From: Prorocentrum cordatum
Lineage: Eukaryota > Sar > Dinophyceae > Prorocentrales > Prorocentraceae
DNA: 64,000 nucleotides
Assembly: GCA_963575745.1 (NCBI GenBank)
Contig: CAUYUJ010013836.1
Coordinates: forward strand, 1-64,000
Reading direction: 5' to 3'
Shown: in pieces, positions 1 through 64,000 of the stretch
Layout of the letters: every line of letters starts with the position of its first letter
Position numbering within the stretch: position 1 is the first letter of the stretch
Translations under genes and position numbers: made by a program
Notes under the pieces: generated by a model
Told to the model about the DNA's origin: nothing
Database searches by the model: none
What the model saw: the letters and a program-made list of their open reading frames with translations, nothing else

Positions 1-1104
1 GCGAGTGATGATGAGGAGGATGATACTTTGTGTAGCCGTGGGGGTCAGAGTTCGGTGGTTTCTATAGAATGGAGGAAATCGAGGAAGTTGCAGGGTCATT
101 TCGCTCCACCATCCAACTTCTTGGTATGCGAACTACATCCAATATTCATGTGTTTTTCGTTGCAACTTGCATGTTTGTCTTAGAAGCAGCACGATCTGAT
201 CCACGTTTGCCTGCGATTCGCATTTGTTGTGCGCGTGCGAGCCACCCGTTTCTATTTGCAACTGCGGCGCGCTTGCTACGAGACGCGAGCGTGTCGGTTG
301 AGTTCGGGGCAGCGTCTCGTTGAGAGTCGGCGCGCGCCGCCCCCTCGCTCGATGCCTCTGCCGCCAACGGCGGTAGGGGCATCATTGTCGATGCGCCGCT
401 CGCTGGTGCGACTCTTGTCTTCTGCGTCCGCCCTGAATGACAGTGGCATTGGTGCTTCGACTGTCTACCCCGCCCTTGCGTCTGACATCCGCTAGCTGTA
501 TCGCAATTGACGCGCCAGTTGTGTAATCTGTTCGTGAATTGTCTGCGGGCGATCCTCGCTGCTCGCGGCGTCGGCACTGGTTTGTGTGGTTCGTGGTCAA
601 GTTTTGCGATGGGGGCCGCGGGTCTCAGCAGAGGCCCGCGTTAGTTGCGCGGAAAGTTATCGTTTGTTTGCCGTGGGCGCGCGCCCCACCCAACGCTTGG
701 TCGCTCCTGTTTGTTTGTGCCCCGTCGCTTTAGCAGGGCAGCGACGCGGGGCGCGATGCTTTGTTTTCGTCGCGCAATTGCGCCGCACTTGCATCATTGT
801 AGCCGTGTTGTTCCCGCGGCCCGCTTGAAACTGCCTGCGTCGAAGCCGCCGTATGCGGCGCGCAGGGTGGCGGCACCAGTTGAGTTTTGATTCGTTTGAC
901 AAATGGCAATCCCTTGTGTTCCGCGTCGGTGCCCTGACCGCTGAGCTACGCGACCTCGCAAAAAACTAGCTCCCTCGCATTATGCCTCCCTGTTCCCTCG
1001 TTCATCCCCGCCCCCCGTCTTCATGTGCCCAGTACCCCAGTTCGTCTCATTATTTAGCCCCCCCCGTTTCAACCAACGTTTCCTATGTGTAACACTTCCC
1101 CAAA
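1..1104. other. No gene recognised
   Basis: Moderately GC-rich sequence with only short overlapping open frames in several frames and on both strands, and no protein family I recognise. The only structured item is a tRNA-like fragment on the minus strand at 915-955. Confidence 0.5.
915..955 (-). other. tRNA 5'-half-like relic
   Basis: Read on the minus strand, a 7-base acceptor-like stretch is followed by TA and a good D arm (GCTC pairing with GGGC around AGCGGTCA), which amounts to an A-box. The anticodon stem does not pair and no T arm or matching 3' acceptor follows within about 75 bases. This is therefore not a working tRNA gene. It could be a degraded tRNA or the head of a tRNA-derived SINE, or it could be chance. 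Confidence 0.3.
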
Positions 1105-1340
1105 CAGATCTTACAACATGTCCCAGGCAGTCCTTGCAACGTGTCTCAAACAGTGCTTGCAGCTTTTCCAAAAACAGTGCCTGCAGCGTCCTCGGCAACA
1201 GTGCTTGCCAGTGTTCCCCTCTCAGTGCTTGCAGCGGCTCTTCAAACAGTGCTTGACTCGTCCAGGCTGTGCTTGCAACGTCTCACTAGTGCCTTTCAGT
1301 GCTTGCAGTGTCCTGCGGGGCGTGGAACGTCTTACAGCGT
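1105..1340. repeat. Minisatellite with CAGTGCTTGCA core
   Basis: Degenerate tandem units of roughly 22-27 bases repeat the core CAGTGCTTGCAGCGTCTC. The same family resumes at 1715-1855, closer to the first coding exon. It creates long spurious open frames. Confidence 0.75.
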
Positions 1341-1394
1341 GCGCAGTGTCTCTGCAACCCAGCGGTGGAAACAATGCCCCCGTGGCGCTCTCAG

Positions 1395-1640
1395 AAGGAC
1401 TCACCGTTAACATCGTTATAACCACCATCGTCACCATCGTCATCATCACCGTCTTCCGTCTCCTCCTTCTCCTCCCCCTTCCCCCCCCGTTCCTTCTTCT
1501 CTGTTGCGTCATCCGTATCCTCATCCTCTTCCTGCTCCTCCTGCTCCTCCCCCCCCATCCTCCTCCTCTTCCTCCTCCTCCCCCTCAGTCTCAAACTATT
1601 TATTGGAATCCTCACCCTCCTCCTCATCCTCCTCCTCCTT
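1395..1640. repeat. CAT/CTC-rich low-complexity tract
   Basis: A short CATCGT run passes into a C/T-rich stretch of CTCCTC and CCTCCT. It separates two blocks of the CAGTGCTTGCA minisatellite. No gene is visible. Confidence 0.75.
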
Positions 1641-1714
1641 CACATGCCCCCCCGCCAGCAGTCATCAATCAGGCACGTGTTGATGCCTACCAAAGTGGGC
1701 GTAGTCTATATTGG

Positions 1715-1855
1715 CGCAGTGTCCGAGCCAGTGCTTGCAATTCTACTACAAAGCGTCGTTTGTACTATGTTCGGCGCAGTGCTTGCAGCGTTTCCCCATG
1801 CAGTGCTTGCAACCTCTCCTCAAACAGTGTTTGCTACGTCTCGGCATGGGGTTCG
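1715..1855. repeat. Second block of CAGTGCTTGCA minisatellite
   Basis: About five further degenerate units of the family seen at 1105-1340, ending about 70 bases before the spliced-leader relic. Confidence 0.7.
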
Positions 1856-1926
1856 GTATGGGCAGTGGACAACGACCATGCTCAGATGATACGTTCAATG
1901 TTGATGTGGTGATGTGACGATGTGAT

Positions 1927-1948
1927 GGTATTGCCGTTTTGGCTCAAA
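1927..1948 (+). other. Relic of the dinoflagellate spliced leader
   Basis: The last 16 bases match the 3' part of the conserved 22-base dinoflagellate trans-spliced leader (GCCATTTTGGCTCAAG) at 14 positions, including an unbroken TTTTGGCTCAA. The 5' six bases are mostly degraded. It lies 82 bases upstream of the ATG at 2031, on the coding strand, where a leader sits in a processed mRNA. Genomic leader relics are known in dinoflagellate genes thought to have passed through an mRNA intermediate. That this gene did so is inference. Confidence 0.6.
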
Positions 1949-2030
1949 CCGAGGAGATCCTGCTTCCAGCTTGCAGTGCTTGAGGCCCCCTGCCCTGTGT
2001 TGAGGCTTCACTTTCTGTGTCGCACCCAGC

Positions 2031-3867
2031 ATGGACCAACACATCGAGGATGTGCCGATGCCGTTGGCGATCGGGGGTTTGGTTGCAGGCGGCCCTCCAG
2101 ATGCAGACGGCGATGATCACATTGCCGTGCCGCCGCCTCTGGCGCTTCCAGCGCCAGCGCCCCCTGCCCGCCTCGATCTCAAGAGAAGGACGCCCGAGCT
2201 CATGAGCCACGCTCGTTCCAAGAAGATGTTGTTGTGCGCCCAGAGCCGCGAGTCGAAGCTCCGCCAAGACTTTGAACAGCTCAAAGGGGACATGCACACG
2301 GCTTGTACGTTGATCCCTGCATGCGCCCAATTGTTCGGGCGGCCCGTGAAACGCGTCGGCAGGATCAAAAAGGACGACCTCCGACCAGCACGTTTCACCT
2401 TCTTGAGCAGGATTGTCTTTGCCAGACGCCTGGGCACGCTGAACATTGGCATCGACATTCGGCGGTTGGTGTGCGCCGCAGCCCGCGTGATCAAGGCCAG
2501 ACAGGATGATGGCGTGGAGCACGTCCTCCGCGGCGGTGAGAAGGCTTTGCAGCACCCAGGTGCCAGCAATCGGTTCGTCCACATGTCATATGCTCATTTG
2601 TGGGACGAGGTCAACTGCAAGTTCGCAGCATATCCGAAGATGGGGTGCCGCCGCAGGAAGACAACCACGAGCATTCAGACTATCTGCCAGCGAGGTTACG
2701 CCAGGCTGACCTTGGCCAACCACATCAACGACGAGAGCGCGATCAGCCGATCGTTCTGCGAGCAGATCCTTGTCAATCCGATGAAGGTGAGCGGCACTTC
2801 AGCCAATGCGATCCTACCCGCTGTGTTGAAGGCAATCCCGCGGCCATTCCAGTTCAACGCCGTGGAGAATATTGATCGGTTGTTGCGTTCGTTCTCGTCC
2901 TTCACGATGTCTCTGACTGGTGACAAGGCGTCTGGGAACATCCTCTTGATGAAACAATTCTGTCACCAATGGGAAACGATGGTGCTTCCGCGCAGCAGTG
3001 GTCGGCTTCTTGTGTTCCCAGAGACGTGTGGCGTGCACTTAGAACATCGCACAAAATTGCAAGTTGTACCGCTCAAGCACCACACAATGCGCCTCTTCAG
3101 CTTAGCCAACTTGCTTCGCCTTGACGGTGTGCGGACCAGCATATGCGAGTCGATCGAAGTGCTGGTGCAGAAGATGCTCAAGCGACGGGTCCTCGGCCCG
3201 CCGCCAGACGGCATTGCCTGCCCGCTGTCCAAGTGCATCAATGTTCTCTTCCGCCCAGATGCGGACCACCACAAGCGCGCCAACGGCAAGGTGTCTCGCA
3301 GGGTGCAGGACCTGGGTGAATTGATGAGAATGGTCACCGGGGATCTCCACGGAGATTGGGTGCATTATTGCTGGGACGAGTCAACTGGCAGGCCGCGTTG
3401 CAGGGACGCCGACACTTGCTACGACAGAACAGTTCGTTCGGTCACGAATGCGCTGTATGGCGGCGGGGACCCTATTCCAGCAGAAAGCAGATGGACGCAC
3501 ACCTTGGTCAATATGAAACAGTTGCTGCTGAGGCGAATCGTGTACAATATCGGCGTGAAGGCGTTCCCGTGTTCGATCAGAAAACCTGGCGCCGCCAGCG
3601 AGATGCCGCAATCCGCCGACGGCGAGGCATGTCAATCGCACGTCGCTGAGGTGAATGCGTCGCAGCTGTCACGGGTGGGCGTGTATTTTGATGACCCCAA
3701 GACTTTTCCAGAGCTGGCCTTGCTCACGGTTTCCGTGGACATCATCGACAGGCGTTTGTTGTACCCACTTTTGGGCGACCCATGGCCCGCGGATGACGAC
3801 ACCCGCAGCAAGTTCGAGTGTCTCCTGGACCCAGATGATATGATTGCCTGCGGCTGCTCCCGCCACC
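2031..3867 (+). CDS. Exon 1 of a multi-copy dinoflagellate protein of unknown function
   Basis: It opens at the first ATG after the spliced-leader relic and runs 612 codons plus one base. It begins with an acidic, Pro/Ala-rich tail (residues 1-55), a basic segment (RSKK) and then a well-ordered mixed alpha/beta sequence rich in Cys and His (for example DTCYDRT near residue 465). I know similar sequences as a large unnamed family in dinoflagellates. No catalytic motif is evident, so I give no function. It probably ends at 3867, where CCGCCACC is followed by GTGCC. Joining to 5030 keeps the frame, since exons 1 and 2 together make exactly 1,009 codons. The frame stays open to 3971, but the sequence past 3867 is intron repeat. 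Confidence 0.72.
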
Positions 3868-4053
3868 GTGCCAGCCCAGCCGCGTCGGTGGTTTTTGCGC
3901 TAGGGGGCGCGTGCGTTTTACAAGTGACGCGTTTGGTTTTTCAAACTACGATAATACCTCTGCAGCCATGACGGCCACCACTGGTGATTGTTATGACGGC
4001 AGGGGTATTGCATGTGACGAAGACGGCGGGGATGATGATGATGATGATGATGC

Positions 4054-4091
<38 letters not shown>

Positions 4092-5029
4092 GCTTCTGCT
4101 GCTGCGAAAACGGTAACCGTGGCGATGACGACGGTGATTCTCCCGCGAGGGAGGCGCCGAAACAGTAGCACGTGACACTTAGTCACTTCGGCTGCTTCAG
4201 GAAAACGACGACGGTGACGACGACGGGGGGGAGAAAGGGGAGGAGGAGGAGGAGGAGGAGGAGGAGGAGGAGGAGGATGGGGAGGAGGAGGGGGAGGAAG
4301 AGGAGGAGGAGGGAGAGGAAGAAGCAACGAAGTAGACATTCGCCCGTTTCGCCCGAGACATTCTCTGACGCATGCGGCATTGAAATCTAAGGCCTGGCCA
4401 TCGGAACGTCGCACAGGGCGCGGGGGGGGCGGGGAGGGGAGGGGGGCGGCGGGGGGGGGGCAAGGAGAGAAGAGTTGTCATATGCGGCCCGTCCGTCTTT
4501 ACTTTTCCAGGGGCCGAAGTTATTATTAGGTGGTGTCTCAGGCGAAACACGTATGCAGCACTGGCGGTGTCAACGCACATTGGCGTTACAATAATGCCGC
4601 GTTCTTCTGCAATATTGGAGTTCATCTCGGGTCGGTTTGAAATAGACGCCTGAACACTGGCCTTTGGAACTGTTATTTGTTTCCACGGGCCTAGGCGACG
4701 CGGTCCCCGTGTTCGTCCGCCTCGAACGGCCGATTCGTCACACATGACGGCGCTGGCGCCTGCCCCGCCCTCGGCGCCTCTCCCGCTCAGACGCGGCGGA
4801 GGTGCCGCGCGTGACGCTTCCGAGACGTGATGTCGAAATGTGCCATTGGTGTCACATGTGACAAGGCGTGTCCCCTCCCCCTACGCAACTTCCCGATGTG
4901 GCGGGGATGTCTCAGGCGATGCGCCCATTTCCAGGGGGGGCACGCGGGCGCGCGGAAGCGCGTGCAGAGGGGGGTAGAAGACTACCATTAACCGCACCAG
5001 ACAGCACGACATCGCGGCCCAAGTGCCAG
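3868..5029 (+). other. Intron 1 with inverted-repeat ends and internal repeats
   Basis: GT-AG intron, phase 1, inferred from frame and junction. The motif CCGCCACCGTGCC at 3860-3872 spans the donor, and a degenerate reverse complement (CAGCGGTGGCGG) spans the acceptor near 5027-5038. Inside are a GAT run (about 4030-4090), a GGA run (about 4235-4320), a G-tract (about 4418-4460) and repeats of the type GGGATGTCTCAGGCGA that recur in the intron at 26179-27430. Confidence 0.55.
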
Positions 5030-6219
5030 CGGTGGCGGATAGTTTGCTCGGCCACTGTTTGTCAGAGTTATTGCATGTACTTGAATCGTGGCTTCATGGC
5101 GGCGAGAGGGATCCGCTGGTTATCCTCGATGCAGTCCGGGCGCCGATGAGGGACCCTGGCTATGCGCGCTTCGCGCGTTCGTGCATCCTTCGCCTGGGTT
5201 CTGCGATCAGCCGAAGGTGGGATCTTCGGTACTCGAGCTGGCCGTACCCGCTCTTCACGCTTTGCAGCGCCCACTCATCGGAAGAGCAGCGCAGGGATGT
5301 TGCGCGGCGACTGCTCGATGCATCGCGCGAGGAGCTCGGCGTGTACGCGTACGGCGTGAAGCACCGCTTCAACACCGTGCCTCTGCTGATGAGTGAGGCG
5401 TGCAGGAAAACATTGCTGGCTGATTTTCGCACGTTCGGATTCTCCGCCGACATCATCGAGAGGCTCAACGCGGAGATTCAGGCTGGTCGAGTGCATCGTG
5501 CGCCAGGTCGCGTCTTCGGCGGGGCGTCCAGGGAGCAGCTGCTGCAGCAGGCGCTCGCCGTGCACAAGAAATGCGGTGGCGTCGACCCGTTGAGCATGAA
5601 GCGAGATGCAGCCCTGAAGTCGTCGGACCTTCGAGTGCAGGTGCAGCCACTCATTGCCGCTGCTCGGCTTGAGTTTCTTCCAATTGCAGGTGGGCCCGAT
5701 GGCGCTGCTGCGAGCGCCGCGGCGCCTGAGCCCGTGGCCGTCGACCGCCCCGTGGAGATCGTGCTGGCGAACGCCTCCATCCTGCCGGGCGCGAGGGCGG
5801 TGGGGGCTGGCGGGGCCGATGGCGGCGGCGGGCCACCTGGCGACGGCGACGGCGGCGGACCTCTGCCACCCCGTCGGCGCGGATTGAGCCCGTACATGCT
5901 GGAATTGAACAAGACGTTGGCGAGTCTGAAGAGGGCGAAGGGCTCCGCCTTGACGCCCGAGGAGCTGAGCACGGCTCGCAGCAGGTTCAGGGAACAGTGG
6001 CAGCTCATGAATCATGACGCTCACCACGAGGCCTTCGAGGATTGGCAGAACACGCCTGCAGAGATGGTGCCCGCTGATGCCCAGGCGCCCGCGCATGCCA
6101 CTTCCTGGGGTCGAGGTTGCCGCTCGTCCCCGATCTCCTGCGAGGAGTTCTACGAGTGGCATCAATTGCACGGTTGGCCGACCAAGGACATGCGGGTGTA
6201 CAATTTTGCAAACTTCACG
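5030..6219 (+). CDS. Exon 2 of the unknown multi-copy protein
   Basis: About 397 codons. No ATG precedes the coding sequence, and the frame is closed upstream by a stop at 4975, so this must be an internal exon. The acceptor CCAG at 5026-5029 restores the frame of exon 1. The protein is largely helical and rich in Trp, Tyr and Arg in the first 130 residues. A Gly/Ala/Pro-rich linker (about residues 205-285) follows, then a conserved-looking tail with the segment HGWPTKDMRVY. The exon is taken to end at 6219 before GTGGCA, phase 0. The frame continues into a GGA repeat with a stop at 6250, which reads as intron. Function unknown. Confidence 0.65.
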
Positions 6220-6392
6220 GTGGCATGGGAGGAGGAGGGAGAGGAGGAGTAGGAGGAGCACGTGGAGGAGTAGGAGGGGGGGGGGAGGGGGATCGAGGCT
6301 GGATGGGAGGGAGGAGGAGGAGGAGAAAGAGGAGAAGGAGGAAGAGTAAGAGAAGGATCAGCAGATCGCATTCGGATGCTTCCGCCTAGCAG
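6220..6392 (+). other. Intron 2, GGA-rich
   Basis: A 173-bp GT-AG intron (GTGGCA to TAGCAG), phase 0, almost wholly composed of GGA and GAG repeats. The boundaries are inferred from frame continuity between 6219 and 6393. Confidence 0.5.
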
Positions 6393-6695
6393 GAAGACTT
6401 CGAGTGCGATGCTGCCGACGACCTGGTCGTCCGCGCTGAGCCCATCCCTGACCTTCCAGACTTCAGCCTGTGGGGCTGCGGCAGGAACGCTCGGCCTGTT
6501 CCTCGGGCAACGGTGCCAAACGTTCAGCAGTTCCATTTGATAGAACATGGCATTCACAACCTCATGGCACGTTTAACGAGACCCGCCGCCGATGTCGGCG
6601 ACGTGATGATCATGGTGGAGGGCCACTCACTGGAGAACCCAGCCAGCCGAATGCGCTTCGTGGGTATCATTTCGGGCACGTTTTACAATCCGAAG
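6393..6695 (+). CDS. Exon 3 of the unknown multi-copy protein
   Basis: 101 codons in phase 0 at both ends. The acceptor is TAGCAG at 6387-6392 and the donor is AAG followed by GTGATG at 6696. The exon begins EDFECDAADDL and contains the strongly protein-like stretch DVMIMVEGHSLENP before ending in FYNPK. It is bounded by an in-frame stop just upstream and by minisatellite DNA downstream, so its limits are well set. It belongs to the same unknown family as exons 1 and 2. No enzyme motif is recognised. Confidence 0.7.
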
Positions 6696-7479
6696 GTGAT
6701 GCGTCCGCTAATATGTAACCGCCCTCCCTAAGCCCATCCAGAAACGACCACTGCCCATCCAGAAATCTGATGTGCCCGACGTCCGCTAGTGCATCCCCGT
6801 CAGCCCATCCACTAACGACCAATCCCATCCAGAGACGATATTGCCAATGCCCCAGCCCATCAGAAACGACATGAGACATGTACCCCTGTCAGCCCATCCA
6901 TGAACGACCGACATCCGAACGAGTTGCCTTGGCCACGGAATTCCACGGGGGGAGTCAAATTGTAATAAAAGGGGTTCTGAGCACGCTCTGAAGGCTCTCG
7001 AGGTGGCAGTCTGCGCGCCGTTTTTTTTTTTGGGGGGGGGCTATCGGGGGGCGCCGCCTGTGACGCCGTCTTGCGACCATCTTGGGTTCTTGGGACAGCA
7101 TAGCATCACAATATCACGGTCTTGGGATCCTCCTCATCTCCCTCCTCCTCCTCCTCCTCCTCCTCGCCCATCCTCGCCCATCCTCCTCATCCTCCTCCTC
7201 CGTCTCCTCCCCCTCCTCCTCTTCCCCCCCCCCCTCCTCCTCCTCCCCCCCCGCCCAAGAGCACCCTCGGGCTCTCACGGTAGACACCAGTCTCCATGAT
7301 GAATCATGCCGCCCCCTCTTGGTGACCACCCATGGCACACGGTTCGGGGAGCGGGGGGGCGAGATTGAAGCCAAGGCGCCGCCTAAGAAACCCTTTCCCT
7401 TCCTCCCCATCCTCCTTCTCCGCCTCATCCTCCTTAAGGGCGCCGTGCGCTGTTCTCCTAGGTTGCCCATCGACCCAAG
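6696..7479 (+). other. Intron 3 with CCCATCCAGAAACGA minisatellite and CTC tract
   Basis: A GT-AG intron of 784 bp, phase 0 (GTGATG to CCCAAG). From 6725 to 6915 it holds degenerate units of CCCATCCAGAAACGA, the family that recurs at 9265-9600. From about 7125 to 7255 it is a CTC/CCT tract. There is a short T/G run at about 7019-7038. It lacks the CCGCCACCGTGCC motif of its neighbours. Confidence 0.6.
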
Positions 7480-8490
7480 GTGTTTGATATCGCACCGAAC
7501 ACGTTCCAAGTGAGAGCGAATGCCCACAGCGACGTGCTACACACGCCGTGTCTTGTGGAGATCGATGTTCAGAACTGTAGGACCGCTGGTCGATTACGTT
7601 GTATTGGCTATGAATCTTCAGATCACTTTGTGCTGAAGTTGGTTCGGAGCCTGATCGACATGGATTTGTACTTAGTGGATTACGACGTGGATGTCGATGT
7701 TGATAACAGTCTGAAGTGGAGCAGGGTCTCAGCTGTGCACTTGCAGGGTGAGCTGTGGAGGGCGGGGATGGCGCGCCCGTTCGGGTACCAGAGCCCCAGC
7801 AGCCGTGGGCCTTCTGCGTCCGACCTGGGGAGGCTGAACACCAGCGACCCCTTCGAGACGCCTCCTGGGCGCGGTGTTGGGCGCGGCGCTGGGCGCGGCG
7901 CTGGGCGCGGCGGCCGCCGCGGAGGAGGCGCAGGCAGAGGCCGCGGCCACGGAGCCGTAGATGGCGAGGGTCTCGGCGGCGGCCCCGACGCCCACGGCGA
8001 CGTCGACGACGTTGACATGCCGCCGTTGGTCGACGACTTGCTACCAGCTGGCGCGGCGATTGGCGAGGAGATGGACATGCTGGAACACGAGGCCGAGGAT
8101 GCCGACCTCGACGGCATGGAGGAGCTGGGCGACACGTTCGGCTTGGAGGACGGCGTCATCGAGAGGCACCCTCCAGGACTGGTCGGCGAGGGCGGCGGGG
8201 ACTTGGACGAGCATGACGATGCTCGCGGTGCTGAGCTTCTTGGGGTACCAGCTGAAGTACCCGATGAGATCGCAGCTGGAGCGGCAGACGGCGCTGCTGA
8301 CGTCGGCCTGGAGCCTGAGCCTGGCGAGGCCGAGGAGCCGCCCGCGCCTGCGGCACCGCTCCCGCCGCCGCCGCCAGGGCCGCATGATCTCGTTGGCCCG
8401 ACGCCGAGTGGATACTTCCACATGGATGGTCGCCAGGTGTTGCGCATTTTGCGCGGTCATCCTGTCAACAGCGTGACAGTGAATTGCTAT
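7480..8490 (+). CDS. Exon 4 of the unknown multi-copy protein
   Basis: It starts at GTG TTT GAT directly after the acceptor CCCAAG, so exon 3 (FYNPK) joins to VFDIAPN in frame. The frame is closed upstream by a TAG at 7459. The first 90 residues are compact (with DLYLVDYDVDVDVDN). A Gly/Arg-rich run (GRGAGRGAGRG, residues about 128-155) follows, then a very acidic region and a Pro-rich stretch near residue 300, and finally GYFHMDGRQVLRILRGHP and VNCY. The frame stays open to 8604, but the last part is the repeat shared with 23123 onward, so the exon is ended near 8490. The exact donor is not resolved. Function unknown. Confidence 0.6.
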
Positions 8491-9068
8491 CATACTGGCC
8501 TTCGGCGCATCCCGCCACCGCGCCTGAGTTGTCGGTCGGGGGCATATGTCGGCAGTATGCCCCGCCCTCCGCTGCGCCTCGCCAGCGGAACAAGTGCCAC
8601 TTGAAACATCTCTGCAATATGCCTCAAGTGGTACCGAATACGTGTCACTTGGGACATGGCCGTTGCATGCCTCAAGTTGTACCGACCAAGTACCACTCGG
8701 AGCATGTCGCCAATATGCCTCAAGTGGTACCGAGCAACATACCACTTGAAGCATGTTGGCAATATGCCTCAAGTGGTACCGAGTAGGTAGCACTTGAAGC
8801 ATGCCCGTTGTATGCCTCAAGTGGGACCGATGAAGTACCACTTGGGGCATGCCGTCAGTATGCTTCCAGTGGTACCGATCACGTACCACTTGATGCATAG
8901 TGACGCGCCTGCACGCGGGTGGACCAGAGATATTTTACAAGTTGGGCGCTGGTCCCCTGGATGATTCCTCGGGGTTGAAGCCTGAAATTCAAGGGATGCG
9001 GCAGAAAGCCCGACGGCACGCCCACTCCGTGCCTCGAGGCACGGTGGCGGGTATGCATGCTGGCTGCA
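8491..9068 (+). mobile_element. Introner-like intron 4
   Basis: It begins with ACTGGCCTTCGGCGCATCCC, which recurs almost exactly at 23122-23140 after another coding segment. It carries CCGCCACCGCGCC at 8512-8524, ends near GGCACGGTGGCGG at 9038-9050, and has a 48-bp dyad array between them. The right end (about 8960-9050) also matches 24325-24404. No standard GT donor is obvious, so the 5' splice site may be non-canonical. Treating it as a mobile intron is inference. Confidence 0.5.
8591..8897. repeat. 48-bp dyad-symmetric tandem array, copy 1
   Basis: About six and a half units spaced 48-49 bases apart. Each carries TACCACTTGARGCAT and, about nine bases later, its reverse complement ATGCCTCAAGTGGTA, so each unit can fold into a hairpin of about 15 bp. 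The same array occurs at 23200-23570. Confidence 0.85.
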
Positions 9069-9260
9069 GGCTGTGCATCGGCGAGAGTCGGTGCCCATCG
9101 GACGAGGTCTTGAAGACCTGGCTGTTCGAGGTGCCAGCAGCAGCCCCTGGCGCGTCCGCCGCGGAGCGGCGAGAGCTCATGCAGCGGCACGCGCAGCTGG
9201 CCAAGGACAGGTGGTACGTGAACAAGAAGGCCAAAGCCAAAGCGGCACCTGCGCCTCCTG
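9069..9260 (+). CDS. Exon 5 of the unknown multi-copy protein
   Basis: A short exon of about 64 codons, reading LCIGESRCPSDEVLKTWLFE, then a charged helix (AAERRELMQRHAQLAKDRW) and a Lys/Ala tail (KKAKAKAAP). It is placed after GGCTGCAG and before GTGAAAAC at 9261. The upstream junction is not fully resolved. A Cys-containing start followed by a basic tail fits the C-terminal part of the protein, but I see no stop codon, so a further exon is likely and was not found. Confidence 0.5.
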
Positions 9261-9264
9261 GTGA

Positions 9265-9600
9265 AAACATCAAAGAACCCCCATCAGGTCTTCCAGAAAC
9301 GGTGGCCCATCCAGAAACGATTCTCCGATGTCGCCAGCCGTCCAGCCTCGGAACTGCAGATATTGAACTGTCAGCCCAGCCGCTGGGACCCGAAGAACAG
9401 CGGTCGAGCCAGCTCATCCAGAGGCGATGCCAGCCCAGCCCATTCAGAGGCAATGCCAGTTGCCAACCTATCCAGAAACGATGCCAGCCAAGCCCATCCA
9501 GAAGCGATGCCAGCCTGCCCTGGCCCACCCCGAAGCGACATCACCAGCCCATCCAGAAACGGCGTTCATCTATCCAGGAACGATGCTCCATGGAGGGGTT
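9265..9600. repeat. Minisatellite with CCCATCCAGAAACGATGCC core
   Basis: Degenerate units of roughly 19-24 bases with the core GCCCATCCAGAAACGATGCC. It is the family found in intron 3 (6725-6915). It yields a spurious open frame continuing from exon 5. Confidence 0.8.
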
Positions 9601-9689
9601 AGTTTCCAGGAGCCAAGTGGGCGCACGCAGTGACAATGCGGGATTCGCAGTGCCACTCATGCTTCGGTGTGCGTCTCTGTTCGCACAAA

Positions 9690-9890
9690 TTGGGCTTGCA
9701 TGTTCTGAATGCGTATGTCCGCATGTATGCATGTTTGTGCATGTAGATACATGTAGCTATATGTCTGTATGTGTATGTGTGTATGTCTGTAGGTGATGCT
9801 GTTTGCATGTATGTGTGTGTGTATATGCATGTGCATGTAGATGTGTATGTGCGTGTAAGTGTGTTCATCTACGGTATGTTACGTTTAACG
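9690..9890. repeat. TG/ATG-rich microsatellite
   Basis: Imperfect TGTATG and TGTGTG repeats with no coding content. Confidence 0.75.
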
Positions 9891-9939
9891 TGTAACATTC
9901 GATCCACATGGCTTGCGGCAGCCCCTGTCACTGTGCCTG

Positions 9940-10160
9940 GGCGATGGGTCAGAGGCGTCGTGGGTGTTGGTTGGGAGCTCGTGGTTGGCCTCTGCAGGGC
10001 CCCTGCGAGGCAGACTCGAGGCATCTGGAAGCCTCTTGGAAACAGGTGCGGTGCCTCACGGGGCCTCTTTGGCGTCTCGCGGGCGCCTCTTTGGGGCATC
10101 TTGGGGCTCCTTGGTGGTCCTCGGGGCCTCTTGGAGGGCATTTGGTGGTATCTTGGGGCG
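9940..10160. repeat. GGCCTCTTGGGG repeat block
   Basis: Short degenerate repeats of GGCCTCTTGGGG and GCATCTTGGGGC. Related blocks are at 23585-24240 (same strand) and at 36170-36860 and 56040-56340 (reverse complement). Confidence 0.7.
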
Positions 10161-10844
10161 GGAGAGGGGGGTGGGCGATTGCGGCTCCCCACTCGGAGGC
10201 TAAAATCTTCGCGAGGTGCGTCGAACCATAGATCTCCCCAAACTCATGGGGGAAATGGCGCAGCACGGCTGAGGCCACGATCCTCGCGAGGGGTGTAGAC
10301 AATGGTAATCCCCTGGACCCCCCCCCCTCAGCCACGGCCCCCGCGGGGGGTGCCAAAAAGAGTGACCTCCGCGGTTCTCGAGGCGCGCGCGTGGGGAGGG
10401 AGGGGAGGGGGAAGTGGGTTCTGCCGCATGCCCTAAAACAAAATCCAATAACCTCACACAAGGAACTATGTAATGTTTAGAGGGTTGTGTGTCTATGTGT
10501 GTACGTGTCATGTGTAACAATGTTATGTGTCAGTGGTGGTGTCTCTATATGATCGTATGCGTCCACTCGTAACTGTCATGTTATGTTTCGGTTTGCACCG
10601 TTGTACCCAAGTATGTGTAGCAAACAGATGGTTGTTGTATTTAGCACCTGCATGTATATCATTATCCGTAGGTGTCGGTATGTATCTATAGTGTAGCCTG
10701 TGGTAACAAGTTTCATGTATCTGTTTAGATCCGACCGTCGTGTTACCTTAGTACCCCCAATGCGCCCACTCTAAAAACATCAATTTCGTTACCCACCTGC
10801 CCCTGCCCACCCGCCCATCCGCTCCCGCAACCTTTTGTCGCCAC
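10161..10844. other. No gene recognised
   Basis: Ordinary non-coding sequence. From about 10470 to 10760 it is AT/GT-rich with weak TGTATG repetition. No open frame of note and no RNA gene are seen. Confidence 0.5.
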
Positions 10845-11045
10845 TCGTCCGTCGTCCCGCGTGCTCGTTCGTTCGTCGTTCGTTCGTCGGTCATGCGTCG
10901 TTCAGCGTCGTCCGTCGGTCATTCGTCGCCCGTCGGTCGTCGCATGTCGTCGTCGATCGTCTTCGTCAATCGTCGTCGTCCGTCGTCGTTGTCGCCCGTC
11001 GTCGTCCGATCGCGTGTCCCGCGTTGGCGCCGACACGCCGTCGGC
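10845..11045. repeat. CGT-rich low-complexity tract
   Basis: Imperfect TCGTCG and CGTTCGTCG repeats. They open all three frames but encode nothing recognisable. Confidence 0.7.
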
Positions 11046-11084
11046 ACAACGACCGCGCACAGCAGGGTAAAGCCTTCTGGATGC

Positions 11085-11985
11085 AATCCTCCTTTTCCTC
11101 CTGCTCCCCCCCCCCCCCCTCCTTCTCCAGTTCCTCCTCCTCCTCCTCCTCCTCCTCCTCCCCATCATCCCCCCTCCTCTCCCTCTTCCTCCTCATCCTC
11201 ATCCTCCTCCTCCCTCACCCCCCCCTGCCTTTTCCGTCCGCACCCCTCCTCCCTCCATCCTCCTTCCTCCCTCACCCCTCCTCCCTCCTCAATTCTCCCT
11301 GATCGTTCCTCCAACCTTCCTCCTTTCTCCTCCTGTTCCTCCTCCTCCATCCTTCCTCCTTGTTGTTCCCCGTGTCCCTGATGACCGTGTCGTGCCTGTT
11401 CCTCCTCACTGTTCCTCTGTGTCTTCCTCCTCCTCCTCCTGCTCCTCCCCCTCCTTTTTTTTCCCCTCGTTCTCCCTATCCTCCCCCTCCCCCTTCGTCT
11501 TTCTCCACTTCTTCCCCCCTCCCTCAGCCTACATCCACCATCCTTCCCCCTTCGCCCTCCCTCCTCCCTCCTCCCTCCGCCCTTTTTTCTCTATTATCAT
11601 CCCTGGGCTTTCCCCCCTCATCCCATTCCTTCATCTTCCTTCCGCCTTCCTTCTTTCTCCTCGCTGTTCCCTCCCCCCGCTTCCTTCCTTCGTCCTTTCT
11701 GTTCCTGTCCCTCCTTGTCCCCCGTTTCTTCTTCTTCTTCTTGTTCGTCTTCCTTATCCTGCTCCTGTGTTGTGCCCCCCTCGTATTCCGCATTCCTCGT
11801 TCTCCTCCTCCTCCTCCTCCACCATTTCCGCCGCTCTCCCATGCTCCCTCGTTTTCCATCCTTCTCACTCATTACTCCTCCCTCCTCATTCCCCCCTCCT
11901 CCCCTCGCTTCCCCCCTCCTCATTCCTCCATCGCCGTTCGTCCCCCCCCCCACCGCCCCCGCCCCACCCCTTTGCAGCCCTCGTT
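11085..11985. repeat. 900-bp polypyrimidine tract
   Basis: Nearly uninterrupted C/T on the + strand, mostly TCC, CTC and CCT. The long frames on both strands here (Ser/Pro/Leu-rich or Glu/Arg/Gly-rich) are translations of the repeat. Confidence 0.85.
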
Positions 11986-11999
11986 TCGCCTGTCGACGT

Positions 12000-13370
12000 T
12001 CTCTGGCGCGCGCGCGCCACGAGGGCGCGCGCGCGCGCGCCTCATGTGGCCTCGCGAGAAAGGTGCCGAGGCAATAGCAGAGGCCCCACGAGATGGGCCG
12101 AGGTTCGACGTCGCGATTTTGGGCCGAGGCTCGACGCCCCACGGCCTTGTCACCTGCAGTTTCGCGCTGCGAGATGGGATGGAGGCTCGGCGCCGTCGCC
12201 TCTGCGCAGCGCTTGCGCAGCGACGTTTTTTATGGCCAGCGTGCGCTGCCGACGTCTTCCCCGCGCATTGCTTGCAACCCATTCCGACGATGGTCCCTCG
12301 ATGTCATCAGGGTGTTCTATGTTGGGCGGGCGCGTTGGAGCAAACGACCAGCAACCCAGCGCCGCCGCCGCCGACGCCACAGCCGCAACGCGCACCACCA
12401 CCATCGCCACCATCATGACCGTCGCCACCACCGAAACCAGAACAACAACACACGCCACCACCAATTCGCGCACTGACACGCACCAATTCGTTTGACCCGT
12501 GCGGCCAGCCCTGCCATCAGAGGTGGCACTCTGCGGGCAGGGTCCATGGACCTCCTGCTGGACCCCTGCGGCGGCCAGGTGACCCTCATCGACTTCGGTT
12601 GAGGGTTCGGCCTGGCTGCACTTCTGCGGGCCAGCTGCCGCGTCGGAGCTCGGGGCGCTTTGCCGCGGTGCGGCGGCCCCAATTGAGGCGTTGTCGAGTT
12701 TCTTTCCGCGGTGCGACGCGCGCGTTCGGCTGGCGCAGCGCCGCGGCGACGAGTTCGAGCACGCGGCCCCACGAACGCTGCCCAATTGGCCCGAGTGGCT
12801 CCGCCCCAGAAGTGCGTTGGGCGAACGGGGCGCCCCCGGGGCGAGCGCGCCCGTCGTCGCGGCGGCAAGCTGCGCCGCGCAGCCAGCGCGCGCGGATTCG
12901 CGCAGGGCGGCGCCCGCGAGGGCCCCAAGTCCTTCTGCGCCGCCGTCGACGCAGCAACGCGCGCTCGCTGCCCCATCGACGAGGGGGTCCCATTCGGCGC
13001 CGCGAAGAGCGAGTTGGCGTGGCCCGAGGGCGACGCCCAGAGATTCGCAATCCTGGAAGCAGGACTCGCTGGCAGCAAGAACGCGCACCAAGCGGCGGAC
13101 GCATCCGCGCAGGCGGCCCTTTGAGGCTGCCGCAGGCGCGGCAACCGCAGCGGCGGCGCTGGGCCCGCCGTGGCCGCGGCAGACGCGGCAGCGTCCGTGG
13201 GAACCGCGTTCGCGGCCGCGGCGGCAGCAGAAACCGCGGCCGCGGCCGCGGCGCCCGCGCCCGCAACGGCGGCAGTTGTGGCAGCGGCGGCAGCAACGCT
13301 GCAGAGGCGGCCATCGACGGCGCGCGGCCGATTGGTCGGCGGTCAGGGGGGTAGGGGCAGGTCGGTGATG
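12000..13370. other. Very GC-rich region, coding status uncertain
   Basis: It starts with a GCGCGC run (12005-12040). Open frames overlap on both strands because of the base composition. Two + strand pieces look somewhat protein-like: 12945-13124, with AKSELAWPEGDAQRFAILEA before a stop, and 13150-13354 in another frame, an Arg/Gly-rich tail of RGRGG type ending in a stop. They could be exons of an RG-rich protein, but no splice signals or family tie them together. Confidence 0.3.
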
Positions 13371-13439
13371 GGGGAGGGCGCATTGTCTGGTTCTGTGTGT
13401 ACGTTCGCGTTTCGTGCGTTCTCGGGATTCGCTGCCAGC

Positions 13440-13681
13440 GCGAGCCAGCGCTGCGGGAGGGGGTGGGGGGGGGGGTGGGGGGGGGGGGGGGGGGAACGAA
13501 GAGGAAAGAGAGGAAGGAGGGGAAGGGAGGAGGAGGAGGAGGAGGAGGAGGAGGAGGAGGGAGGGGGGGGAGGAGGAGGAGGAGGAGGAGGGGAGGAGGA
13601 GGAGGAGAAGGAGGAGGAGGAGGAGGAAGAGGAGGAGGAGGAGGAGGAGGCGGAGGGGGAGGAGGAGGAGAGGGAGGAGGA

Positions 13682-13712
<31 letters not shown>

Positions 13713-13822
13713 GAGAAGGAGAAGCAGGAGGACGAGGACGAGGAGGAGGAGAAGGAGGAGGAGGAGGAGGAGGAGGAGGAGAGGGAGGAGGAGGAGGATA
13801 AGGAGGGGGAGGAGGAGCGCTA
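13440..13822. repeat. GGA/GAG purine tract
   Basis: A G-run followed by about 330 bases of GGA, GAG and GAA repeats. It produces long Glu/Gly/Arg frames on + and a Leu-rich frame on minus. No gene. Confidence 0.9.
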
Positions 13823-14690
13823 AAGTTTCATGAATCACGAGCCGCGCCCCCTTCAAGCACCTTCATCCCCAGAGGTTGCCACAACTTGATGTTTTCCGGA
13901 GACCGCGAGCACGCGCCGCCGAGCGACGTGGCCTCTCTCGCCGCCCAGCTTGGCGCTGCCCGAGGCGCAGCGGGCTTGCAGATGCGCTCGTAGTCCGTGG
14001 CGCACTTGCTCGCTGAGTTTGGGACTCTGTATCGTTGGCGCGACGCGAAGCCCCTGTTGGCGATCGCGTTCGGCCTGGAGAATCAGAACCACTTGGCGCC
14101 GAGACGAAACGTTGGTAGACGGTTTACGTTGCATGCAGACTGACTGTTCGTGTCGATTTGGCAGGGTAATTCGTCGCGCGGTCATCTGGGACATACGCGA
14201 GGGCGGGATGGAGCGGGTGGCGGTGGTGGAGGGGTGAAGAGTGGGTGGGTGGGTGGGTGGGTGAATTGAGAGGGGGGTAGGGTGAGGGGGCGGCGCGCCG
14301 TGGGGTTGGGCTGTGGTGGGGTGATGTGCGGGTGGGAGGGAGGGGGGAAAGGGGTGGCTGGGTGGGCGGGGTGGGGGTGGGGCGAGGCGGGAAGGGGCGG
14401 GGGGTGGTGAAGGGGGGGGGGCGTAGGGGTGCGGGGAAGGTGGAGGGGGGGGAGGGGGGCGGAGGGGTGGCGCGAGGTGAGAGGGGCCTGGCTGCGGAGC
14501 GAAGGTGGGCACGCGCGTCGGCGGGGGCGAAGTCGGTTCGCCGCTCGCCTGGGCGCTCGGCAGTTTGGATGGGGGAGCGAAGTTGCGAGTAGAAAGTGGA
14601 GGAGGGAGCGAAGTTGGCGGGGGCGAGCGAAACGGCGGAGCGAAGTCTGAAGCCCGAAGTTGGATGGTGGAGCGAAGCGGCAGCGCCAAC
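13823..14690. other. Intergenic, G-rich centre
   Basis: From about 14205 to 14480 the + strand is GGGTGGG-rich, a candidate for G-quadruplex formation. The sequence on either side shows only short frames. No gene is recognised. Confidence 0.5.
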
Positions 14691-14696
14691 GCAACT

Positions 14697-15172
14697 TCGC
14701 GCGAACGCAACTCGCCAACTCAACTCGTCAACGCAACTCACCAACTCAACTCATCAACGCAACTCACCAACTCAACTCACCAACGCAACTCACCAACTCA
14801 ACTCGCCAACTCAACTCGCCAACGCAACTCGCCAACTCAACTCGCCAACGCAACTCACCAACTCAACTCGCCAACGCAACTCGCCAACGCAACTCGCGCG
14901 GGTGCACTAAAGGATTTCTATTGGGAAGGCCATCCAGGCCACCGCGAACTCAACTCGCCAACTCAACTCGCCAACGCAACTCGCCAACTCAACTCGCCAA
15001 CTCAACTCGCCAACGCAACTCGCCAACTCAACTCGCCAACGCAACTCACCAACGCAACTCCCCAACGCAACTCGCCAACGCAACTCGCCAACGCAACTCG
15101 CCAACTCAACTCGCCAACGCAACTCGCCAACGCAACTCACCAACGCAACTTTGCGGACCAACTCGCGAACGC
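14697..15172. repeat. CAACTCGCCAACG minisatellite
   Basis: Units of about 10 bases alternate between CAACTCGC and CAACGCAACTC for about 475 bases. They are interrupted once at about 14905-14945 by unrelated sequence. A short inverted relic lies at 29705-29758. Confidence 0.9.
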
Positions 15173-15360
15173 AACTTCGGTCTGGCGCTGCCGAGCGAAA
15201 TGGCTCCTTCACTTCGCCCCCTCTGAGGTGGCCCCCGCCCTCGCTCCGCGGCCGCGCCCCCCCCTCTCCCCCCTCCATCCACCTCCCCCAATTCCTGAGG
15301 CGCCCTTGAGCACCCCCTCTCACCGCCCTCCTCCCCTCCGCAACCCTCTGAGGTACCCAT

Positions 15361-16160
15361 GAGGCAGCTTGTCGTCGCGGTGCGCATCCGATTTTCCGCT
15401 TCCCCACACTTGACCCCTCCCCCTCCCCTCCCCTCCCCTCCCCCACTCCTGCAAGGCAGCGTTGCCGCCTGCGTGCCGTGCCATCCGAATTTTTTGCAAA
15501 TTGCACAAGGCCGATTCCGCCATCGTAAACATTCAAAGTATCCACGCCCTCCCCCGCGCGCGCACGCGCTGCCTCCCCCTCTTCCGCAAACGGCCGTTGA
15601 ATCGCAAATATTGCAAACCGTTTCGCGCGCTTCGCGCGCGAAACGGTCGTGAACCGTACGTATTGCGCGAAGCACCTCAGGGCCCACGCAATTGCTATGT
15701 TTTAATTGTAAGCTCCCCTGCCGCTCCCTCCTCCCCTCTCCACCACCCTCTGGGGCGCTCGAGGCAGCTTGCCGTCTCGGTGCGTATCCAACCCTTGCCC
15801 CCCCCCTCCGCCGTAACCCCACCCTTGTTTTCCCTCTCTCTCCGCCCCTGCCAGGCAGCTTTACCGCCTGCGCGCGCCGTGCCATCCTAAACTTTGCAAA
15901 GTAACTCAAGGTTTTTTTCTGCCATCAAAAATATTGCAAAGTACCCCCCACCCACCCACCACCACCACCACCACCACAAACGCACGCGCGCCCTCCCCCT
16001 CTGTCTTAAACGACCGTGAATAGTAAATATTGCAAACCGTTTCGCGCGCTGCGCGCGCGAAACGATCATATGTCGTAAGTATTATGCGAAGCACCTCAGG
16101 GCCCAGGCATTTTTTTGTTCATATGCGCAAGCTCCCCCGCCGCTCCCTCCCCCGCCTCCC
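15361..16160. repeat. Two 400-bp tandem copies, each with a CG-rich palindrome
   Basis: Both copies begin GAGGCAGCTTG (15361 and 15761) and continue in parallel through TGCAAACCGTTTCGCGCGC to AAGCACCTCAGGGCCCA. Each holds a hairpin. Copy 1 has 14-base perfect arms at 15617-15630 and 15634-15647 with a 3-base loop. Copy 2 has arms at 16036-16049 and 16053-16066 with one mismatch. No coding function is seen. Confidence 0.8.
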
Positions 16161-16825
16161 TCGCCATTGTTTGGAAACGAGAGTTCGCCTGTGCGGGCGG
16201 CCCAAAACTACGCGATCGGCCTTCGTTGGTAACGTCGCACGCGTAGCAATTTACCGTCGCCCCCCGCCGCCGTTGTCCCCGCCGTCTGCCATTTCGCACG
16301 GGGTCCGTAACGTTTTACCGCATCGAGCGAGTTGTTTTTCAAAACTGTGTTCCGTTCTCCCCAGCAATATAGCCACGTACCGAAGCATCGTCAATCATCA
16401 TCATCATCCACCGTCCCGGAGCGTTGGTCGGCGCGTCGGCACCATCATCTTTACCAGGGCAGTGGTGTGCGTTTACTGTATGTCGATATCGCATTGGTGT
16501 CTTAGTGTCCCAGACTCATCGAGTCGTCCCTTCTTGCGCGGGGTCGGGCCTCTTACCATATCGTCTCAGAGTTTTCTGCGTTTCCGTGACGATTCCTCGT
16601 AGCCGCCCGTTGCTCCCCGTGAAGTCCCATTGCCGCCCCCCCTTGCGGTCTGCTATGGTTCCCAAGATACCCGTATTATTCGCATTATGTTTATTCGTTC
16701 CCGCATGCTTCCCCATGGTAGTTGTCCCCATGTTGGCTTCACCGTGCGATTAATTAGGCTTTACTGTCGTATGTTTGGTATAGTAGTAACAGTATAGTAG
16801 AAATAACAGTAGTAGAAGAAACAAC

Positions 16826-16896
<71 letters not shown>

Positions 16897-17243
16897 CGAT
16901 GGTCGTAGTAGTAGTAATGTGTTACTGTATTGGTCTGTCTGTGCATGGCATGTCATGTGCGGTACCCCGTGCATGTCATGGTCGTGTCCATGCCATGTCA
17001 TGGTCGCATGCGTTTGTCATGTTGTAATGCCGCGTGCAGTGCACAGTCTTGATGTTGGGCCCGTGAGGGAAAGGGGGGAGGGATGGGGGGGTGAAGGAGT
17101 GAGAACTCGAAAAGAGGATACTTATGACCTATGACAAGGTGGTCCTGGGCTGCCAGAGCTCCCAGGCTCGAGCTTTCCTTTCGCAGGTGCTCCAGGGAGC
17201 TTCGGTTGACTGCTTCACGCTTCACCACGTTTTACGCTCCACG
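16161..17243. other. Non-coding with a TAG-repeat run
   Basis: Contains a long TAG/GTA trinucleotide run (about 16800-16915) and a CATGTCATG-rich stretch (about 16940-17020). No gene is recognised. Confidence 0.55.
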
Positions 17244-18054
17244 ATGGCGGCGCCAGCTGCAGCGGCTGCGGCGGACGCGGCGCCAGCTCCAGCAGCAGCG
17301 GCGCCAGCGAGGCCACTTCCTATGCATCGGTGGGTGATGCCTCGCCACCAGCTGACGTCGGCGATCAGCGAGGAGACTGCTACCGTTTGGGCAGCACCTG
17401 GCGGGCGCATGGCCAAGGTGCCAGAGGGAGTGCAACAGTGCCCACGCCCCACGCCTAGTTGCAGCTGCTGCTGTAGGTATTGCCTGCCAGCCGCATCATC
17501 ACACTTCGAACTTCAGCTCGAAGTATGGTGATACGACTGGCAGGTCCCCTGTTTGTTGTTTTCCACCTTCTGTCTCCACCATGTGACTGCTGAAGACGTG
17601 GCGCGCGTCATGTCGGTGCTTCGGGTGGTGACCATCAGGGAGATCACCGCCTGCGGTGGGATCATCATCCCTGGGATCGTGAAGCTCAGGGCGAAGCACG
17701 TGCTCCCTTCGCCGCAGAAAACGGTGAATGATCGCACGTTTAAAGTTTCTGGGCGAGGAGGAGGGTGAGGCGGTGGATGATGATGATGATGATGAGGAGG
17801 AGGAGAAGAAGGAGGATAAGGAGGATGTGGAGGAAGAAGAGGAGGAGGGGGAGGAGGTCGCGTGATAGCTGATAGCAACGGCATCCCAGATCCGCGGCAG
17901 GGAGTGCACGATCCCAAGCAAGAGCGCCCACTTGCGCGTCAAGGCGATTGCGCACCAGGATGTCAGCACGATTTCATGTGAGCAGCCCGACGCGGAGGTG
18001 GCGCAGGGCGCCGCAGATCCAGATGAGGAGACTTCGTCTTCAGAGAGCGAGTGA
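17244..18054 (+). CDS. HU-like DNA-binding protein, three exons
   Basis: Proposed exons are from an ATG at 17244 (Ala/Pro-rich start, then MPRHQLTSAISEETA), about 17596-17764 (DVARVMSVLRVVTIREI then GGIIIPGIVKLRAK) and 17901-18054 (ECTIPSKSAHLRVKA, then an acidic tail DPDEETSSSESE and a stop). The second intron, 17765-17900, is GT-AG and keeps the frame. The order of an N-terminal helix, a helix ending in Gly, the IPG strand turn and a later strand matches bacterial HU and dinoflagellate histone-like proteins, which bind and bend DNA in the nucleus. The first intron's ends are not resolved, so the N terminus is uncertain. The long minus-strand frame here is a shadow. Confidence 0.48.
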
Positions 18055-18529
18055 GCTGGATGGTGTAGGCGGTGGCAATGTTTTGTCGAGCTGTTGGCTC
18101 GCGGATGCGGTTCAGCCTTCCCCAATCATCTTCAGTCGTGTCCTCCTCGTCGCCTCCTCAACTAAAGCATGCTACCATAGCATGTCATGTTCATGTTTCG
18201 CAATCGTGTCACGTCGTTCTATCTGCTCCGCCTTGCTCCTCAATGCGAAGTGCCTCGCATAGTGCTGACGGCATCCGCTCCAGGCTAGTTGCAGCGCCGC
18301 CCAGCCACCTGACAGCTTCACAGGAGGCATCGGTTTGAGCTCAGACGAGCTGTTTCAGTGTTTGATGAAGCCCGAGCGAGAATGTTCTTTCGCTGTGTGA
18401 GCCTAGGAGGGCGTGGGGGCGAGGGGGCGAGGAGAGGCCGAGGGGCGAGGAGTATTGAGGAGATGGGTTCTGTTTTGCTAGCTGCCGTCCGCCGCCCAGA
18501 GTTGATGTGCATTGTGTGATGCCCACTGT
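18055..18529. other. No gene recognised
   Basis: Follows the HU-like stop codon. Short frames only. Confidence 0.5.
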
Positions 18530-18885
18530 CTGGGGTTCGCAATATTTGAGGTCAATCGTTTCGGGTGAGTTGTTTCGGCGCCGCTCTTACTTGGTGGTCC
18601 GAACGGTTTCGTCGCTGCTCTTACTTGGTGGTCCACGCTGCTAGTGTTTGGGGTTGTCACTGGCACTTTATACTCATAGCGTTTGGGGTCAATGCTGTTC
18701 CAGCACGGTGTTCGCGCCGTTACTGCTTAAGGTCACACTGCTACTGTTTGGGGTCCACTCTTGCATTTGATACTCATACTGTTTGGGGCCATTGCTTCTC
18801 CAATGTGGCGTTCACGCTAATACTGTTTGGGGTCGCCGCTGGTACTGGTTGGGTTCAATGCTGGCAATGTCTGGGGTCTGTTTAG
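18530..18885. repeat. Minisatellite with CTGTTTGGGGTC core
   Basis: Degenerate units with the core GCTACTGTTTGGGGTCCA. The same family occurs at 21640-21800. Both blocks end 110-200 bases before a coding segment on the + strand. Confidence 0.75.
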
Positions 18886-19071
18886 GGCCCGTGCGACCAA
18901 ACCGAGCTAGGTTTAATGATGTACAGGGTGGTCTGGCAACGAAGTACCTGGTACCCTAATGGTTTCGCAACTGATCTCCCAACTCGTAGCCCATGTTTAC
19001 GGCTTAGATTTGGGCGCGTTGTGTCAGTTATTCGGCATTGCATTGTCCATCTAGCTTGCCTAAACTCGCGC

Positions 19072-19893
19072 ATGGCATCTTCTTCGATGGGCTTTGAGCT
19101 TGTTGGGAGCCTTCAGCTCGTGGCCACTCTTCCAGACCAGCCCGTTGGATTCGAGAAGCGCATCGACATCGAGATTCCAGCAACGCTATTACTTGTCGGA
19201 GGAAAGGTTGATGAGCCAGAACACGTTCCTATGGAAGTGCCCTCTGCAATCGTGGAATCGGGCTGGACTGGGAGAGTCGACAACAGCGTCGAGAGCAGTT
19301 CGAGGTATTCGGAACTCGTGACTGCAGGCCGCCTTGACCCTGCTGGGCCTGACGTCCCGACCCTTCCTCAAGTAAGACCGTTGCGATTCGATGTGAATCT
19401 GTGTTTTTCTCGTCCCGTTGCGAAGGAGCCTGAGTATCGTCCCGAGCCTGCCCAGCGGCTGCGTGAGGAGTGTGCTAAGACTGATAGCGAACGATCTGAT
19501 TCGCCGCGGCGGCCCTGTCAGAACCTGAGTGACGATGTCGTGCAGGTAGAGGGCAGCCCTGTCAAGGAGACGCGTGAAGGCTTCAGATTCCTCACAATTC
19601 CTCCTTCGTGTTCGGCTGAACGGCTTGAGACACCGATCAAGTTTTCGAGCTCAGGTGCGGCCCCGTCGAAGGAAGGGTGCAGCGACATGATTTTGGCTCG
19701 GTTTGCGGACGGTGGCGATCTGCCGTGCGATCCGAAGAGCCCGTCGCCTTTGCCTTTGCCTAAGAAGCGCCGCTGGACATTGCTCGGGAATGCGCCCGAG
19801 GCGAATCAGCAGCAAGAGTCTTCCGAATGCCCCTTCAGAATGGTCGGCCATCAGCTAAGGGGCGCGGCGTCTCTGCTCGCGGAGTTTAGTTAG
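19072..19893 (+). CDS. Unrecognised protein-coding segment
   Basis: 273 codons from the ATG at 19072 (MASSSMGFELVG) to a TAG at 19891. An upstream ATG in the same frame at 18916 is possible but adds sequence next to the minisatellite that does not look like protein. The segment is moderately acidic with a Pro/Ser-rich second half, and a short basic motif PKKRRW near residue 230 is a candidate nuclear localisation signal. I know no family. It could be a complete small gene or the first exon of the gene whose later exons begin at 21995. Confidence 0.45.
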   Translation: MASSSMGFELVGSLQLVATLPDQPVGFEKRIDIEIPATLLLVGGKVDEPEHVPMEVPSAIVESGWTGRVDNSVESSSRYSELVTAGRLDPAGPDVPTLPQVRPLRFDVNLCFSRPVAKEPEYRPEPAQRLREECAKTDSERSDSPRRPCQNLSDDVVQVEGSPVKETREGFRFLTIPPSCSAERLETPIKFSSSGAAPSKEGCSDMILARFADGGDLPCDPKSPSPLPLPKKRRWTLLGNAPEANQQQESSECPFRMVGHQLRGAASLLAEFS

Positions 19894-20204
19894 CAACTCA
19901 GCTGCATGCTGGGTACCAGCGTCGCCTGCTTTTTTTTCTGCGGCATGGGGAGGTGGGAAGGCGGCGGACGATGAGCATCGCGAGCACGATCGTCGTATAT
20001 AGCATTTAACGATTAGGGTCAGGGGTGGGACGATGGCAGGACGCGTGCCCACGTTCCAGTTCCGAGCTTCTCGCCATTGCCGCTGCTGGCACAGCAGTCG
20101 TTTGCGGCCAATTAGATTGGGTGGGCTGTTTGGGGATCGTTCAGCGTTCAGCGCAGGCTCGGTTGAGCACGTGATTGTCTTCCTCCTCCTCCTCCTCCTC
20201 CTAC

Positions 20205-20980
20205 CTGCCTGTGATCCGCCGCAGAACGAACACCCCCAAAGATCAACCAAACGAGCGCCTCCAAAAACCCGCCACACCGAGCGCCCCCCCCCCCCCCACG
20301 GATCCGCCACCCGCCGCGGAACGAGCACCCCCAGAGATCCACGAAAACAAACACCCCCAAAGATCAGCCAACACGAGCACCCCAACCATATCAGCCAAAC
20401 CGAGCGCGCTACCGAACGCGCACCCCCAGCCATCCACCATCAAGAGCACCACCAACGACCCGCCAAAACGAGCACCCCCAAGGGTCCGCCACCCCCCACG
20501 GAAAGAGCACCCTCAACGACCCGCCACTACAAACACCATCAACGGCCAACCACAACGAGCACCACCACACATCCTCCAAACCGAGCACCTCCCAGATATC
20601 AGCCATCCGCCACGGAACGAGGACCTCAAAGATCAGCCAAAACAAACACCCCCATCGACCCGCCAAAACGAGCACCCCCAGGGACCCGCCAAAACGAGCA
20701 CCCCCACGTATCAGCTAAAACGAGCACTCTCAAGGATCAGACATCCGCCGCGGAACGAGCACCTCCAACGATCTGCCAAGCCAAGCACCCCCAAAGATCC
20801 GCCAACACGAGCACCCCCAACGATCACCCAACACGAACACTCCCAAAGCCCTGCCAAACCGATCACCCCCAAGGATCCGCCATCCGCCGCGTAACGAACA
20901 CCCCCAACGATCAGCCAAAACAAACACACCCGAAGATCCGCCACCACAAGCACCCCCCCAAAGATCAGCCAAACCGACAC
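20205..20980. repeat. Minisatellite with AACGAGCACCCCCAAAGATC core
   Basis: About 30 degenerate units of about 24-26 bases with the core AACGAGCACCCCCAAAGATC and a GCCAAA spacer. It gives open frames on both strands with no protein character. Confidence 0.85.
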
Positions 20981-21087
20981 CCCACGGCGCGCGCGGTGGG
21001 GGGCGGGGGGGGGCCTAGAAAATATGTAAAAGCCATCACAGAAGGAAACAGAAAACAGTCTAACTTCTAACACGCCCCAACGTGCGA

Positions 21088-21100
21088 GGCACGGTGGCGG
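21088..21100 (+). repeat. Copy of the GGCACGGTGGCGG intron-end motif
   Basis: Same context (CACGCC-N-CGTGC-GAGGCACGGTGGCGGATG) as at 9020-9052 and 24373-24406. By analogy it marks the 3' end of an intron preceding the coding segment at 21995. A partner motif upstream was not found. Confidence 0.5.
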
Positions 21101-21151
21101 ATGTTATTCATATCATTCTCAAAGGTCTTTGCCAATATGCCGTCGCCCTGA

Positions 21152-21283
21152 GCGGCCGCCTATTAGCAACGAAACGTGCCGTGCCAAGCTCGCTCTCATC
21201 ATCTTCGCGCGGCGGCGACGGTGGGCGCCCCCGCGGTGGGGGCGAGCCTGGCACAGCACGTGTTGTTGCTAATAGGTCGCCGC
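21152..21283. repeat. 42-bp inverted repeat
   Basis: Arms at 21152-21193 and 21242-21283 are reverse complements with about six mismatches in 42 bases. The 48-base loop is itself C/G-rich. CTATTAGCAAC and GTTGCTAATAG are the clearest parts. It could be a MITE-like insertion or a structured RNA. Confidence 0.75.
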
Positions 21284-21639
21284 AACTCGGCGCGGTTGTT
21301 GTTAACCCTCTGGGTGCCTTGTTCGGGCCAGCTTGACGCCTGCTTGGTTTTCCCTCGGAGCTCACTAAGGGCTCTTTCGAAGATGGCCTAAAGGTGCCTC
21401 CCTCCCGAGGAGGAGAGAACCCGCCCCACGGATGCCTGAGCAGGATGCAGGTGATCTTAGCCACACAGTCACATGTTTGAGCCAGAATGGCAAGTTCAAG
21501 CGTGACCGTGTTGGTGGCGAAGGCTCCCTCTTCGGGTCTATCACCATCACCGTCACCAGTGCCATAATCATGCGCATTACCAACGCCATAACACAATGCA
21601 CGCCATCACTGCACTTAAACCGGAGTTTGCCTGAGTCGC

Positions 21640-21805
21640 GCTGTATTGGATTGTGCTGTACTGTGTGGGGTCCATGCGCTACTGTTTGGGGTCGATGGTC
21701 TATGTTGCTACGGTTTGGGGTCCACGCTATATTTGTTTGGGGTCCATGATGCTACTGTTTGGGGTCCAAGCTGCATATGTTTGGGTTGACGTCGCTAAAG
21801 CTTGG
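21640..21805. repeat. CTGTTTGGGGTC minisatellite, second block
   Basis: Units with TACTGTTTGGGGTCCATG. Same family as 18530-18885. Confidence 0.75.
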
Positions 21806-21994
21806 GGCTAATGATGATGAGTCGGATGGCAATGGCGATGAGAGTCGAATGAGTATGTAATAGCTGGGGGTCCAAGAGCGAGAGCCGACGTTCTCAGCGT
21901 TGATGGAAGTCCAACTGATGCAATCGAGGCTCGAGAAGTTCTTGCATAGTGACGCTTGACCGAGCGTTGTCCGCCAATTGTAGTTCTGCTCGGC

Positions 21995-23122
21995 ATGTGC
22001 GATGACAAAACGGAGAGCCAGTCAGCGATTGGCGGTTTCGGCGTGGAGGATGCATTATGGTTGAATGAGGCCGATGCTGGTTCCTCGGTGGCAGAGCAGG
22101 TTGAGATGAAGAGTGAGCCGCCCACGCCGATGCCTTGCAAGTCAGCCGTGCATCTGTCGGATGTGATTCCACCCAGGACGCCCGCGGCGTCCCCGCCTCC
22201 CAGCGCTTGCAAGCGCCCGAAGGCCGAGAAGAGGCAGTCGCCGTCTGCTTCTTCGAGGGGTGACGCATGCGCCGTAGCGGACGCGGTGCAGCCCCAGCGG
22301 CAAGGACGGCTCAGCAGGAAAGCTGCAATCGACCTCCAGGAGGCGTTGGAGTCAGGCATCTCGATCGCACGCCCGCGGGACACCGACGACAGCGTGATCC
22401 AGCGGGAGCAGGCCCTCGGCGGTGTCGATGATGATGGCTCGACAATTCACAGGTGGTCCATCGATGCGAAGTTGCCGAGCGGCGTCGTGTGTGGTGGTTT
22501 GAGTCGGATACGGGGCACGCTCAATGACGTCCATTGCGTTCGACTGGCCACGATGGAGTGGTTCGACGCCTACATCCCAAGCACCATGCAATCTCTCATG
22601 CGCCGCCTCACGGACTACGAGGGCGACTGCGTCGGCGGGGTCGACCTCGAGTTGGAGATTGCCTACAAGCAGCTCGCCAGTCGCGCTGCCGCACTCATTC
22701 TGTTGCATAAGGGCCTGAAAGCTTACCTCGATACCCGCAAGTCGTCCGGGTTAGTTGCCACCCTGAAGCCATTCAACGTCATCAGGGCGTTCCTCAAGGC
22801 TATAGATCGGGACCTGGCCCCCGACCTGTCCGCCGTGCACGCCCACGCTGTCTTTGTCCAGACCTTCATCGATGGCAATAGCATTGTTGATGCACTTGCG
22901 ACGTTGGACGCCAAGGATCTCGCGATCTCCCACGGGAAGATCCAGGAGTACTGGAAGACACTTGCGGGTGCCGACGATGATGAGAAAGGTGCCAACGCAA
23001 AGGGCGAACAGCGCAGCTCAGACGAAGGCGACGACACAGGTACGAAGAGGAGGAAACGGAGGAAGGCGACGGCGAAGAAGGCGTCACAGAAGCAGGGGGC
23101 TCACGTCATGTTCGATATCTGA
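21995..23122 (+). CDS. Unrecognised protein-coding segment with basic C terminus
   Basis: 375 codons from the first in-frame ATG (MCDDKTESQS) to the TGA at 23120. The frame is open upstream only to 21953, so this can be a true start or an internal exon. It has a Ser/Pro-rich first third with KRPKAEKR, then a mostly helical domain (about residues 120-325), and ends in TKRRKRRKATAKK, a strong nuclear localisation candidate. The TGA lies at the point where the repeated intron element (ACTGGCCTTCGG) begins, so the real end could be a splice site just before it. No family is recognised. Confidence 0.55.
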   Translation: MCDDKTESQSAIGGFGVEDALWLNEADAGSSVAEQVEMKSEPPTPMPCKSAVHLSDVIPPRTPAASPPPSACKRPKAEKRQSPSASSRGDACAVADAVQPQRQGRLSRKAAIDLQEALESGISIARPRDTDDSVIQREQALGGVDDDGSTIHRWSIDAKLPSGVVCGGLSRIRGTLNDVHCVRLATMEWFDAYIPSTMQSLMRRLTDYEGDCVGGVDLELEIAYKQLASRAAALILLHKGLKAYLDTRKSSGLVATLKPFNVIRAFLKAIDRDLAPDLSAVHAHAVFVQTFIDGNSIVDALATLDAKDLAISHGKIQEYWKTLAGADDDEKGANAKGEQRSSDEGDDTGTKRRKRRKATAKKASQKQGAHVMFDI

Positions 23123-23199
23123 CTGGCCTTCGGCACATCCCGCCACCGTGCTTGGGTGGTCGGTCTGGGGCTGATGCCGTCTGTATGCCCAAGGGGTGC

Positions 23200-23570
23200 C
23201 GAACAAGTACCACTCGAGGCATGTCGGGGGTACGCCTCAAATGGTATCGAACAACTCTCACTTGAGGCATGCCGCATGCCCGCTGTGTGCATGCACGTGA
23301 GGCCTGTCGGGCGCATGCCTCAAATGGTACCAAGCAGATACCACTTGAGGCATGTCGGCAGTATGCATGAAGCGGCACCGAACGCGTACCACTTGAGACA
23401 TGCCCGTTGTATGCGCCAAGCGGTACCACTCACGTACCACTGTAGGCATGCCGTCGGTATGCCTCAAATGGTACCCAACAAATTCCAATTGAAGCATGGC
23501 GGCGGTATGCTGTCTCGGTACCACTTGAAGCATGCCACATGTCCGTTGTATGCCTCATGTGGTACGTGTG
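23200..23570. repeat. 48-bp dyad-symmetric tandem array, copy 2
   Basis: About eight units, mostly 48 bases apart, with CCACTTGAGGCATG and its inverse. It is more degenerate than the array at 8591-8897. Confidence 0.8.
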
Positions 23571-23584
23571 CCTGGGGGAGGGCC

Positions 23585-24240
23585 AGAGACCGCATGGACG
23601 TTAGTTGGGATCTCGTGGCTGGCCTCTCGGGGGGCCTCTGGTAGGCAAGTGTGGGGCCTCTTGGGGGTCATGTTGGAGCGTCTTGGGACATCTGTTAGGC
23701 CTCTTGCTTGGGGCGTCCCCAAGGCCGTTCGGAAGCCTCCTGGGGCCTCCTTGGGGCCCCTTGGGGCCTCCTGGAAGGCGTCTTGGGGCGGAAAGCTAAG
23801 GTTTCCAGTTGCTGGTCACACTCCGAGACCCTCATTCCGCCTGTCTTGGGGGCCCCTTGGGTCGTCCTGGGCGGCTCTTGGACCGTCTTGGTCCTTGGTG
23901 CCCTTTGGGGCCGTCGTGGGGGCGCCTTGGGGGCATCGTGGGCCGCCGTGTAACGATCTTGGGGGGCTCTTGGGCCGTCTTGGAGCGTCGGAAAGCCGAA
24001 ACGGCGATGAGGGAACCAACGTAGAAGAAACCAATGAAAATCAACGACTGGTGCCTGTTGGGCCCTTGTGGGCGGCATCTTGGGTCTTGGAGGCCTCTTC
24101 GGCAGTCGTGGGACCATGTTGGGCGTCTTGGGGCGATATGTCGGCGACTCGGGGGCGTCTTGGACAATCCTCGGAAACCTCTCGGGGCCCTCTTGGCCAA
24201 TCTCGGGGCCCTCTTGGGTCGGAACAAGTCGCGCGAGAAG
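23585..24240. repeat. GGCCTCTTGGGG repeat block
   Basis: Degenerate repetition of GGGCCTCTTGG and CGTCTTGGGGC over about 650 bases. Related to 9940-10160. Its onset (GGGATCTCGTGGCTGGCCTC) also parallels 9975-10000. Confidence 0.8.
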
Positions 24241-24404
24241 CTGCGCCAAGCCCCAGGGGGGGCGCGCCAGCACGCGGTGAGCCCCGAGAGATGCTGCAAT
24301 TTGGGCTCTGGCCCAGGCCCCCTTGGGGCTGGGGACTGAGGCTCAAGGGATGGGGCAAAGTACTTGGGGACACGCCCACTCCATGCCTCGAGGCACGGTG
24401 GCGG

Positions 24405-24890
24405 ATGTTTCCCGAGCTGCTCAAGCCGCCGCCCGTCCACGTATTCAAGACCTTGTCCGAATGCTTCAAGCAGGTCTTCTACAGGATCCCCGCGAAGGCG
24501 ATTGCTGGGCCAACTGTTTGCGTCTGGGTCGGGGCGGCCTCGTCGGGCTGTGTTCTCTCGGCTCGCGCGTGGGGCGGGGGCCTCCCGAGGGGCCCAATAG
24601 GGGGGGGGCGCAGGCAGGAGACGACGCAGGTGGAGGTGGAGGAGGGAGTAGACCCAAGTCGGGCACAGGGAGTTTAACGATATGCTTAGGAGAAGTCGCC
24701 AGTCTAAGCACCCCTGGTAAAAATGCGAACGTGGGCCTCATGAGGGTCTGTCCCTCATCGAGCGTCGGGCGCTGGCTGACGCGTTCGGATCAGGAGGTCC
24801 AGGGGCTGGTGGCTCATGGGCTTCAGGCCCGTCGGATTCTGTCTACTCGTGGGTCATGGGCGATGTTGTCTGGCTTTGGGTTCTGGTTTG
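24405..24890 (+). other. Possible short exon, then intron
   Basis: Directly after the element the frame reading MFPELLKPPPVHVFKTLSEC looks protein-like for about 45 codons (24406-24540) and could be a small exon. The rest, to the acceptor CTTCAG at 24898-24903, has no coding character. Confidence 0.25.
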
Positions 24891-24903
24891 AACATTGCTT
24901 CAG

Positions 24904-26178
24904 GGTCGTCCAATGGTGTCTGACCTGGTAGTTGACGCGTCTGATTTGTCTGAACTGATCTTGGGTCATTGGCTTCAGGCCGAGGTCAGTCCCCGACAAT
25001 ATGTTCTCCCTTGCCCTTGCGAGGCGATGAAGGATGCGAAGTCTGTGGATGTGTTAATCAAGGAGATCGCGGCTGTGAGCGCCAAATGGGACGACGTGAT
25101 GTGCGGGCAGACCGGCGCCCAGACTTTCTCCAACATGCTTCGCAGTTGTTCGGTGATTTGGCAGAGCGCCTCCCGCGATTATAGGAAGAAGCCAGAGGTT
25201 GCAAAAGTTCGGCTGGCGCGCCGAGACATCATCGCGGCGGCGCGCTCGGACGCTCCTCCGTTGTCGGACTTCGCCAGGGCCATGGCGGGCCTTCCCGAGA
25301 CAGGGTGCGAGGTGACGAGGTTGGCGATGGGCTGCGCTAAAGAGCTAGCGCAGGCGGGCATCGAGGATGAGATCGTGGAGCAGAAGTTCAGCGCGTCGGA
25401 GGAGTACTTCATCAAGTGCATGGGCCCCGCTATCGAGGATGGTGCGGCTTGGCTGATGAATGGCATCGAAGGCAGACGCGTGGACATGACTACCATGCGA
25501 AGGACGACTGCGCACGTGCAGTCGTACGTATCTGACCTCTTGGATTGCTCGACGAGGTGGTCGTCTGGTGCGTTGCGGGAGCACCTCCAAGATATGATGG
25601 ACGGCTGCGAGAATTCTCTTCGAGTGTCGTGCTGGGCCAACTTCGTCATGGTGGCTGATGCTCGCGACGTTCTGGTAGACAAGCTGAGGTCGATCACAGA
25701 TGCCAATGAGCCGAGTTCCGAGGGCAAGCAGGCCACTGCCGAGGAGTCTGGAGGCGGCGACGTCATTGTGAAGGGAGAGCCCGTCGAGGAGGGCAACGTA
25801 CCAGTCGTGTCTGGAGCTCCTGTCGCCCGCCACTTGCCTGCCGTGGCGCTTGCCGACATCAAGACGTTGTCGGAAAGAGTGGGCGAGTTCGGGACCGCGG
25901 CGATGGTAGTCGTTGATTGCGTTCAGAAGTGGATCGAAGTGTTGATCAAGAAGATTGGCGAGGATATCATCACGGCTGAGCTGCAATCCTTCTCAGTGCC
26001 ATTGCCGCGCGAGGCGTCGGCGCAGCTGCAGCAGAACATCAAGGTTCTCCTTGATATGGCAAGCTACCTCATCGCCTGGGCGCAGGTCTGCGAGAGCGAC
26101 TGCATGTCCCCTTCAGCCAGGTTCGAGCAGCTGACGCCCGATAGCAAGTATCCATTGCCTGCGGCAAGCCCCGCCACC
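24904..26178 (+). CDS. Internal exon of an unrecognised gene
   Basis: 425 codons, phase 0 at both ends. The frame is closed upstream by TGA at 24889 and the acceptor is CTTCAG at 24903. The donor is ACC followed by GTGCCTG at 26179, inside the CCGCCACCGTGCC motif. The protein is almost wholly helical, with an acidic Glu/Ser insert near residues 265-300. It includes KWDDVMCGQTGAQTF and KKIGEDIITAELQSF. No catalytic motif or known fold is recognised. The frame runs on to 26349 through a GAT repeat, which I treat as intron. Confidence 0.6.
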
Positions 26179-27430
26179 GTGCCTGTACAGCTGCCTGCGC
26201 GAGGAAGCACTGGTGTCCGCTGCCAGTGTTCCAACTTGAGACGCGTTGCGTCTCCAAACTTGATGGTGGCGGTAATGATGGTGGTGGCGGTGATGCTGAA
26301 GATGACGATGATGATGATGATGATGATGATAATGATGATGATGCAATGATGATGGTGGTGATGATGATGATGATGATCATCATCATCATGATGACGATGG
26401 CAGGAGTGTCACATGCGACGAAGACGGTAAGGATGATTGCGGTGATCATTAAATAAACGATGGCGGTCCGTGACGGTAATGATGATGATACGGTATGGTG
26501 GTGATCTCCAGCGGGGCAAGCGCCGAAACTGTCATGCGTGACGCCTCGGCCGTTACGGGAGAACGGAGACGGCGATGATGATGAGAAAGAGTAATATGAG
26601 ACCCGTCGCATGTGACACGTTCCGTCTTCACTTCTCGGAAGCGTCGCGCGTGGCCCGTCTGCCGTTTCTGAGCGGACGAAGCCATCAAAGATGATGTTGG
26701 CGATGGACTCGCTCGACATCGGTCCCGAAACCGTCTTGCGTGACATCTCGGCCGTTTCGGGGCGGACGAAGACGGCGTTGGTGATGAGGGGTAGAGGGGG
26801 AGGGGAAACTGGGGAGAAAAAAAACACATGCGGCACATGCGGCATGCGGCACCTTCCGTCTTCACGTCCCGAAGACCCCGATGCAAGTTTGAGGGGATGT
26901 CTCGAGCGAGCCGCTCCGTTGCAAACAAAACTGATGGAACCAAATCAAATGGTATTTGAAATTTGAAGCATGTCGTAATGTTCTGCCGCGTTTGATGTCA
27001 TCATATGGCGCTTTGAACGGCGTCTTAGGTCCTAGACGCATCACTTTACACGTCCCACGTTTCGAGGATGTCTCATGCGAAACTGCGCCTTTTAAAGTTT
27101 CGAGGGTTAGAGTTGGGTCCTCGATTTCAACGTCACCGTTGCCCGAGGATGTATCAGGCGCAACGCGCAACTTTAGCATGATGCATCTGAGGATACGGCC
27201 CCATAGCGTGTGATCGTTGCGGGGATGTCTCCGACGACATTGTCGATCTTCGGGAGGAAGGCTCTCAAACGGGCCGAGACCCGTCTGCCGAGCCTTACCC
27301 CTCCTCAAGAGACCCGTGTAGGGAAAGCAGGTCAGGGCCTTACCCGTGCCCAGTACGTGGCAGTCCTTCACGCCTCAACGTGCCAGGTGGCACGGCGGCG
27401 GGTCTGATGGGTTTGGTCTCGTTTGCAAAG
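26179..27430 (+). other. Intron with inverted-repeat motifs
   Basis: GT-AG intron (GTGCCT to GCAAAG), phase 0, joining SPAT to VHVRHAN. CCGCCACCGTGCC lies at 26171-26183 and GGCACGGCGGCGG at 27389-27401. It contains a GAT run (26280-26400) and repeats of the form CGAAACNGTCNTGCGTGAC followed by GGCCGTTTCGGG, and GAGGATGTCTCATGCGAAAC. These also occur in degenerate form in the intron at 3868-5029. Confidence 0.55.
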
Positions 27431-28870
27431 GTGCACGTCAGACATGCGAATGATCAAGACATCGCCTCCAGGTTTAGCATGCGCGTTCTTGGTGAAGATA
27501 TGGTCGACTCGATGGGGGATATCGTGCAATCATTGTTGGGCGCATTCGGTGGCTTTGTTCGCTCTCTGGGCGAATCTGTGTATGAGAGCCACGTGCAGAC
27601 GACCATCCAGCATTGGCTTGGTGAAGTCATCGTGTCAGACATGAAGCTAGCAGCTGTTGCGGAGACCACGTTGCTGGGACTAGACCTCGCTTCGGTCTTG
27701 CCGCGATTGTTGACCCATCCTTCCGTGGACACGGTGTGCAACCGTTCGTGTTTCGAGCTCGTTGGCGACGATACGGATGCCAAAGCTTTCCGCTCTGTCA
27801 CTCATAACGCTGCCATGCGGATGCTCCGCAAATTCTGCAGCAAAGCTGAGGTTGAGCAGATCGAGGTTTCCGCGTTCAGCCTCCAGGACGGTTCTAAATG
27901 CACGTTGCGCACCGACGTGGTCTTCGCTGTCTTGTCGGCGATCTGCTCTACGAAAGACATTGCATGCGTGGCATGCTACTTGCATCGTGACCTCGTCGAG
28001 CCCCACGCCCAGGGAATGTGCATCTCCAGGAACATGCTGTTCGAGCGCCTGACATTCCTCCTTGGCCGCTTCTACACCGAGCTGGTGTCGCTCGAGGCCG
28101 TCGTCGTTGGCGAGGAGGCCCATGGGGTGGAGACGTTGGGGGTCGTGATGAGTGCGCCGCTCTCTGAGATTCGGCAGTGGCGCAACCTCATGGCCCTCTT
28201 CAGCGGTCGGGTCACGAACGCCATCCTGGAGGCGTATTGCAGGGTGCTTCGCGCGGACATCGAGACCTGCAGGAAGTCGATTCCAGATTGGGGGGCCGCC
28301 TTCGACGAGAATGGCGTGTTCATGGAGGCCGTCGCCAAACAGGAGACCAACAACAAACTGAATAAGGTGATCGCTAGCCACAACGATGTCCAATGGACGG
28401 TGAGCGCCATGAACCAGGCAGCCGTGTTTCTCAAGGTCAATCCGAAGCTCAAGGAGAATGAGATCACTAAGAATGCTGTCGCGGTGGCGCTCACCACGAT
28501 GCAGAAGGCGAACGTTGCTTCGATTTTCATCGCTGGCGTGGCGGAGATGTCGGTGCTCCGCACGAGCAGGGACGGCCACGCGAGGGCAGCAGATTTCCTG
28601 GCCAAGCACAAAGCTGCAGCCCCTGCCCTGCCAGCCTCGTTCTGGGCTGAGTTTCAGAACATCGCCGATCACGCCAGTTCAGCGGCAGCGGAGAGCGTGG
28701 AGGCCGCGAAGGCGGTCTGCGCGAGCTCTGCGAAGGCAGAGCCCGCGAATGCGCAGCCAGCCGAGGCGGAGGGCCAGGCGGCGAGCGCGGCGACCAGGCC
28801 AGATGACGCCGCGGGCGCGGGGCGGCCCAAGGGCCTCAAGCGCCCCCGCCGCGGCAAGACAACGCCCTAG
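27431..28870 (+). CDS. Last exon of an unrecognised gene
   Basis: 479 codons and a TAG at 28868. The acceptor GCAAAG at 27425-27430 keeps the frame of the preceding exon. It has a helical N-terminal part (SMGDIVQSLLGAFGGF), a Cys-containing middle (STKDIACVACYLHRD) and a long helical domain to about residue 410. The tail is Ala/Glu-rich and ends in RPKGLKRPRRGKTTP, a likely nuclear localisation signal. The codon pattern and lack of internal stops support real coding. No family is recognised. With 24904-26178 it would form at least 904 residues of one protein. Confidence 0.6.
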   Translation: MHVRHANDQDIASRFSMRVLGEDMVDSMGDIVQSLLGAFGGFVRSLGESVYESHVQTTIQHWLGEVIVSDMKLAAVAETTLLGLDLASVLPRLLTHPSVDTVCNRSCFELVGDDTDAKAFRSVTHNAAMRMLRKFCSKAEVEQIEVSAFSLQDGSKCTLRTDVVFAVLSAICSTKDIACVACYLHRDLVEPHAQGMCISRNMLFERLTFLLGRFYTELVSLEAVVVGEEAHGVETLGVVMSAPLSEIRQWRNLMALFSGRVTNAILEAYCRVLRADIETCRKSIPDWGAAFDENGVFMEAVAKQETNNKLNKVIASHNDVQWTVSAMNQAAVFLKVNPKLKENEITKNAVAVALTTMQKANVASIFIAGVAEMSVLRTSRDGHARAADFLAKHKAAAPALPASFWAEFQNIADHASSAAAESVEAAKAVCASSAKAEPANAQPAEAEGQAASAATRPDDAAGAGRPKGLKRPRRGKTTP

Positions 28871-28974
28871 AAGCAGACTTCTCGAACCTGAGCTGGAGCT
28901 GTGGCTCGGAGCGGGGAGACATGTGACATGCTATGCTACGTCCTCCTACACTCTAGGAAACTAGGAGTTGCAGC

Positions 28975-29240
28975 TTGGAAGAGGTACCCATGGGCTTTTG
29001 GAAGAGCTACTAGGTAAAGGAGGGGTTGGAAGAGCTACTCGGTAAAGGAGGGGTTTTGGAAGAGCTACTAGGTAAGGGAGGGGTTGGAAGAGTGTTAGAG
29101 TTCAAAACACGCAAGATATACGCACTACGACGTCTTGGGCGAACTACTCGATAAGAGGGGGGTTAGGGGAATTGCCGTGTCGCGCCGAGACGGGGGTTTT
29201 GGAAGAGCTACTCCTTCGCAGAGGGGCTGGAAGAGAACAC
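28975..29240. repeat. TTGGAAGAGCTACTAGGTAA minisatellite
   Basis: About six units of about 31-38 bases with TTGGAAGAGCTACTAGGTAA and a GGAGGGG spacer, directly downstream of the gene ending at 28870. Confidence 0.75.
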
Positions 29241-30581
29241 TGGGCGAACTAAGCCACTCGCGCCGAGTGGGTTGATGAGACCATTCGGCGAAGTACTCAT
29301 TTGTGATCCTCGCATTTCCAGTCGCTGCGCGTCTCCGTAGAAGAGACGACATTGGTATTCATACTGTGTAGCTGTAGCGGGATAGGGCGAGGGTGCGAAC
29401 AGAAGAGGCAGGCGTCCGACCGCTCAAGGCCGACTTAAGTCGGATCACAGATGGCCAGACTTACCCATTCGCCTCACATGCGTCCAACATGACATGTATA
29501 CGAATCAGGTTGAAAACCGTTTGCAACAGCATTCAACATGATGCGTCAACGTATCAGACTTCGCCTCAAAAGGATGTGTGTGCATTTGTCCAGGGTGCAA
29601 GTCATGACCTGACATGTGTAATCCAAAATCTATGTATTGAAACACCAAAGATTCTACCATATGTATAATAAAATCTGGAACATAAGAAATCATTATGATT
29701 CGCATGAGTAGCGCTGGCGAGTTGCGTTGGGGAGTTGCGTTGGGGAGTTGCGTTGGGGATCGGTGTCTGTTTTGGGTGGTTCTATAGATCTGACCCCCCG
29801 CCACTACACAAATGATACTGTTGCCGGGTGATCATCATGGGATCATGACATGATAATGAGTGGATAACGATGAGTGATATGTAACGGGGTTACAGATGCT
29901 GATGTTGGTGATGACTGTGATGTGGATGCTGACGATGATTAAGATGATGATGGCGATGATGATTGGGTTAATGTGTGCGCAAGGGAGGGGGCGAGGAGGG
30001 GGATTGCGCGTGGTGTCCCGAGAAAACAAGACCCCCACTACAGATTTTGGGAAAAAGAGGCGTGCCGGCTCATCCTCTATTGCCTGGCCGGTCTGCTTGA
30101 GAGGCTGAAATTCGGTCAATTGTTTTCCGGCCAGCAGACTCATGGGCGCGAGAAACGTGAACCGCAATGTGCGTGAGAGAGTCGAGCCCCGCCCAGGGCG
30201 CGCGCAACCGCTGGGGGCCACGCGGGCGCACGGGCAACGCTGTGCAGGAATCTCGGCCACGTTCGCGAGACGCCGCCGCTCGCTGTGGGAGTCGTGGCGC
30301 AAAATGGCGAGCCGGAGTGTTGGCCGGCCCGATGCGGTTGTGCCAGAATCGCGAAAAGTCTGCCTACCTTTAAACCATGGTTGTCGCCGTTGCGCGTGCG
30401 AGCCATGGCCGCGTCGGGCATCCCTGTGGACGCCGCGCCGCGGCGCTGGAAGGAGAGCTGGTGGCGCAAGGCGCTGCGTCTCAGGCAGATTTCGTAGGCA
30501 GTTCCGCCGGCGAAGCACCGTTGATATCGACCTCTTTGCGGGCTCAGCCACTCGGGTTCGCCAGGGAGGTCATCGCCGAGT
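29241..30581. other. Mostly non-coding
   Basis: Contains an inverted relic of the CAACTCGCCAACG minisatellite (GAGTTGCGTTGGG, 29705-29758) and a GAT-rich run (29890-29975). From 30140 it becomes GC-rich with overlapping frames in which I recognise no protein. Confidence 0.5.
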
Positions 30582-31475
30582 GTGCCCTTGCTGATTCTTT
30601 TACCGGGTGGTGCTGCCCTTACCCCGCCGGGTAGCTCACTTGGTGCAGTTTCGCCCCCGGCCGCAGGCGCCCGGGGGCTGGGCGCCAGCGTGGAGGGGAG
30701 AACGGAGAGGGCCATTGCGGCATTGGCTTTGTGCTCTGCGGCGAGGAGCAACATGTGTCTTCCTCGGCTGGGCATCCTTGCTGAAGCAGCCCATGCCTTG
30801 GTAGCCGTGGACACGATGTTGTGTGCCCTCCTTGTTTCGGCGCTTTGCGCGGTGGTGGCCGGGCGGGCTGGCCTCGCGGGGCGGGGGGCATTCGACGAGG
30901 AGGCTCTTTGGATGGAGTTCTGCGGATGGAAAGCGAGCGCTGCGCAGTGTGCGTCGGCCAGTGCGGCTGTATGGTCTTAGCAGCGCACCGCCGTCTGGAA
31001 GCGTGGCCACGGACGCATGCTGGCGTTGACGCCTTCGTGGTCTTATTCTGGAGTGCAGCTTCTCTGTCGTGATGCTAGTCGCATTTGCGATCGGTGCTGT
31101 GATGGGCATGGCGAAGTGCTGCAACTGGGGGTTCCGCAGGCGAGGGTGTTCTTTGAGAGAGCCAGCGGAGGAAGTGAGGCTGTGCGCGCGGCTTTCCTTA
31201 ATAGGAAGTGCTGTTCTGCGCCGGTGGAGGCTGTCCGCAGGGGAAGATGCTCTGCGGCGCGTGCACCCGGAGGAACAAATTGTAGTGGCAACTTGTGTTT
31301 GCTTGTATCGCGTGCAGTGGCTCTTTGGCGTTTCTGCAGGTGGCCGCGCAGGCCCTGGGAATTGCCGAAGGGCGATCTTTGGGCGCGGGCGCTTTTCGGC
31401 GCGGCTGGGCCGCGACGGGCGCCGAAGCCAAGGGGCCTGCGACGCCCTTCTATCCAGGCGGATGGGGGGGCTTGA
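30582..31475 (+). pseudogene. Possible decayed coding region
   Basis: One frame is open for 297 codons with a single TAG at 30978. It includes the helical stretch RTERAIAALALCSAARSNM and a Cys-rich part (RDASRICDRCCDGHGEV). Downstream, another frame (31330-31660) reads AAQALGIAEGRSLGAGAF, as expected if a frameshift had occurred. I cannot name the family. GC richness alone could explain the open frames, so this is a weak call. Confidence 0.25.
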
Positions 31476-31744
31476 CCGTGCTCGCATACGCGTCAGCAAA
31501 GGCGCGTGGCACGGTGGGAGAGCGGGCGGCCCGCTGGGCTCGCGCGCGCCAGCCTACTGACCGGCGGGAGGGCCCGCCGTTGCAGCTCGCCAGTCCCGCG
31601 CGTGCTCCGCCCAGCACTGTATTTGATGCCCCCGCGACTGCCACAGATGGCCAGTCCTGCTAGCTGTGGTTTCAGGTCTTTCTGGCACCAGCTTCCCCTC
31701 CCACATCTGCAATGGGTTGCCAGTCGCGCGCGTGCTGATTCCGG

Positions 31745-32600
31745 AGTTGTCGACGGCATCGACGACGCCGACGTCGACGACGAGTTCGACGACGACGACG
31801 TCGACGACGACGACCTTGCCGACGACGACGACGACCACGACGACGACGACGCCTGACGCTGGACGCCCGACGCCCGACGCCCGACGATCGACGCCCGACG
31901 ACTGCCGACTGACGACCGACGATTGACGACCGACGACGGACGACCGACGACCGACGACCGACGACCAGCGACCGACGACCGACCACGACGACGACGACCG
32001 ACGACCGACGACCGACGACCGACGACCGACCACGACACCGACGACGTCGACGTTGACGACGACGACGCCAGCGATGACGCCGACCACGACGACGACGACG
32101 GCGACAGCGGCCGCGACGGCGACGCGGCAACGACGACGACGATGCACAACGCCCGACGCCCGACGCCCGACGCCGGTTGCCCGACGACCGACGACTGACG
32201 CGCGAAGGCTAACGACAGACGACTGACGACTGACGACTGGCGACTGATGACTGACGACTGTCGACCGACGACCGACGACCGACGACAGACGACTGACGAT
32301 CGTCGACTGACGACGACGACGTCGACGACGACGTCGACGCTCGACGACGACGACGACAACGACGACGACGACTGACGACTGTCGACTGTCGACTGACGAT
32401 CGACGACGACCACTTACAAACGACGTCCGACGACCGATCACGACGACGACGACGCCCGACGACGCCGACGACGACGACAACGACGGGCGACGCCCGACGC
32501 CACCGACGACGGACGACCGACGACCGACGACCGGCGACGACCGACGACGACGATGACCGATGACGACCGACACCGACGACGACGTCGACGAGTTGTGTGG
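31745..32600. repeat. CGACGACCGACGA minisatellite
   Basis: About 850 bases of imperfect GAC trinucleotides and CGACGACCGA units. It gives a long Ser/Val/Arg frame on the minus strand and Thr/Asp frames on + that are not genes. Confidence 0.9.
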
Positions 32601-32811
32601 GCGGGGGCGGGGTAGGGCGGGCGGACCTGCATGGGCAGAGCTGGTCGGGCGGCCGAAATATAGAAGTGTGACCCACCATCGAATTTTCACGCAAGTTCTC
32701 ATCGTTTTTTGCTCTGTCGTCGTCGTGCGTCCTTGTCCTCGTCGTTTTCGTTGTGTCGCGCTCGCTGGCATTATGTACTCGCGCTTACCAGTGGCGAGTA
32801 AAGGAGGGGGG

Positions 32812-32866
32812 CGTCGTCGTCGTCGTCGTCGTTGTCGTCGTCGTCGTCGTCGTTGTCGTCGCCGCC

Positions 32867-32924
<58 letters not shown>

Positions 32925-33035
32925 TTGTCGTCGTCGTTGTCGTTGTCGTCGTCGTCGTCGTCGTCGTCGTCGTTTTCGTCGTCGTCTTCGTCGTCGTCGT
33001 CGTGGTCGTCGTCGATGTCGTCGTTGCCGTGCCGT
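32812..33035. repeat. GTC trinucleotide run
   Basis: Nearly pure TCG/GTC repeat of about 220 bases. Confidence 0.9.
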
Positions 33036-33899
33036 CGTTGCGGTCGCGGTCGGTGTTTTTCGTCGTAGGCGCCCGCCGTGTTCGTTTGCTGGCGGCGAGC
33101 AAGGTGTATCGGCAGGGTGTCGCCGTCATCGTCGTCGTCGTTGTCGTCGTCGTCCGTCGCCATCAGTCTTCGTTGTTAGCTGGTGTCGGCGATTGCCGTT
33201 GTCGTTTGCCGGCGGCGAGTTGGGGGTGGGGAAGGTTCCAACCCCACCTTTGGATGGAAACGGGCGAGAGGTCGAACGCCCCCTTCTGCAACGAGGGGGG
33301 AGGTGGTTCGAACCTCCCCCCACGTCCAAGCCGCGACAGAAAACTTTCTTCCACCTCCATAGAGAGTTACGATGTGCACCAGGCGGGAGGATGCTTTCGC
33401 TTTTGACTCCTTTGCTATTTACGAAGGAATTGTGATTTAATGTGCCGCCTGCCCGGCCCGCCCGCCCGTCCCGCCCGTCCTGGTCCGGCCGCCCGACCTT
33501 CACGTTTGATCAAAAGTTTATTGGCGCCCGCTTTCAGTTACGCCTGTCGGAACTGCTCGCCTCGCCAGGTAGGGTCCGCCCGCCCGTCCGCCCGTTAGGG
33601 TCCGCTCGTTCGACCCGGTTGTCGTATTCTGTCGGGGTTTACCCAGAATCAGTCATGGAAGACCACATGACTCAAAGGGGGCATCTTCATGAACGAAATG
33701 GGTGGTTGCCGAGGGTTCGGGGTATACATGGTGACTCGCAGGCAACGAAGAGCGACCAGTGGCATAATTTTTGTAGTTCTTGTTGCCGTTTTGTTTGCAG
33801 CTGGTTAGATCGTCTCCGTTGGCGCGCCCACTGAGATATTTCCGTGCGTCCTCATGAACTTCTCTTGATGTGCGAGCGAGTATTCTCCAGTGCTTATAT
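33036..33899. other. No gene recognised, one strong hairpin
   Basis: GGGGGGAGG and CCTCCCCCC flank GGTTCGAACC at about 33296-33324, forming a hairpin. It resembles a tRNA T arm but has no tRNA around it. The rest shows Pro/Arg-rich frames only. Confidence 0.45.
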
Positions 33900-34900
33900 G
33901 CGTGCGTGTCCGGTTACATTTCGGGGGCCCTCTGTGGGTTTCGAATCCCTCGGTGGGGCATGACCTACTCACTCGGATTTGGCCTAGCATGTGGACGTGC
34001 CCACTGATGCCTCGTAGGTTTCCATGGGGGCGAGAAGCTTCGTCCGTGGTCAACAGTGGCGGCCCCAGCTTCGTATGTGTGTGTGTGTGTGCCTATTGAG
34101 ACATTATGGGGCCCCTGCGTTGGAGTGAATTTCTTGTGATGGTGGGCAGTCCTTCCATCTCGCGGGCGTGTGCGAAGAGGCTTTGCTGGAACTCCATGTG
34201 TAAGCGAAGATCTTTGTGAGGGGTGGCAAGGAACCGTGTCAGGCCCAGTGCGCGGACGTGCTCAATGAAGCCTTGTTGGGTTCCTTGCTATGGGTGTGTG
34301 AGGGTCCTCGTGAGGGGTGGCTCAAACAGGTCTAGGCCCAGCATCTAGCTTAGCACATGAAGGCCGTGTTTGGGCTTCATGTGCTGGTTAGAACCTGTGC
34401 GTTCCCATGCTACGAGGTGCATTGCGCTTCGGCTGGGGTCGTCACTGCTCTTCGACTGGTTGAGATTGTGGGGTTTTCTTTCTGGTCTTTCTCACGGGTG
34501 AACCCTATTGGATTGTGCGAGTGCAATTTGCATCATCTGATGTTAACTGAGACCAGCATGTCCGGTGTCGCCTTGGCCCGCTGGGGCGACAGCAATTTGT
34601 TTAGAACCTAGGTGGGGGACGGTCTAAGGCAGTTCAGACCTAGTGTGCGGATGTTCTCGTTACCGCCTGGCTGGGGTTCTGTGGTGGGAGTCCTTGTCAG
34701 GTGTGGCCCCCAGCTGTCTGGGCCCAACTGCCAGGCGCGCCCACAGGGCTTTGCCGAGGATTTCCGTGCGGATCATACTCGTTGTTGGGGTGGCGGCCCA
34801 GCGTGGTTTGGGTCTAGTGCGGCAGGCTTTTCTACTGAGGCGTGATGGGGGCTGATTGCTGGACTGAGGCCAGCTTGACTACTGAGGCCATTTAAGTGCT
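33900..34900. repeat. Diverged long-period repeat
   Basis: Phrases such as GCGGACGTGCTC, GGCCCAGC and GTGAGGGTCCTCGTGAGG recur every 100-180 bases with heavy divergence. The exact period cannot be fixed by eye. No coding content. Confidence 0.45.
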
Positions 34901-35340
34901 GAGTGTAGCGTGATCCTTCATGTGTCAACTTCGTTGTTGTTGTGCCATTAGTGGTCGTGATCTGTTTCATTATGTTTGGTCATTCGCGCCGGAGAAGTCA
35001 GAGTCATTATGTACCAGTCGCAGACCTTACCATTATTTGTCCGTTGCCAACGCATCGATCTTTCTGATTCGAGAAGTATGAACAGCATCTAGGCCGAGCG
35101 ATAGCCGTGGTGTCTGCAAGGCAGCCGTCCAGGCTCGGACTCCTCTTGAGGCTTCTACGTTCCGCGCAGCTGGCCAAGCCCGTGGTCTGCTGCCCAGGGG
35201 TGATGCGTGTAATGAGTACGTTAGGAAGTGGGTGACTGCACCCATTGGGCAGACGAATTAGCAAAATTACGATTGCCAAACGATGTAGGCAACGGGGTAT
35301 GGTTTTGGATTCATGTTTACCTGCATGTAGTTTCGTGTGC
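34901..35340. other. No gene recognised
   Basis: Unstructured sequence with short frames only. Confidence 0.5.
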
Positions 35341-35344
35341 AGAT

Positions 35345-35515
35345 ACATAGATTCGTGCAAGAGGGAGAACGAAAGAGGGAGAGAGATAGAGAGAGAGGGA
35401 GAGGAGAGCGATGGAGAGAGAAAGAGAGAGAGAGAGAGAGAGACAAGAGAGAGAGAGAGAGAAGACGGAAGCGGGAGAGAGTGAGAGGGAGAGAGAGAGA
35501 GAGAGACTGATACAT
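35345..35515. repeat. GA dinucleotide run
   Basis: GAGAGA with occasional GGA, about 170 bases. Confidence 0.9.
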
Positions 35516-35594
35516 ACATATATGTATCTATTCAAGATTCATTTTTGTGGAGAACACGTTTATGGTCTGTGTGACGCGTACGCGTGTTTCCAGA

Positions 35595-36032
35595 CACACA
35601 CACATACGTATGTATTGGCATATGCATATTTGTATGCAGTCTTGCAGGTACAACTTCCACACACACATATATATATATATTGACATACATACAAAGCCAT
35701 TGTACGAACATGCGGATATTCGTTCCCGTGTATATGGGAATCACTTGTGATGCTGCAAATACATATGCACGTGACTCAGACACACACACATAAGCAACAT
35801 CCGGTCTTGAGTCAATTATTGCAGTGTGTCTGCTCAGGTAAAGGCATGGCTCAGATGCGCACACACACACATATATGTATATATATGTATTCACACAAAT
35901 ATATGTGTAAAGTTGAATACGCTCGCACGCATGCACACATCTGTATACACATATTTGCATACACGTCGTCTCGGGTATTTTATGAGCATCTGATAACCCA
36001 TATATGTATCCGCACACGCACATGGACGCGTT

Positions 36033-36079
<47 letters not shown>

Positions 36080-36097
36080 TTATATACATACATACAT

Positions 36098-36129
<32 letters not shown>

Positions 36130-36135
36130 GCATTC
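35595..36135. repeat. CA and TA dinucleotide runs
   Basis: Scattered CACACA and CATACA, ending in nearly pure TA runs (36037-36076 and 36105-36130). AT-rich against the background. Confidence 0.9.
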
Positions 36136-36169
36136 CTCTTCTATATTTTTATAGGCCCGGGCGGGGGGA

Positions 36170-36860
36170 CCCCCCCCCCCAAAACCGTACTCCTGGGATC
36201 TGGGGTTTTGGGACCCTCCGGACGGGCCTCGACGCAGCCCCCCGGGCCTCGCTGGGCGTTTTGCCTAGCCTTCCCAGCACACTTAGGGCGATCAGGGGGG
36301 TCATCGGAGACGTCTGAGAGACCCCCAAGACAGCACAAGAGCGCTCCAAGAGTGACCGACGTGACCTCAAGATGACCCAAGAGGCCTCCAGGACGGCCCA
36401 AAAGAGGCCTCCAAGAGCACTCCCAAGAAGGCCCCAAGAGGCAAAGTCATGGATTTTCTGTTGGTTTTTGGTGAATTTTGAGGTTCTCCTTTTTTCGGCT
36501 TCCCGACGCTCCAAGACGGCGGTCTTCTGGGCGTCCGAAGCCGCCTGGGAGGTTCCAAAATCGTCCCACAACCATCCGAAAGGGCTTCCAGGCAGTCCAA
36601 GAGAGCCCCAAAACGGCACAACACGGGTCCAAGATAGCCCTCAGAGAGCCCCATGGCGGCCCAAGATAGCCCCAAGACACCCTCCGAAGCATTCCAAATG
36701 GTGACCCGGTCGTTCAGGGACACCGCGGTTGGAGGCAGGGCGGCCCGAGGAAGCCCCCAGAGGCCCCCAGAATACGCCCAGGCGGCTTCCAGAAGGGTCT
36801 CCCAGGCCCCCAGAGCTCTCCCAGGATGAGCCTCCGCAAAAAAGAGCTGAGGAGGATGGG
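36170..36860. repeat. CCAAGAGGCCC repeat block
   Basis: Reverse-complement orientation of the GGCCTCTTGGGG family, with units such as CCCCAAGACAGC and CCCCAAGAGGC. Confidence 0.7.
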
Positions 36861-37128
36861 GAGAATGCGCAGGGTATGGCGAAAATGAGGGGAAAGAAGC
36901 ACGGAGGAAGGATAACGAGTAACATTATCATAGCGGCGATGCCGGAAAATGCGACAAGGAGTTATCGCTAAATTGTCGGCTTCACCTTCCTGCTATTCCG
37001 CCTGCATGCCAAACTTCAAGGACCAAGGTGCATGGTGCGAAGCGCCACTGCAGTCTTGAATACACATATATATATGGGAATAACTAGAGAGAGAGAGAGA
37101 GAGAGAGAGAAACGGAGAAGAGAGATGG

Positions 37129-37175
<47 letters not shown>

Positions 37176-37839
37176 GAGAGAGAGAAAAAGAGCGGTAGAG
37201 AAAGAGAGCGACGGTAGGAGGGAGAGAGAGAGAGAGAGAGAGATAGGGGATGGCATGGGCGAGTAATGGCAGGTGAGGGTAACGAAGGGTCTATGGCTTA
37301 CAGGGCCATGCGGAGCATGGATAAGAGGTAGCCTGGCTTCGGCAACGGGGTCTGGTGCTGCTTTGCCCTGGGTTTGGCCACGCGCCACCGCCTTTGATAC
37401 GCTCACCAATGCTCGGCGCGCCTAGCAGATTTCAGGGCCGAGCGTGCACCCCTCCCTGTGACCTGCGAGGTGGGGCCACTGGGCCCGGCTGGCGCGCCCT
37501 GCACGGCTGGAGAAGGTTCTCACACGCCACCTCCCGCCTGGGGTTCCCAGGATGCTTCTGCCGAGCCTCGGCAGCTTGACCGTGTTGAGGCCGCGCGCGT
37601 GTTTCTGGCCTCCCCGGGCAGAGGAAGGGTAGAGATCCAGTGGGCATCTCGGCCTCTGCCCCTGGATCGCTCGTCCCAGGAGCGCACCCGCCGCATATCT
37701 CGCTCCCGCGCCCTGCCGGGTGCCGAGGTCGGAGCCGATGCCGCGAGAGGACCGCCGCGCCAGCCGCAGCCGCAGCGGGAGCCCGGCCGTCGATATCGTC
37801 CCGAAGCCGTCGCCCCCTCTCCCACCCTCTCCCTTCTCT
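36861..37839. other. GA run and GC-rich sequence, coding uncertain
   Basis: A GA run covers 37085-37245. From 37430 to 37830 the + strand is open in more than one frame, with a piece (RVEAARVFLASPGRGRVEIQ, frame 3) that could be an exon, but no flanking splice sites or family support it. Confidence 0.35.
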
Positions 37840-38064
37840 TGGCGGCGAGCGAGGGGGGGAAATGAAAAGGAGAAGGCCTCCCAGAAGGCGGCGGGGAGAA
37901 GGCCCTTCTCGGAAGGCGGCGGGACTTCTCAGAAGCCCTCGCGCCCTCTGAGAAGTTTCCCGTGTCTTCGGGGACGGCCTAGAAGACTTCTCAGAAGGCT
38001 GGGAGGACGTCAAGCCTTCCGAGGAGGCCTTCTCCTCCTCTCTTCCCCGCCAGGCGCGCCGCCG
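37840..38064. mobile_element. MITE-like palindromic element, copy 1
   Basis: Ends GGCGGCGAGCGAGGGG and GGCGCGCCGCCG. The interior is built of CCTTCTCAGAAGGC palindromes. Related to 39509-39729 and 58811-59006. Confidence 0.5.
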
Positions 38065-38279
38065 ATTCTCCGCACCCGTGCTTTCCCCTCCCGCCGCCAG
38101 GGCTCCCAGGGGTGGCCCCAGCACCGGCCCCCGCGCCCAGATTTGGGCCCTGCGCGGTCCCGTGAGGCCGCGCACCAAAGGCCACCTCTTGCCCAGCGTC
38201 ACGCTGGCGTGCAGTCGACAATTACTCAATATGAATACTACTCCCCCTCTTCCCCTGATGACGTCTTTTGCGTATTCGC

Positions 38280-38980
38280 CCCCCCCCCCCCCCCCGCGTA
38301 CTGTTTTTTTATACACACGATTCCCCGGAGTTGGGTTTTCGCCTGCGTTTTTTTTCAAAATGCTGCTCTCGCTGAGGCGCCGGCCTCATTTCTGCTCCCG
38401 AATCGTTCCGAATCGTGCTCCCGCTGCAGCGTGGGCCTCATTTTCGGATCGGTGTTTTGCCTCCGTCGTTCAGGATGGCGTTCTCGCCCCAGCGCGGGCC
38501 TCTTTCTCGCGCGCCCATCCGCCCGCCACCACCGCGCCGCACCACGCCCCGCCCCGCCGCACGCACACCCACCGCCACTTCCACCCACCAACGCACGCAC
38601 GCACGCACGCGCACCACCACCGCGCACCGCCACCACCACCGCACTACCCCACCCACCACCACCGCGCTACACCGCGTCACACCACATCACACGCGCGCAC
38701 ACACAGACACACACGCACGCACGCACACACACATACACACGCACACACACACACACGCACACACACAGACAGACACACACACACACCACCACCGCCACCA
38801 CCACCACCGCCATCACGCACGTACGCACCTGGCCCACCACCAAACCACCAAGACGCCACACCACGTCACATCACAGCACACGCGCACACACGCACACACA
38901 CATACACACCACCACCACAACAACCACAACCACGCACACACGCACGCACGCACGCGCACCACCACCCACTACGCACACGC
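38280..38980. repeat. C-run and CA/CCA repeats
   Basis: A poly-C run at 38280-38295, then from about 38550 CACACA, CGCACG and CCACCA repeats up to a splice acceptor (CCACAG) at 38994. Confidence 0.85.
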
Positions 38981-38994
38981 GCGCGGAACCACAG

Positions 38995-39196
38995 GTCCGC
39001 TACGACACGCGTCCGCGGATAGAGAAAATCAGCGCCATGGTAAGGGATGGGGGGGAGGGGTAGGATGTGAGATGGTGACGCGAGCGCACCTAACTTGATC
39101 CCACCCCCTCCCCTCCTCCCTCGCCCATCCTGCCCCTCCTGCCGCCAGGGCGAGATAAGGGGCCCGCACTTCGCTGCCAGCAGCGAGGGAAGCTGA
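38995..39196 (+). CDS. Last two exons of an unidentified gene
   Basis: Exon 38995-39039 (VRYDTRPRIEKISAM) is preceded by CCACAG and followed by GTAAGG. Exon 39149-39196 (GEIRGPHFAASSEGS, then TGA) is preceded by CCGCCAG. The 109-bp intron is canonical and phase 0, and the acceptor region before it is C/T-rich. The joined peptide reads as one soluble C-terminal tail. Upstream exons must lie beyond the CA repeat and were not found. I do not recognise the family. Confidence 0.5.
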
Positions 39197-39508
39197 ACAC
39201 ACGGAGGGGTGGGGGGGCGCTCCAGAGGGGGCCTCGCCCTGAGGGCAGCTCGCCCCCCCGGCGGACTACAGCGTGTGAGGCCAGAGGTCGGCCAGCGGGC
39301 GGACGTGAGAGAGAGAGAGAGAGAGAGCAGCCTGTCTGTGGCGCACGGCGCGTGGCTGCTCTCGCGGACCAGCGATGCCAAATGCAGCTCGTTCTGCCCG
39401 CACCTGGCACGATCCAGCACAAACTACTGCGCACATGTTTGAGGCCCTGGTTGTAAAGGACCCATAGCCCGAATCTGAACTGGACCCAGAAACAAATGGC
39501 ATCTCTTT

Positions 39509-39729
39509 CGGCGGCGAACCTGGGGGGGAAGTGAGAAGGGGCGGGCCTTCTCAGAAGGCTCGGAAGTCCCCCAGCCTTCTGAGAAGTTCTCTCAGCCTTC
39601 CCCGAAGACGCAAAAAGCCTCTCAGAAGGCTGGAGGCCTTCTGAAAAGCCCCGCCGCCTTCTGAGAAGGTCTTGTCCTTCTCATCTTCCTTCCTCGCTTG
39701 CCCTCATTTCCCTTCCTCGTTCGCCGCCG
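39509..39729. mobile_element. MITE-like palindromic element, copy 2
   Basis: Inverted ends CGGCGGCGAAC and GTTCGCCGCCG. The interior has GGCCTTCTCAGAAGGCTCGG, shared with the copy at 58811. Confidence 0.6.
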
Positions 39730-40624
39730 AGCCTGTCCGCGAGCGGGAACCTTCGGAAGGCGGCGGAAAAAAAGGAGAGGTGCCGACATTTCTGGATGTC
39801 GGGGTCCCAGAGTCGGCGAGGCTCCGTATACACATGGCCGCATGTCTCTCCAGCGTTCGGTCCTTGCATCGGCGGCCAGGTGTCCAGCCTCCGCGTGTGC
39901 GTCCAGCAAGCGGCCCCCCCGTGTTCGCGCGTGTGAGTTCCAGCCGCGTGTGCTCAGAGCTTCCTGGTTTTCTTCACGCTTCTGGAGTTTCATGGCCCAT
40001 CCAGTGGCAAGTGTCGCGCTCGTTTTCGGGATGACTGCCGCAGTGCTCTCTCCGCGGGTGCGTGTGGGGGCCCGCCTCATCAATTCGGTCGGCGCTACTG
40101 CAGTCTTTTGGGTCAGCTCGGGCGTGTCATAGACATTGGCCTCTCTTGGTAGCGTGGCGACCCAGGAAGGTTTTTTCCGGCATGGTTTGATTCGGTTGGT
40201 TTCGGCTACGCATGTACATGTTTCCACGTGTCGTGTGTCTCGGCTCCATTTTTAATATAATATGTATGTATATAGAAATATATACATATGCTGATTTCTT
40301 TGGCTTGGGGTTGTGTCACGTTTTTTGTTTCTTTTTTTGTTTTGCGTTGTTGGTCCGTAGGTTGCACTCTACTAACTGCTTCGCAGGACCTTTTTACACG
40401 GCGCTGTGCCCCTATCAATCTGCTGGTCTGGCAGCAGTTACAGGTTCTTTTGCGCTTCATTGCCTAACACCGTCGTGTCGTTGATCCACTGGCCACCAAT
40501 TCGCACCAGGCTGCTCGCGCTTCTGTTTACTTCGAATTAAGTCGCCTCGTCGGTTGCTTGGCCGCTGTGCTTTTCGCTTGGATTTACAACTCCACCTTCA
40601 CACCACCCATCGCTGCACCGACAG
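39730..40624. other. No clear gene; splice-like sites
   Basis: A T-rich stretch ends in GTCCGTAG at about 40360, resembling an acceptor. It is followed by sequence without a convincing frame. This may be intronic to the gene ending at 40820. Confidence 0.4.
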
Positions 40625-40820
40625 TGTACACTCTTTGTACATTGTGCCTTCGACAATGTTCGATCGCAATTTGCACTTCCATCTGCTGCACGCGCCTGAA
40701 GATCCTCTGCGCCGCTGGCTGAAAAAGGTGGGTGCTCGCATCCGTCTCTTCACCCTCCTATGTTTCACTCGCTTCTGTGTTTTTCAGTCCCGCGACAAAC
40801 TTGACAACTATTCGGCGTGA
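40625..40820 (+). CDS. Last two exons of an unidentified gene
   Basis: Exon 40625-40727 (after CCGACAG) reads SLYIVPSTMFDRNLHFHLL, then HAPEDPLRRWLKK. GTGGGT at 40728 and TTTTTCAG at 40780-40787 bound a 60-base, T-rich intron. Exon 40788-40820 gives SRDKLDNYSA and TGA. The intron length is a multiple of three and has no stop, so retention is possible, but the splice signals are good. The family is not recognised. Confidence 0.45.
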
Positions 40821-41455
40821 GCGCGAGGAGGGAACTTCCTTGTGCATGCGTTAGTGGCCACGGAGCAGCAACACAAGGATTACCCCGGGGGAGGAAACAT
40901 AAACAAAGCAGGGAGTGTAAAAGAAGGGGTGCGGTATGGACTGGGCAGATGTAGAGGCTTACAAGGAGGCGACGGCGGAGGTGTGGGTGGAAGAGAGCGG
41001 CAAAGAAATATAACCATGAGAGAACAGGGGGTGGTGGAATGGGCTTGAGCGGCCGAGCGCGGGCAGGAAACAGTAATCGACGTCAATAGAGGCAATCGAG
41101 GAATAGGCGGATCTATTGGAGACCGTTGATCCGTTTCGTCAGGGAAATCCATGGACGGCTCGGAGGTCACTTCGGGGCCATCTTGGAATCGCTATCTTCT
41201 GGGATTTCGGTCATGAGAGCCCAAAGAGTGCACTCATTGGTCACTCACCACTGCTCAGGACTGGCCGCTAATAAAAATGGCGTTTTCGCCATCATGTGTT
41301 GTTCTGTTTTATTGCTGTTCTTATTAATTGTAATTGCATCATCATCATCATCATTATTATTATTATTATCATTATTATTATTATCATTATTATCAGTATT
41401 ATTATTATTAGTATTTATAGCCATTTTGTAATTACCATATTACACATATATATAT

Positions 41456-41492
<37 letters not shown>

Positions 41493-41689
41493 ACGTGCAG
41501 GAATCGCGCTTTCGCCAATCAGTAGCAGCACTTCCGCCTAAGACTTCCAGCTTTCTATTTCGGACTCGCGCTCTCGCCTGGGACTTTCTTACGATCTGCT
41601 TCGGACCCTCCTGTTTAGGGGAACGCGAAGAAGGCGAATAATGCCATGATGGGTTTTCGCATGGGGGCATTCGAACCCTGATCCTTTCG
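40821..41689. other. Non-coding with ATT and GA runs
   Basis: ATT/ATC trinucleotide run at 41337-41415 and GA run at 41460-41490. The rest is unstructured. Confidence 0.6.
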
Positions 41690-42025
41690 TGGCTCCATAG
41701 TCTCCTTTCGCGGCCCTGTCCCTGCCTTCGTGGCCCCCTCGATGCCTCTGGTGGCCCGCTGTTTCAGCCTCCCCGATGCCCTCTGTTGCCCCGCGGTCTC
41801 CCTTTGTGGCCCTCTCGCTGCCCTTTATGGCCCCGTTGCAGCCCTTAGAGAGGCGCCTCGCTGCCCTTCGTGGCCTCATGCGTGCCCTTCGTGGCCCCTG
41901 CTCGCTCGCGCCCTTCGTGGCTCTCATTGCTGCCCTTCATGGCCCCCTTGCTGCTCTTCGTGGCCCCGCTGTTTCCCTCAGTGGCCGCCGTACTGTCCTT
42001 CTCGGCACTCGCTCGCTCGCGCCCT
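41690..42025. repeat. CCTTCGTGGCCCC minisatellite, block 1
   Basis: Degenerate units of about 21-30 bases with CCTTCGTGGCCCCGCTGTCGC. Further blocks at 42655-42890 and 52300-53065. Confidence 0.85.
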
Positions 42026-42149
42026 TCGTAACCTCGACCTCTTGCACCTCCCCTCCTCTCTCACTTCCTTCCCTCCGTTCGTCCTCCTTCTCTCCCGTCT
42101 TTCCTTATCCCTTTATCTTCCTGCTTAGGGTCTGCGCCAAGTACACACG

Positions 42150-42275
42150 GCAGGGACGGATCTGACCTCGCAAAGGTGGTACGATCGAACACGAAAAGGG
42201 CGGGTATCGAGGGTTCGGGATTGGCATGTTGAGTGGCACGCGAGCAGATCAGAGCGAGCACTCTTGTAATGATGA
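42150..42275 (+). repeat. Conserved core, copy 1
   Basis: Contains ACGATCGAACACGAAAAGGG and GGGTATCGAGGGTTCGGG, then a GAGTGGCACGCGAGCAGAT stretch. Confidence 0.7.
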
Positions 42276-42654
42276 TGATTGATTTCTCATTTCTGAAGAA
42301 TAATTATTGTTGATCCCCCCCACCGGTGCATACCGTTTTTTCTCAATCAACGTGTGCCCCTCGACGCTCGCACCCTTTTTTTTTGACAGGGAAAGTCTTG
42401 ATGCTCAAACTGGGCCCGTGGCCCCCGGGTTACAACAACAACGGCTCCCGCTTTCTTTACAATTTAGCCAGGACCCCCGCTCCCGTCCCAGACTTGATCG
42501 CATTTTATTCAGGAATCGCGCTCTCGCTTGGGACTTCCTTCCAATTTATGCAGGAATCGCTCTCCCGGCGCTCTGGAGTCGCGCTCTCGCTGGAGACTTG
42601 CTTGCAATTTACTGAAGAATAGCGCCCTGCGCCGCGCTCCCGACACCGAAGCAA

Positions 42655-42890
42655 CCAGGAGTCGCGCCCGTTGTGGCCCCATGTGCGTGCCTTTCGTGGC
42701 CCCGCTGTCGCCGTTTGTGGCCCCTTCACTGTCCTACGTGGCCCAGTTGCCTTCTGTGGCCCCGCATTATCTGCCCTTCGTGGCCCCCGCTCGTTCGAGC
42801 TCTTCGTGGCCCAATACGCATTCCCTTCGTGTCCCCGCTGTCGCCCTTCGTGGCCTACTTCGTGTCCTTCGTGGCCCCGCTGTCGTTCTC
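42655..42890. repeat. CCTTCGTGGCCCC minisatellite, block 2
   Basis: Same family as 41690-42025, immediately followed by a GTC run. Confidence 0.85.
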
Positions 42891-42894
42891 TCTC

Positions 42895-42901
42895 GCTCTC
42901 G

Positions 42902-42978
<77 letters not shown>

Positions 42979-42994
42979 TTGTCGTCGTCGTTGT

Positions 42995-43042
<48 letters not shown>

Positions 43043-43065
43043 CGTCGTCGTCGTCGTCGTGGTCG
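42895..43065. repeat. GTC trinucleotide run
   Basis: About 170 bases of GTC/TCG repeat. Confidence 0.9.
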
Positions 43066-43194
43066 GTCCCCTGTTCGTCCCTCTTGGGGTCGGGTCGACG
43101 GTCCGCGGCCGCCACGCCGATCAGCGCTGCCGCTGGCCAGGCCGATGGTCCGCGGCCGCCCCGCCGCTTGCCGGGGCCCGGCCTGCAGGGAAGA

Positions 43195-43256
43195 AAGGTA
43201 TATCCCCCAAAAGGAGTGCGATCGAAGACGAAGAGGGCGGGTATCGAGGGTTTGAA
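43195..43256 (+). repeat. Conserved core, copy 2 (short)
   Basis: CCCCCAAAAGGAGTGCGATC, GAAGAGGGCGGGTATCGAGG, then directly a TTG run. Confidence 0.7.
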
Positions 43257-43476
<220 letters not shown>

Positions 43477-43987
43477 ATGTTCATTACTAAATGGTTACTA
43501 TTGTTGGACCCCTCCAGGCGCTTTGGCACTCTCGCCTCGGTGCCGGCTACATTTTCATTGAAAATGCGGCTCACGCTCGAGCGGTTTCGGGGGGGCGCCA
43601 AACGGGCCCCCCAACAACAACGACAACGCTCCCGCTCGATACGTCCTCCATTTTTACTCAGGGCCGGTGCCCCTGCTCGCCGCTGGAAGCCGCCGTCCCA
43701 ACAAAACCATCGCTACCGCTGGAGACTTTCTCCCGTTTTTACCTTGGACTGGCGCGCTACTATTTCTCTCATCGGCGCCGCGCCCAGCAACAACAACGCT
43801 CCCGCTCGAGACTTCCTCCCTTTTTGACTCAAGGCGGTGCTCCTCCTCGCCGCCGAAAACGCAGCCCCGACAAAACCAGCGCTCCCGCCCGAGACTTCCT
43901 CCCGTTTTACGCTGGACTGGCGCACTACTCTCTTTTGAATTGGCGCCGTTCCCAGCAAGAACAACGCTTCCGCTCGAGGCTTTTTTT

Positions 43988-44086
43988 GTTAGTGCGGAGT
44001 GTGCTTGCAAACGGGCACGGGATTGAGGGACCCAACGGCGTCTTCACCATGCTCCCCTGTATTCCACTATATATTCGCTCAAGCTT
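43988..44086 (+). repeat. Split direct repeat A1
   Basis: 99 bp, begins GTTAGTGCGGAGTGTGCTTG and ends CGCTCAAGCTT. Identical to A2. Confidence 0.9.
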
Positions 44087-44102
44087 TCACAGGTTCGCTC
44101 GC

Positions 44103-44570
44103 ATGGGCCTCCCGCGTGGGCCCCTGGCAGCCGCGGCGGCGGCCGCGGTCCATGGGCTGCTGGCGTTAGGGCTCTGGAGCTCGACGCCCGCGCCTGCTTG
44201 CCCGCAGCCGGTGTGCCCGGCGCCATTCTGCCCGGCGCTGGTCTGCCCCGACTGTGGGTCGGTGGCCGGCGCGCCCGACCCGGGGCCGCCGGGTGGCCCT
44301 GCGGCTCTCGGCCTGGGCGAGGTGCCCGAGGAGCTGGCGGAGATCCGTTCGGCGGCGCTTCGCCTGGAGGAGCAGCTCGCCTTGGTGCAGGCGGCGCTGG
44401 AGGCCGCTTGGAACGCCTGGCCGTTGCTCTGGGTGCTCATCGGTGGGGCGGGCAGGGATCTGCTCGGTCGCCTGACCGATAGGTGCCGTCGGCGTCATGC
44501 TGTCGAACAGGAAGTACCAGCTGTTCTCCTCCAGCGGCCTCGTCGTGCCGGAGGAGGAGTTTATGCGTGA
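44103..44570 (+). CDS. Retroelement ORF1: Cys-rich membrane protein
   Basis: 155 codons from ATG at 44103. A hydrophobic Ala-rich segment (AAAAAAAVHGLLALGLW) near residues 8-26 is a signal anchor or signal peptide. It is followed by a proline-rich cysteine cluster with CPxPVCPAPFC and CPDC (residues about 37-60), a charged helical stretch (EELAEIRSAALRLEEQLALV) and a second hydrophobic segment (AWPLLWVLIGGAG). Similar small Cys-rich, membrane-type ORFs occur in dinoflagellate retroelements as I remember them. The role is unknown. It overlaps the gag-like ORF by 74 bases in another frame. An in-frame ATG at 44049 lies inside repeat A1. Confidence 0.55.
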   Translation: MGLPRGPLAAAAAAAVHGLLALGLWSSTPAPACPQPVCPAPFCPALVCPDCGSVAGAPDPGPPGGPAALGLGEVPEELAEIRSAALRLEEQLALVQAALEAAWNAWPLLWVLIGGAGRDLLGRLTDRCRRRHAVEQEVPAVLLQRPRRAGGGVYA

Positions 44571-46044
44571 GATGAAGCCGGGCAAGCGGTTTGCCCTTTG
44601 GTATGAGGACGACACTTACTGGCACGAGCGGGTCGCGCTGGCGGAGGTGCGGCCAGGGGTGTGGATCATCACCACTCCCGATGGGCATCGCTACTCTGAG
44701 AATATCAGGTGCCGCCGGGGTACCTCAGGCGCGGTGCAGGCGGTGCATCTCGTCCCTGATGCCGAGCTGCTGGAGCCGATGAAGGGGCACTTCTACCGGT
44801 TTCGCACCGCGTTCGACGCCGCGGGCCTGGTGGAGCAGATCAAGCTGGCTGATGGCGAGTCCTATGGCATCACTCGTCGTCGGCGGCCGTCGCCTGAGGC
44901 CATTGCCCTGTGGGACGGGAGTGAGGTCGAGTATCAGGCGCTGATGGACTCGGACGGGGCGCAGCTGGTGCCCTTGGCTGGGGACGACGGTGAGGCGAGG
45001 CCTGCTGTCGCGCCGGGCGCCGCGGCTCTGCCGCTGGCCGCGGCCGCTGACCCGCCGCCGGACGTCACCTGGCTCATCGTCGACCCGCTCCACCCTGATT
45101 TCGGTCGGGAGCGCCATCCTGCTCCAGACGCCGAGATGGCAGGTGACTACGCCATGGCGTTGGACGCGAGTCGGCGGCCGGTGCCAGTGAAACGGGTGCC
45201 GATCGCCGACGTGGCCACCTTCTTGGACACGGTGCACATGACGGTGCGCAAGATCCTGGACGAGGAGGGCGCCGCCGTGAAGGCGGACAAGGGTCTGGAG
45301 GGCCGCCTGAGCGAGGCCCTGGACGGCGGCACCAAGACCCTTCCTGCGGGCGAGGACGCGAGGACCTTGTCGGTGAGCTACGACGAGCACGGGGAGCGGC
45401 ACAAGGACTGGCGATCGGTCTGCGCCGAGATCTCGTTCAGCCACTTCAGCGACTGGGAGAAGCACCGCGAGGGGCCGGCGACCACGCTCGCGTTGTTCAA
45501 GAACATCCAGCGCCAAGGGGGAGATCCTCGCCTGTTCTATCCCATATGGTGCCGGGGCGCGGACGTCAGCCCTCAGGAGCGCACGGGCGTCGAGATGAAG
45601 CTCCTGCTGGACATCCTGTACCTGAGCGGCTGCTACGACCAGGTCAACGGGCCATCGTTGGCGAGCATCGAGGCCGTGTCGAGGAGGGTGTGCCAGATCA
45701 TCGAGGCGTACTCCACTGGCACTCCTGGCCGCGCGAACTGGGAGGGCGTGAAGCACTTCATGCCTCTGGCCAACTCGGCCTCGGTGGTGCCGCCGGAGCT
45801 GCGCTCGCATGCCCACCGCCGCGCGAAGGAGGAGGTGGAGATCGAGAACATGCGCATGAAGGCGCGCGGGCTGCATCCGGGTGCCGGCGCTGAGGGCAGT
45901 CAACCTGTCCTTCCTGGCGCAGGCGGAGGCGGAGGCGGCCGCGGCGGGGGGCCCAAGGGCGACCCGAAAGGCGGAGGACGTGGTCAGCCCAAACAGGGAG
46001 CCGGCGCGGAGGCGGAGAAGGTGAGGTTGCCGGGACAGGGGTGA
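44497..46044 (+). CDS. Retroelement ORF2: gag-like protein
   Basis: 515 codons, ATG at 44497, unbroken. The N-terminal half is a beta-rich region (MREMKPGKRFALWYEDDTYW). It has a Pro/Ala linker near residues 165-195, a helical middle with the conserved-looking EISFSHFSDWEKHREGP and RLFYPIWCRGADVSPQ, and a tail rich in Gly, Lys and Arg (GGGGGGRGGGPKGDPKGGGR) suited to binding nucleic acid. There is no CCHC zinc knuckle. Position before the reverse transcriptase and the basic tail suggest the structural (gag) role. Its TGA stop overlaps the next start as TGATG. The 480-codon minus-strand frame here is a shadow. Confidence 0.65.
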   Translation: MLSNRKYQLFSSSGLVVPEEEFMREMKPGKRFALWYEDDTYWHERVALAEVRPGVWIITTPDGHRYSENIRCRRGTSGAVQAVHLVPDAELLEPMKGHFYRFRTAFDAAGLVEQIKLADGESYGITRRRRPSPEAIALWDGSEVEYQALMDSDGAQLVPLAGDDGEARPAVAPGAAALPLAAAADPPPDVTWLIVDPLHPDFGRERHPAPDAEMAGDYAMALDASRRPVPVKRVPIADVATFLDTVHMTVRKILDEEGAAVKADKGLEGRLSEALDGGTKTLPAGEDARTLSVSYDEHGERHKDWRSVCAEISFSHFSDWEKHREGPATTLALFKNIQRQGGDPRLFYPIWCRGADVSPQERTGVEMKLLLDILYLSGCYDQVNGPSLASIEAVSRRVCQIIEAYSTGTPGRANWEGVKHFMPLANSASVVPPELRSHAHRRAKEEVEIENMRMKARGLHPGAGAEGSQPVLPGAGGGGGGRGGGPKGDPKGGGRGQPKQGAGAEAEKVRLPGQG

Positions 46045-48440
46045 TGCTCGGGGCCGGCGCCGACCGTGGTCGAGTCGACGCTGGAGGCCCAGACTCGGTG
46101 GCAGGTGACAGCCGTGTGAGGCGCGTTGCCATGCTGCCGCTCTTTCCAATTCCCTTCTCCCCGGCACCTGCCGTGCCCAGCGGACGTGGCCGACAGGCTT
46201 CTGGCCTGCGAGGCCATTTGCGGAGACTGAATGCTGATGTCAACGCAACTGTGAACGCTTTGAATTGGATGGCTGGGGACCGGCATCGCCCCGAGTACGG
46301 GCCGCCGCGTACCTCAGAGCAGGCTAGTGTGCATGCGCGCGTCAGAGACCGGATTTCTTCCCTTTTGACCTCAGGCGTCGCGATCCCTAGCCGGCGAGCG
46401 GCTTTTCTCGAGCTGCTGCACGGCCGGGCTGTGTACGATGCAGAGCCCGGTGGACACAACCTTGCCAGTTTCTCCAATGTCTCCTCTGTGGGCCTGCCTG
46501 ACAGCCTCGTCGGCGCCCCTTCGGTGCAGGAGGTTGTGGGCCCAGAGGCGAGCCAATTCTTGGAGCAGAACTACGAGCGCATGCTGCGCACCTCGACGGA
46601 CTTTTTGGAGCGACAGGAGTCGCTGCCCTCTATAACTCCCTATTGGGACCCTGTGCTTTCTCGCAGCCGCCGCAAGTTTCTGCGGCTGATGCGGGCGCTT
46701 CTGCGGATTGGACTGGTCACGCTTTTGCCAGCTGGTTCGGCGCAGGAGCACGTCGGTATGTTCTTTGTGAAGAAGGCCGGTAAAAGTAAGAGTCGGCTCA
46801 TCATTGATGCTCGTCGTGCGAATAGGCGTTTTTCTGATCCCCCTGGAGTCCACCTCTGTTCGTCAGAGAGCCTCGCGAGGATCGAGGTTTCTCTTCCGCC
46901 TGGTTGCTCTAGTCCTACTCCTGATCAACTTCGTAGCGCCCAGATGTGTCTGGGGCTGGCGGATGTTAAGGACGCTTTCCATCGGTTTCGTCTTCCCTTG
47001 GGCCTGGCGAGTTACTTCGGTTTGGGTGCCGCCACAGCGGGGGAACTGAAGGTCGTGGGAACCAATGTTGGCGGGAGCGTCTTGGGTGTTGATGACCAGG
47101 TCGACATATGTTGGGCTTCTCTTCCTATGGGTTTCTCTTGGTCACTCTACTTCTGCCAGCAAGCGGGTGAGCATCGTATGGCTAATGTTCCTGGTCTTCG
47201 TGATTCTGTCCTCCTTCGTGATCGTGGTCGGCCTGGGGTCTCAGGTTTGCTGAGAAAGGCGAGGGCGAGAAGGGGGGGCTCGTCTTGGAGGGCTCCGGGA
47301 TATGTCACTGCATCTACGTTGACAATCTGGGTGTTCTCTCTTGTGATCCCTCTCATACCTCGTCCATCCTGTCCGACGCGGCGGCTCGTCTCGAGAGCGT
47401 TGGGCTCGTGACCCACGAGCACGAGGTGAGTGCCACTTCGTCGAAGGCCCTGGGGACCCACATAGACCTCGAGGGCCTTAGAGTTTCTCTTGCGCCCGCT
47501 CGACTGTGGAAGGTGCGCCGGGGTGTTATGTATGCCTTGTCGTGTCGGAAGCTGTCTGGACGTGTCTGGGAAGTGCTGCTGGGCCACCTCACCTTCTGCG
47601 CGCTGATCAATCGTAGCATGATGAGTGTCTTCAGGAGTATCTATGCCTTCATAAATAAGTACTACGCTACCCCTATGCCGCTGTGGGACACCGCTAGGCA
47701 GGAGATGCTGACCGCTGCCTCCCTCCTGTCCCTGATGGGTGCCTCGTGGACGCTGCCCTGGTCCCCTGGTGTCGTGGCCACGGACGCTTCGGAGGAGGGG
47801 TTCGGGGCCACCGTCTCAGAGTGGGACCCTCAGGACGTCTCGGAGGTGGGGAGGATCCTGGAGAGGGGCCGCTTTCGGAAGCTTCCTGGAGTTTCTGCCC
47901 GGTCAAGGTTTTTCGGGAGTCTTGAGGAGCTTGGATCTGAGGCGGACGAGGGGGAGTTCGACAGGCCGTATGATGTGGACTCTAGCTTCCCGGAGGTCCC
48001 CCACAAGCTGCTCTCGCAAGCCCACTGGAGTACCCTTCTGGCGGGCCCCTGGAAGTATTTTGACGAGGGCATTTTCACCTTGGAGGCTAGGGCCCTGGTC
48101 CTGGGATTTCAGGCGCTGGTGAGCGAGTGCCAAGTCAGGAACGCGAGGGTGCTCTTCTTGGTTGATAACATGGGGGTGTGTCTAGCCTTCGCTCGGGGGC
48201 GCACCACGGACTTCAGGGCCCTGATGTGTATGAGACGCATGGGGTCGTGGTGCTTGGCCCTCGGACTGCGAGTCTGTTTTCGCTGGATACCTTCCGAGTG
48301 GAATGCTGCGGATGAGCCGTCCCGTCGGTTTTCGGTAGAACATGTTGGCTCACGTGCTGACCTTGACTCTGTTGGCTATTCCCGCACTGTTCCTGAACCA
48401 CTCAGATGTGATGGAGAGGGGCCCCAGGTTGGGGCCTGCC
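46044..48440 (+). CDS. Retroelement ORF3: reverse transcriptase and RNase H, one frame break
   Basis: Starts at ATG 46044 in the overlap TGATG with ORF2. Reverse transcriptase motifs are MFFVKKAGKSKSRLIIDAR, LADVKDAFHRF (catalytic Asp), LPMGFSWS and YVDN. YVDN has Asn where most reverse transcriptases have the second Asp. RNase H follows with VATDASEEGFG, FTLEARALVLGF, LFLVDNM and NAADEPS, so all four acidic residues are present. The frame shifts by -1 at about 47234, between LPMGFSWS and YVDN, either a one-base loss or a programmed shift. The end is approximate, since the frame continues through the recombinase region without a stop. Confidence 0.82.
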
Positions 48441-49910
48441 CGCGCCGTGCCGCGGGCGAAGGCGCAATCGGGCCGCCTGCCCCGCGGGTCGACGACGATC
48501 CCCGCGGCGCCCGTGGTCTCGAGGAACCTGGTGACGTTCACGCCGGCGCCCGCGACTGGCAGGGCGACCCGGACCCGCCGTCTGGCGTCCGGGGACGCGC
48601 TGGTGGCGAAGCTGGAGCAGGCCCCGAAGGAGAAGGAGCAACGGACGCTCGACGAGTTGAGCGACGGAGAGGTGACAGACAAGGACGACGAGAGCGACGC
48701 GACCTCCGACACCGTGAAGGTTCAAGTGCGGCCGGCTCGCCGAGTGCGAGTCTTGGCGGCCCCGCGGGTCGGGCGAGCGCGCCAGCCGGTGGAGGCGAAG
48801 CGGCTGCAGGGGCTGGGTCTTCTGCCGCTGGAGTCGAGCGCGGTTCAGTGGAAGACGGAGACCGACTACTACGACGCGGTGAACGCCTGGCGGGCTCGAG
48901 CCCGCGAGCTGGGCGAGCCTCTCGGCGTGGCTGCCGAGGTGGACGCGTCGGTGGTGCGGCAGCTGCAAGAGCTTTTCGACCAAGGCGAGAACCTCAGCAA
49001 GGGCGAGAAGCTCGTGGCCGGGCTGGAGCACTTCCTGCCCGAGTTCGGGCGGCATGGAGGCCTTCATCTTTCCCGGTGCTACCGGGCTCTGAAAGGCTGG
49101 AGACGCCGCTGCCCGCCACGATCGCGCCGCCCCCTGGCCTTCAGCATCTGGGCAGCCATCATCTGGGAGCTGTGCCGCGCGAACTTCTGGAACATGGGGG
49201 TGTACACGCTGTTCATGCTGGTGACCTACATGCGGCCCTCGGAGCCCCTGAAGCTGCTGAAGGAGGACCTCCTCGCCCCGGCGCATGGGCTCTCTGCCTC
49301 GTGGATCTGCTTCGCCTTCCGGCAGGAGCGGGGAGCGGCGTCCAAGACGTGCGCGACGGACGAGAGCATCGACCTGAGCTGCAGGTGGGTGCCCTACCTG
49401 ACGACGGTGGTTGCTGCGCTGCGAGCAGGCGACCCCAAGGCCAAGGTCTTCAACTTCAAGTACAGCAGCTACACGCGCCAGTTCAAGATCGCCTGCAAGA
49501 AGCTGGGGCTGACGGCCGTGCCTTATCAGGCAAGGCACTCAGGCGCCTCCATCGACGCCGCCATGAAGTATCGCACCCGGGCCGAGATCAAGAGCAGGGG
49601 ACGGTGGAAGGCGGACAAGTCGGTGCTGAGGTACGACAGCAAGGCCAAGATTGTCGAGAGCGTCGACAAGCTGAGCGCCTCGTTGGGCTCTCACGTGCAC
49701 AGGTGCGAGCTCCAGCTCGGGCCCCTTTTGTGCGGCCAGATCGACCCCTCGGCCATCGCACCGCCCGTCATCCCGAGCTCGGCCCCAAAGAAGCGACGCC
49801 GTGCCAAGCCGATCTTTTTGGCGGCACAGGCGGTGTGGGCCGAGCAGCAGGCAGATACGGTATTCGGGCTCGGCTGTGGGACAAATCTATTTCAGATTCT
49901 TTGGATCTGA
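48342..49910 (+). CDS. Retroelement ORF4: tyrosine recombinase
   Basis: 522 codons in the frame opened by ATG at 48342 (alternative ATG 48411), overlapping the end of RNase H. The N-terminal 150 residues are Arg/Pro-rich and acidic linkers. The catalytic domain has MRPSEPLKL (first Arg), YQARHSGAS (second Arg, with Tyr where His is usual), GRWKADKS (Trp at the His/Trp position) and LRYDSKAK (nucleophile Tyr). It would integrate the element's DNA circle. The frame ends at 49910 inside the next module. The methyltransferase frame begins at 49808, offset by one base, right after PKKRRRAK. Confidence 0.82.
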   Translation: MLAHVLTLTLLAIPALFLNHSDVMERGPRLGPARAVPRAKAQSGRLPRGSTTIPAAPVVSRNLVTFTPAPATGRATRTRRLASGDALVAKLEQAPKEKEQRTLDELSDGEVTDKDDESDATSDTVKVQVRPARRVRVLAAPRVGRARQPVEAKRLQGLGLLPLESSAVQWKTETDYYDAVNAWRARARELGEPLGVAAEVDASVVRQLQELFDQGENLSKGEKLVAGLEHFLPEFGRHGGLHLSRCYRALKGWRRRCPPRSRRPLAFSIWAAIIWELCRANFWNMGVYTLFMLVTYMRPSEPLKLLKEDLLAPAHGLSASWICFAFRQERGAASKTCATDESIDLSCRWVPYLTTVVAALRAGDPKAKVFNFKYSSYTRQFKIACKKLGLTAVPYQARHSGASIDAAMKYRTRAEIKSRGRWKADKSVLRYDSKAKIVESVDKLSASLGSHVHRCELQLGPLLCGQIDPSAIAPPVIPSSAPKKRRRAKPIFLAAQAVWAEQQADTVFGLGCGTNLFQILWI

Positions 49911-50533
49911 CGCTTCTGAAGAACATCCAGCTTTTGTGCTCGGAGGCCAAAAATGGTAAGTTGGTTGCAGCCATGATCGCTATCGAGTGCCGCTCTTGGG
50001 GCATCGCTCGTCACAGAACCAACGTGATCCGTTCGCGTACTGAGCCCTGGGGTGTTACGAAACCGGCCAAACCCTTCTCGGCCAATGATCTGGAAGCCCT
50101 TCGGACCGGAAATCTCCAGGCCCGCAGGGTCCTCAAGCTCATTCGGTACATCCACGCCCTGGGCATCCCGTGGGCCGTCGAGAACCCAGCGACAAGTTTA
50201 CTTTGGTGGGTCCCAGGCTTCATCCACTTCGCGAACGATCCCAAGGTGCATGTTAAGATTATCGACCAGTGTGCCTTCGGAACCCCGTGGCGAAAGCGTA
50301 CCCAACTCATGTTCGGCAATTGCGACCCCTTTGATGTCAGCTTGTGCGATAAGTATATGTGCCACGGTCGGGGGACTTGCTGTTTCACTGGAAAACCTCA
50401 CGTGGAGCTGGAGGGCAAACGTATGACATCCCAGGCCCAGACTTACCCACCCCGTTTTTCCCAGCTCCTGGCCAAAATACTGTGCAGTACGGCTGTATGT
50501 CAACGTGCTTACCAATACTCAATCAACTCATAA
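49808..50533 (+). CDS. Methyltransferase-like module of the retroelement
   Basis: About 241 codons with no start codon of their own. DLFGGTGGVGRA is the S-adenosylmethionine-binding motif I of cytosine-5 methyltransferases. ECRSW keeps the Cys of the usual PC motif but has Glu for Pro. VENPATSLLWW corresponds to the ENV/ENP motif IV, and FGTPWRKRT is a further conserved block. Cytosine methyltransferases captured by retrotransposons are established in several eukaryotes, including dinoflagellates. It is probably made as an extension of the recombinase through a -1 shift at 49808 or from an intact relative. Activity is uncertain given the altered PC motif. Confidence 0.7.
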   Translation, partial: ADLFGGTGGVGRAAGRYGIRARLWDKSISDSLDLTLLKNIQLLCSEAKNGKLVAAMIAIECRSWGIARHRTNVIRSRTEPWGVTKPAKPFSANDLEALRTGNLQARRVLKLIRYIHALGIPWAVENPATSLLWWVPGFIHFANDPKVHVKIIDQCAFGTPWRKRTQLMFGNCDPFDVSLCDKYMCHGRGTCCFTGKPHVELEGKRMTSQAQTYPPRFSQLLAKILCSTAVCQRAYQYSINS

Positions 50534-50557
50534 GCTCACTACCTTTCGGGACGTTTT

Positions 50558-50689
50558 GGGAATCAGCTATTGCATAATGCCGAGTATATACTCTTTAGCA
50601 TTCTCATTCTGTCGTGGGCCAGCTCGTGATGACGGTGGCAGAGTTGATTAGACACATTGCTGAATGAAAACAGAGTGCAGGTCTCTCAT
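50558..50689 (+). repeat. Split direct repeat B1
   Basis: 132 bp, begins GGGAATCAGCTATTGC and ends GCAGGTCTCTCAT. Identical to B2 and directly joined to A2. Confidence 0.9.
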
Positions 50690-50788
50690 GTTAGTGCGGA
50701 GTGTGCTTGCAAACGGGCACGGGATTGAGGGACCCAACGGCGTCTTCACCATGCTCCCCTGTATTCCACTATATATTCGCTCAAGCTT
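50690..50788 (+). repeat. Split direct repeat A2
   Basis: 99 bp, identical to A1. Confidence 0.9.
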
Positions 50789-50841
50789 CCCTCCCCCCTC
50801 TCCCTCTTCTTGCGCGGTGCCGTTCCGACTCCACGTTTCAA

Positions 50842-50973
50842 GGGAATCAGCTATTGCATAATGCCGAGTATATACTCTTTAGCATTCTCATTCTGTCGTG
50901 GGCCAGCTCGTGATGACGGTGGCAGAGTTGATTAGACACATTGCTGAATGAAAACAGAGTGCAGGTCTCTCAT
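50842..50973 (+). repeat. Split direct repeat B2
   Basis: 132 bp, identical to B1, ends the element. The next bases return to the host tail repeat. Confidence 0.9.
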
Positions 50974-51555
50974 TTTTGTTCCTTAGGACGGTCTTGTTCC
51001 TCGCCGCCGACAGCCCCCGTCCCGATAAAACTACGGCTCCCGCTCGAGATTTCCTTCCTTCTTGCTCCAGTCGGTGTTCCTCCTCGCCGCCGACAACCGC
51101 CGTCCCAATAAACCAGCGTTCCAGCTCGAGACTTCGTTTCGTTTTACGCTGGACTAGCGCCCTACTCTCTTCAGCATTGGCCCCGCTCCCAGCAACAACA
51201 GCGGCCCTGCTCGAGACTTCCTCCCCTTCCTCCCTTTCTATTCAGGGCCAGGTCATTGCCTCGCCGCCGACAGCCCCCATCCCCACCAAGGCAATCCTGT
51301 TGCTCGATACTTGTGCTTTACCCCTGGCTGGTGCTCCACTGGCGGTCTCGCATCGGCCCAGCAAGGCGCGGGCATGCGTTTCCGTGGCGGGATAGGTTGG
51401 AATTCCTCGGAGGAGGTGTTTGCAAGACCCCATTGGGCGGGAGATCGGGGAGTGGGAAAAGCGGATCCTGCTATAGAACAATAGTCTTCCATGATGGGCA
51501 TGGTTATCAGGATGGTCGCATGCTTCGTGTGGAAACATCGCGCATGAGGGTAAAC
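50974..51555. repeat. Degenerate tail repeats continuing after the insertion
   Basis: Units with CGCTCGAGACTTCCTCCC and TCCTCGCCGCCGACAGCC. They match the tail at 43500-43987, showing that the element split one repeat. Confidence 0.65.
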
Positions 51556-51599
51556 TGATTGTTGTTGTTGTTGCTGTTGCTGTTGCTGCTGCTGCTGAT

Positions 51600-51644
<45 letters not shown>

Positions 51645-51694
51645 ATCGTTGTCGTCGTTGTTGTTGTTGTTGTTGTTGTTGTTGCTGCTGTTGC

Positions 51695-51750
<56 letters not shown>

Positions 51751-51752
51751 TT
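51556..51752. repeat. TTG run with TCG variants
   Basis: About 200 bases of TTG/TTGTCG. Followed by TTGATCCCCCC as in other units. Confidence 0.9.
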
Positions 51753-51779
51753 GAATTTTCAGTTATGAAGAACATTCAT

Positions 51780-52150
51780 GGTTGATCCCCCCGTCTGGTG
51801 CATTTGTTTTTTGGATTGAAGTGAGCTTCCTGGGGCTCGCACCTTGTTTTTTATGAGGGGAAGTCTTGAGGGTCAAACTGTGTCGTTGGCCCCCGGTTTA
51901 CAGCAACAACGGCTCCCGTCCGAGACTTCCTCACAATTCATTGAAGAATCGCGCTCTCGCTTGGGACTTCCTTGCAATTTACCGCCGGATCGCGGCTCCC
52001 GCCTGATAATTCCTTACAATGTATTAAAGAATCGCGTTCTCGCTTGGGACTTCCCCGCAACTTACCACCGAATCGCGGCTCCCGCTTGATACTTCCTCAT
52101 AATTCATTCAGATGCCGCTCCTCGACAATTAGGAATCGCGCTCCCGCTAC
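51780..52150. repeat. Tail repeats
   Basis: Units with AATCGCGCTCTCGCTTGGGA and ACAACAACGGCTCCCG. Confidence 0.65.
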
Positions 52151-52299
52151 ATCTTGCTTGGTGGTTCAAGCAGAATTTTCGCTTCAACGACCCGCCCGCT
52201 CGACCCGCCCATCTGGGCCTGCCCGCCCGACCAGCCCGTTAGGGACTGCAGTCGCCGCTCGCTGCCTTTCGCCTGCCTTCGATGCCCCTCGCTGCCAGT

Positions 52300-53065
52300 A
52301 CTGGTTCTGCGGTCGCCTTCGCTCGCTGCCCTTCGTGGCCCCGTTGCTGCCCTCATTGGCCCCGTCGCTGCCCATTGTGGCCCCGCATTATATGCCCTTC
52401 GTGGTCCCCGCTCGCAGTCGCCCGTCGTGGCCCCATACGCATGCCCTTCGTAGCCCCGCTGTCGCCCTTCGTGGCCCCCTCTCTGCCCTTCGTGGCCCTT
52501 TTGCTGCCCTCAGTGGCCCCGCTGTCGCCCTTTGTGGCCCCATATGCAAATGCCCTTCGTGGCCCCCGCTCGTTCGCGCCCGTCGTGGCCCCATGTGCAT
52601 TCCCTTCGTGGCCCCGCTGTCGCCCTTCGTGGCCCCCTTTCTGCCCTTCGTGGTCCCGTTTCTGCCCTCAGCGGCCCCGTCCCTGCCCTCTGTGGCCCCG
52701 GATTATTTGCCCTTCGTGGCCCCCGCTCGCTCGCGCCCTTCGTGGTCCCTTACGCCTGCGTTTCGTCGCCCCGCTGTCGCCATTCGTGGCCCCCTCGCTG
52801 CCCTTCGTGGCCCACTTTCTGCGCTCAGTGGCCCCGCTGTCGCCCTTTCTGGCTCCATCTATGTATGCCCTTCGTGGCCCCCGCTCGTTCGCGCCCGTCG
52901 TGGCCCCATATGCATGCCCTTCGTGGCCCCGCTGTCGTTCTTCGTGGCCCCCTCTCTGCCCTTCGTGGCCCCGTTTCTGCCCTCACCGGCTCCGTCGCTG
53001 CCCTCTGCAGCCCCCTATACGCATGCCCTTCGGGGCCCCCGTTCGTTCGCGCCCGTCGTGGCCCG
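52300..53065. repeat. CCTTCGTGGCCCC minisatellite, block 3
   Basis: The longest block, about 765 bases, with a higher-order pattern that inserts CATATGCATGCCCTTCGTGG at intervals. Confidence 0.85.
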
Positions 53066-53199
53066 CGCCAACAATCGCCACTCACAGCGCAAATGATCGC
53101 CCTCCCTCCTTCTTGCCCCTCCCCTCCCTATCTCCGATCCCTTCGTCCTCATTCTCCCCCGTTATCTGTTACTCTTCGTCTTCAAGGGCTTCACCAACC

Positions 53200-53325
53200 A
53201 CACGTGGCAAGGAATGAATATACCCCCCAAAAGGGGGTACGATCGAAGGCGAAGAGGGCGGATATCCAGGGTTTGGGATATGCATATTCAGTGACACGCG
53301 AGCAGATAAGAGCGAACAGTCTTAA
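53200..53325 (+). repeat. Conserved core, copy 3
   Basis: CCAAAAGGGGGTACGATCGA, GGGTTTGGGATATGCAT and GAGCGAACAGTCTTAAAATG. Confidence 0.7.
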
Positions 53326-53379
53326 AATGGTTGTTGTTGTGTATTCATTTCTAGAAAGTAGTTGTTGTTGATCTCTAGA

Positions 53380-54010
53380 AACGGTTCCGCGAGCTCTCGC
53401 CTCGACGCCTGCTGCAATTCTTCTGAGAACTAGACTCCAGCTCGAGCGCGAGCTTGATTGTAAATGTGTGTTCTTGGAGGCCCGGCTACAACGACAGCGG
53501 CTCCCGCTCGATATTTCCTCACGAATTACCCCGAGACAACCTGGCCAGAGAGGCCCCCGAACTCAGGAACGGCGCTCTTGCTGGAGACTTCCTCGCAATT
53601 CGGTCAAGTGGGCGGAGGCCCAGCCACGACGACAAGGGCTCCTGCTCGATACTTCCTCACGATTTACTCCGAGAGCCCCTGGCCAGGAAGGCCCCCGAAC
53701 TTAGGAACGGCGCTCTCGCTCGAGACGTTCTCGTGATTCAGTCACATTGGTAGGGGCCCAGCTACGACGACAAGGGCTCTCTCTTAATACTTCCTAAAAA
53801 CGTATTCGCAGAGGCCCTTGCCAGAGAGGCTTCCGAACTCAAGAGTGGCGCTCTTGCTCGAGATATTCTCGTAATTCAAGCAGGTTGGTGGAGGCCCAGA
53901 CACGGCGACAAGGGCTCCCGTTTGATATTTCTAAATCTGTACTCCGAGAGCCCTTGGCCAGAGAGGCCCCCGAACTCAGGAACGGTGCTCTCGCACGAGA
54001 TCTCCTCACA
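53380..54010. repeat. Tail repeats with about 115-120-bp period
   Basis: GGCGCTCTCGCTCGAGAC, GAGAGGCCCCCGAACTCAGG and ACGACAAGGGCTCCCG recur about every 115-120 bases. Confidence 0.65.
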
Positions 54011-54019
54011 CTTCAGTCA

Positions 54020-54148
54020 GTGGCCGTGAAGGAAGATATTCCCCCCGAGAAGGGGTGCGATCGAAGACGAATTGGGCGGGTATCGAGGGTTGAGGTATAC
54101 AGACTGCAAGACGCGCGTGCTAGTAACAGCGAACAGTCTTAAAATGAT
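54020..54148 (+). repeat. Conserved core, copy 4
   Basis: Same core, followed by a TCGTTG run (54150-54232). Confidence 0.7.
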
Positions 54149-54152
54149 GATG

Positions 54153-54200
<48 letters not shown>

Positions 54201-54799
54201 ATTATTGTTGTTGTTGCTGCTGTTTTTGTTGTTGACTTTTGGTTTCTAAAGGATAGTTATTGTTGGTTCCCCCTTCGGGCGACGTTGTTTTTTTCAATTG
54301 AAGTGCCTCGCTCGGGGCTCGCATCGTGTTTTTTAGAAGGGAAAGCCACGGGTCACCAAGCTGGGCCCCTGGCCCCGAGTTACAACAGCAACGCTCCCGC
54401 CTGATGTGTCCTCACAATCTATTCCAAAATCGCGTTCTCGCGCGGGATTTCCTCACAATGTCTGCAGGAATCTCGCTCTCGTGTGGGACTTCCTCGCAAT
54501 TTATTTGGACGCCGTGTCCTCGACACTCAGCTCACGATTTACTCGGGATTCACGATATCGCTCGAGACTTTCTCGCGATTCATTCAGTACACTTCAGCAA
54601 AACGCCTTCCCGACCTGGCCGCTTGGGCCCGCCATCCCGACAAGCGCGTTAGGGTCACCCCGCCCGATGGGCCCGTCTGGTTTTGCGACGTGTTTCTGTT
54701 CCTAGCCCCCCTCCTGCTAATTCCGTGCTCCATCCTTCTCCCTTCCCCTTCCATCCGTCCCAGTTCTCTCTTCCCCAGTTTCAGGGGCAGCACCAATTA

Positions 54800-54930
54800 C
54801 GCGCGGCAGGTAAGGAAGATATGCCCAAAGGAGGGTACGATCGAAGACGAAGAGGGGGGGTACCGACGGTATGGGATATACGTGTTGGATGGCACGCAGG
54901 CGGGTAAGAGCGAACAGTCTTAATATTATC
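54800..54930 (+). repeat. Conserved core, copy 5
   Basis: Begins ACGCGCGGCAGGTAAGGAAG, contains GGTACGATCGAAGACGAAGA and ends GAGCGAACAGTCTTAATA, then TTG/CTG repeats. Confidence 0.7.
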
Positions 54931-55157
54931 ATTGTTGTTGTTGCTGCTGCTGCTGTTGCTGTTTTTGTGGTTGTTGTCGTCGCTGCTGTTTTGTACAGCC
55001 ACTCCCATCTCCTACGTGGAAGGGGAAGTGCCACTGCCCACGGATAATGTTTGCGAGAGCCAGAAGTCGTTCACTTCGCACGGTCTTTTCAAGCATCTAT
55101 GCGCTGGCTCCCTGCGCAACACCTCCCAGCCACAGTGCGCAGCTCGAGCAGGGTTGA

Positions 55158-55337
55158 CGTACCCTCTGCCCGAGGAGGAGGCCGCCGCCAGCCAGGCGCG
55201 GCCGCAGCGACAGCCGCAGGAGGCAGTCGCCCCCGCCGCGCCGGACGTCGTCGCGCCGTCGGTCGCCGCCGCCGCGCGACAGGCCCTGCGGGCGGGTGAA
55301 AACTGAGCCCCCGCGTCTGATCCTGGGATCTCGGTGA
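55158..55337 (+). CDS. RS-domain-like segment, possible exon
   Basis: One frame reads RRRPPPARRGRSDSRRRQSP, then RTSSRRRSPPPRDR, and stops at 55335. This has the Arg-Ser and Ser-Pro pattern of SR splicing-factor tails. The frame is closed just upstream at 55155, and the acceptor is not clear. A second frame over the same bases is also open. It resembles the better-supported exon at 58243-58396 and may be a duplicate or an alternative terminal exon. Confidence 0.35.
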   Translation, partial: RTLCPRRRPPPARRGRSDSRRRQSPPPRRTSSRRRSPPPRDRPCGRVKTEPPRLILGSR

Positions 55338-55559
55338 GCATCGAGGAGCGGAAAGCGGCACACAGTAAGCACAAACTTTCGGAGAGCTGTGCGGATTTCT
55401 TGGGTCGGCGCTGGACTCCAGTCCCCGACGCGTCTGGGTGGCGCCCCGAGCATCGCCCCCAGCGCGCAGAGCGCGCCAGGGGAGTGATGTGTGGTGGCTG
55501 TATTTCTTTCGAATGCGAGGTTCACGATCGAGCTTTTAGGGTTTACGCCCAAACCTTCC

Positions 55560-56030
55560 CCGCAACAACATTAACGCTCCGGGTTCCACGCTTTTCACTC
55601 TGAACCGGTGCTCTTGCTCGCCGCAAGCAGCGTTCCCGCTAGATTTTTTCCGTTTTTACCCGGAAGTGGCACTCTCGCTTCGGCGCCGCAAACTGGCTCT
55701 ACAATAATAAGTCTCCTGATCTTGCGCCCTGGCTCTTGCTCGCAGCCGAAACTTGGGCCTCCAACAAAACCAGCGCTCCCGTTCAATACTTCCTATTCAT
55801 CACTCAGGAGTGACGCTCCGGCTCGCGCTCGAGAACTCCCTACGTTTTGCGTAGGATAAACGCTCCTGCTCGCCACCGAAAGCCAACCCTCCAACAAAAC
55901 CTGCGCTTTCGCTCGATGTTATCTGGCTTGTCACTCAGGGGAGGCGCTCTCGCCTCGGCGATGCAAGCCGCCCCGAAACAACAACGAGTCCGCTAGATTT
56001 TTCTTAGTTTTTTGTTCAGGAGTTGGGCCC
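55560..56030. repeat. Tail repeats, diverged
   Basis: Further units with CTCTCGCTTCGGCGCCGCAA and CCAACAAAACCAGCGCTCCC. Confidence 0.55.
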
Positions 56031-56039
56031 TTGTCTCGG

Positions 56040-57070
56040 CATCGCCACTGGAGGGCTTCTGAGCGGCCCCAGGAGGGCCCGAAAATATCAGCAGGTGTGT
56101 ATGAATGCCCACGCTCCAAGTGTCCCTTCGGACGGCCCAAGAGGCCCCGCATACAGCCAAAGAGGGCGCTAAGGCGGCCCGAGGAGCCCCCGAATAATTT
56201 TAATACGCGCAGCCCAGGAAGGCCCCAGAGGCTCCCAAGTTTTCAAACGTCTTCCAAGATGCCCTTGGACAGGCCTAGACGAGACGGTCCCACCAGCCCC
56301 CAGGGAAGCCCCGAGAGATGCCAAGGGCCTCCACATCTTCCATTTCTGCTTGTGCTCCTGCCCCCCCTTCTTTTCTTGGAACATGCACTGATTGTATGTT
56401 TCCCAATGCGATTCCCACCCAAGACATCGATTTGAATGGCGCGGGTTCGCCTCAGTGTGGTCCTCCCCTTCACCGCTCCCTGAATCTGCACTGATCCAGT
56501 TCATGTGTTGTTCGATCTGATGGTCGTGTTGACTCCACCTCCTTGGTCGGGAGATCTGGGTCAGAGAACATCGACCCCCGATGCACTTCACAACTCCCCA
56601 TGAAGCGAGAGCTATCATGATGGATGCATTTTTCATGTTGAGCTCCGAACATGTTGGTAAACTAGTTGGTGTTGGCGAGCCACATGCAGTGTATTATTTC
56701 GATTTGCGGCGGCCGCAGGGGCTCTTGGGCGCGTTCTGCGGCGCGCCGACGTGCGCGATGCCCCCGATTCTCCGAAGAGCCCCCATTTGTCAACCTGCCG
56801 GCTTGGGTGGACCTGTTAGGGTAGGGGCCCTTCCTCGCAGCCGAAGGCCAGGAGAGGGCTCGAAAACCCTGGCACGCGCTGACGACTGGACCGTCCTCGC
56901 ACGGCTCAGGAGCCCATTCAGTCGGCAAAACTATGCTGGAGTGGTTGTGTAGTGTCCTTGGGCCAATGCCGCAAACGCGCCTGCGTTGTGAACCAGAGAC
57001 CTCTTGGACTCTTGGGAGCCTCTCAGGGGGTCTCTTGAGGACCTCTTGAGGCTTCTTGGGGAACTCTGTG
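56040..57070. other. CCAAGAGGCC-type repeats and non-coding sequence
   Basis: 56040-56340 carries the reverse form of the GGCCTCTTGGGG family, and 57000-57060 the forward form. Between them no gene can be supported. The frame at 56581-56700 is discussed under rejected items. Confidence 0.5.
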
Positions 57071-58242
57071 AGGGTCATGGAATTTTCTTCTGCGGAAGAG
57101 TTCCTGGGTCCCTTGGCCCGACGGTTCCTCTGAGGCTGGAGTCGCCGAGCAACCAAAAAAGATTGTTCAACAATCGCGGCCTCGTGGAGGCTCACTTGGC
57201 GAACCCCAGGAGCGCCTGTGAGCCCAGGAATTCCGGGAGATCGGGGGTCCGGGCCCGTTCCTTTTACCACTCGCAGCTGGATAAGCTTTGGGGAACTCTG
57301 GCACGGCGGCGTATTCGAAAGGGAGGCGTTCTGGGGCCATCATGCCCGCTGTATTCGTTTTATTCGGAGGTTGAGAGTGGGGAGGGGGAGGGAGCAGGGA
57401 TCAGCGAATAACAGTTAGTACGGGTCCCCGGCTGTGCGATCACCAGGGGGACCAGGGGTGAACCCTCCTGCCTGCTGGGGCCCCATGATTTGTTGTTGTC
57501 GCGGACCGACACCAGAGGCGCTGGCGGAAGCCCGCGGAGATGAAGCAGCGCCGCCCCGGGTCTCAGGCCCCGGCGACGTGCTTTTCGCCGCGGCGTGGGT
57601 CTCTGGAGGTCTCGACCCTCTTCACGGGGCCAGCTCCTCATCCCGAGCCTTCTCTGTGTTTTTGACGGTTCCGCGGCCTGGCAGGGGCCCCCGCCGCGAT
57701 TTTTTCACGACGCGAGGGGGTCTGGGAAGGCAGACGACTCGGGCTCTGCGCCGCGCCTCCTTTCGTTCGAAGTCGATCCCTGGATCCCTCCTTGGATCCA
57801 CCCTGACTGGCTTTTCGCACTGCCTCCCGGCCGTGGCTGGGAGAATTGCCGGACACGTCCAGCACGTCGCGAACACGAAGTCGACGTCGCCCCAGCGCGG
57901 CACACCACCCCGTCTTGAGGCCACCAGTTCAAACTTTCGTTCCGGCTTCATTTTTGATGGTCTAGGGCCCTGGAGGCCGAAGTCGGGGGAAAACCGCTGG
58001 GACCAAAAAAAACACCATGTCGGAGGTAGCCCTCTCGTCTTCGCCTCCTACACATACTTCTACTGTATGTGCGTCGGCCTCGACAGGGCGACGCCCACGC
58101 TCGGAAATCTGATAGTATGAGCTCCGTACACAGAGTTTCTGTCATTGATGTTCGGATCGGACGTGCGTCCCCGACAGAAGCACACAGCACTGCTATGCTC
58201 TCATGCCTCCCATCTCCCTCTGCTGTGCCTCCCTCTGCTCAG
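57071..58242. other. No gene recognised; probably intron
   Basis: Long mixed open frames without protein character. It ends in a C/T-rich tract and CTGCTCAG, a good splice acceptor for the exon at 58243. Confidence 0.45.
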
Positions 58243-58396
58243 GTCGCCTGCGCCGCGCGACCGGTCGCCTCCGCCGAGGGGCCGCTCGCGCTCGCCGCCG
58301 CCCAGGGGCCGGTCGCCGCCGCCGCGCGACCAGTCACCGCCGCGCGGCAGAGGCCGCTCGCGCTCAAGGCGGCGGGGGGAAATCAATATTTGGTGA
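58243..58396 (+). CDS. Terminal exon of an SR-type (RS-domain) protein
   Basis: Preceded by a 40-base C/T-rich tract and CTGCTCAG. The exon reads RSPAPRDRSPPPRGRSRSP, then PPRGRSPPPRDQ and RGRGRSRSRRRGEINIW, with TGA at 58394. Such alternating Arg-Ser-Pro tails are typical of SR splicing regulators in the nucleus, where they are phosphorylated and bring splicing proteins together. No RNA-recognition motif exon was found upstream in the window, so only the tail is visible. The exon begins one base into a codon. The opposite strand is also open but gives a less typical sequence. Confidence 0.5.
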
Positions 58397-58810
58397 ATCA
58401 TGTCTGTAGTCGATCGTTGTTGTGTGACCGCTCTGCTGAGTCGCGTCTAAGCCTCCTTCGCTCGCGGACTTGGAGGTTTTAAGGCTCCGTCGGTCTACCT
58501 GCCTCTCTGGGGAGAAAATTCGGTAGTCGATCTCTTGTTCGAGCTCCTCTATCACCGCTCCTCTCATTCTCTTCCTCCCGCTTCTCCCTCCCCTCATGTA
58601 CCCTCCAGGAGGGACCCCATTGCGAAACCGGACGGGCACCGCAGAACCGAATTCGTTCTCGACGCCGAGGTCAGATTTCGTCTCTCTGGTTTTAACCTCC
58701 ACGATGGGTGTCGCTTTCGCCTCGCCCGTCTCTTCCCTCTCCTTTTCCTCGCACTTCCCTTGCCCGTCGACCTATCCCCTTCCCTCCCTTTTCCTCCCTC
58801 CGCTCGTTTT
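58397..58810. other. No gene recognised
   Basis: C/T-rich with short frames. Confidence 0.5.
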
Positions 58811-59006
58811 CGGCGGCGAGCCCGCTGGGGAAGTGAGAAGGGGTGGGCCTTCTCAGAAGGCTCGGAAGCCCTCCAGCCTTCGAGAAGTTTTCTAAGCCTT
58901 CGCCGAAGACGCATAACATTTTTCAGAAGGCGCGAGGGCTTCCGAGAAGCCCCGCCGCCTTTGAGAGGGCCTTCTCCGTCTCACCTCTCCCCCTCGCTCG
59001 CCGCCG
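58811..59006. mobile_element. MITE-like palindromic element, copy 3
   Basis: 196 bp with inverted ends CGGCGGCGAG and CTCGCCGCCG and GGCCTTCTCAGAAGGCTCGG inside. Closely matches 39509-39729. Confidence 0.6.
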
Positions 59007-59239
59007 AACTTTGGCCCGTCCCTTTCCTCTCCCTCTCATCACTCCTCCTCCCTCCCCATATTCTATCCCCCCTGCCCCCTCGGGGGGCTCTCCCCTTCGC
59101 TCGGCGGAGGGGCAATGGGTCTCAAGCGGGCAGGTCACCGCCCGCGAACGAGCCGAAAGGACCTCCCACGAAGTACGGGGGCGTGCAGATCGGCAACCCT
59201 GAGGATCCTGTGGCGTTGAGCAGCAGGGAGACAACGGGG
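59007..59239. other. No gene recognised
   Basis: GC-rich sequence between the MITE-like element and a GAT run. Confidence 0.5.
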
Positions 59240-59382
59240 ATGATGATGATGAGGAGGTGCATGCTGCTGCTGCTGATGATGATTATGATGATGAGAATGA
59301 CGATGATGATGATGTTGATGATGATGATGATGATGATGATGGTGGTGTTGGTGGTGGTGGTGGTGATGATGATGATGATGAC

Positions 59383-59450
<68 letters not shown>

Positions 59451-59560
59451 CAATGATGATAATGACGATGATGAGGATGAGGATGAGGATGAGGATGAGG
59501 ATGATGATGAGGAGGAGGATGAGGAGGAGGAGGACGAGGAGAAGGCCAATGGTGATGAGT
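59240..59560. repeat. GAT trinucleotide run
   Basis: About 300 bases of GAT with GGT and GAG variants. Confidence 0.95.
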
Positions 59561-60169
59561 ATGTGGGGAGACATGCTGGCTAGGGTGAGGATATGCAAAT
59601 CCGGACGAGGATGAAGGAGCCAGATGATGACGGTGATGAGTAGTATGAGGATGAGAAAAGGGTGGGGATCATCTGAATTGGGAGGCCGATTTACATTTGG
59701 AGACACGGGAAGGTCGATAATGAGGATGAGAAAGATGTTGGCGGAAATCGATACTGGAGAGTTTGAGGAACAGGAGGAGTAAGACGGCTATTACAAGAAG
59801 TGATGAGGAGGAGGCAGTAGAGGCGCTTGGGCAGGACTACCAGGAAATTCGGTGGAAGGACGATGGGTGGGAGGCAGGAGGGAGGGAGGGCGGGAGGGTG
59901 AAGGAGGCAAACGCAGAGGATCTATGAGTCATTGAAGGAAGGAGTAAAATAGCAAGGAAGACATCGAATATTGTAGAAGACTTCGGCCCCTACTTCTTCT
60001 AGTGCTGCTGTTTGTCATTCCCTTCTTCCCCCTCATATCCCTACTAGTCTCCCATGCTCTGTTCCTCATCCTCTCTTCATCCATATGCTCACCCCCGCGA
60101 CAAAGCGCCCTGGCCTCCTTCCCAAATTGGCCACCCCCGCCGACATTGGAAATTCGGCGGGGACGATCG
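59561..60169. other. No gene recognised
   Basis: GA-rich, GATGAG-type sequence grading into unstructured DNA. Confidence 0.5.
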
Positions 60170-60335
60170 AAGACTTGTAACGGATCCTGGGTCTCCCGAT
60201 CTTCGTCCTCGATGCTCGATACGCGATGCTCGATCCTCGCTCCTCGATCCTCCATGGTCGATCCGCGATGCTGGAGGTTCGGTCCCCGCTCCGTGACATT
60301 TGATCTTCGATGCTCGATTCTCGATCTTCGCTACG
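60170..60335. repeat. CGATCCTCGATGCTCGAT minisatellite
   Basis: Short units of about 9 bases (CGATGCTCG, CGATCCTCG). Confidence 0.75.
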
Positions 60336-60756
60336 TGACCGGATGGTCCCAAGATGGCCCGGTGATCCACAAAGACGATCTTATCATGACCATATGACCC
60401 CAAACTGTTCCCAGTGTAACTTCAATATGGCATCAAGATGAGCCCCGATAGCTCAAGATGACCCCATCTGATCCCAATGCGACTCACTGGGATGGCCTTC
60501 ATGGGCCAAGTTGGGTCCGAGGTGGACCCACGGCTTCAGTGTGATGCTCCCGCAATATCCCCATGCCCCCTGGACGAATCCATGGCCACCATACAACCCC
60601 AAGACGACCCCGTGATCTCAACAAAAGATGGCACCATGACTCCACGATGCCTCTAGACGTCCTGATACCTCGAACATGATCTCAAGGCGATTCGAATATT
60701 GCTCCAAGGTGACTCCATGGACCAACACGCTCCGAACATGACCCCATAGTCACGAT
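60336..60756. repeat. AAGATGACCCCA-type diverged repeats
   Basis: Loose repetition of CAAGATGACCCC, CATGACCCC and TGATCCCAA. No coding content. Confidence 0.5.
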
Positions 60757-62451
60757 GTGACCTCGCAGCGATTCGACATGCCCGAAATTCTCTTGTTGCC
60801 CCGAGTCAATCCTCCGCTGCTGCGCGAGGCCTGTTGCCATTTGGGCTCAGGTGCTCGGCCGATTTTGAACAACGCTTGGGCGCAGATGCTGGCCCTGCGG
60901 CCGTGCGCCCTCGACGCCGCGCGGCGGCGGGTCGGCAAGGTGCTGTATGGCTGTGGACTCCTGGGCTCACGCCTGGCGCTGCTTGCGAGCGAGCTCGCGT
61001 TCGAGGAAACGCTCGGACAGGTGGCCGCGGCCGCGGACCTCAGTGTGGAGGAGGCCCTGGCTCCGCTGAGGGAGTTCGTCGGCCAGGTGGTGGACGAGGA
61101 ACCGCTACAGAAACGGCTGCGGGAGCTCCGCGGCCGCCCCGAGCCGTCTATTCTGGAGGGCGCCGTGGCGCGCCTCTTGGCCGTGTGCGTTCGGGGGTGG
61201 CGTGAGGCCGTTCCGCCGCCTGGGACCTGCGCGCTGGCGGGAATCTGCTTCGCCGCCGAAAAGAGTCGCGGCGAGAGGGAGGCCCGAGAGTGGGCTCACC
61301 GGAAACCTCGTCAGTTCCATCTGTTCAGCAAAATGGAGGCGCCCTCGCTCCTGCATGGGCCCGGGCCGGCAGGCGATGGGTGGCATCGCGGGCCGCGAGC
61401 GCCCCAAAACAGTGTGGTCGTATGTGGCGACACGACCCGCCGAAGGCTTCTGCGCTTGCGCAGAATCCCGTAGCCGAAAGCGGTCGTAGACTTCACCGAC
61501 TACGTGCACGCCGGGGCTTCCGAACCCTGTGGGCCGACGCTGCCCCACCAGGCTCTTCGCGCCGTAGCCTGGACCGAACGTGCGGCGGGCTTCGGCCCGA
61601 AGGCTAGGCTCTCCGTTCGGCTGGAGGTCCAACAGGTCGTCGCGAACACGGATATGCTCCTCGGTCTTGGTAGGGGTCCGACGATGAGGGCGGCCCGATT
61701 CACCAGTGCGGTCAACGGGGCCCTGGAGCAGTTGGTCGCGGACGAGGGCCTCGCGAAGTACCTTCGCGGTGTGTCGTGGCGTCGCCTCGGCAAGGTCTGG
61801 CCAGTGCTGCGCTACGACGACATGGCTGACTCCCACCTGGGCGTCTCGCCTTCGTGGGCGGCGGTCTTGCGGCCCTGCTGGCACGTGCGAATACCAACGG
61901 TTCATGGCGCAGGATGCTGGAGCTGCCGCTGGTGGTGCCCCGCGAATGCTCCACGCGAGGCCCGTCGTGGATAGAACGGGCTTCCGCCTGTGGCAGGTGA
62001 TCGCGGACTTCGAGACGCACTCCTTATTGCTGCGGTGCGACGACGCCCGCCGTGAGGTGGTCCGCAAGCCCGCCGAATGCGCCGAGGCGGCGGCGGGCCA
62101 GGGAGTGTTCCGGAGGATGCTGGCGCTGGCCGTGGCCGGCGAGATCGCAGAGCCCTCCTCCACAGGGAGGTCGTGGGCATCTGGGCGGACCACCCGGAGC
62201 GAGCGACGATCCCTTCGTCCTTGGCAGTGGTGGGGGCCCCGAAGAGCGAGCGCGACTTCCTGGGCAAGTGGTCGCCAGAAGGCGCGGGCGCCTGCGCGAG
62301 GACGTGCGGCGCCGTCGTCTCTAGGCTCCAGCGGCAGTTTGCAGTGGTGCTGCGCTCGGGCAAGGCCTTCGTGGAGCTGGGCGAGTCTGGCGGACAGGCT
62401 GGTGTCGAGGAACTTCGTTGAGCGTGTGGCGACGGACGTAGTGGCGAATAG
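60757..62451 (+). pseudogene. Decayed tyrosine-recombinase gene
   Basis: Broken + strand pieces form one protein in order. Frame 1 covers 60757-61920 with a TAG at 61471 (ending with LGKVWPVLRYDDMADSHLG, which carries the first catalytic Arg). Frames 3 and 2 follow (PLVVPREC, GFRLWQVIADFETHS). Frame 1 returns from about 62150 (WADHPERATIPSSLAVVG and RDFLGKWSPEG). HPER fits the His-x-x-Arg box. The residue where the nucleophile Tyr is expected, as I remember the family, is Cys in ACART. With a stop, at least two frameshifts and a lost nucleophile it cannot work. The 562-codon minus-strand frame is its shadow. Confidence 0.55.
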
Positions 62452-64000
62452 CTGCGAGTGCCTCCACCGCGGCGCAGCTCGGGGCCGCGAGGAGATGAGG
62501 GGCCGCCGCCAGTGACGTCGCCAGCGAGGATCGTGACACCGCCAGAGGCCGCCGTTGAGGACGAAGAAGAGGCCGTTCCACCGACGGTGAGTTCTTTGCT
62601 CCCGCAGGACGGGCAGGGGTTTGAGGGCGGCCGCGACAGCGCCGTGGAGGAGCTGGAATCCGAGCTTAACTGCGACGACGGCGACTGGGGGAATATCCAG
62701 TTCGGGGACGGGGCGCGGCAGCTCCCGCCCGAGGACATGGGCCCCTGGGAGGTCGGCGAGCACGCGAAGAAGCGCGAGGTGACCAGTCTCCATTTAGATT
62801 CGGTCTACTTCGACGAGATCCCCGGTTCAGCAGAGCATGGCGTGGTCTGGCAGCGGTGCGGGTGCCGCGTCGCGGACCAGGTGGCGTTGCAGCCTCCGAG
62901 AGCGGAGGCGAGGGCTCGGAGAGCGCGTCGAGCTCCGCGAGCTCCGGACGGCCCGATCAGATTGGCTAGCAGAAACAGCCCGCTGTGGCGCCAGCTGCGG
63001 CGGGGCTCCACGCAACCATTCGGGACGGGAGCCACGCCTGCGCGCTGGCGGGGGGGCTGGGGGCAGCCCGCCGAGGAGTGCGCCGGCAGCGGCGGGGCTC
63101 CACGCGATCCATCGGGGCGGGAGACGCGCCTGCGCGCTGGCGGGGGAGTGGGGGGCGCATCCCGCTGTGGAGGGCGATGGCAGCGGCGGGGCTTCGCGCG
63201 GCCCTCCTGGGCGGGCGCCAAGTCTGCGCGCCGACTGGAGCAATGGCCTCCGCGCAGCCGGGGGCGCGACTGGAGCAGGCGACCGCCCGCGGCCTGCGCC
63301 GGGCTAGACGCTATTCCCGGTGAAGGCGCTTTTCTGGGTGAAAGCGGTATTTTCGGGGAAGGCGCTATTCCGGGTGAAGACGCTATTCCTCATGAAGACG
63401 CTATTCCCGGTGAAGACGCGGTGAAGACGCTATTCCCGGTGAAGACGCTATTCCGGGTGAAGGCGCTATTTCCGTTGAAGACGCTATTCCCGGTGAAGAC
63501 GCTATTCCGGGTGAAGACGCTATTCCGGGTGAAGACGCCGTGTGCACGTGAAAGCGGTTTTCCGGGTGAAGACGCTATTCCAGGTGAAGACGCTATTCCG
63601 GGTGGAGACGCTATTCTTCGTGAAGACATTTCTGGTGAAGACTCTATTCCCTCTGAAGACGCTTGTCCCGGTGAAGACGCTATTCCCGGTGAAGACGCTA
63701 TTCAGGGTGCAGACGCTATTCCGGGTGAAGACGCTATTCCGGGTGATGACGCTATTCCGGGTGAAGACGCTTTTCCGGGTGAAAATGCTATTACCGGTGG
63801 ACGCGCTATTCCGGGTGAAGACGCTATTCCGGGTGAAAACGGTATTCCCGGTGAAGACGCTATTCTTCTGAAGACGCTACTCCTGGTGAAGACGCTATTC
63901 CGGGTGAAAACGCTTTTCCCGGTGAAGACGCTATTCCTGGTGAAGACGCTATTCTGGGTGAAGACGCTATTCCGGGTGAAAGCGCTATTCCTGGTGAAGA
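62452..64000 (+). CDS. Open frame running through a minisatellite off the window edge
   Basis: 516 codons without a stop from 62452 to the window end; the first ATG is at 62737. The first 140 residues are acidic (EEAVPPTVSSLLPQDG, then NCDDGDWGNIQFGDG) and read like a continuation of the recombinase-type protein upstream. Then comes an Arg/Gly-rich part from GC-rich DNA, and from 63308 the hexapeptide GEDAIP in several copies, which switches to VKTLFP where the repeat phase changes. Because an 18-bp repeat keeps its frame, the long open run may be fortuitous. Confidence 0.3.
   Translation, partial: MRVPPPRRSSGPRGDEGPPPVTSPARIVTPPEAAVEDEEEAVPPTVSSLLPQDGQGFEGGRDSAVEELESELNCDDGDWGNIQFGDGARQLPPEDMGPWEVGEHAKKREVTSLHLDSVYFDEIPGSAEHGVVWQRCGCRVADQVALQPPRAEARARRARRAPRAPDGPIRLASRNSPLWRQLRRGSTQPFGTGATPARWRGGWGQPAEECAGSGGAPRDPSGRETRLRAGGGVGGASRCGGRWQRRGFARPSWAGAKSARRLEQWPPRSRGRDWSRRPPAACAGLDAIPGEGAFLGESGIFGEGAIPGEDAIPHEDAIPGEDAVKTLFPVKTLFRVKALFPLKTLFPVKTLFRVKTLFRVKTPCARESGFPGEDAIPGEDAIPGGDAILREDISGEDSIPSEDACPGEDAIPGEDAIQGADAIPGEDAIPGDDAIPGEDAFPGENAITGGRAIPGEDAIPGENGIPGEDAILLKTLLLVKTLFRVKTLFPVKTLFLVKTLFWVKTLFRVKALFLVK
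63308..64000. repeat. 18-bp minisatellite continuing beyond the window
   Basis: Units of GGTGAAGACGCTATTCC(C/G) repeat about 38 times with occasional indels and point changes. A period of 18 keeps all codons in phase. Confidence 0.95.

Follow-up and report, generated by a model that had tools for sequence, protein, structure and literature searches.

The question raised by this locus is what the intervals are that interrupt coding sequence in a 64,000-nucleotide window of Prorocentrum cordatum DNA (the whole stretch analysed) and that carry a 13-base motif at one side and its reverse complement at the other, and how such intervals could be removed from a transcript. A sequence-only reading had proposed that they are introner-like introns. 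Introners have already been reported in P. cordatum (Dougan et al. 2023, PMC10666404).

Element ends and host genes

The 5' motif was recovered at all four sites previously named, two exact and two with one mismatch each (Table 1). The 3' copies at 9038, 21088 and 24392 are exact and that at 27389 has one mismatch, but the copy placed near 5027 is weak, being absent among the 86 matches with at most three mismatches and sharing only CGGTGGCGG. The copy at 21088 had been noted as lacking a visible partner, and no + strand 5' partner with at most three mismatches was found after 16405; this lone 3' end, e3, falls in no recognised coding gap. With at most one mismatch, the window holds four motif copies per strand and three correctly oriented pairs at a spacing of 300-1500 bases, against means of 0.175 and 0.1 copies and no pairs in 200 dinucleotide shuffles; among 1331 other complex 13-mers from the window, 8 formed one pair and none formed two. 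The motif pairing is beyond chance. A single pair is unremarkable, since 20 complex exact 12-mer inverted pairs lie 200-2500 bases apart in the window.

The ends share further parts. GCCTKCGGC, which totals five + strand and four - strand occurrences in the window, begins exactly 14 bases 5' of every 5' motif copy (4/4), and the hairpin GCCNNNGGC stands upstream of all four 5' repeats versus 7 of 218 other CCGCC sites. The family, assessed from four copies (e1 with e2, e4 and e5), has as its 5' signature the hairpin, present in 4/4 elements, plus CCGCCACCG, and as its 3' signature GGCACGGTGGCGGR; e2, e3, e4 and e5 have an intact or almost intact 3' palindrome, and e1 a degraded one. The inverted repeat begins 19-22 bases inside the 5' boundary and stops 1 base from the 3' boundary, and is thus asymmetric. 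Comparing 40 bases from each end gives longest exact inverted matches of 9 bases in e1, 10 in e2, 12 in e4 and 7 in e5 (whose boundary is one base off), while the control intron gives 5 and the random 99th percentile is 8. A relaxed-pattern scan of the window yielded no convincing additional copies, and the exact 5'-end and 3'-end patterns had no match in viral contigs.

Table 1. Elements, their parts and the surrounding genes, in window coordinates
Feature	Coordinates	Strand	Remarks
e1, between gene I exons	3841..5039	+	boundaries inferred; 5' hairpin and repeat like other copies; 3' repeat degraded
e1 5' mini-hairpin GCCTGCGGC	3846..3854	+	
e1 5' inverted repeat	3860..3872	+	exact
e1 degraded 3' inverted repeat, CGGTGGCGG only	5030..5038	+	>3 mismatches
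e2, within codons for C-Y-x-H-x-x-C of gene I	8490..9051	+	P0003 continuous; homologous to e4
e2 5' mini-hairpin GCCTTCGGC	8498..8506	+	
e2 5' inverted repeat	8512..8524	+	1 mismatch
e2 48-base tandem repeat	8618..8892	+	5.7 copies, 76% matches
e2 3' palindrome CGTGCC-TCGA-GGCACG (9028-9043)	9028..9050	+	overlaps 3' inverted repeat (9038-9050)
e3, unpaired 3' end with palindrome and repeat	21081..21101	+	exact 13-mer; same 3' end GTGGCGGA, then T
e4, in gene II	23118..24405	+	in-frame stop TGA 23120-23122; homologous to e2, both ends
e4 5' mini-hairpin GCCTTCGGC	23126..23134	+	
e4 5' inverted repeat	23140..23152	+	1 mismatch
e4 48-base tandem repeat	23294..23510	+	4.5 copies, 69% matches
e4 3' palindrome	24382..24404	+	one mispair; overlaps 3' inverted repeat (24392-24404)
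e5, in gene II	26151..27402	+	same ends; A/T join in frame
e5 5' mini-hairpin GCCTGCGGC	26157..26165	+	
e5 5' inverted repeat	26171..26183	+	exact
e5 3' palindrome CGTGCC-AGGT-GGCACG	27379..27401	+	overlaps 3' inverted repeat (27389-27401, 1 mismatch)
Gene I, coding stretches	2058-3840, about 5041-6237, 7474-8489, 9052-9262 (whole 2058..9262)	+	P0002/P0003 tblastn, codon-position GC
Gene II, coding stretches	to 23117, 24406-24519, 24905-26150, 27403-28867 (whole 21953..28867)	+	
Control intron of gene II, GT-AG	24520-24904	+	without inverted repeat ends

Gene II was delineated from P0001 for its first stretch, from open frames and from codon-position GC, and we infer that its stretches form one gene. 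A P. cordatum protein is 97% identical to a protein encoded in the window (tblastn), which puts this DNA in that species or close to it and agrees with the earlier mention of dinoflagellates. Pfam gave no match at E≤0.01 for the eight exon stretches, nor for P0002, P0003 and four other ORFs; no homologue was found with the joined gene II query, and Rfam and tRNA scans of the 64-kb window found nothing. Gene I exons had no protein match to gene II exons at E≤1 (one of the eight exons, a short one, was read out of frame). The elements e2 and e4 are 69.8% identical across 387 aligned positions at one end and 72.1% across 147 at the other, a match of about 70% that takes in the tandem repeats, and the likeness stops sharply at the ends, where the outer 30-base flanks match at 7/30 and 6/30 positions. 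Judged by this comparison, e2 and e4 are copies of one bounded element, lying in genes without detectable similarity. The ends of e1 and e5 are those common to the family, and these two additionally share only one inverted internal stretch.

The protein P0003 of a relative aligns ungapped over the e2 junction, and in tblastn it gives two separate matches, the first ending at base 8490 and the second restarting at the HAGC codons. Read as the ancestral state, P0003 shows that the ancestral protein had no part of the e2 insert, its motif among the missing parts. At e4 the join gives HVMFDMFP, where the relative P0001 has HVMFETFP; P0001 ends three residues past the junction, and its support is thus weaker than that of P0003 for e2. 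No homologue spanning the e5 junction was found, and likewise no relative without e1 or e5. The introner-like proposal is supported by a repeated, bounded element inside coding sequence and by a relative that lacks e2, and less firmly by the case of e4.

All four elements are preceded by A and followed by T, their targets reading TA/T. The A/T join is in frame for e2, e4 and e5 (3/4); that of e1 is one base out of frame, and a join at its GATA repeat is in frame. TA is duplicated at e1 and e2 (2/4) and nothing is duplicated at e4 and e5; no target-site duplication longer than TA was present at the inferred boundaries of the four elements, and the longest shared word in the 20-base flanks is 3-5 against a random mean of 4.1.

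The reading we prefer, at a probability of roughly 0.6, is that these gaps belong to one non-autonomous mobile-element family inserted in the coding sequence of two genes of P. cordatum, or of a species very near it, and presumably spliced out, that is, that they are introners. Insertion would have occurred between A and T, with a target-site duplication that was nil or minimal.

Transposon class

A cut-and-paste origin, from DNA transposons with the terminal inverted repeats (TIRs) earlier proposed, found little support, the duplication being TA at most (e1, e2) and the inverted repeat asymmetric. The ends of the elements resemble those of rolling-circle transposons more than those of cut-and-paste ones. 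Non-autonomous Helentron, HINE and DINE-1 elements and Helitron2 similarly have subterminal or asymmetric inverted repeats of 12-15 bp, terminal hairpins and central tandem repeats (here in e2 and e4), and make no duplication (PMC4067079, PMC5148889, PMC4344730); read on the - strand, the present elements have their repeat near the 5' end and a hairpin between repeat and 3' end. A hairpin at the + strand 3' end is present in e2, e3, e4 and e5. The elements differ in lacking CTRR: + strand ends are CGGR in 5/5, and - strand ends are ATGA, CAGA, TGGA and ATCA. On the + strand e2, e4 and e5 start with TC and e1 with TG. The T-rich or TT targets that Helitron2 and Helentrons are published as favouring (PMC5148889) are also absent; the elements mix an A/T target (the Helitron1 rule) with asymmetric repeats (the Helitron2 rule). 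The available portions of the three papers report no role in introns. The asymmetric inverted repeats and terminal hairpins suggest that the elements may have transposed by a rolling-circle mechanism similar to the one used by Helitron2 and Helentrons.

The foremost alternative is that the introners come from a cut-and-paste TIR DNA transposon (a MITE) whose duplications have decayed or amount only to TA. Inverted repeats at both sides, the TA duplicated in e1 and e2 and the in-frame GATA join of e1, as a TA-targeting element would give, all agree with it. There is precedent too, as Symbiodinium introners have TIRs with 4 bp TSDs, where the elements here have none or TA at most, and Acanthoeca introners have TIRs without TSDs (PMC9860276). 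We nevertheless hold this origin rather improbable; the asymmetry, the absence of duplication at e4 and e5 and flank words no longer than chance speak against it. TA duplication as a general rule was rejected, as removal of one TA would break the frames of e2 and e4.

Splice junctions and modes of removal

The GT-AG junctions formerly proposed at 3868-5029 and 26179-27430 are in frame; however, frame alone lends them no support, because they are 2 among the in-frame GT/GC/GA-AG pairs of the scanned stretches, 43 for e1 and 28 for e5. The notion of a GT-AG donor inside the motif was not supported: in e4 an in-frame TGA lies upstream of the motif, so that no donor there gives an in-frame pair free of stops, and in e2 the relative's protein shows the motif to be no original part of the coding sequence. 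As a rule for all four gaps, a motif-internal donor finds in-frame pairs in e1 and e5 and is excluded by the e4 stop.

Other canonical pairs exist. At offsets -26/-12, e2 has a GC-AG and e4 a GA-AG pair, and at -27/-15 e5 has a GC-AG pair, each in frame and adding nine bases. Such splicing would put the first intron base and the first base of the next exon at 8486 and 9039 for e2, 23114 and 24393 for e4, and 26144 and 27387 for e5. Under the introner reading, the spliceosome would recruit its donor from the target (e2 T/GCTATC, e4 C/GATATC, e5 A/GCAAGT), the acceptor AG/G would be carried in the element's 3' palindrome, and three codons would be added. These pairs fit the usage published for P. 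cordatum, where donors are GC in 51.4%, GT in 24.7% and GA in 23.8% and acceptors are AGG in 79.7% (PMC10666404). The element e1 departs from this pattern, since the shared donor and acceptor positions give it no pair that is in frame. A single GNTAT donor with the 3'-palindrome AG for all elements was discarded: it is in frame in e2 and e4, not in e1, and the e5 donor lies one base further out. At e2 a canonical junction would disrupt the conserved C-Y-x-H.

The intervals might instead be cut out exactly at their boundaries, through non-canonical junctions of about the form TC...GR and with the repeats paired in the RNA, as in Amoebophrya or euglenids. Such removal matches P0003 at e2, preserving C-Y-x-H-x-x-C, and is in frame for e2, e4 and e5; element ends joined by a short artificial linker fold into mini-hairpin plus stem in 4/4, and the published P. 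cordatum annotation permitted only G[TCA] donors (PMC10666404). Frame was dismissed as a judge between this and canonical splicing, because in e2, e4 and e5 the two differ by nine bases. Yet full-length minimum-energy folds pair the repeats in only 1/4 (12/13 bases in e4, none in e1, e2 and e5), P0003 reflects the ancestral state and not splicing, and canonical pairs exist. The sequence is compatible both with GC/GA-AG junctions, which would add three codons, and with precise removal at non-canonical ones; we regard precise excision as quite unlikely.

We give equally little credence to the idea that the intervals are parts of longer ordinary introns in which the element is nested, or are not themselves spliced. 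The annotated P. cordatum model P0002 does join VDIIDR to WDLRYSS; placed on the window, this join corresponds to a predicted GC-AG intron, 3752-5216, that takes in e1 and 266 flanking bases. The stretches it skips, however, are open frames with a codon-position GC of 0.64/0.39/0.71 and, less clearly, 0.64/0.50/0.64, versus 0.58/0.61/0.59 inside e1, and at e2 the relative's protein reaches the element from both sides.

Least probable of all is that Helitron2-like rolling-circle introners are precisely removed at TC...GR and that G[TCA]-AG pipelines mis-model such genes, its odds being reduced because the repeats paired in only one of the four full-length folds. P0002 may have been mis-modelled in this way at e1.

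Known introners and intron gain

The published P. cordatum introner elements are alike in coming from the same or a very close species, in their inverted repeats at both ends and in their GC/GA/GT donors; in aggregate they have inverted repeats of 8-20 nt and direct repeats of 3-5 nt within 30 bases of the intron ends, and the available part of that paper describes no family with the present ends, hairpins or A/T sites (PMC10666404). Introners of Symbiodinium microadriaticum and others are similarly dispersed copies forming introns, and a donor co-opted from the target with an acceptor carried by the element is one described mode, with added codons in Aureococcus (Gozashti et al. 2022, PMC9860276). 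Amoebophrya introners (PMC7789003) and euglenid nonconventional introns (PMC4770533) share intron-end inverted repeats and a proposed transposon-like origin; there the non-canonical junctions were shown by RNA, whereas the present elements are known from DNA, and Amoebophrya repeats carry direct repeats of 3-5 nt. In the present elements the repeats pair in one of four full-length folds. Among the papers listed by literature searches for introner with Helitron, and for dinoflagellate with Helitron and intron, none was on topic by title or abstract. Gozashti and colleagues reportedly described, in 2025, introners derived from Helitrons among other transposons, and we therefore do not claim Helitron-derived introners as new.

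Introners are known to bring about abrupt gains of introns. With defined ends, a TA/T target and an ancestral empty site, two questions can be put to the test within a single species: what chemistry of transposition supplies dinoflagellates with new introns, and how a fresh insert acquires its splice sites. There may also be a problem for P. cordatum annotation, as the predicted intron would drop about 89 probable codons around e1.

The inverted repeat and the element ends

A 13-base word had been reported on the 5' side of four gaps between coding segments, with its reverse complement on the 3' side of each. The 5' copies were recovered at 3860, 8512, 23140 and 26171, the 3' copies at 9038, 24392 and 27389 (one mismatch), and the lone 3' copy at 21088; however, the 3' copy placed near 5027 was not, as the sequence there has only CGGTGGCGG in common with the 3' motif. 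With at most one mismatch, the window holds eight copies, with three pairs in the correct orientation. A single pair of inverted 12-mers is nothing unusual (the window has 20), so only the recurrence of one word carries weight: no motif pair arose in 200 shuffles of the window, and two pairs were not reached by any of 1331 other complex words taken from it.

Elements and their boundaries in the window
Element	Position	Location
e1	3841-5039	gene I
e2	8490-9051	gene I
e3 (lone 3' end)	to 21101	
e4	23118-24405	gene II
e5	26151-27402	gene II

The four 5' ends read TA|TC (TA|TG in e1), then GCCTKCGGC, then CCGCCACCG, and in each the GCCTKCGGC hairpin starts 14 bases upstream of the 5' repeat. GCCNNNGGC lies at most 22 bases upstream of all four repeats, compared with 7 of 218 CCGCC sites elsewhere. 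Each of the five 3' ends has the sequence GYGGCGGR|T, with a palindrome before or overlapping the end in e2, e3 and e5, carrying one mispair in e4 and degraded in e1. The inverted repeat is asymmetric: it begins 19-22 bases in from the 5' boundary but stops 1 base short of the 3' boundary. At 57300-57314 (forward strand), GGCACGGCGGCGTAT resembles an element 3' end, one mismatch from the pattern; no palindrome was seen beside it.

Copies, empty sites and target

Judged from their alignment, e2 and e4 are two copies of one element. They agree at 69.8% over 387 aligned positions on the 5' side, tandem repeats counted in, and at 72.1% over 147 on the 3' side; the likeness starts around TATC and ends at GGCGG, and outside these boundaries the 30-base flanks agree at 7/30 and 6/30. 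Exons of genes I and II gave no blastp match at E<=1 (one of the eight read out of frame). Both copies carry a 48-base tandem repeat (5.7 copies in e2, 4.5 in e4), and the middle of e4 is longer by ~760 bases. Only the ends are common to e1/e5 and e2/e4, the four comparisons scoring within or near the shuffle range. Between themselves, e1 and e5 have in common an internal 63-base stretch that runs in opposite directions in the two (79%, 4783-4845 and 26613-26675; score 59.5, where 30 shuffles reached at most 36), although the ends of e1 and e5 share one orientation. Directly upstream of e3, a minisatellite-like stretch lies at about 20200-20980 (forward strand).

P0003 (656 residues), a relative of gene I, matches the window up to Y588 (base 8490) and again from the HAGC codons at H590, and the joined gene I protein aligns to it ungapped over the e2 junction, keeping C-Y-x-H-x-x-C. 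P0003 is continuous across e2, therefore both motif copies lie outside the ancestral protein. For gene II, whose first exon is 61% identical to P0001, the e4 join gives HVMFDMFP; the support is weaker than for e2, because P0001 stops at HVMFETFP. A putative TA|T site without duplication fits three of the four copies. Joining the flanks between A and T is in frame at e5 and out of frame at e1, which is in frame when joined at a GATA repeat. Against a duplication-free site, TA stands on both sides of e1 and e2, and e1 is in frame if the repeated TA is a duplication.

Proposed routes of removal

The sequence-only reading had proposed, for two of the gaps, GT-AG introns with donors inside the motif. 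In e2, e4 and e5, pairing a donor taken from the target (T|GC, C|GA and A|GC, respectively) with AG|G in the 3' palindrome would keep the frame and leave nine additional bases per element; such pairs agree with the P. cordatum donor and acceptor usage in PMC10666404. Precise removal at the element boundaries is likewise in frame, so that frame cannot decide between the two routes. The canonical GC/GA-AG route is preferred on prior grounds as putative splicing; at e2 it would break the conserved C-Y-x-H. Linker-joined ends folded into a mini-hairpin plus stem in all four elements, but full-length minimum-energy folds paired the two repeats in e4 alone, and a structural part in splicing is thus not supported.

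From 2058 on, gene I is 97% identical to the P. cordatum protein P0002 (683 residues) along 577 aligned positions, with a second match at 5170-5571 (89.6% over 134, its first positions lying outside the true match). At e1 the P0002 gene model follows neither route, joining VDIIDR to WDLRYSS; on the window this would correspond to an intron at 3752-5216, containing e1 and 266 further bases. The reading frame stays open through these bases, and their codon-position GC is coding-like 5' of e1 and less clearly so 3' of it.

Likeness to known transposons

Among the marks described in PMC4067079, PMC5148889 and PMC4344730, asymmetric inverted repeats, a hairpin at both ends and central tandem repeats belong to Helitron2/Helentron/HINE, and insertion at A|T to Helitron1. 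Agreement with the former is best when the minus strand is read. Across four copies, the anatomy thus appears closer to Helitron2/Helentron/HINE than to a TIR transposon, the cut-and-paste origin suggested earlier; the elements are not filed as Helitron because CTRR is missing and the target rule is mixed.

Other repeats were noted in the window. A DIRS-like retroelement was seen by eye at about 43950-50530 (forward strand), with reverse-transcriptase-like, RNase-H-like and tyrosine-recombinase-like stretches and a repeat reading SVLANGHGIEGPNGVFTMLPCIPLYIRSS near both ends; Pfam gave nothing on it at E<=0.01, only DNA_pol_viral_C at 0.068. Another candidate inverted-repeat element lies at 37904-39669 (162-nt arms with 78% complementarity, separated by 1442), and a tandem array of period 13 bases at 14609-15242 (forward strand).

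The window has a G+C content of ~60%, and the published P. cordatum genome 59.7% (PMC10666404). Taken with the P0002 match, this puts the window in P. cordatum or a close relative. The same source describes introner elements as enriched in P. cordatum introns. As introners, the elements are of a known kind, one that has been counted in this species before.
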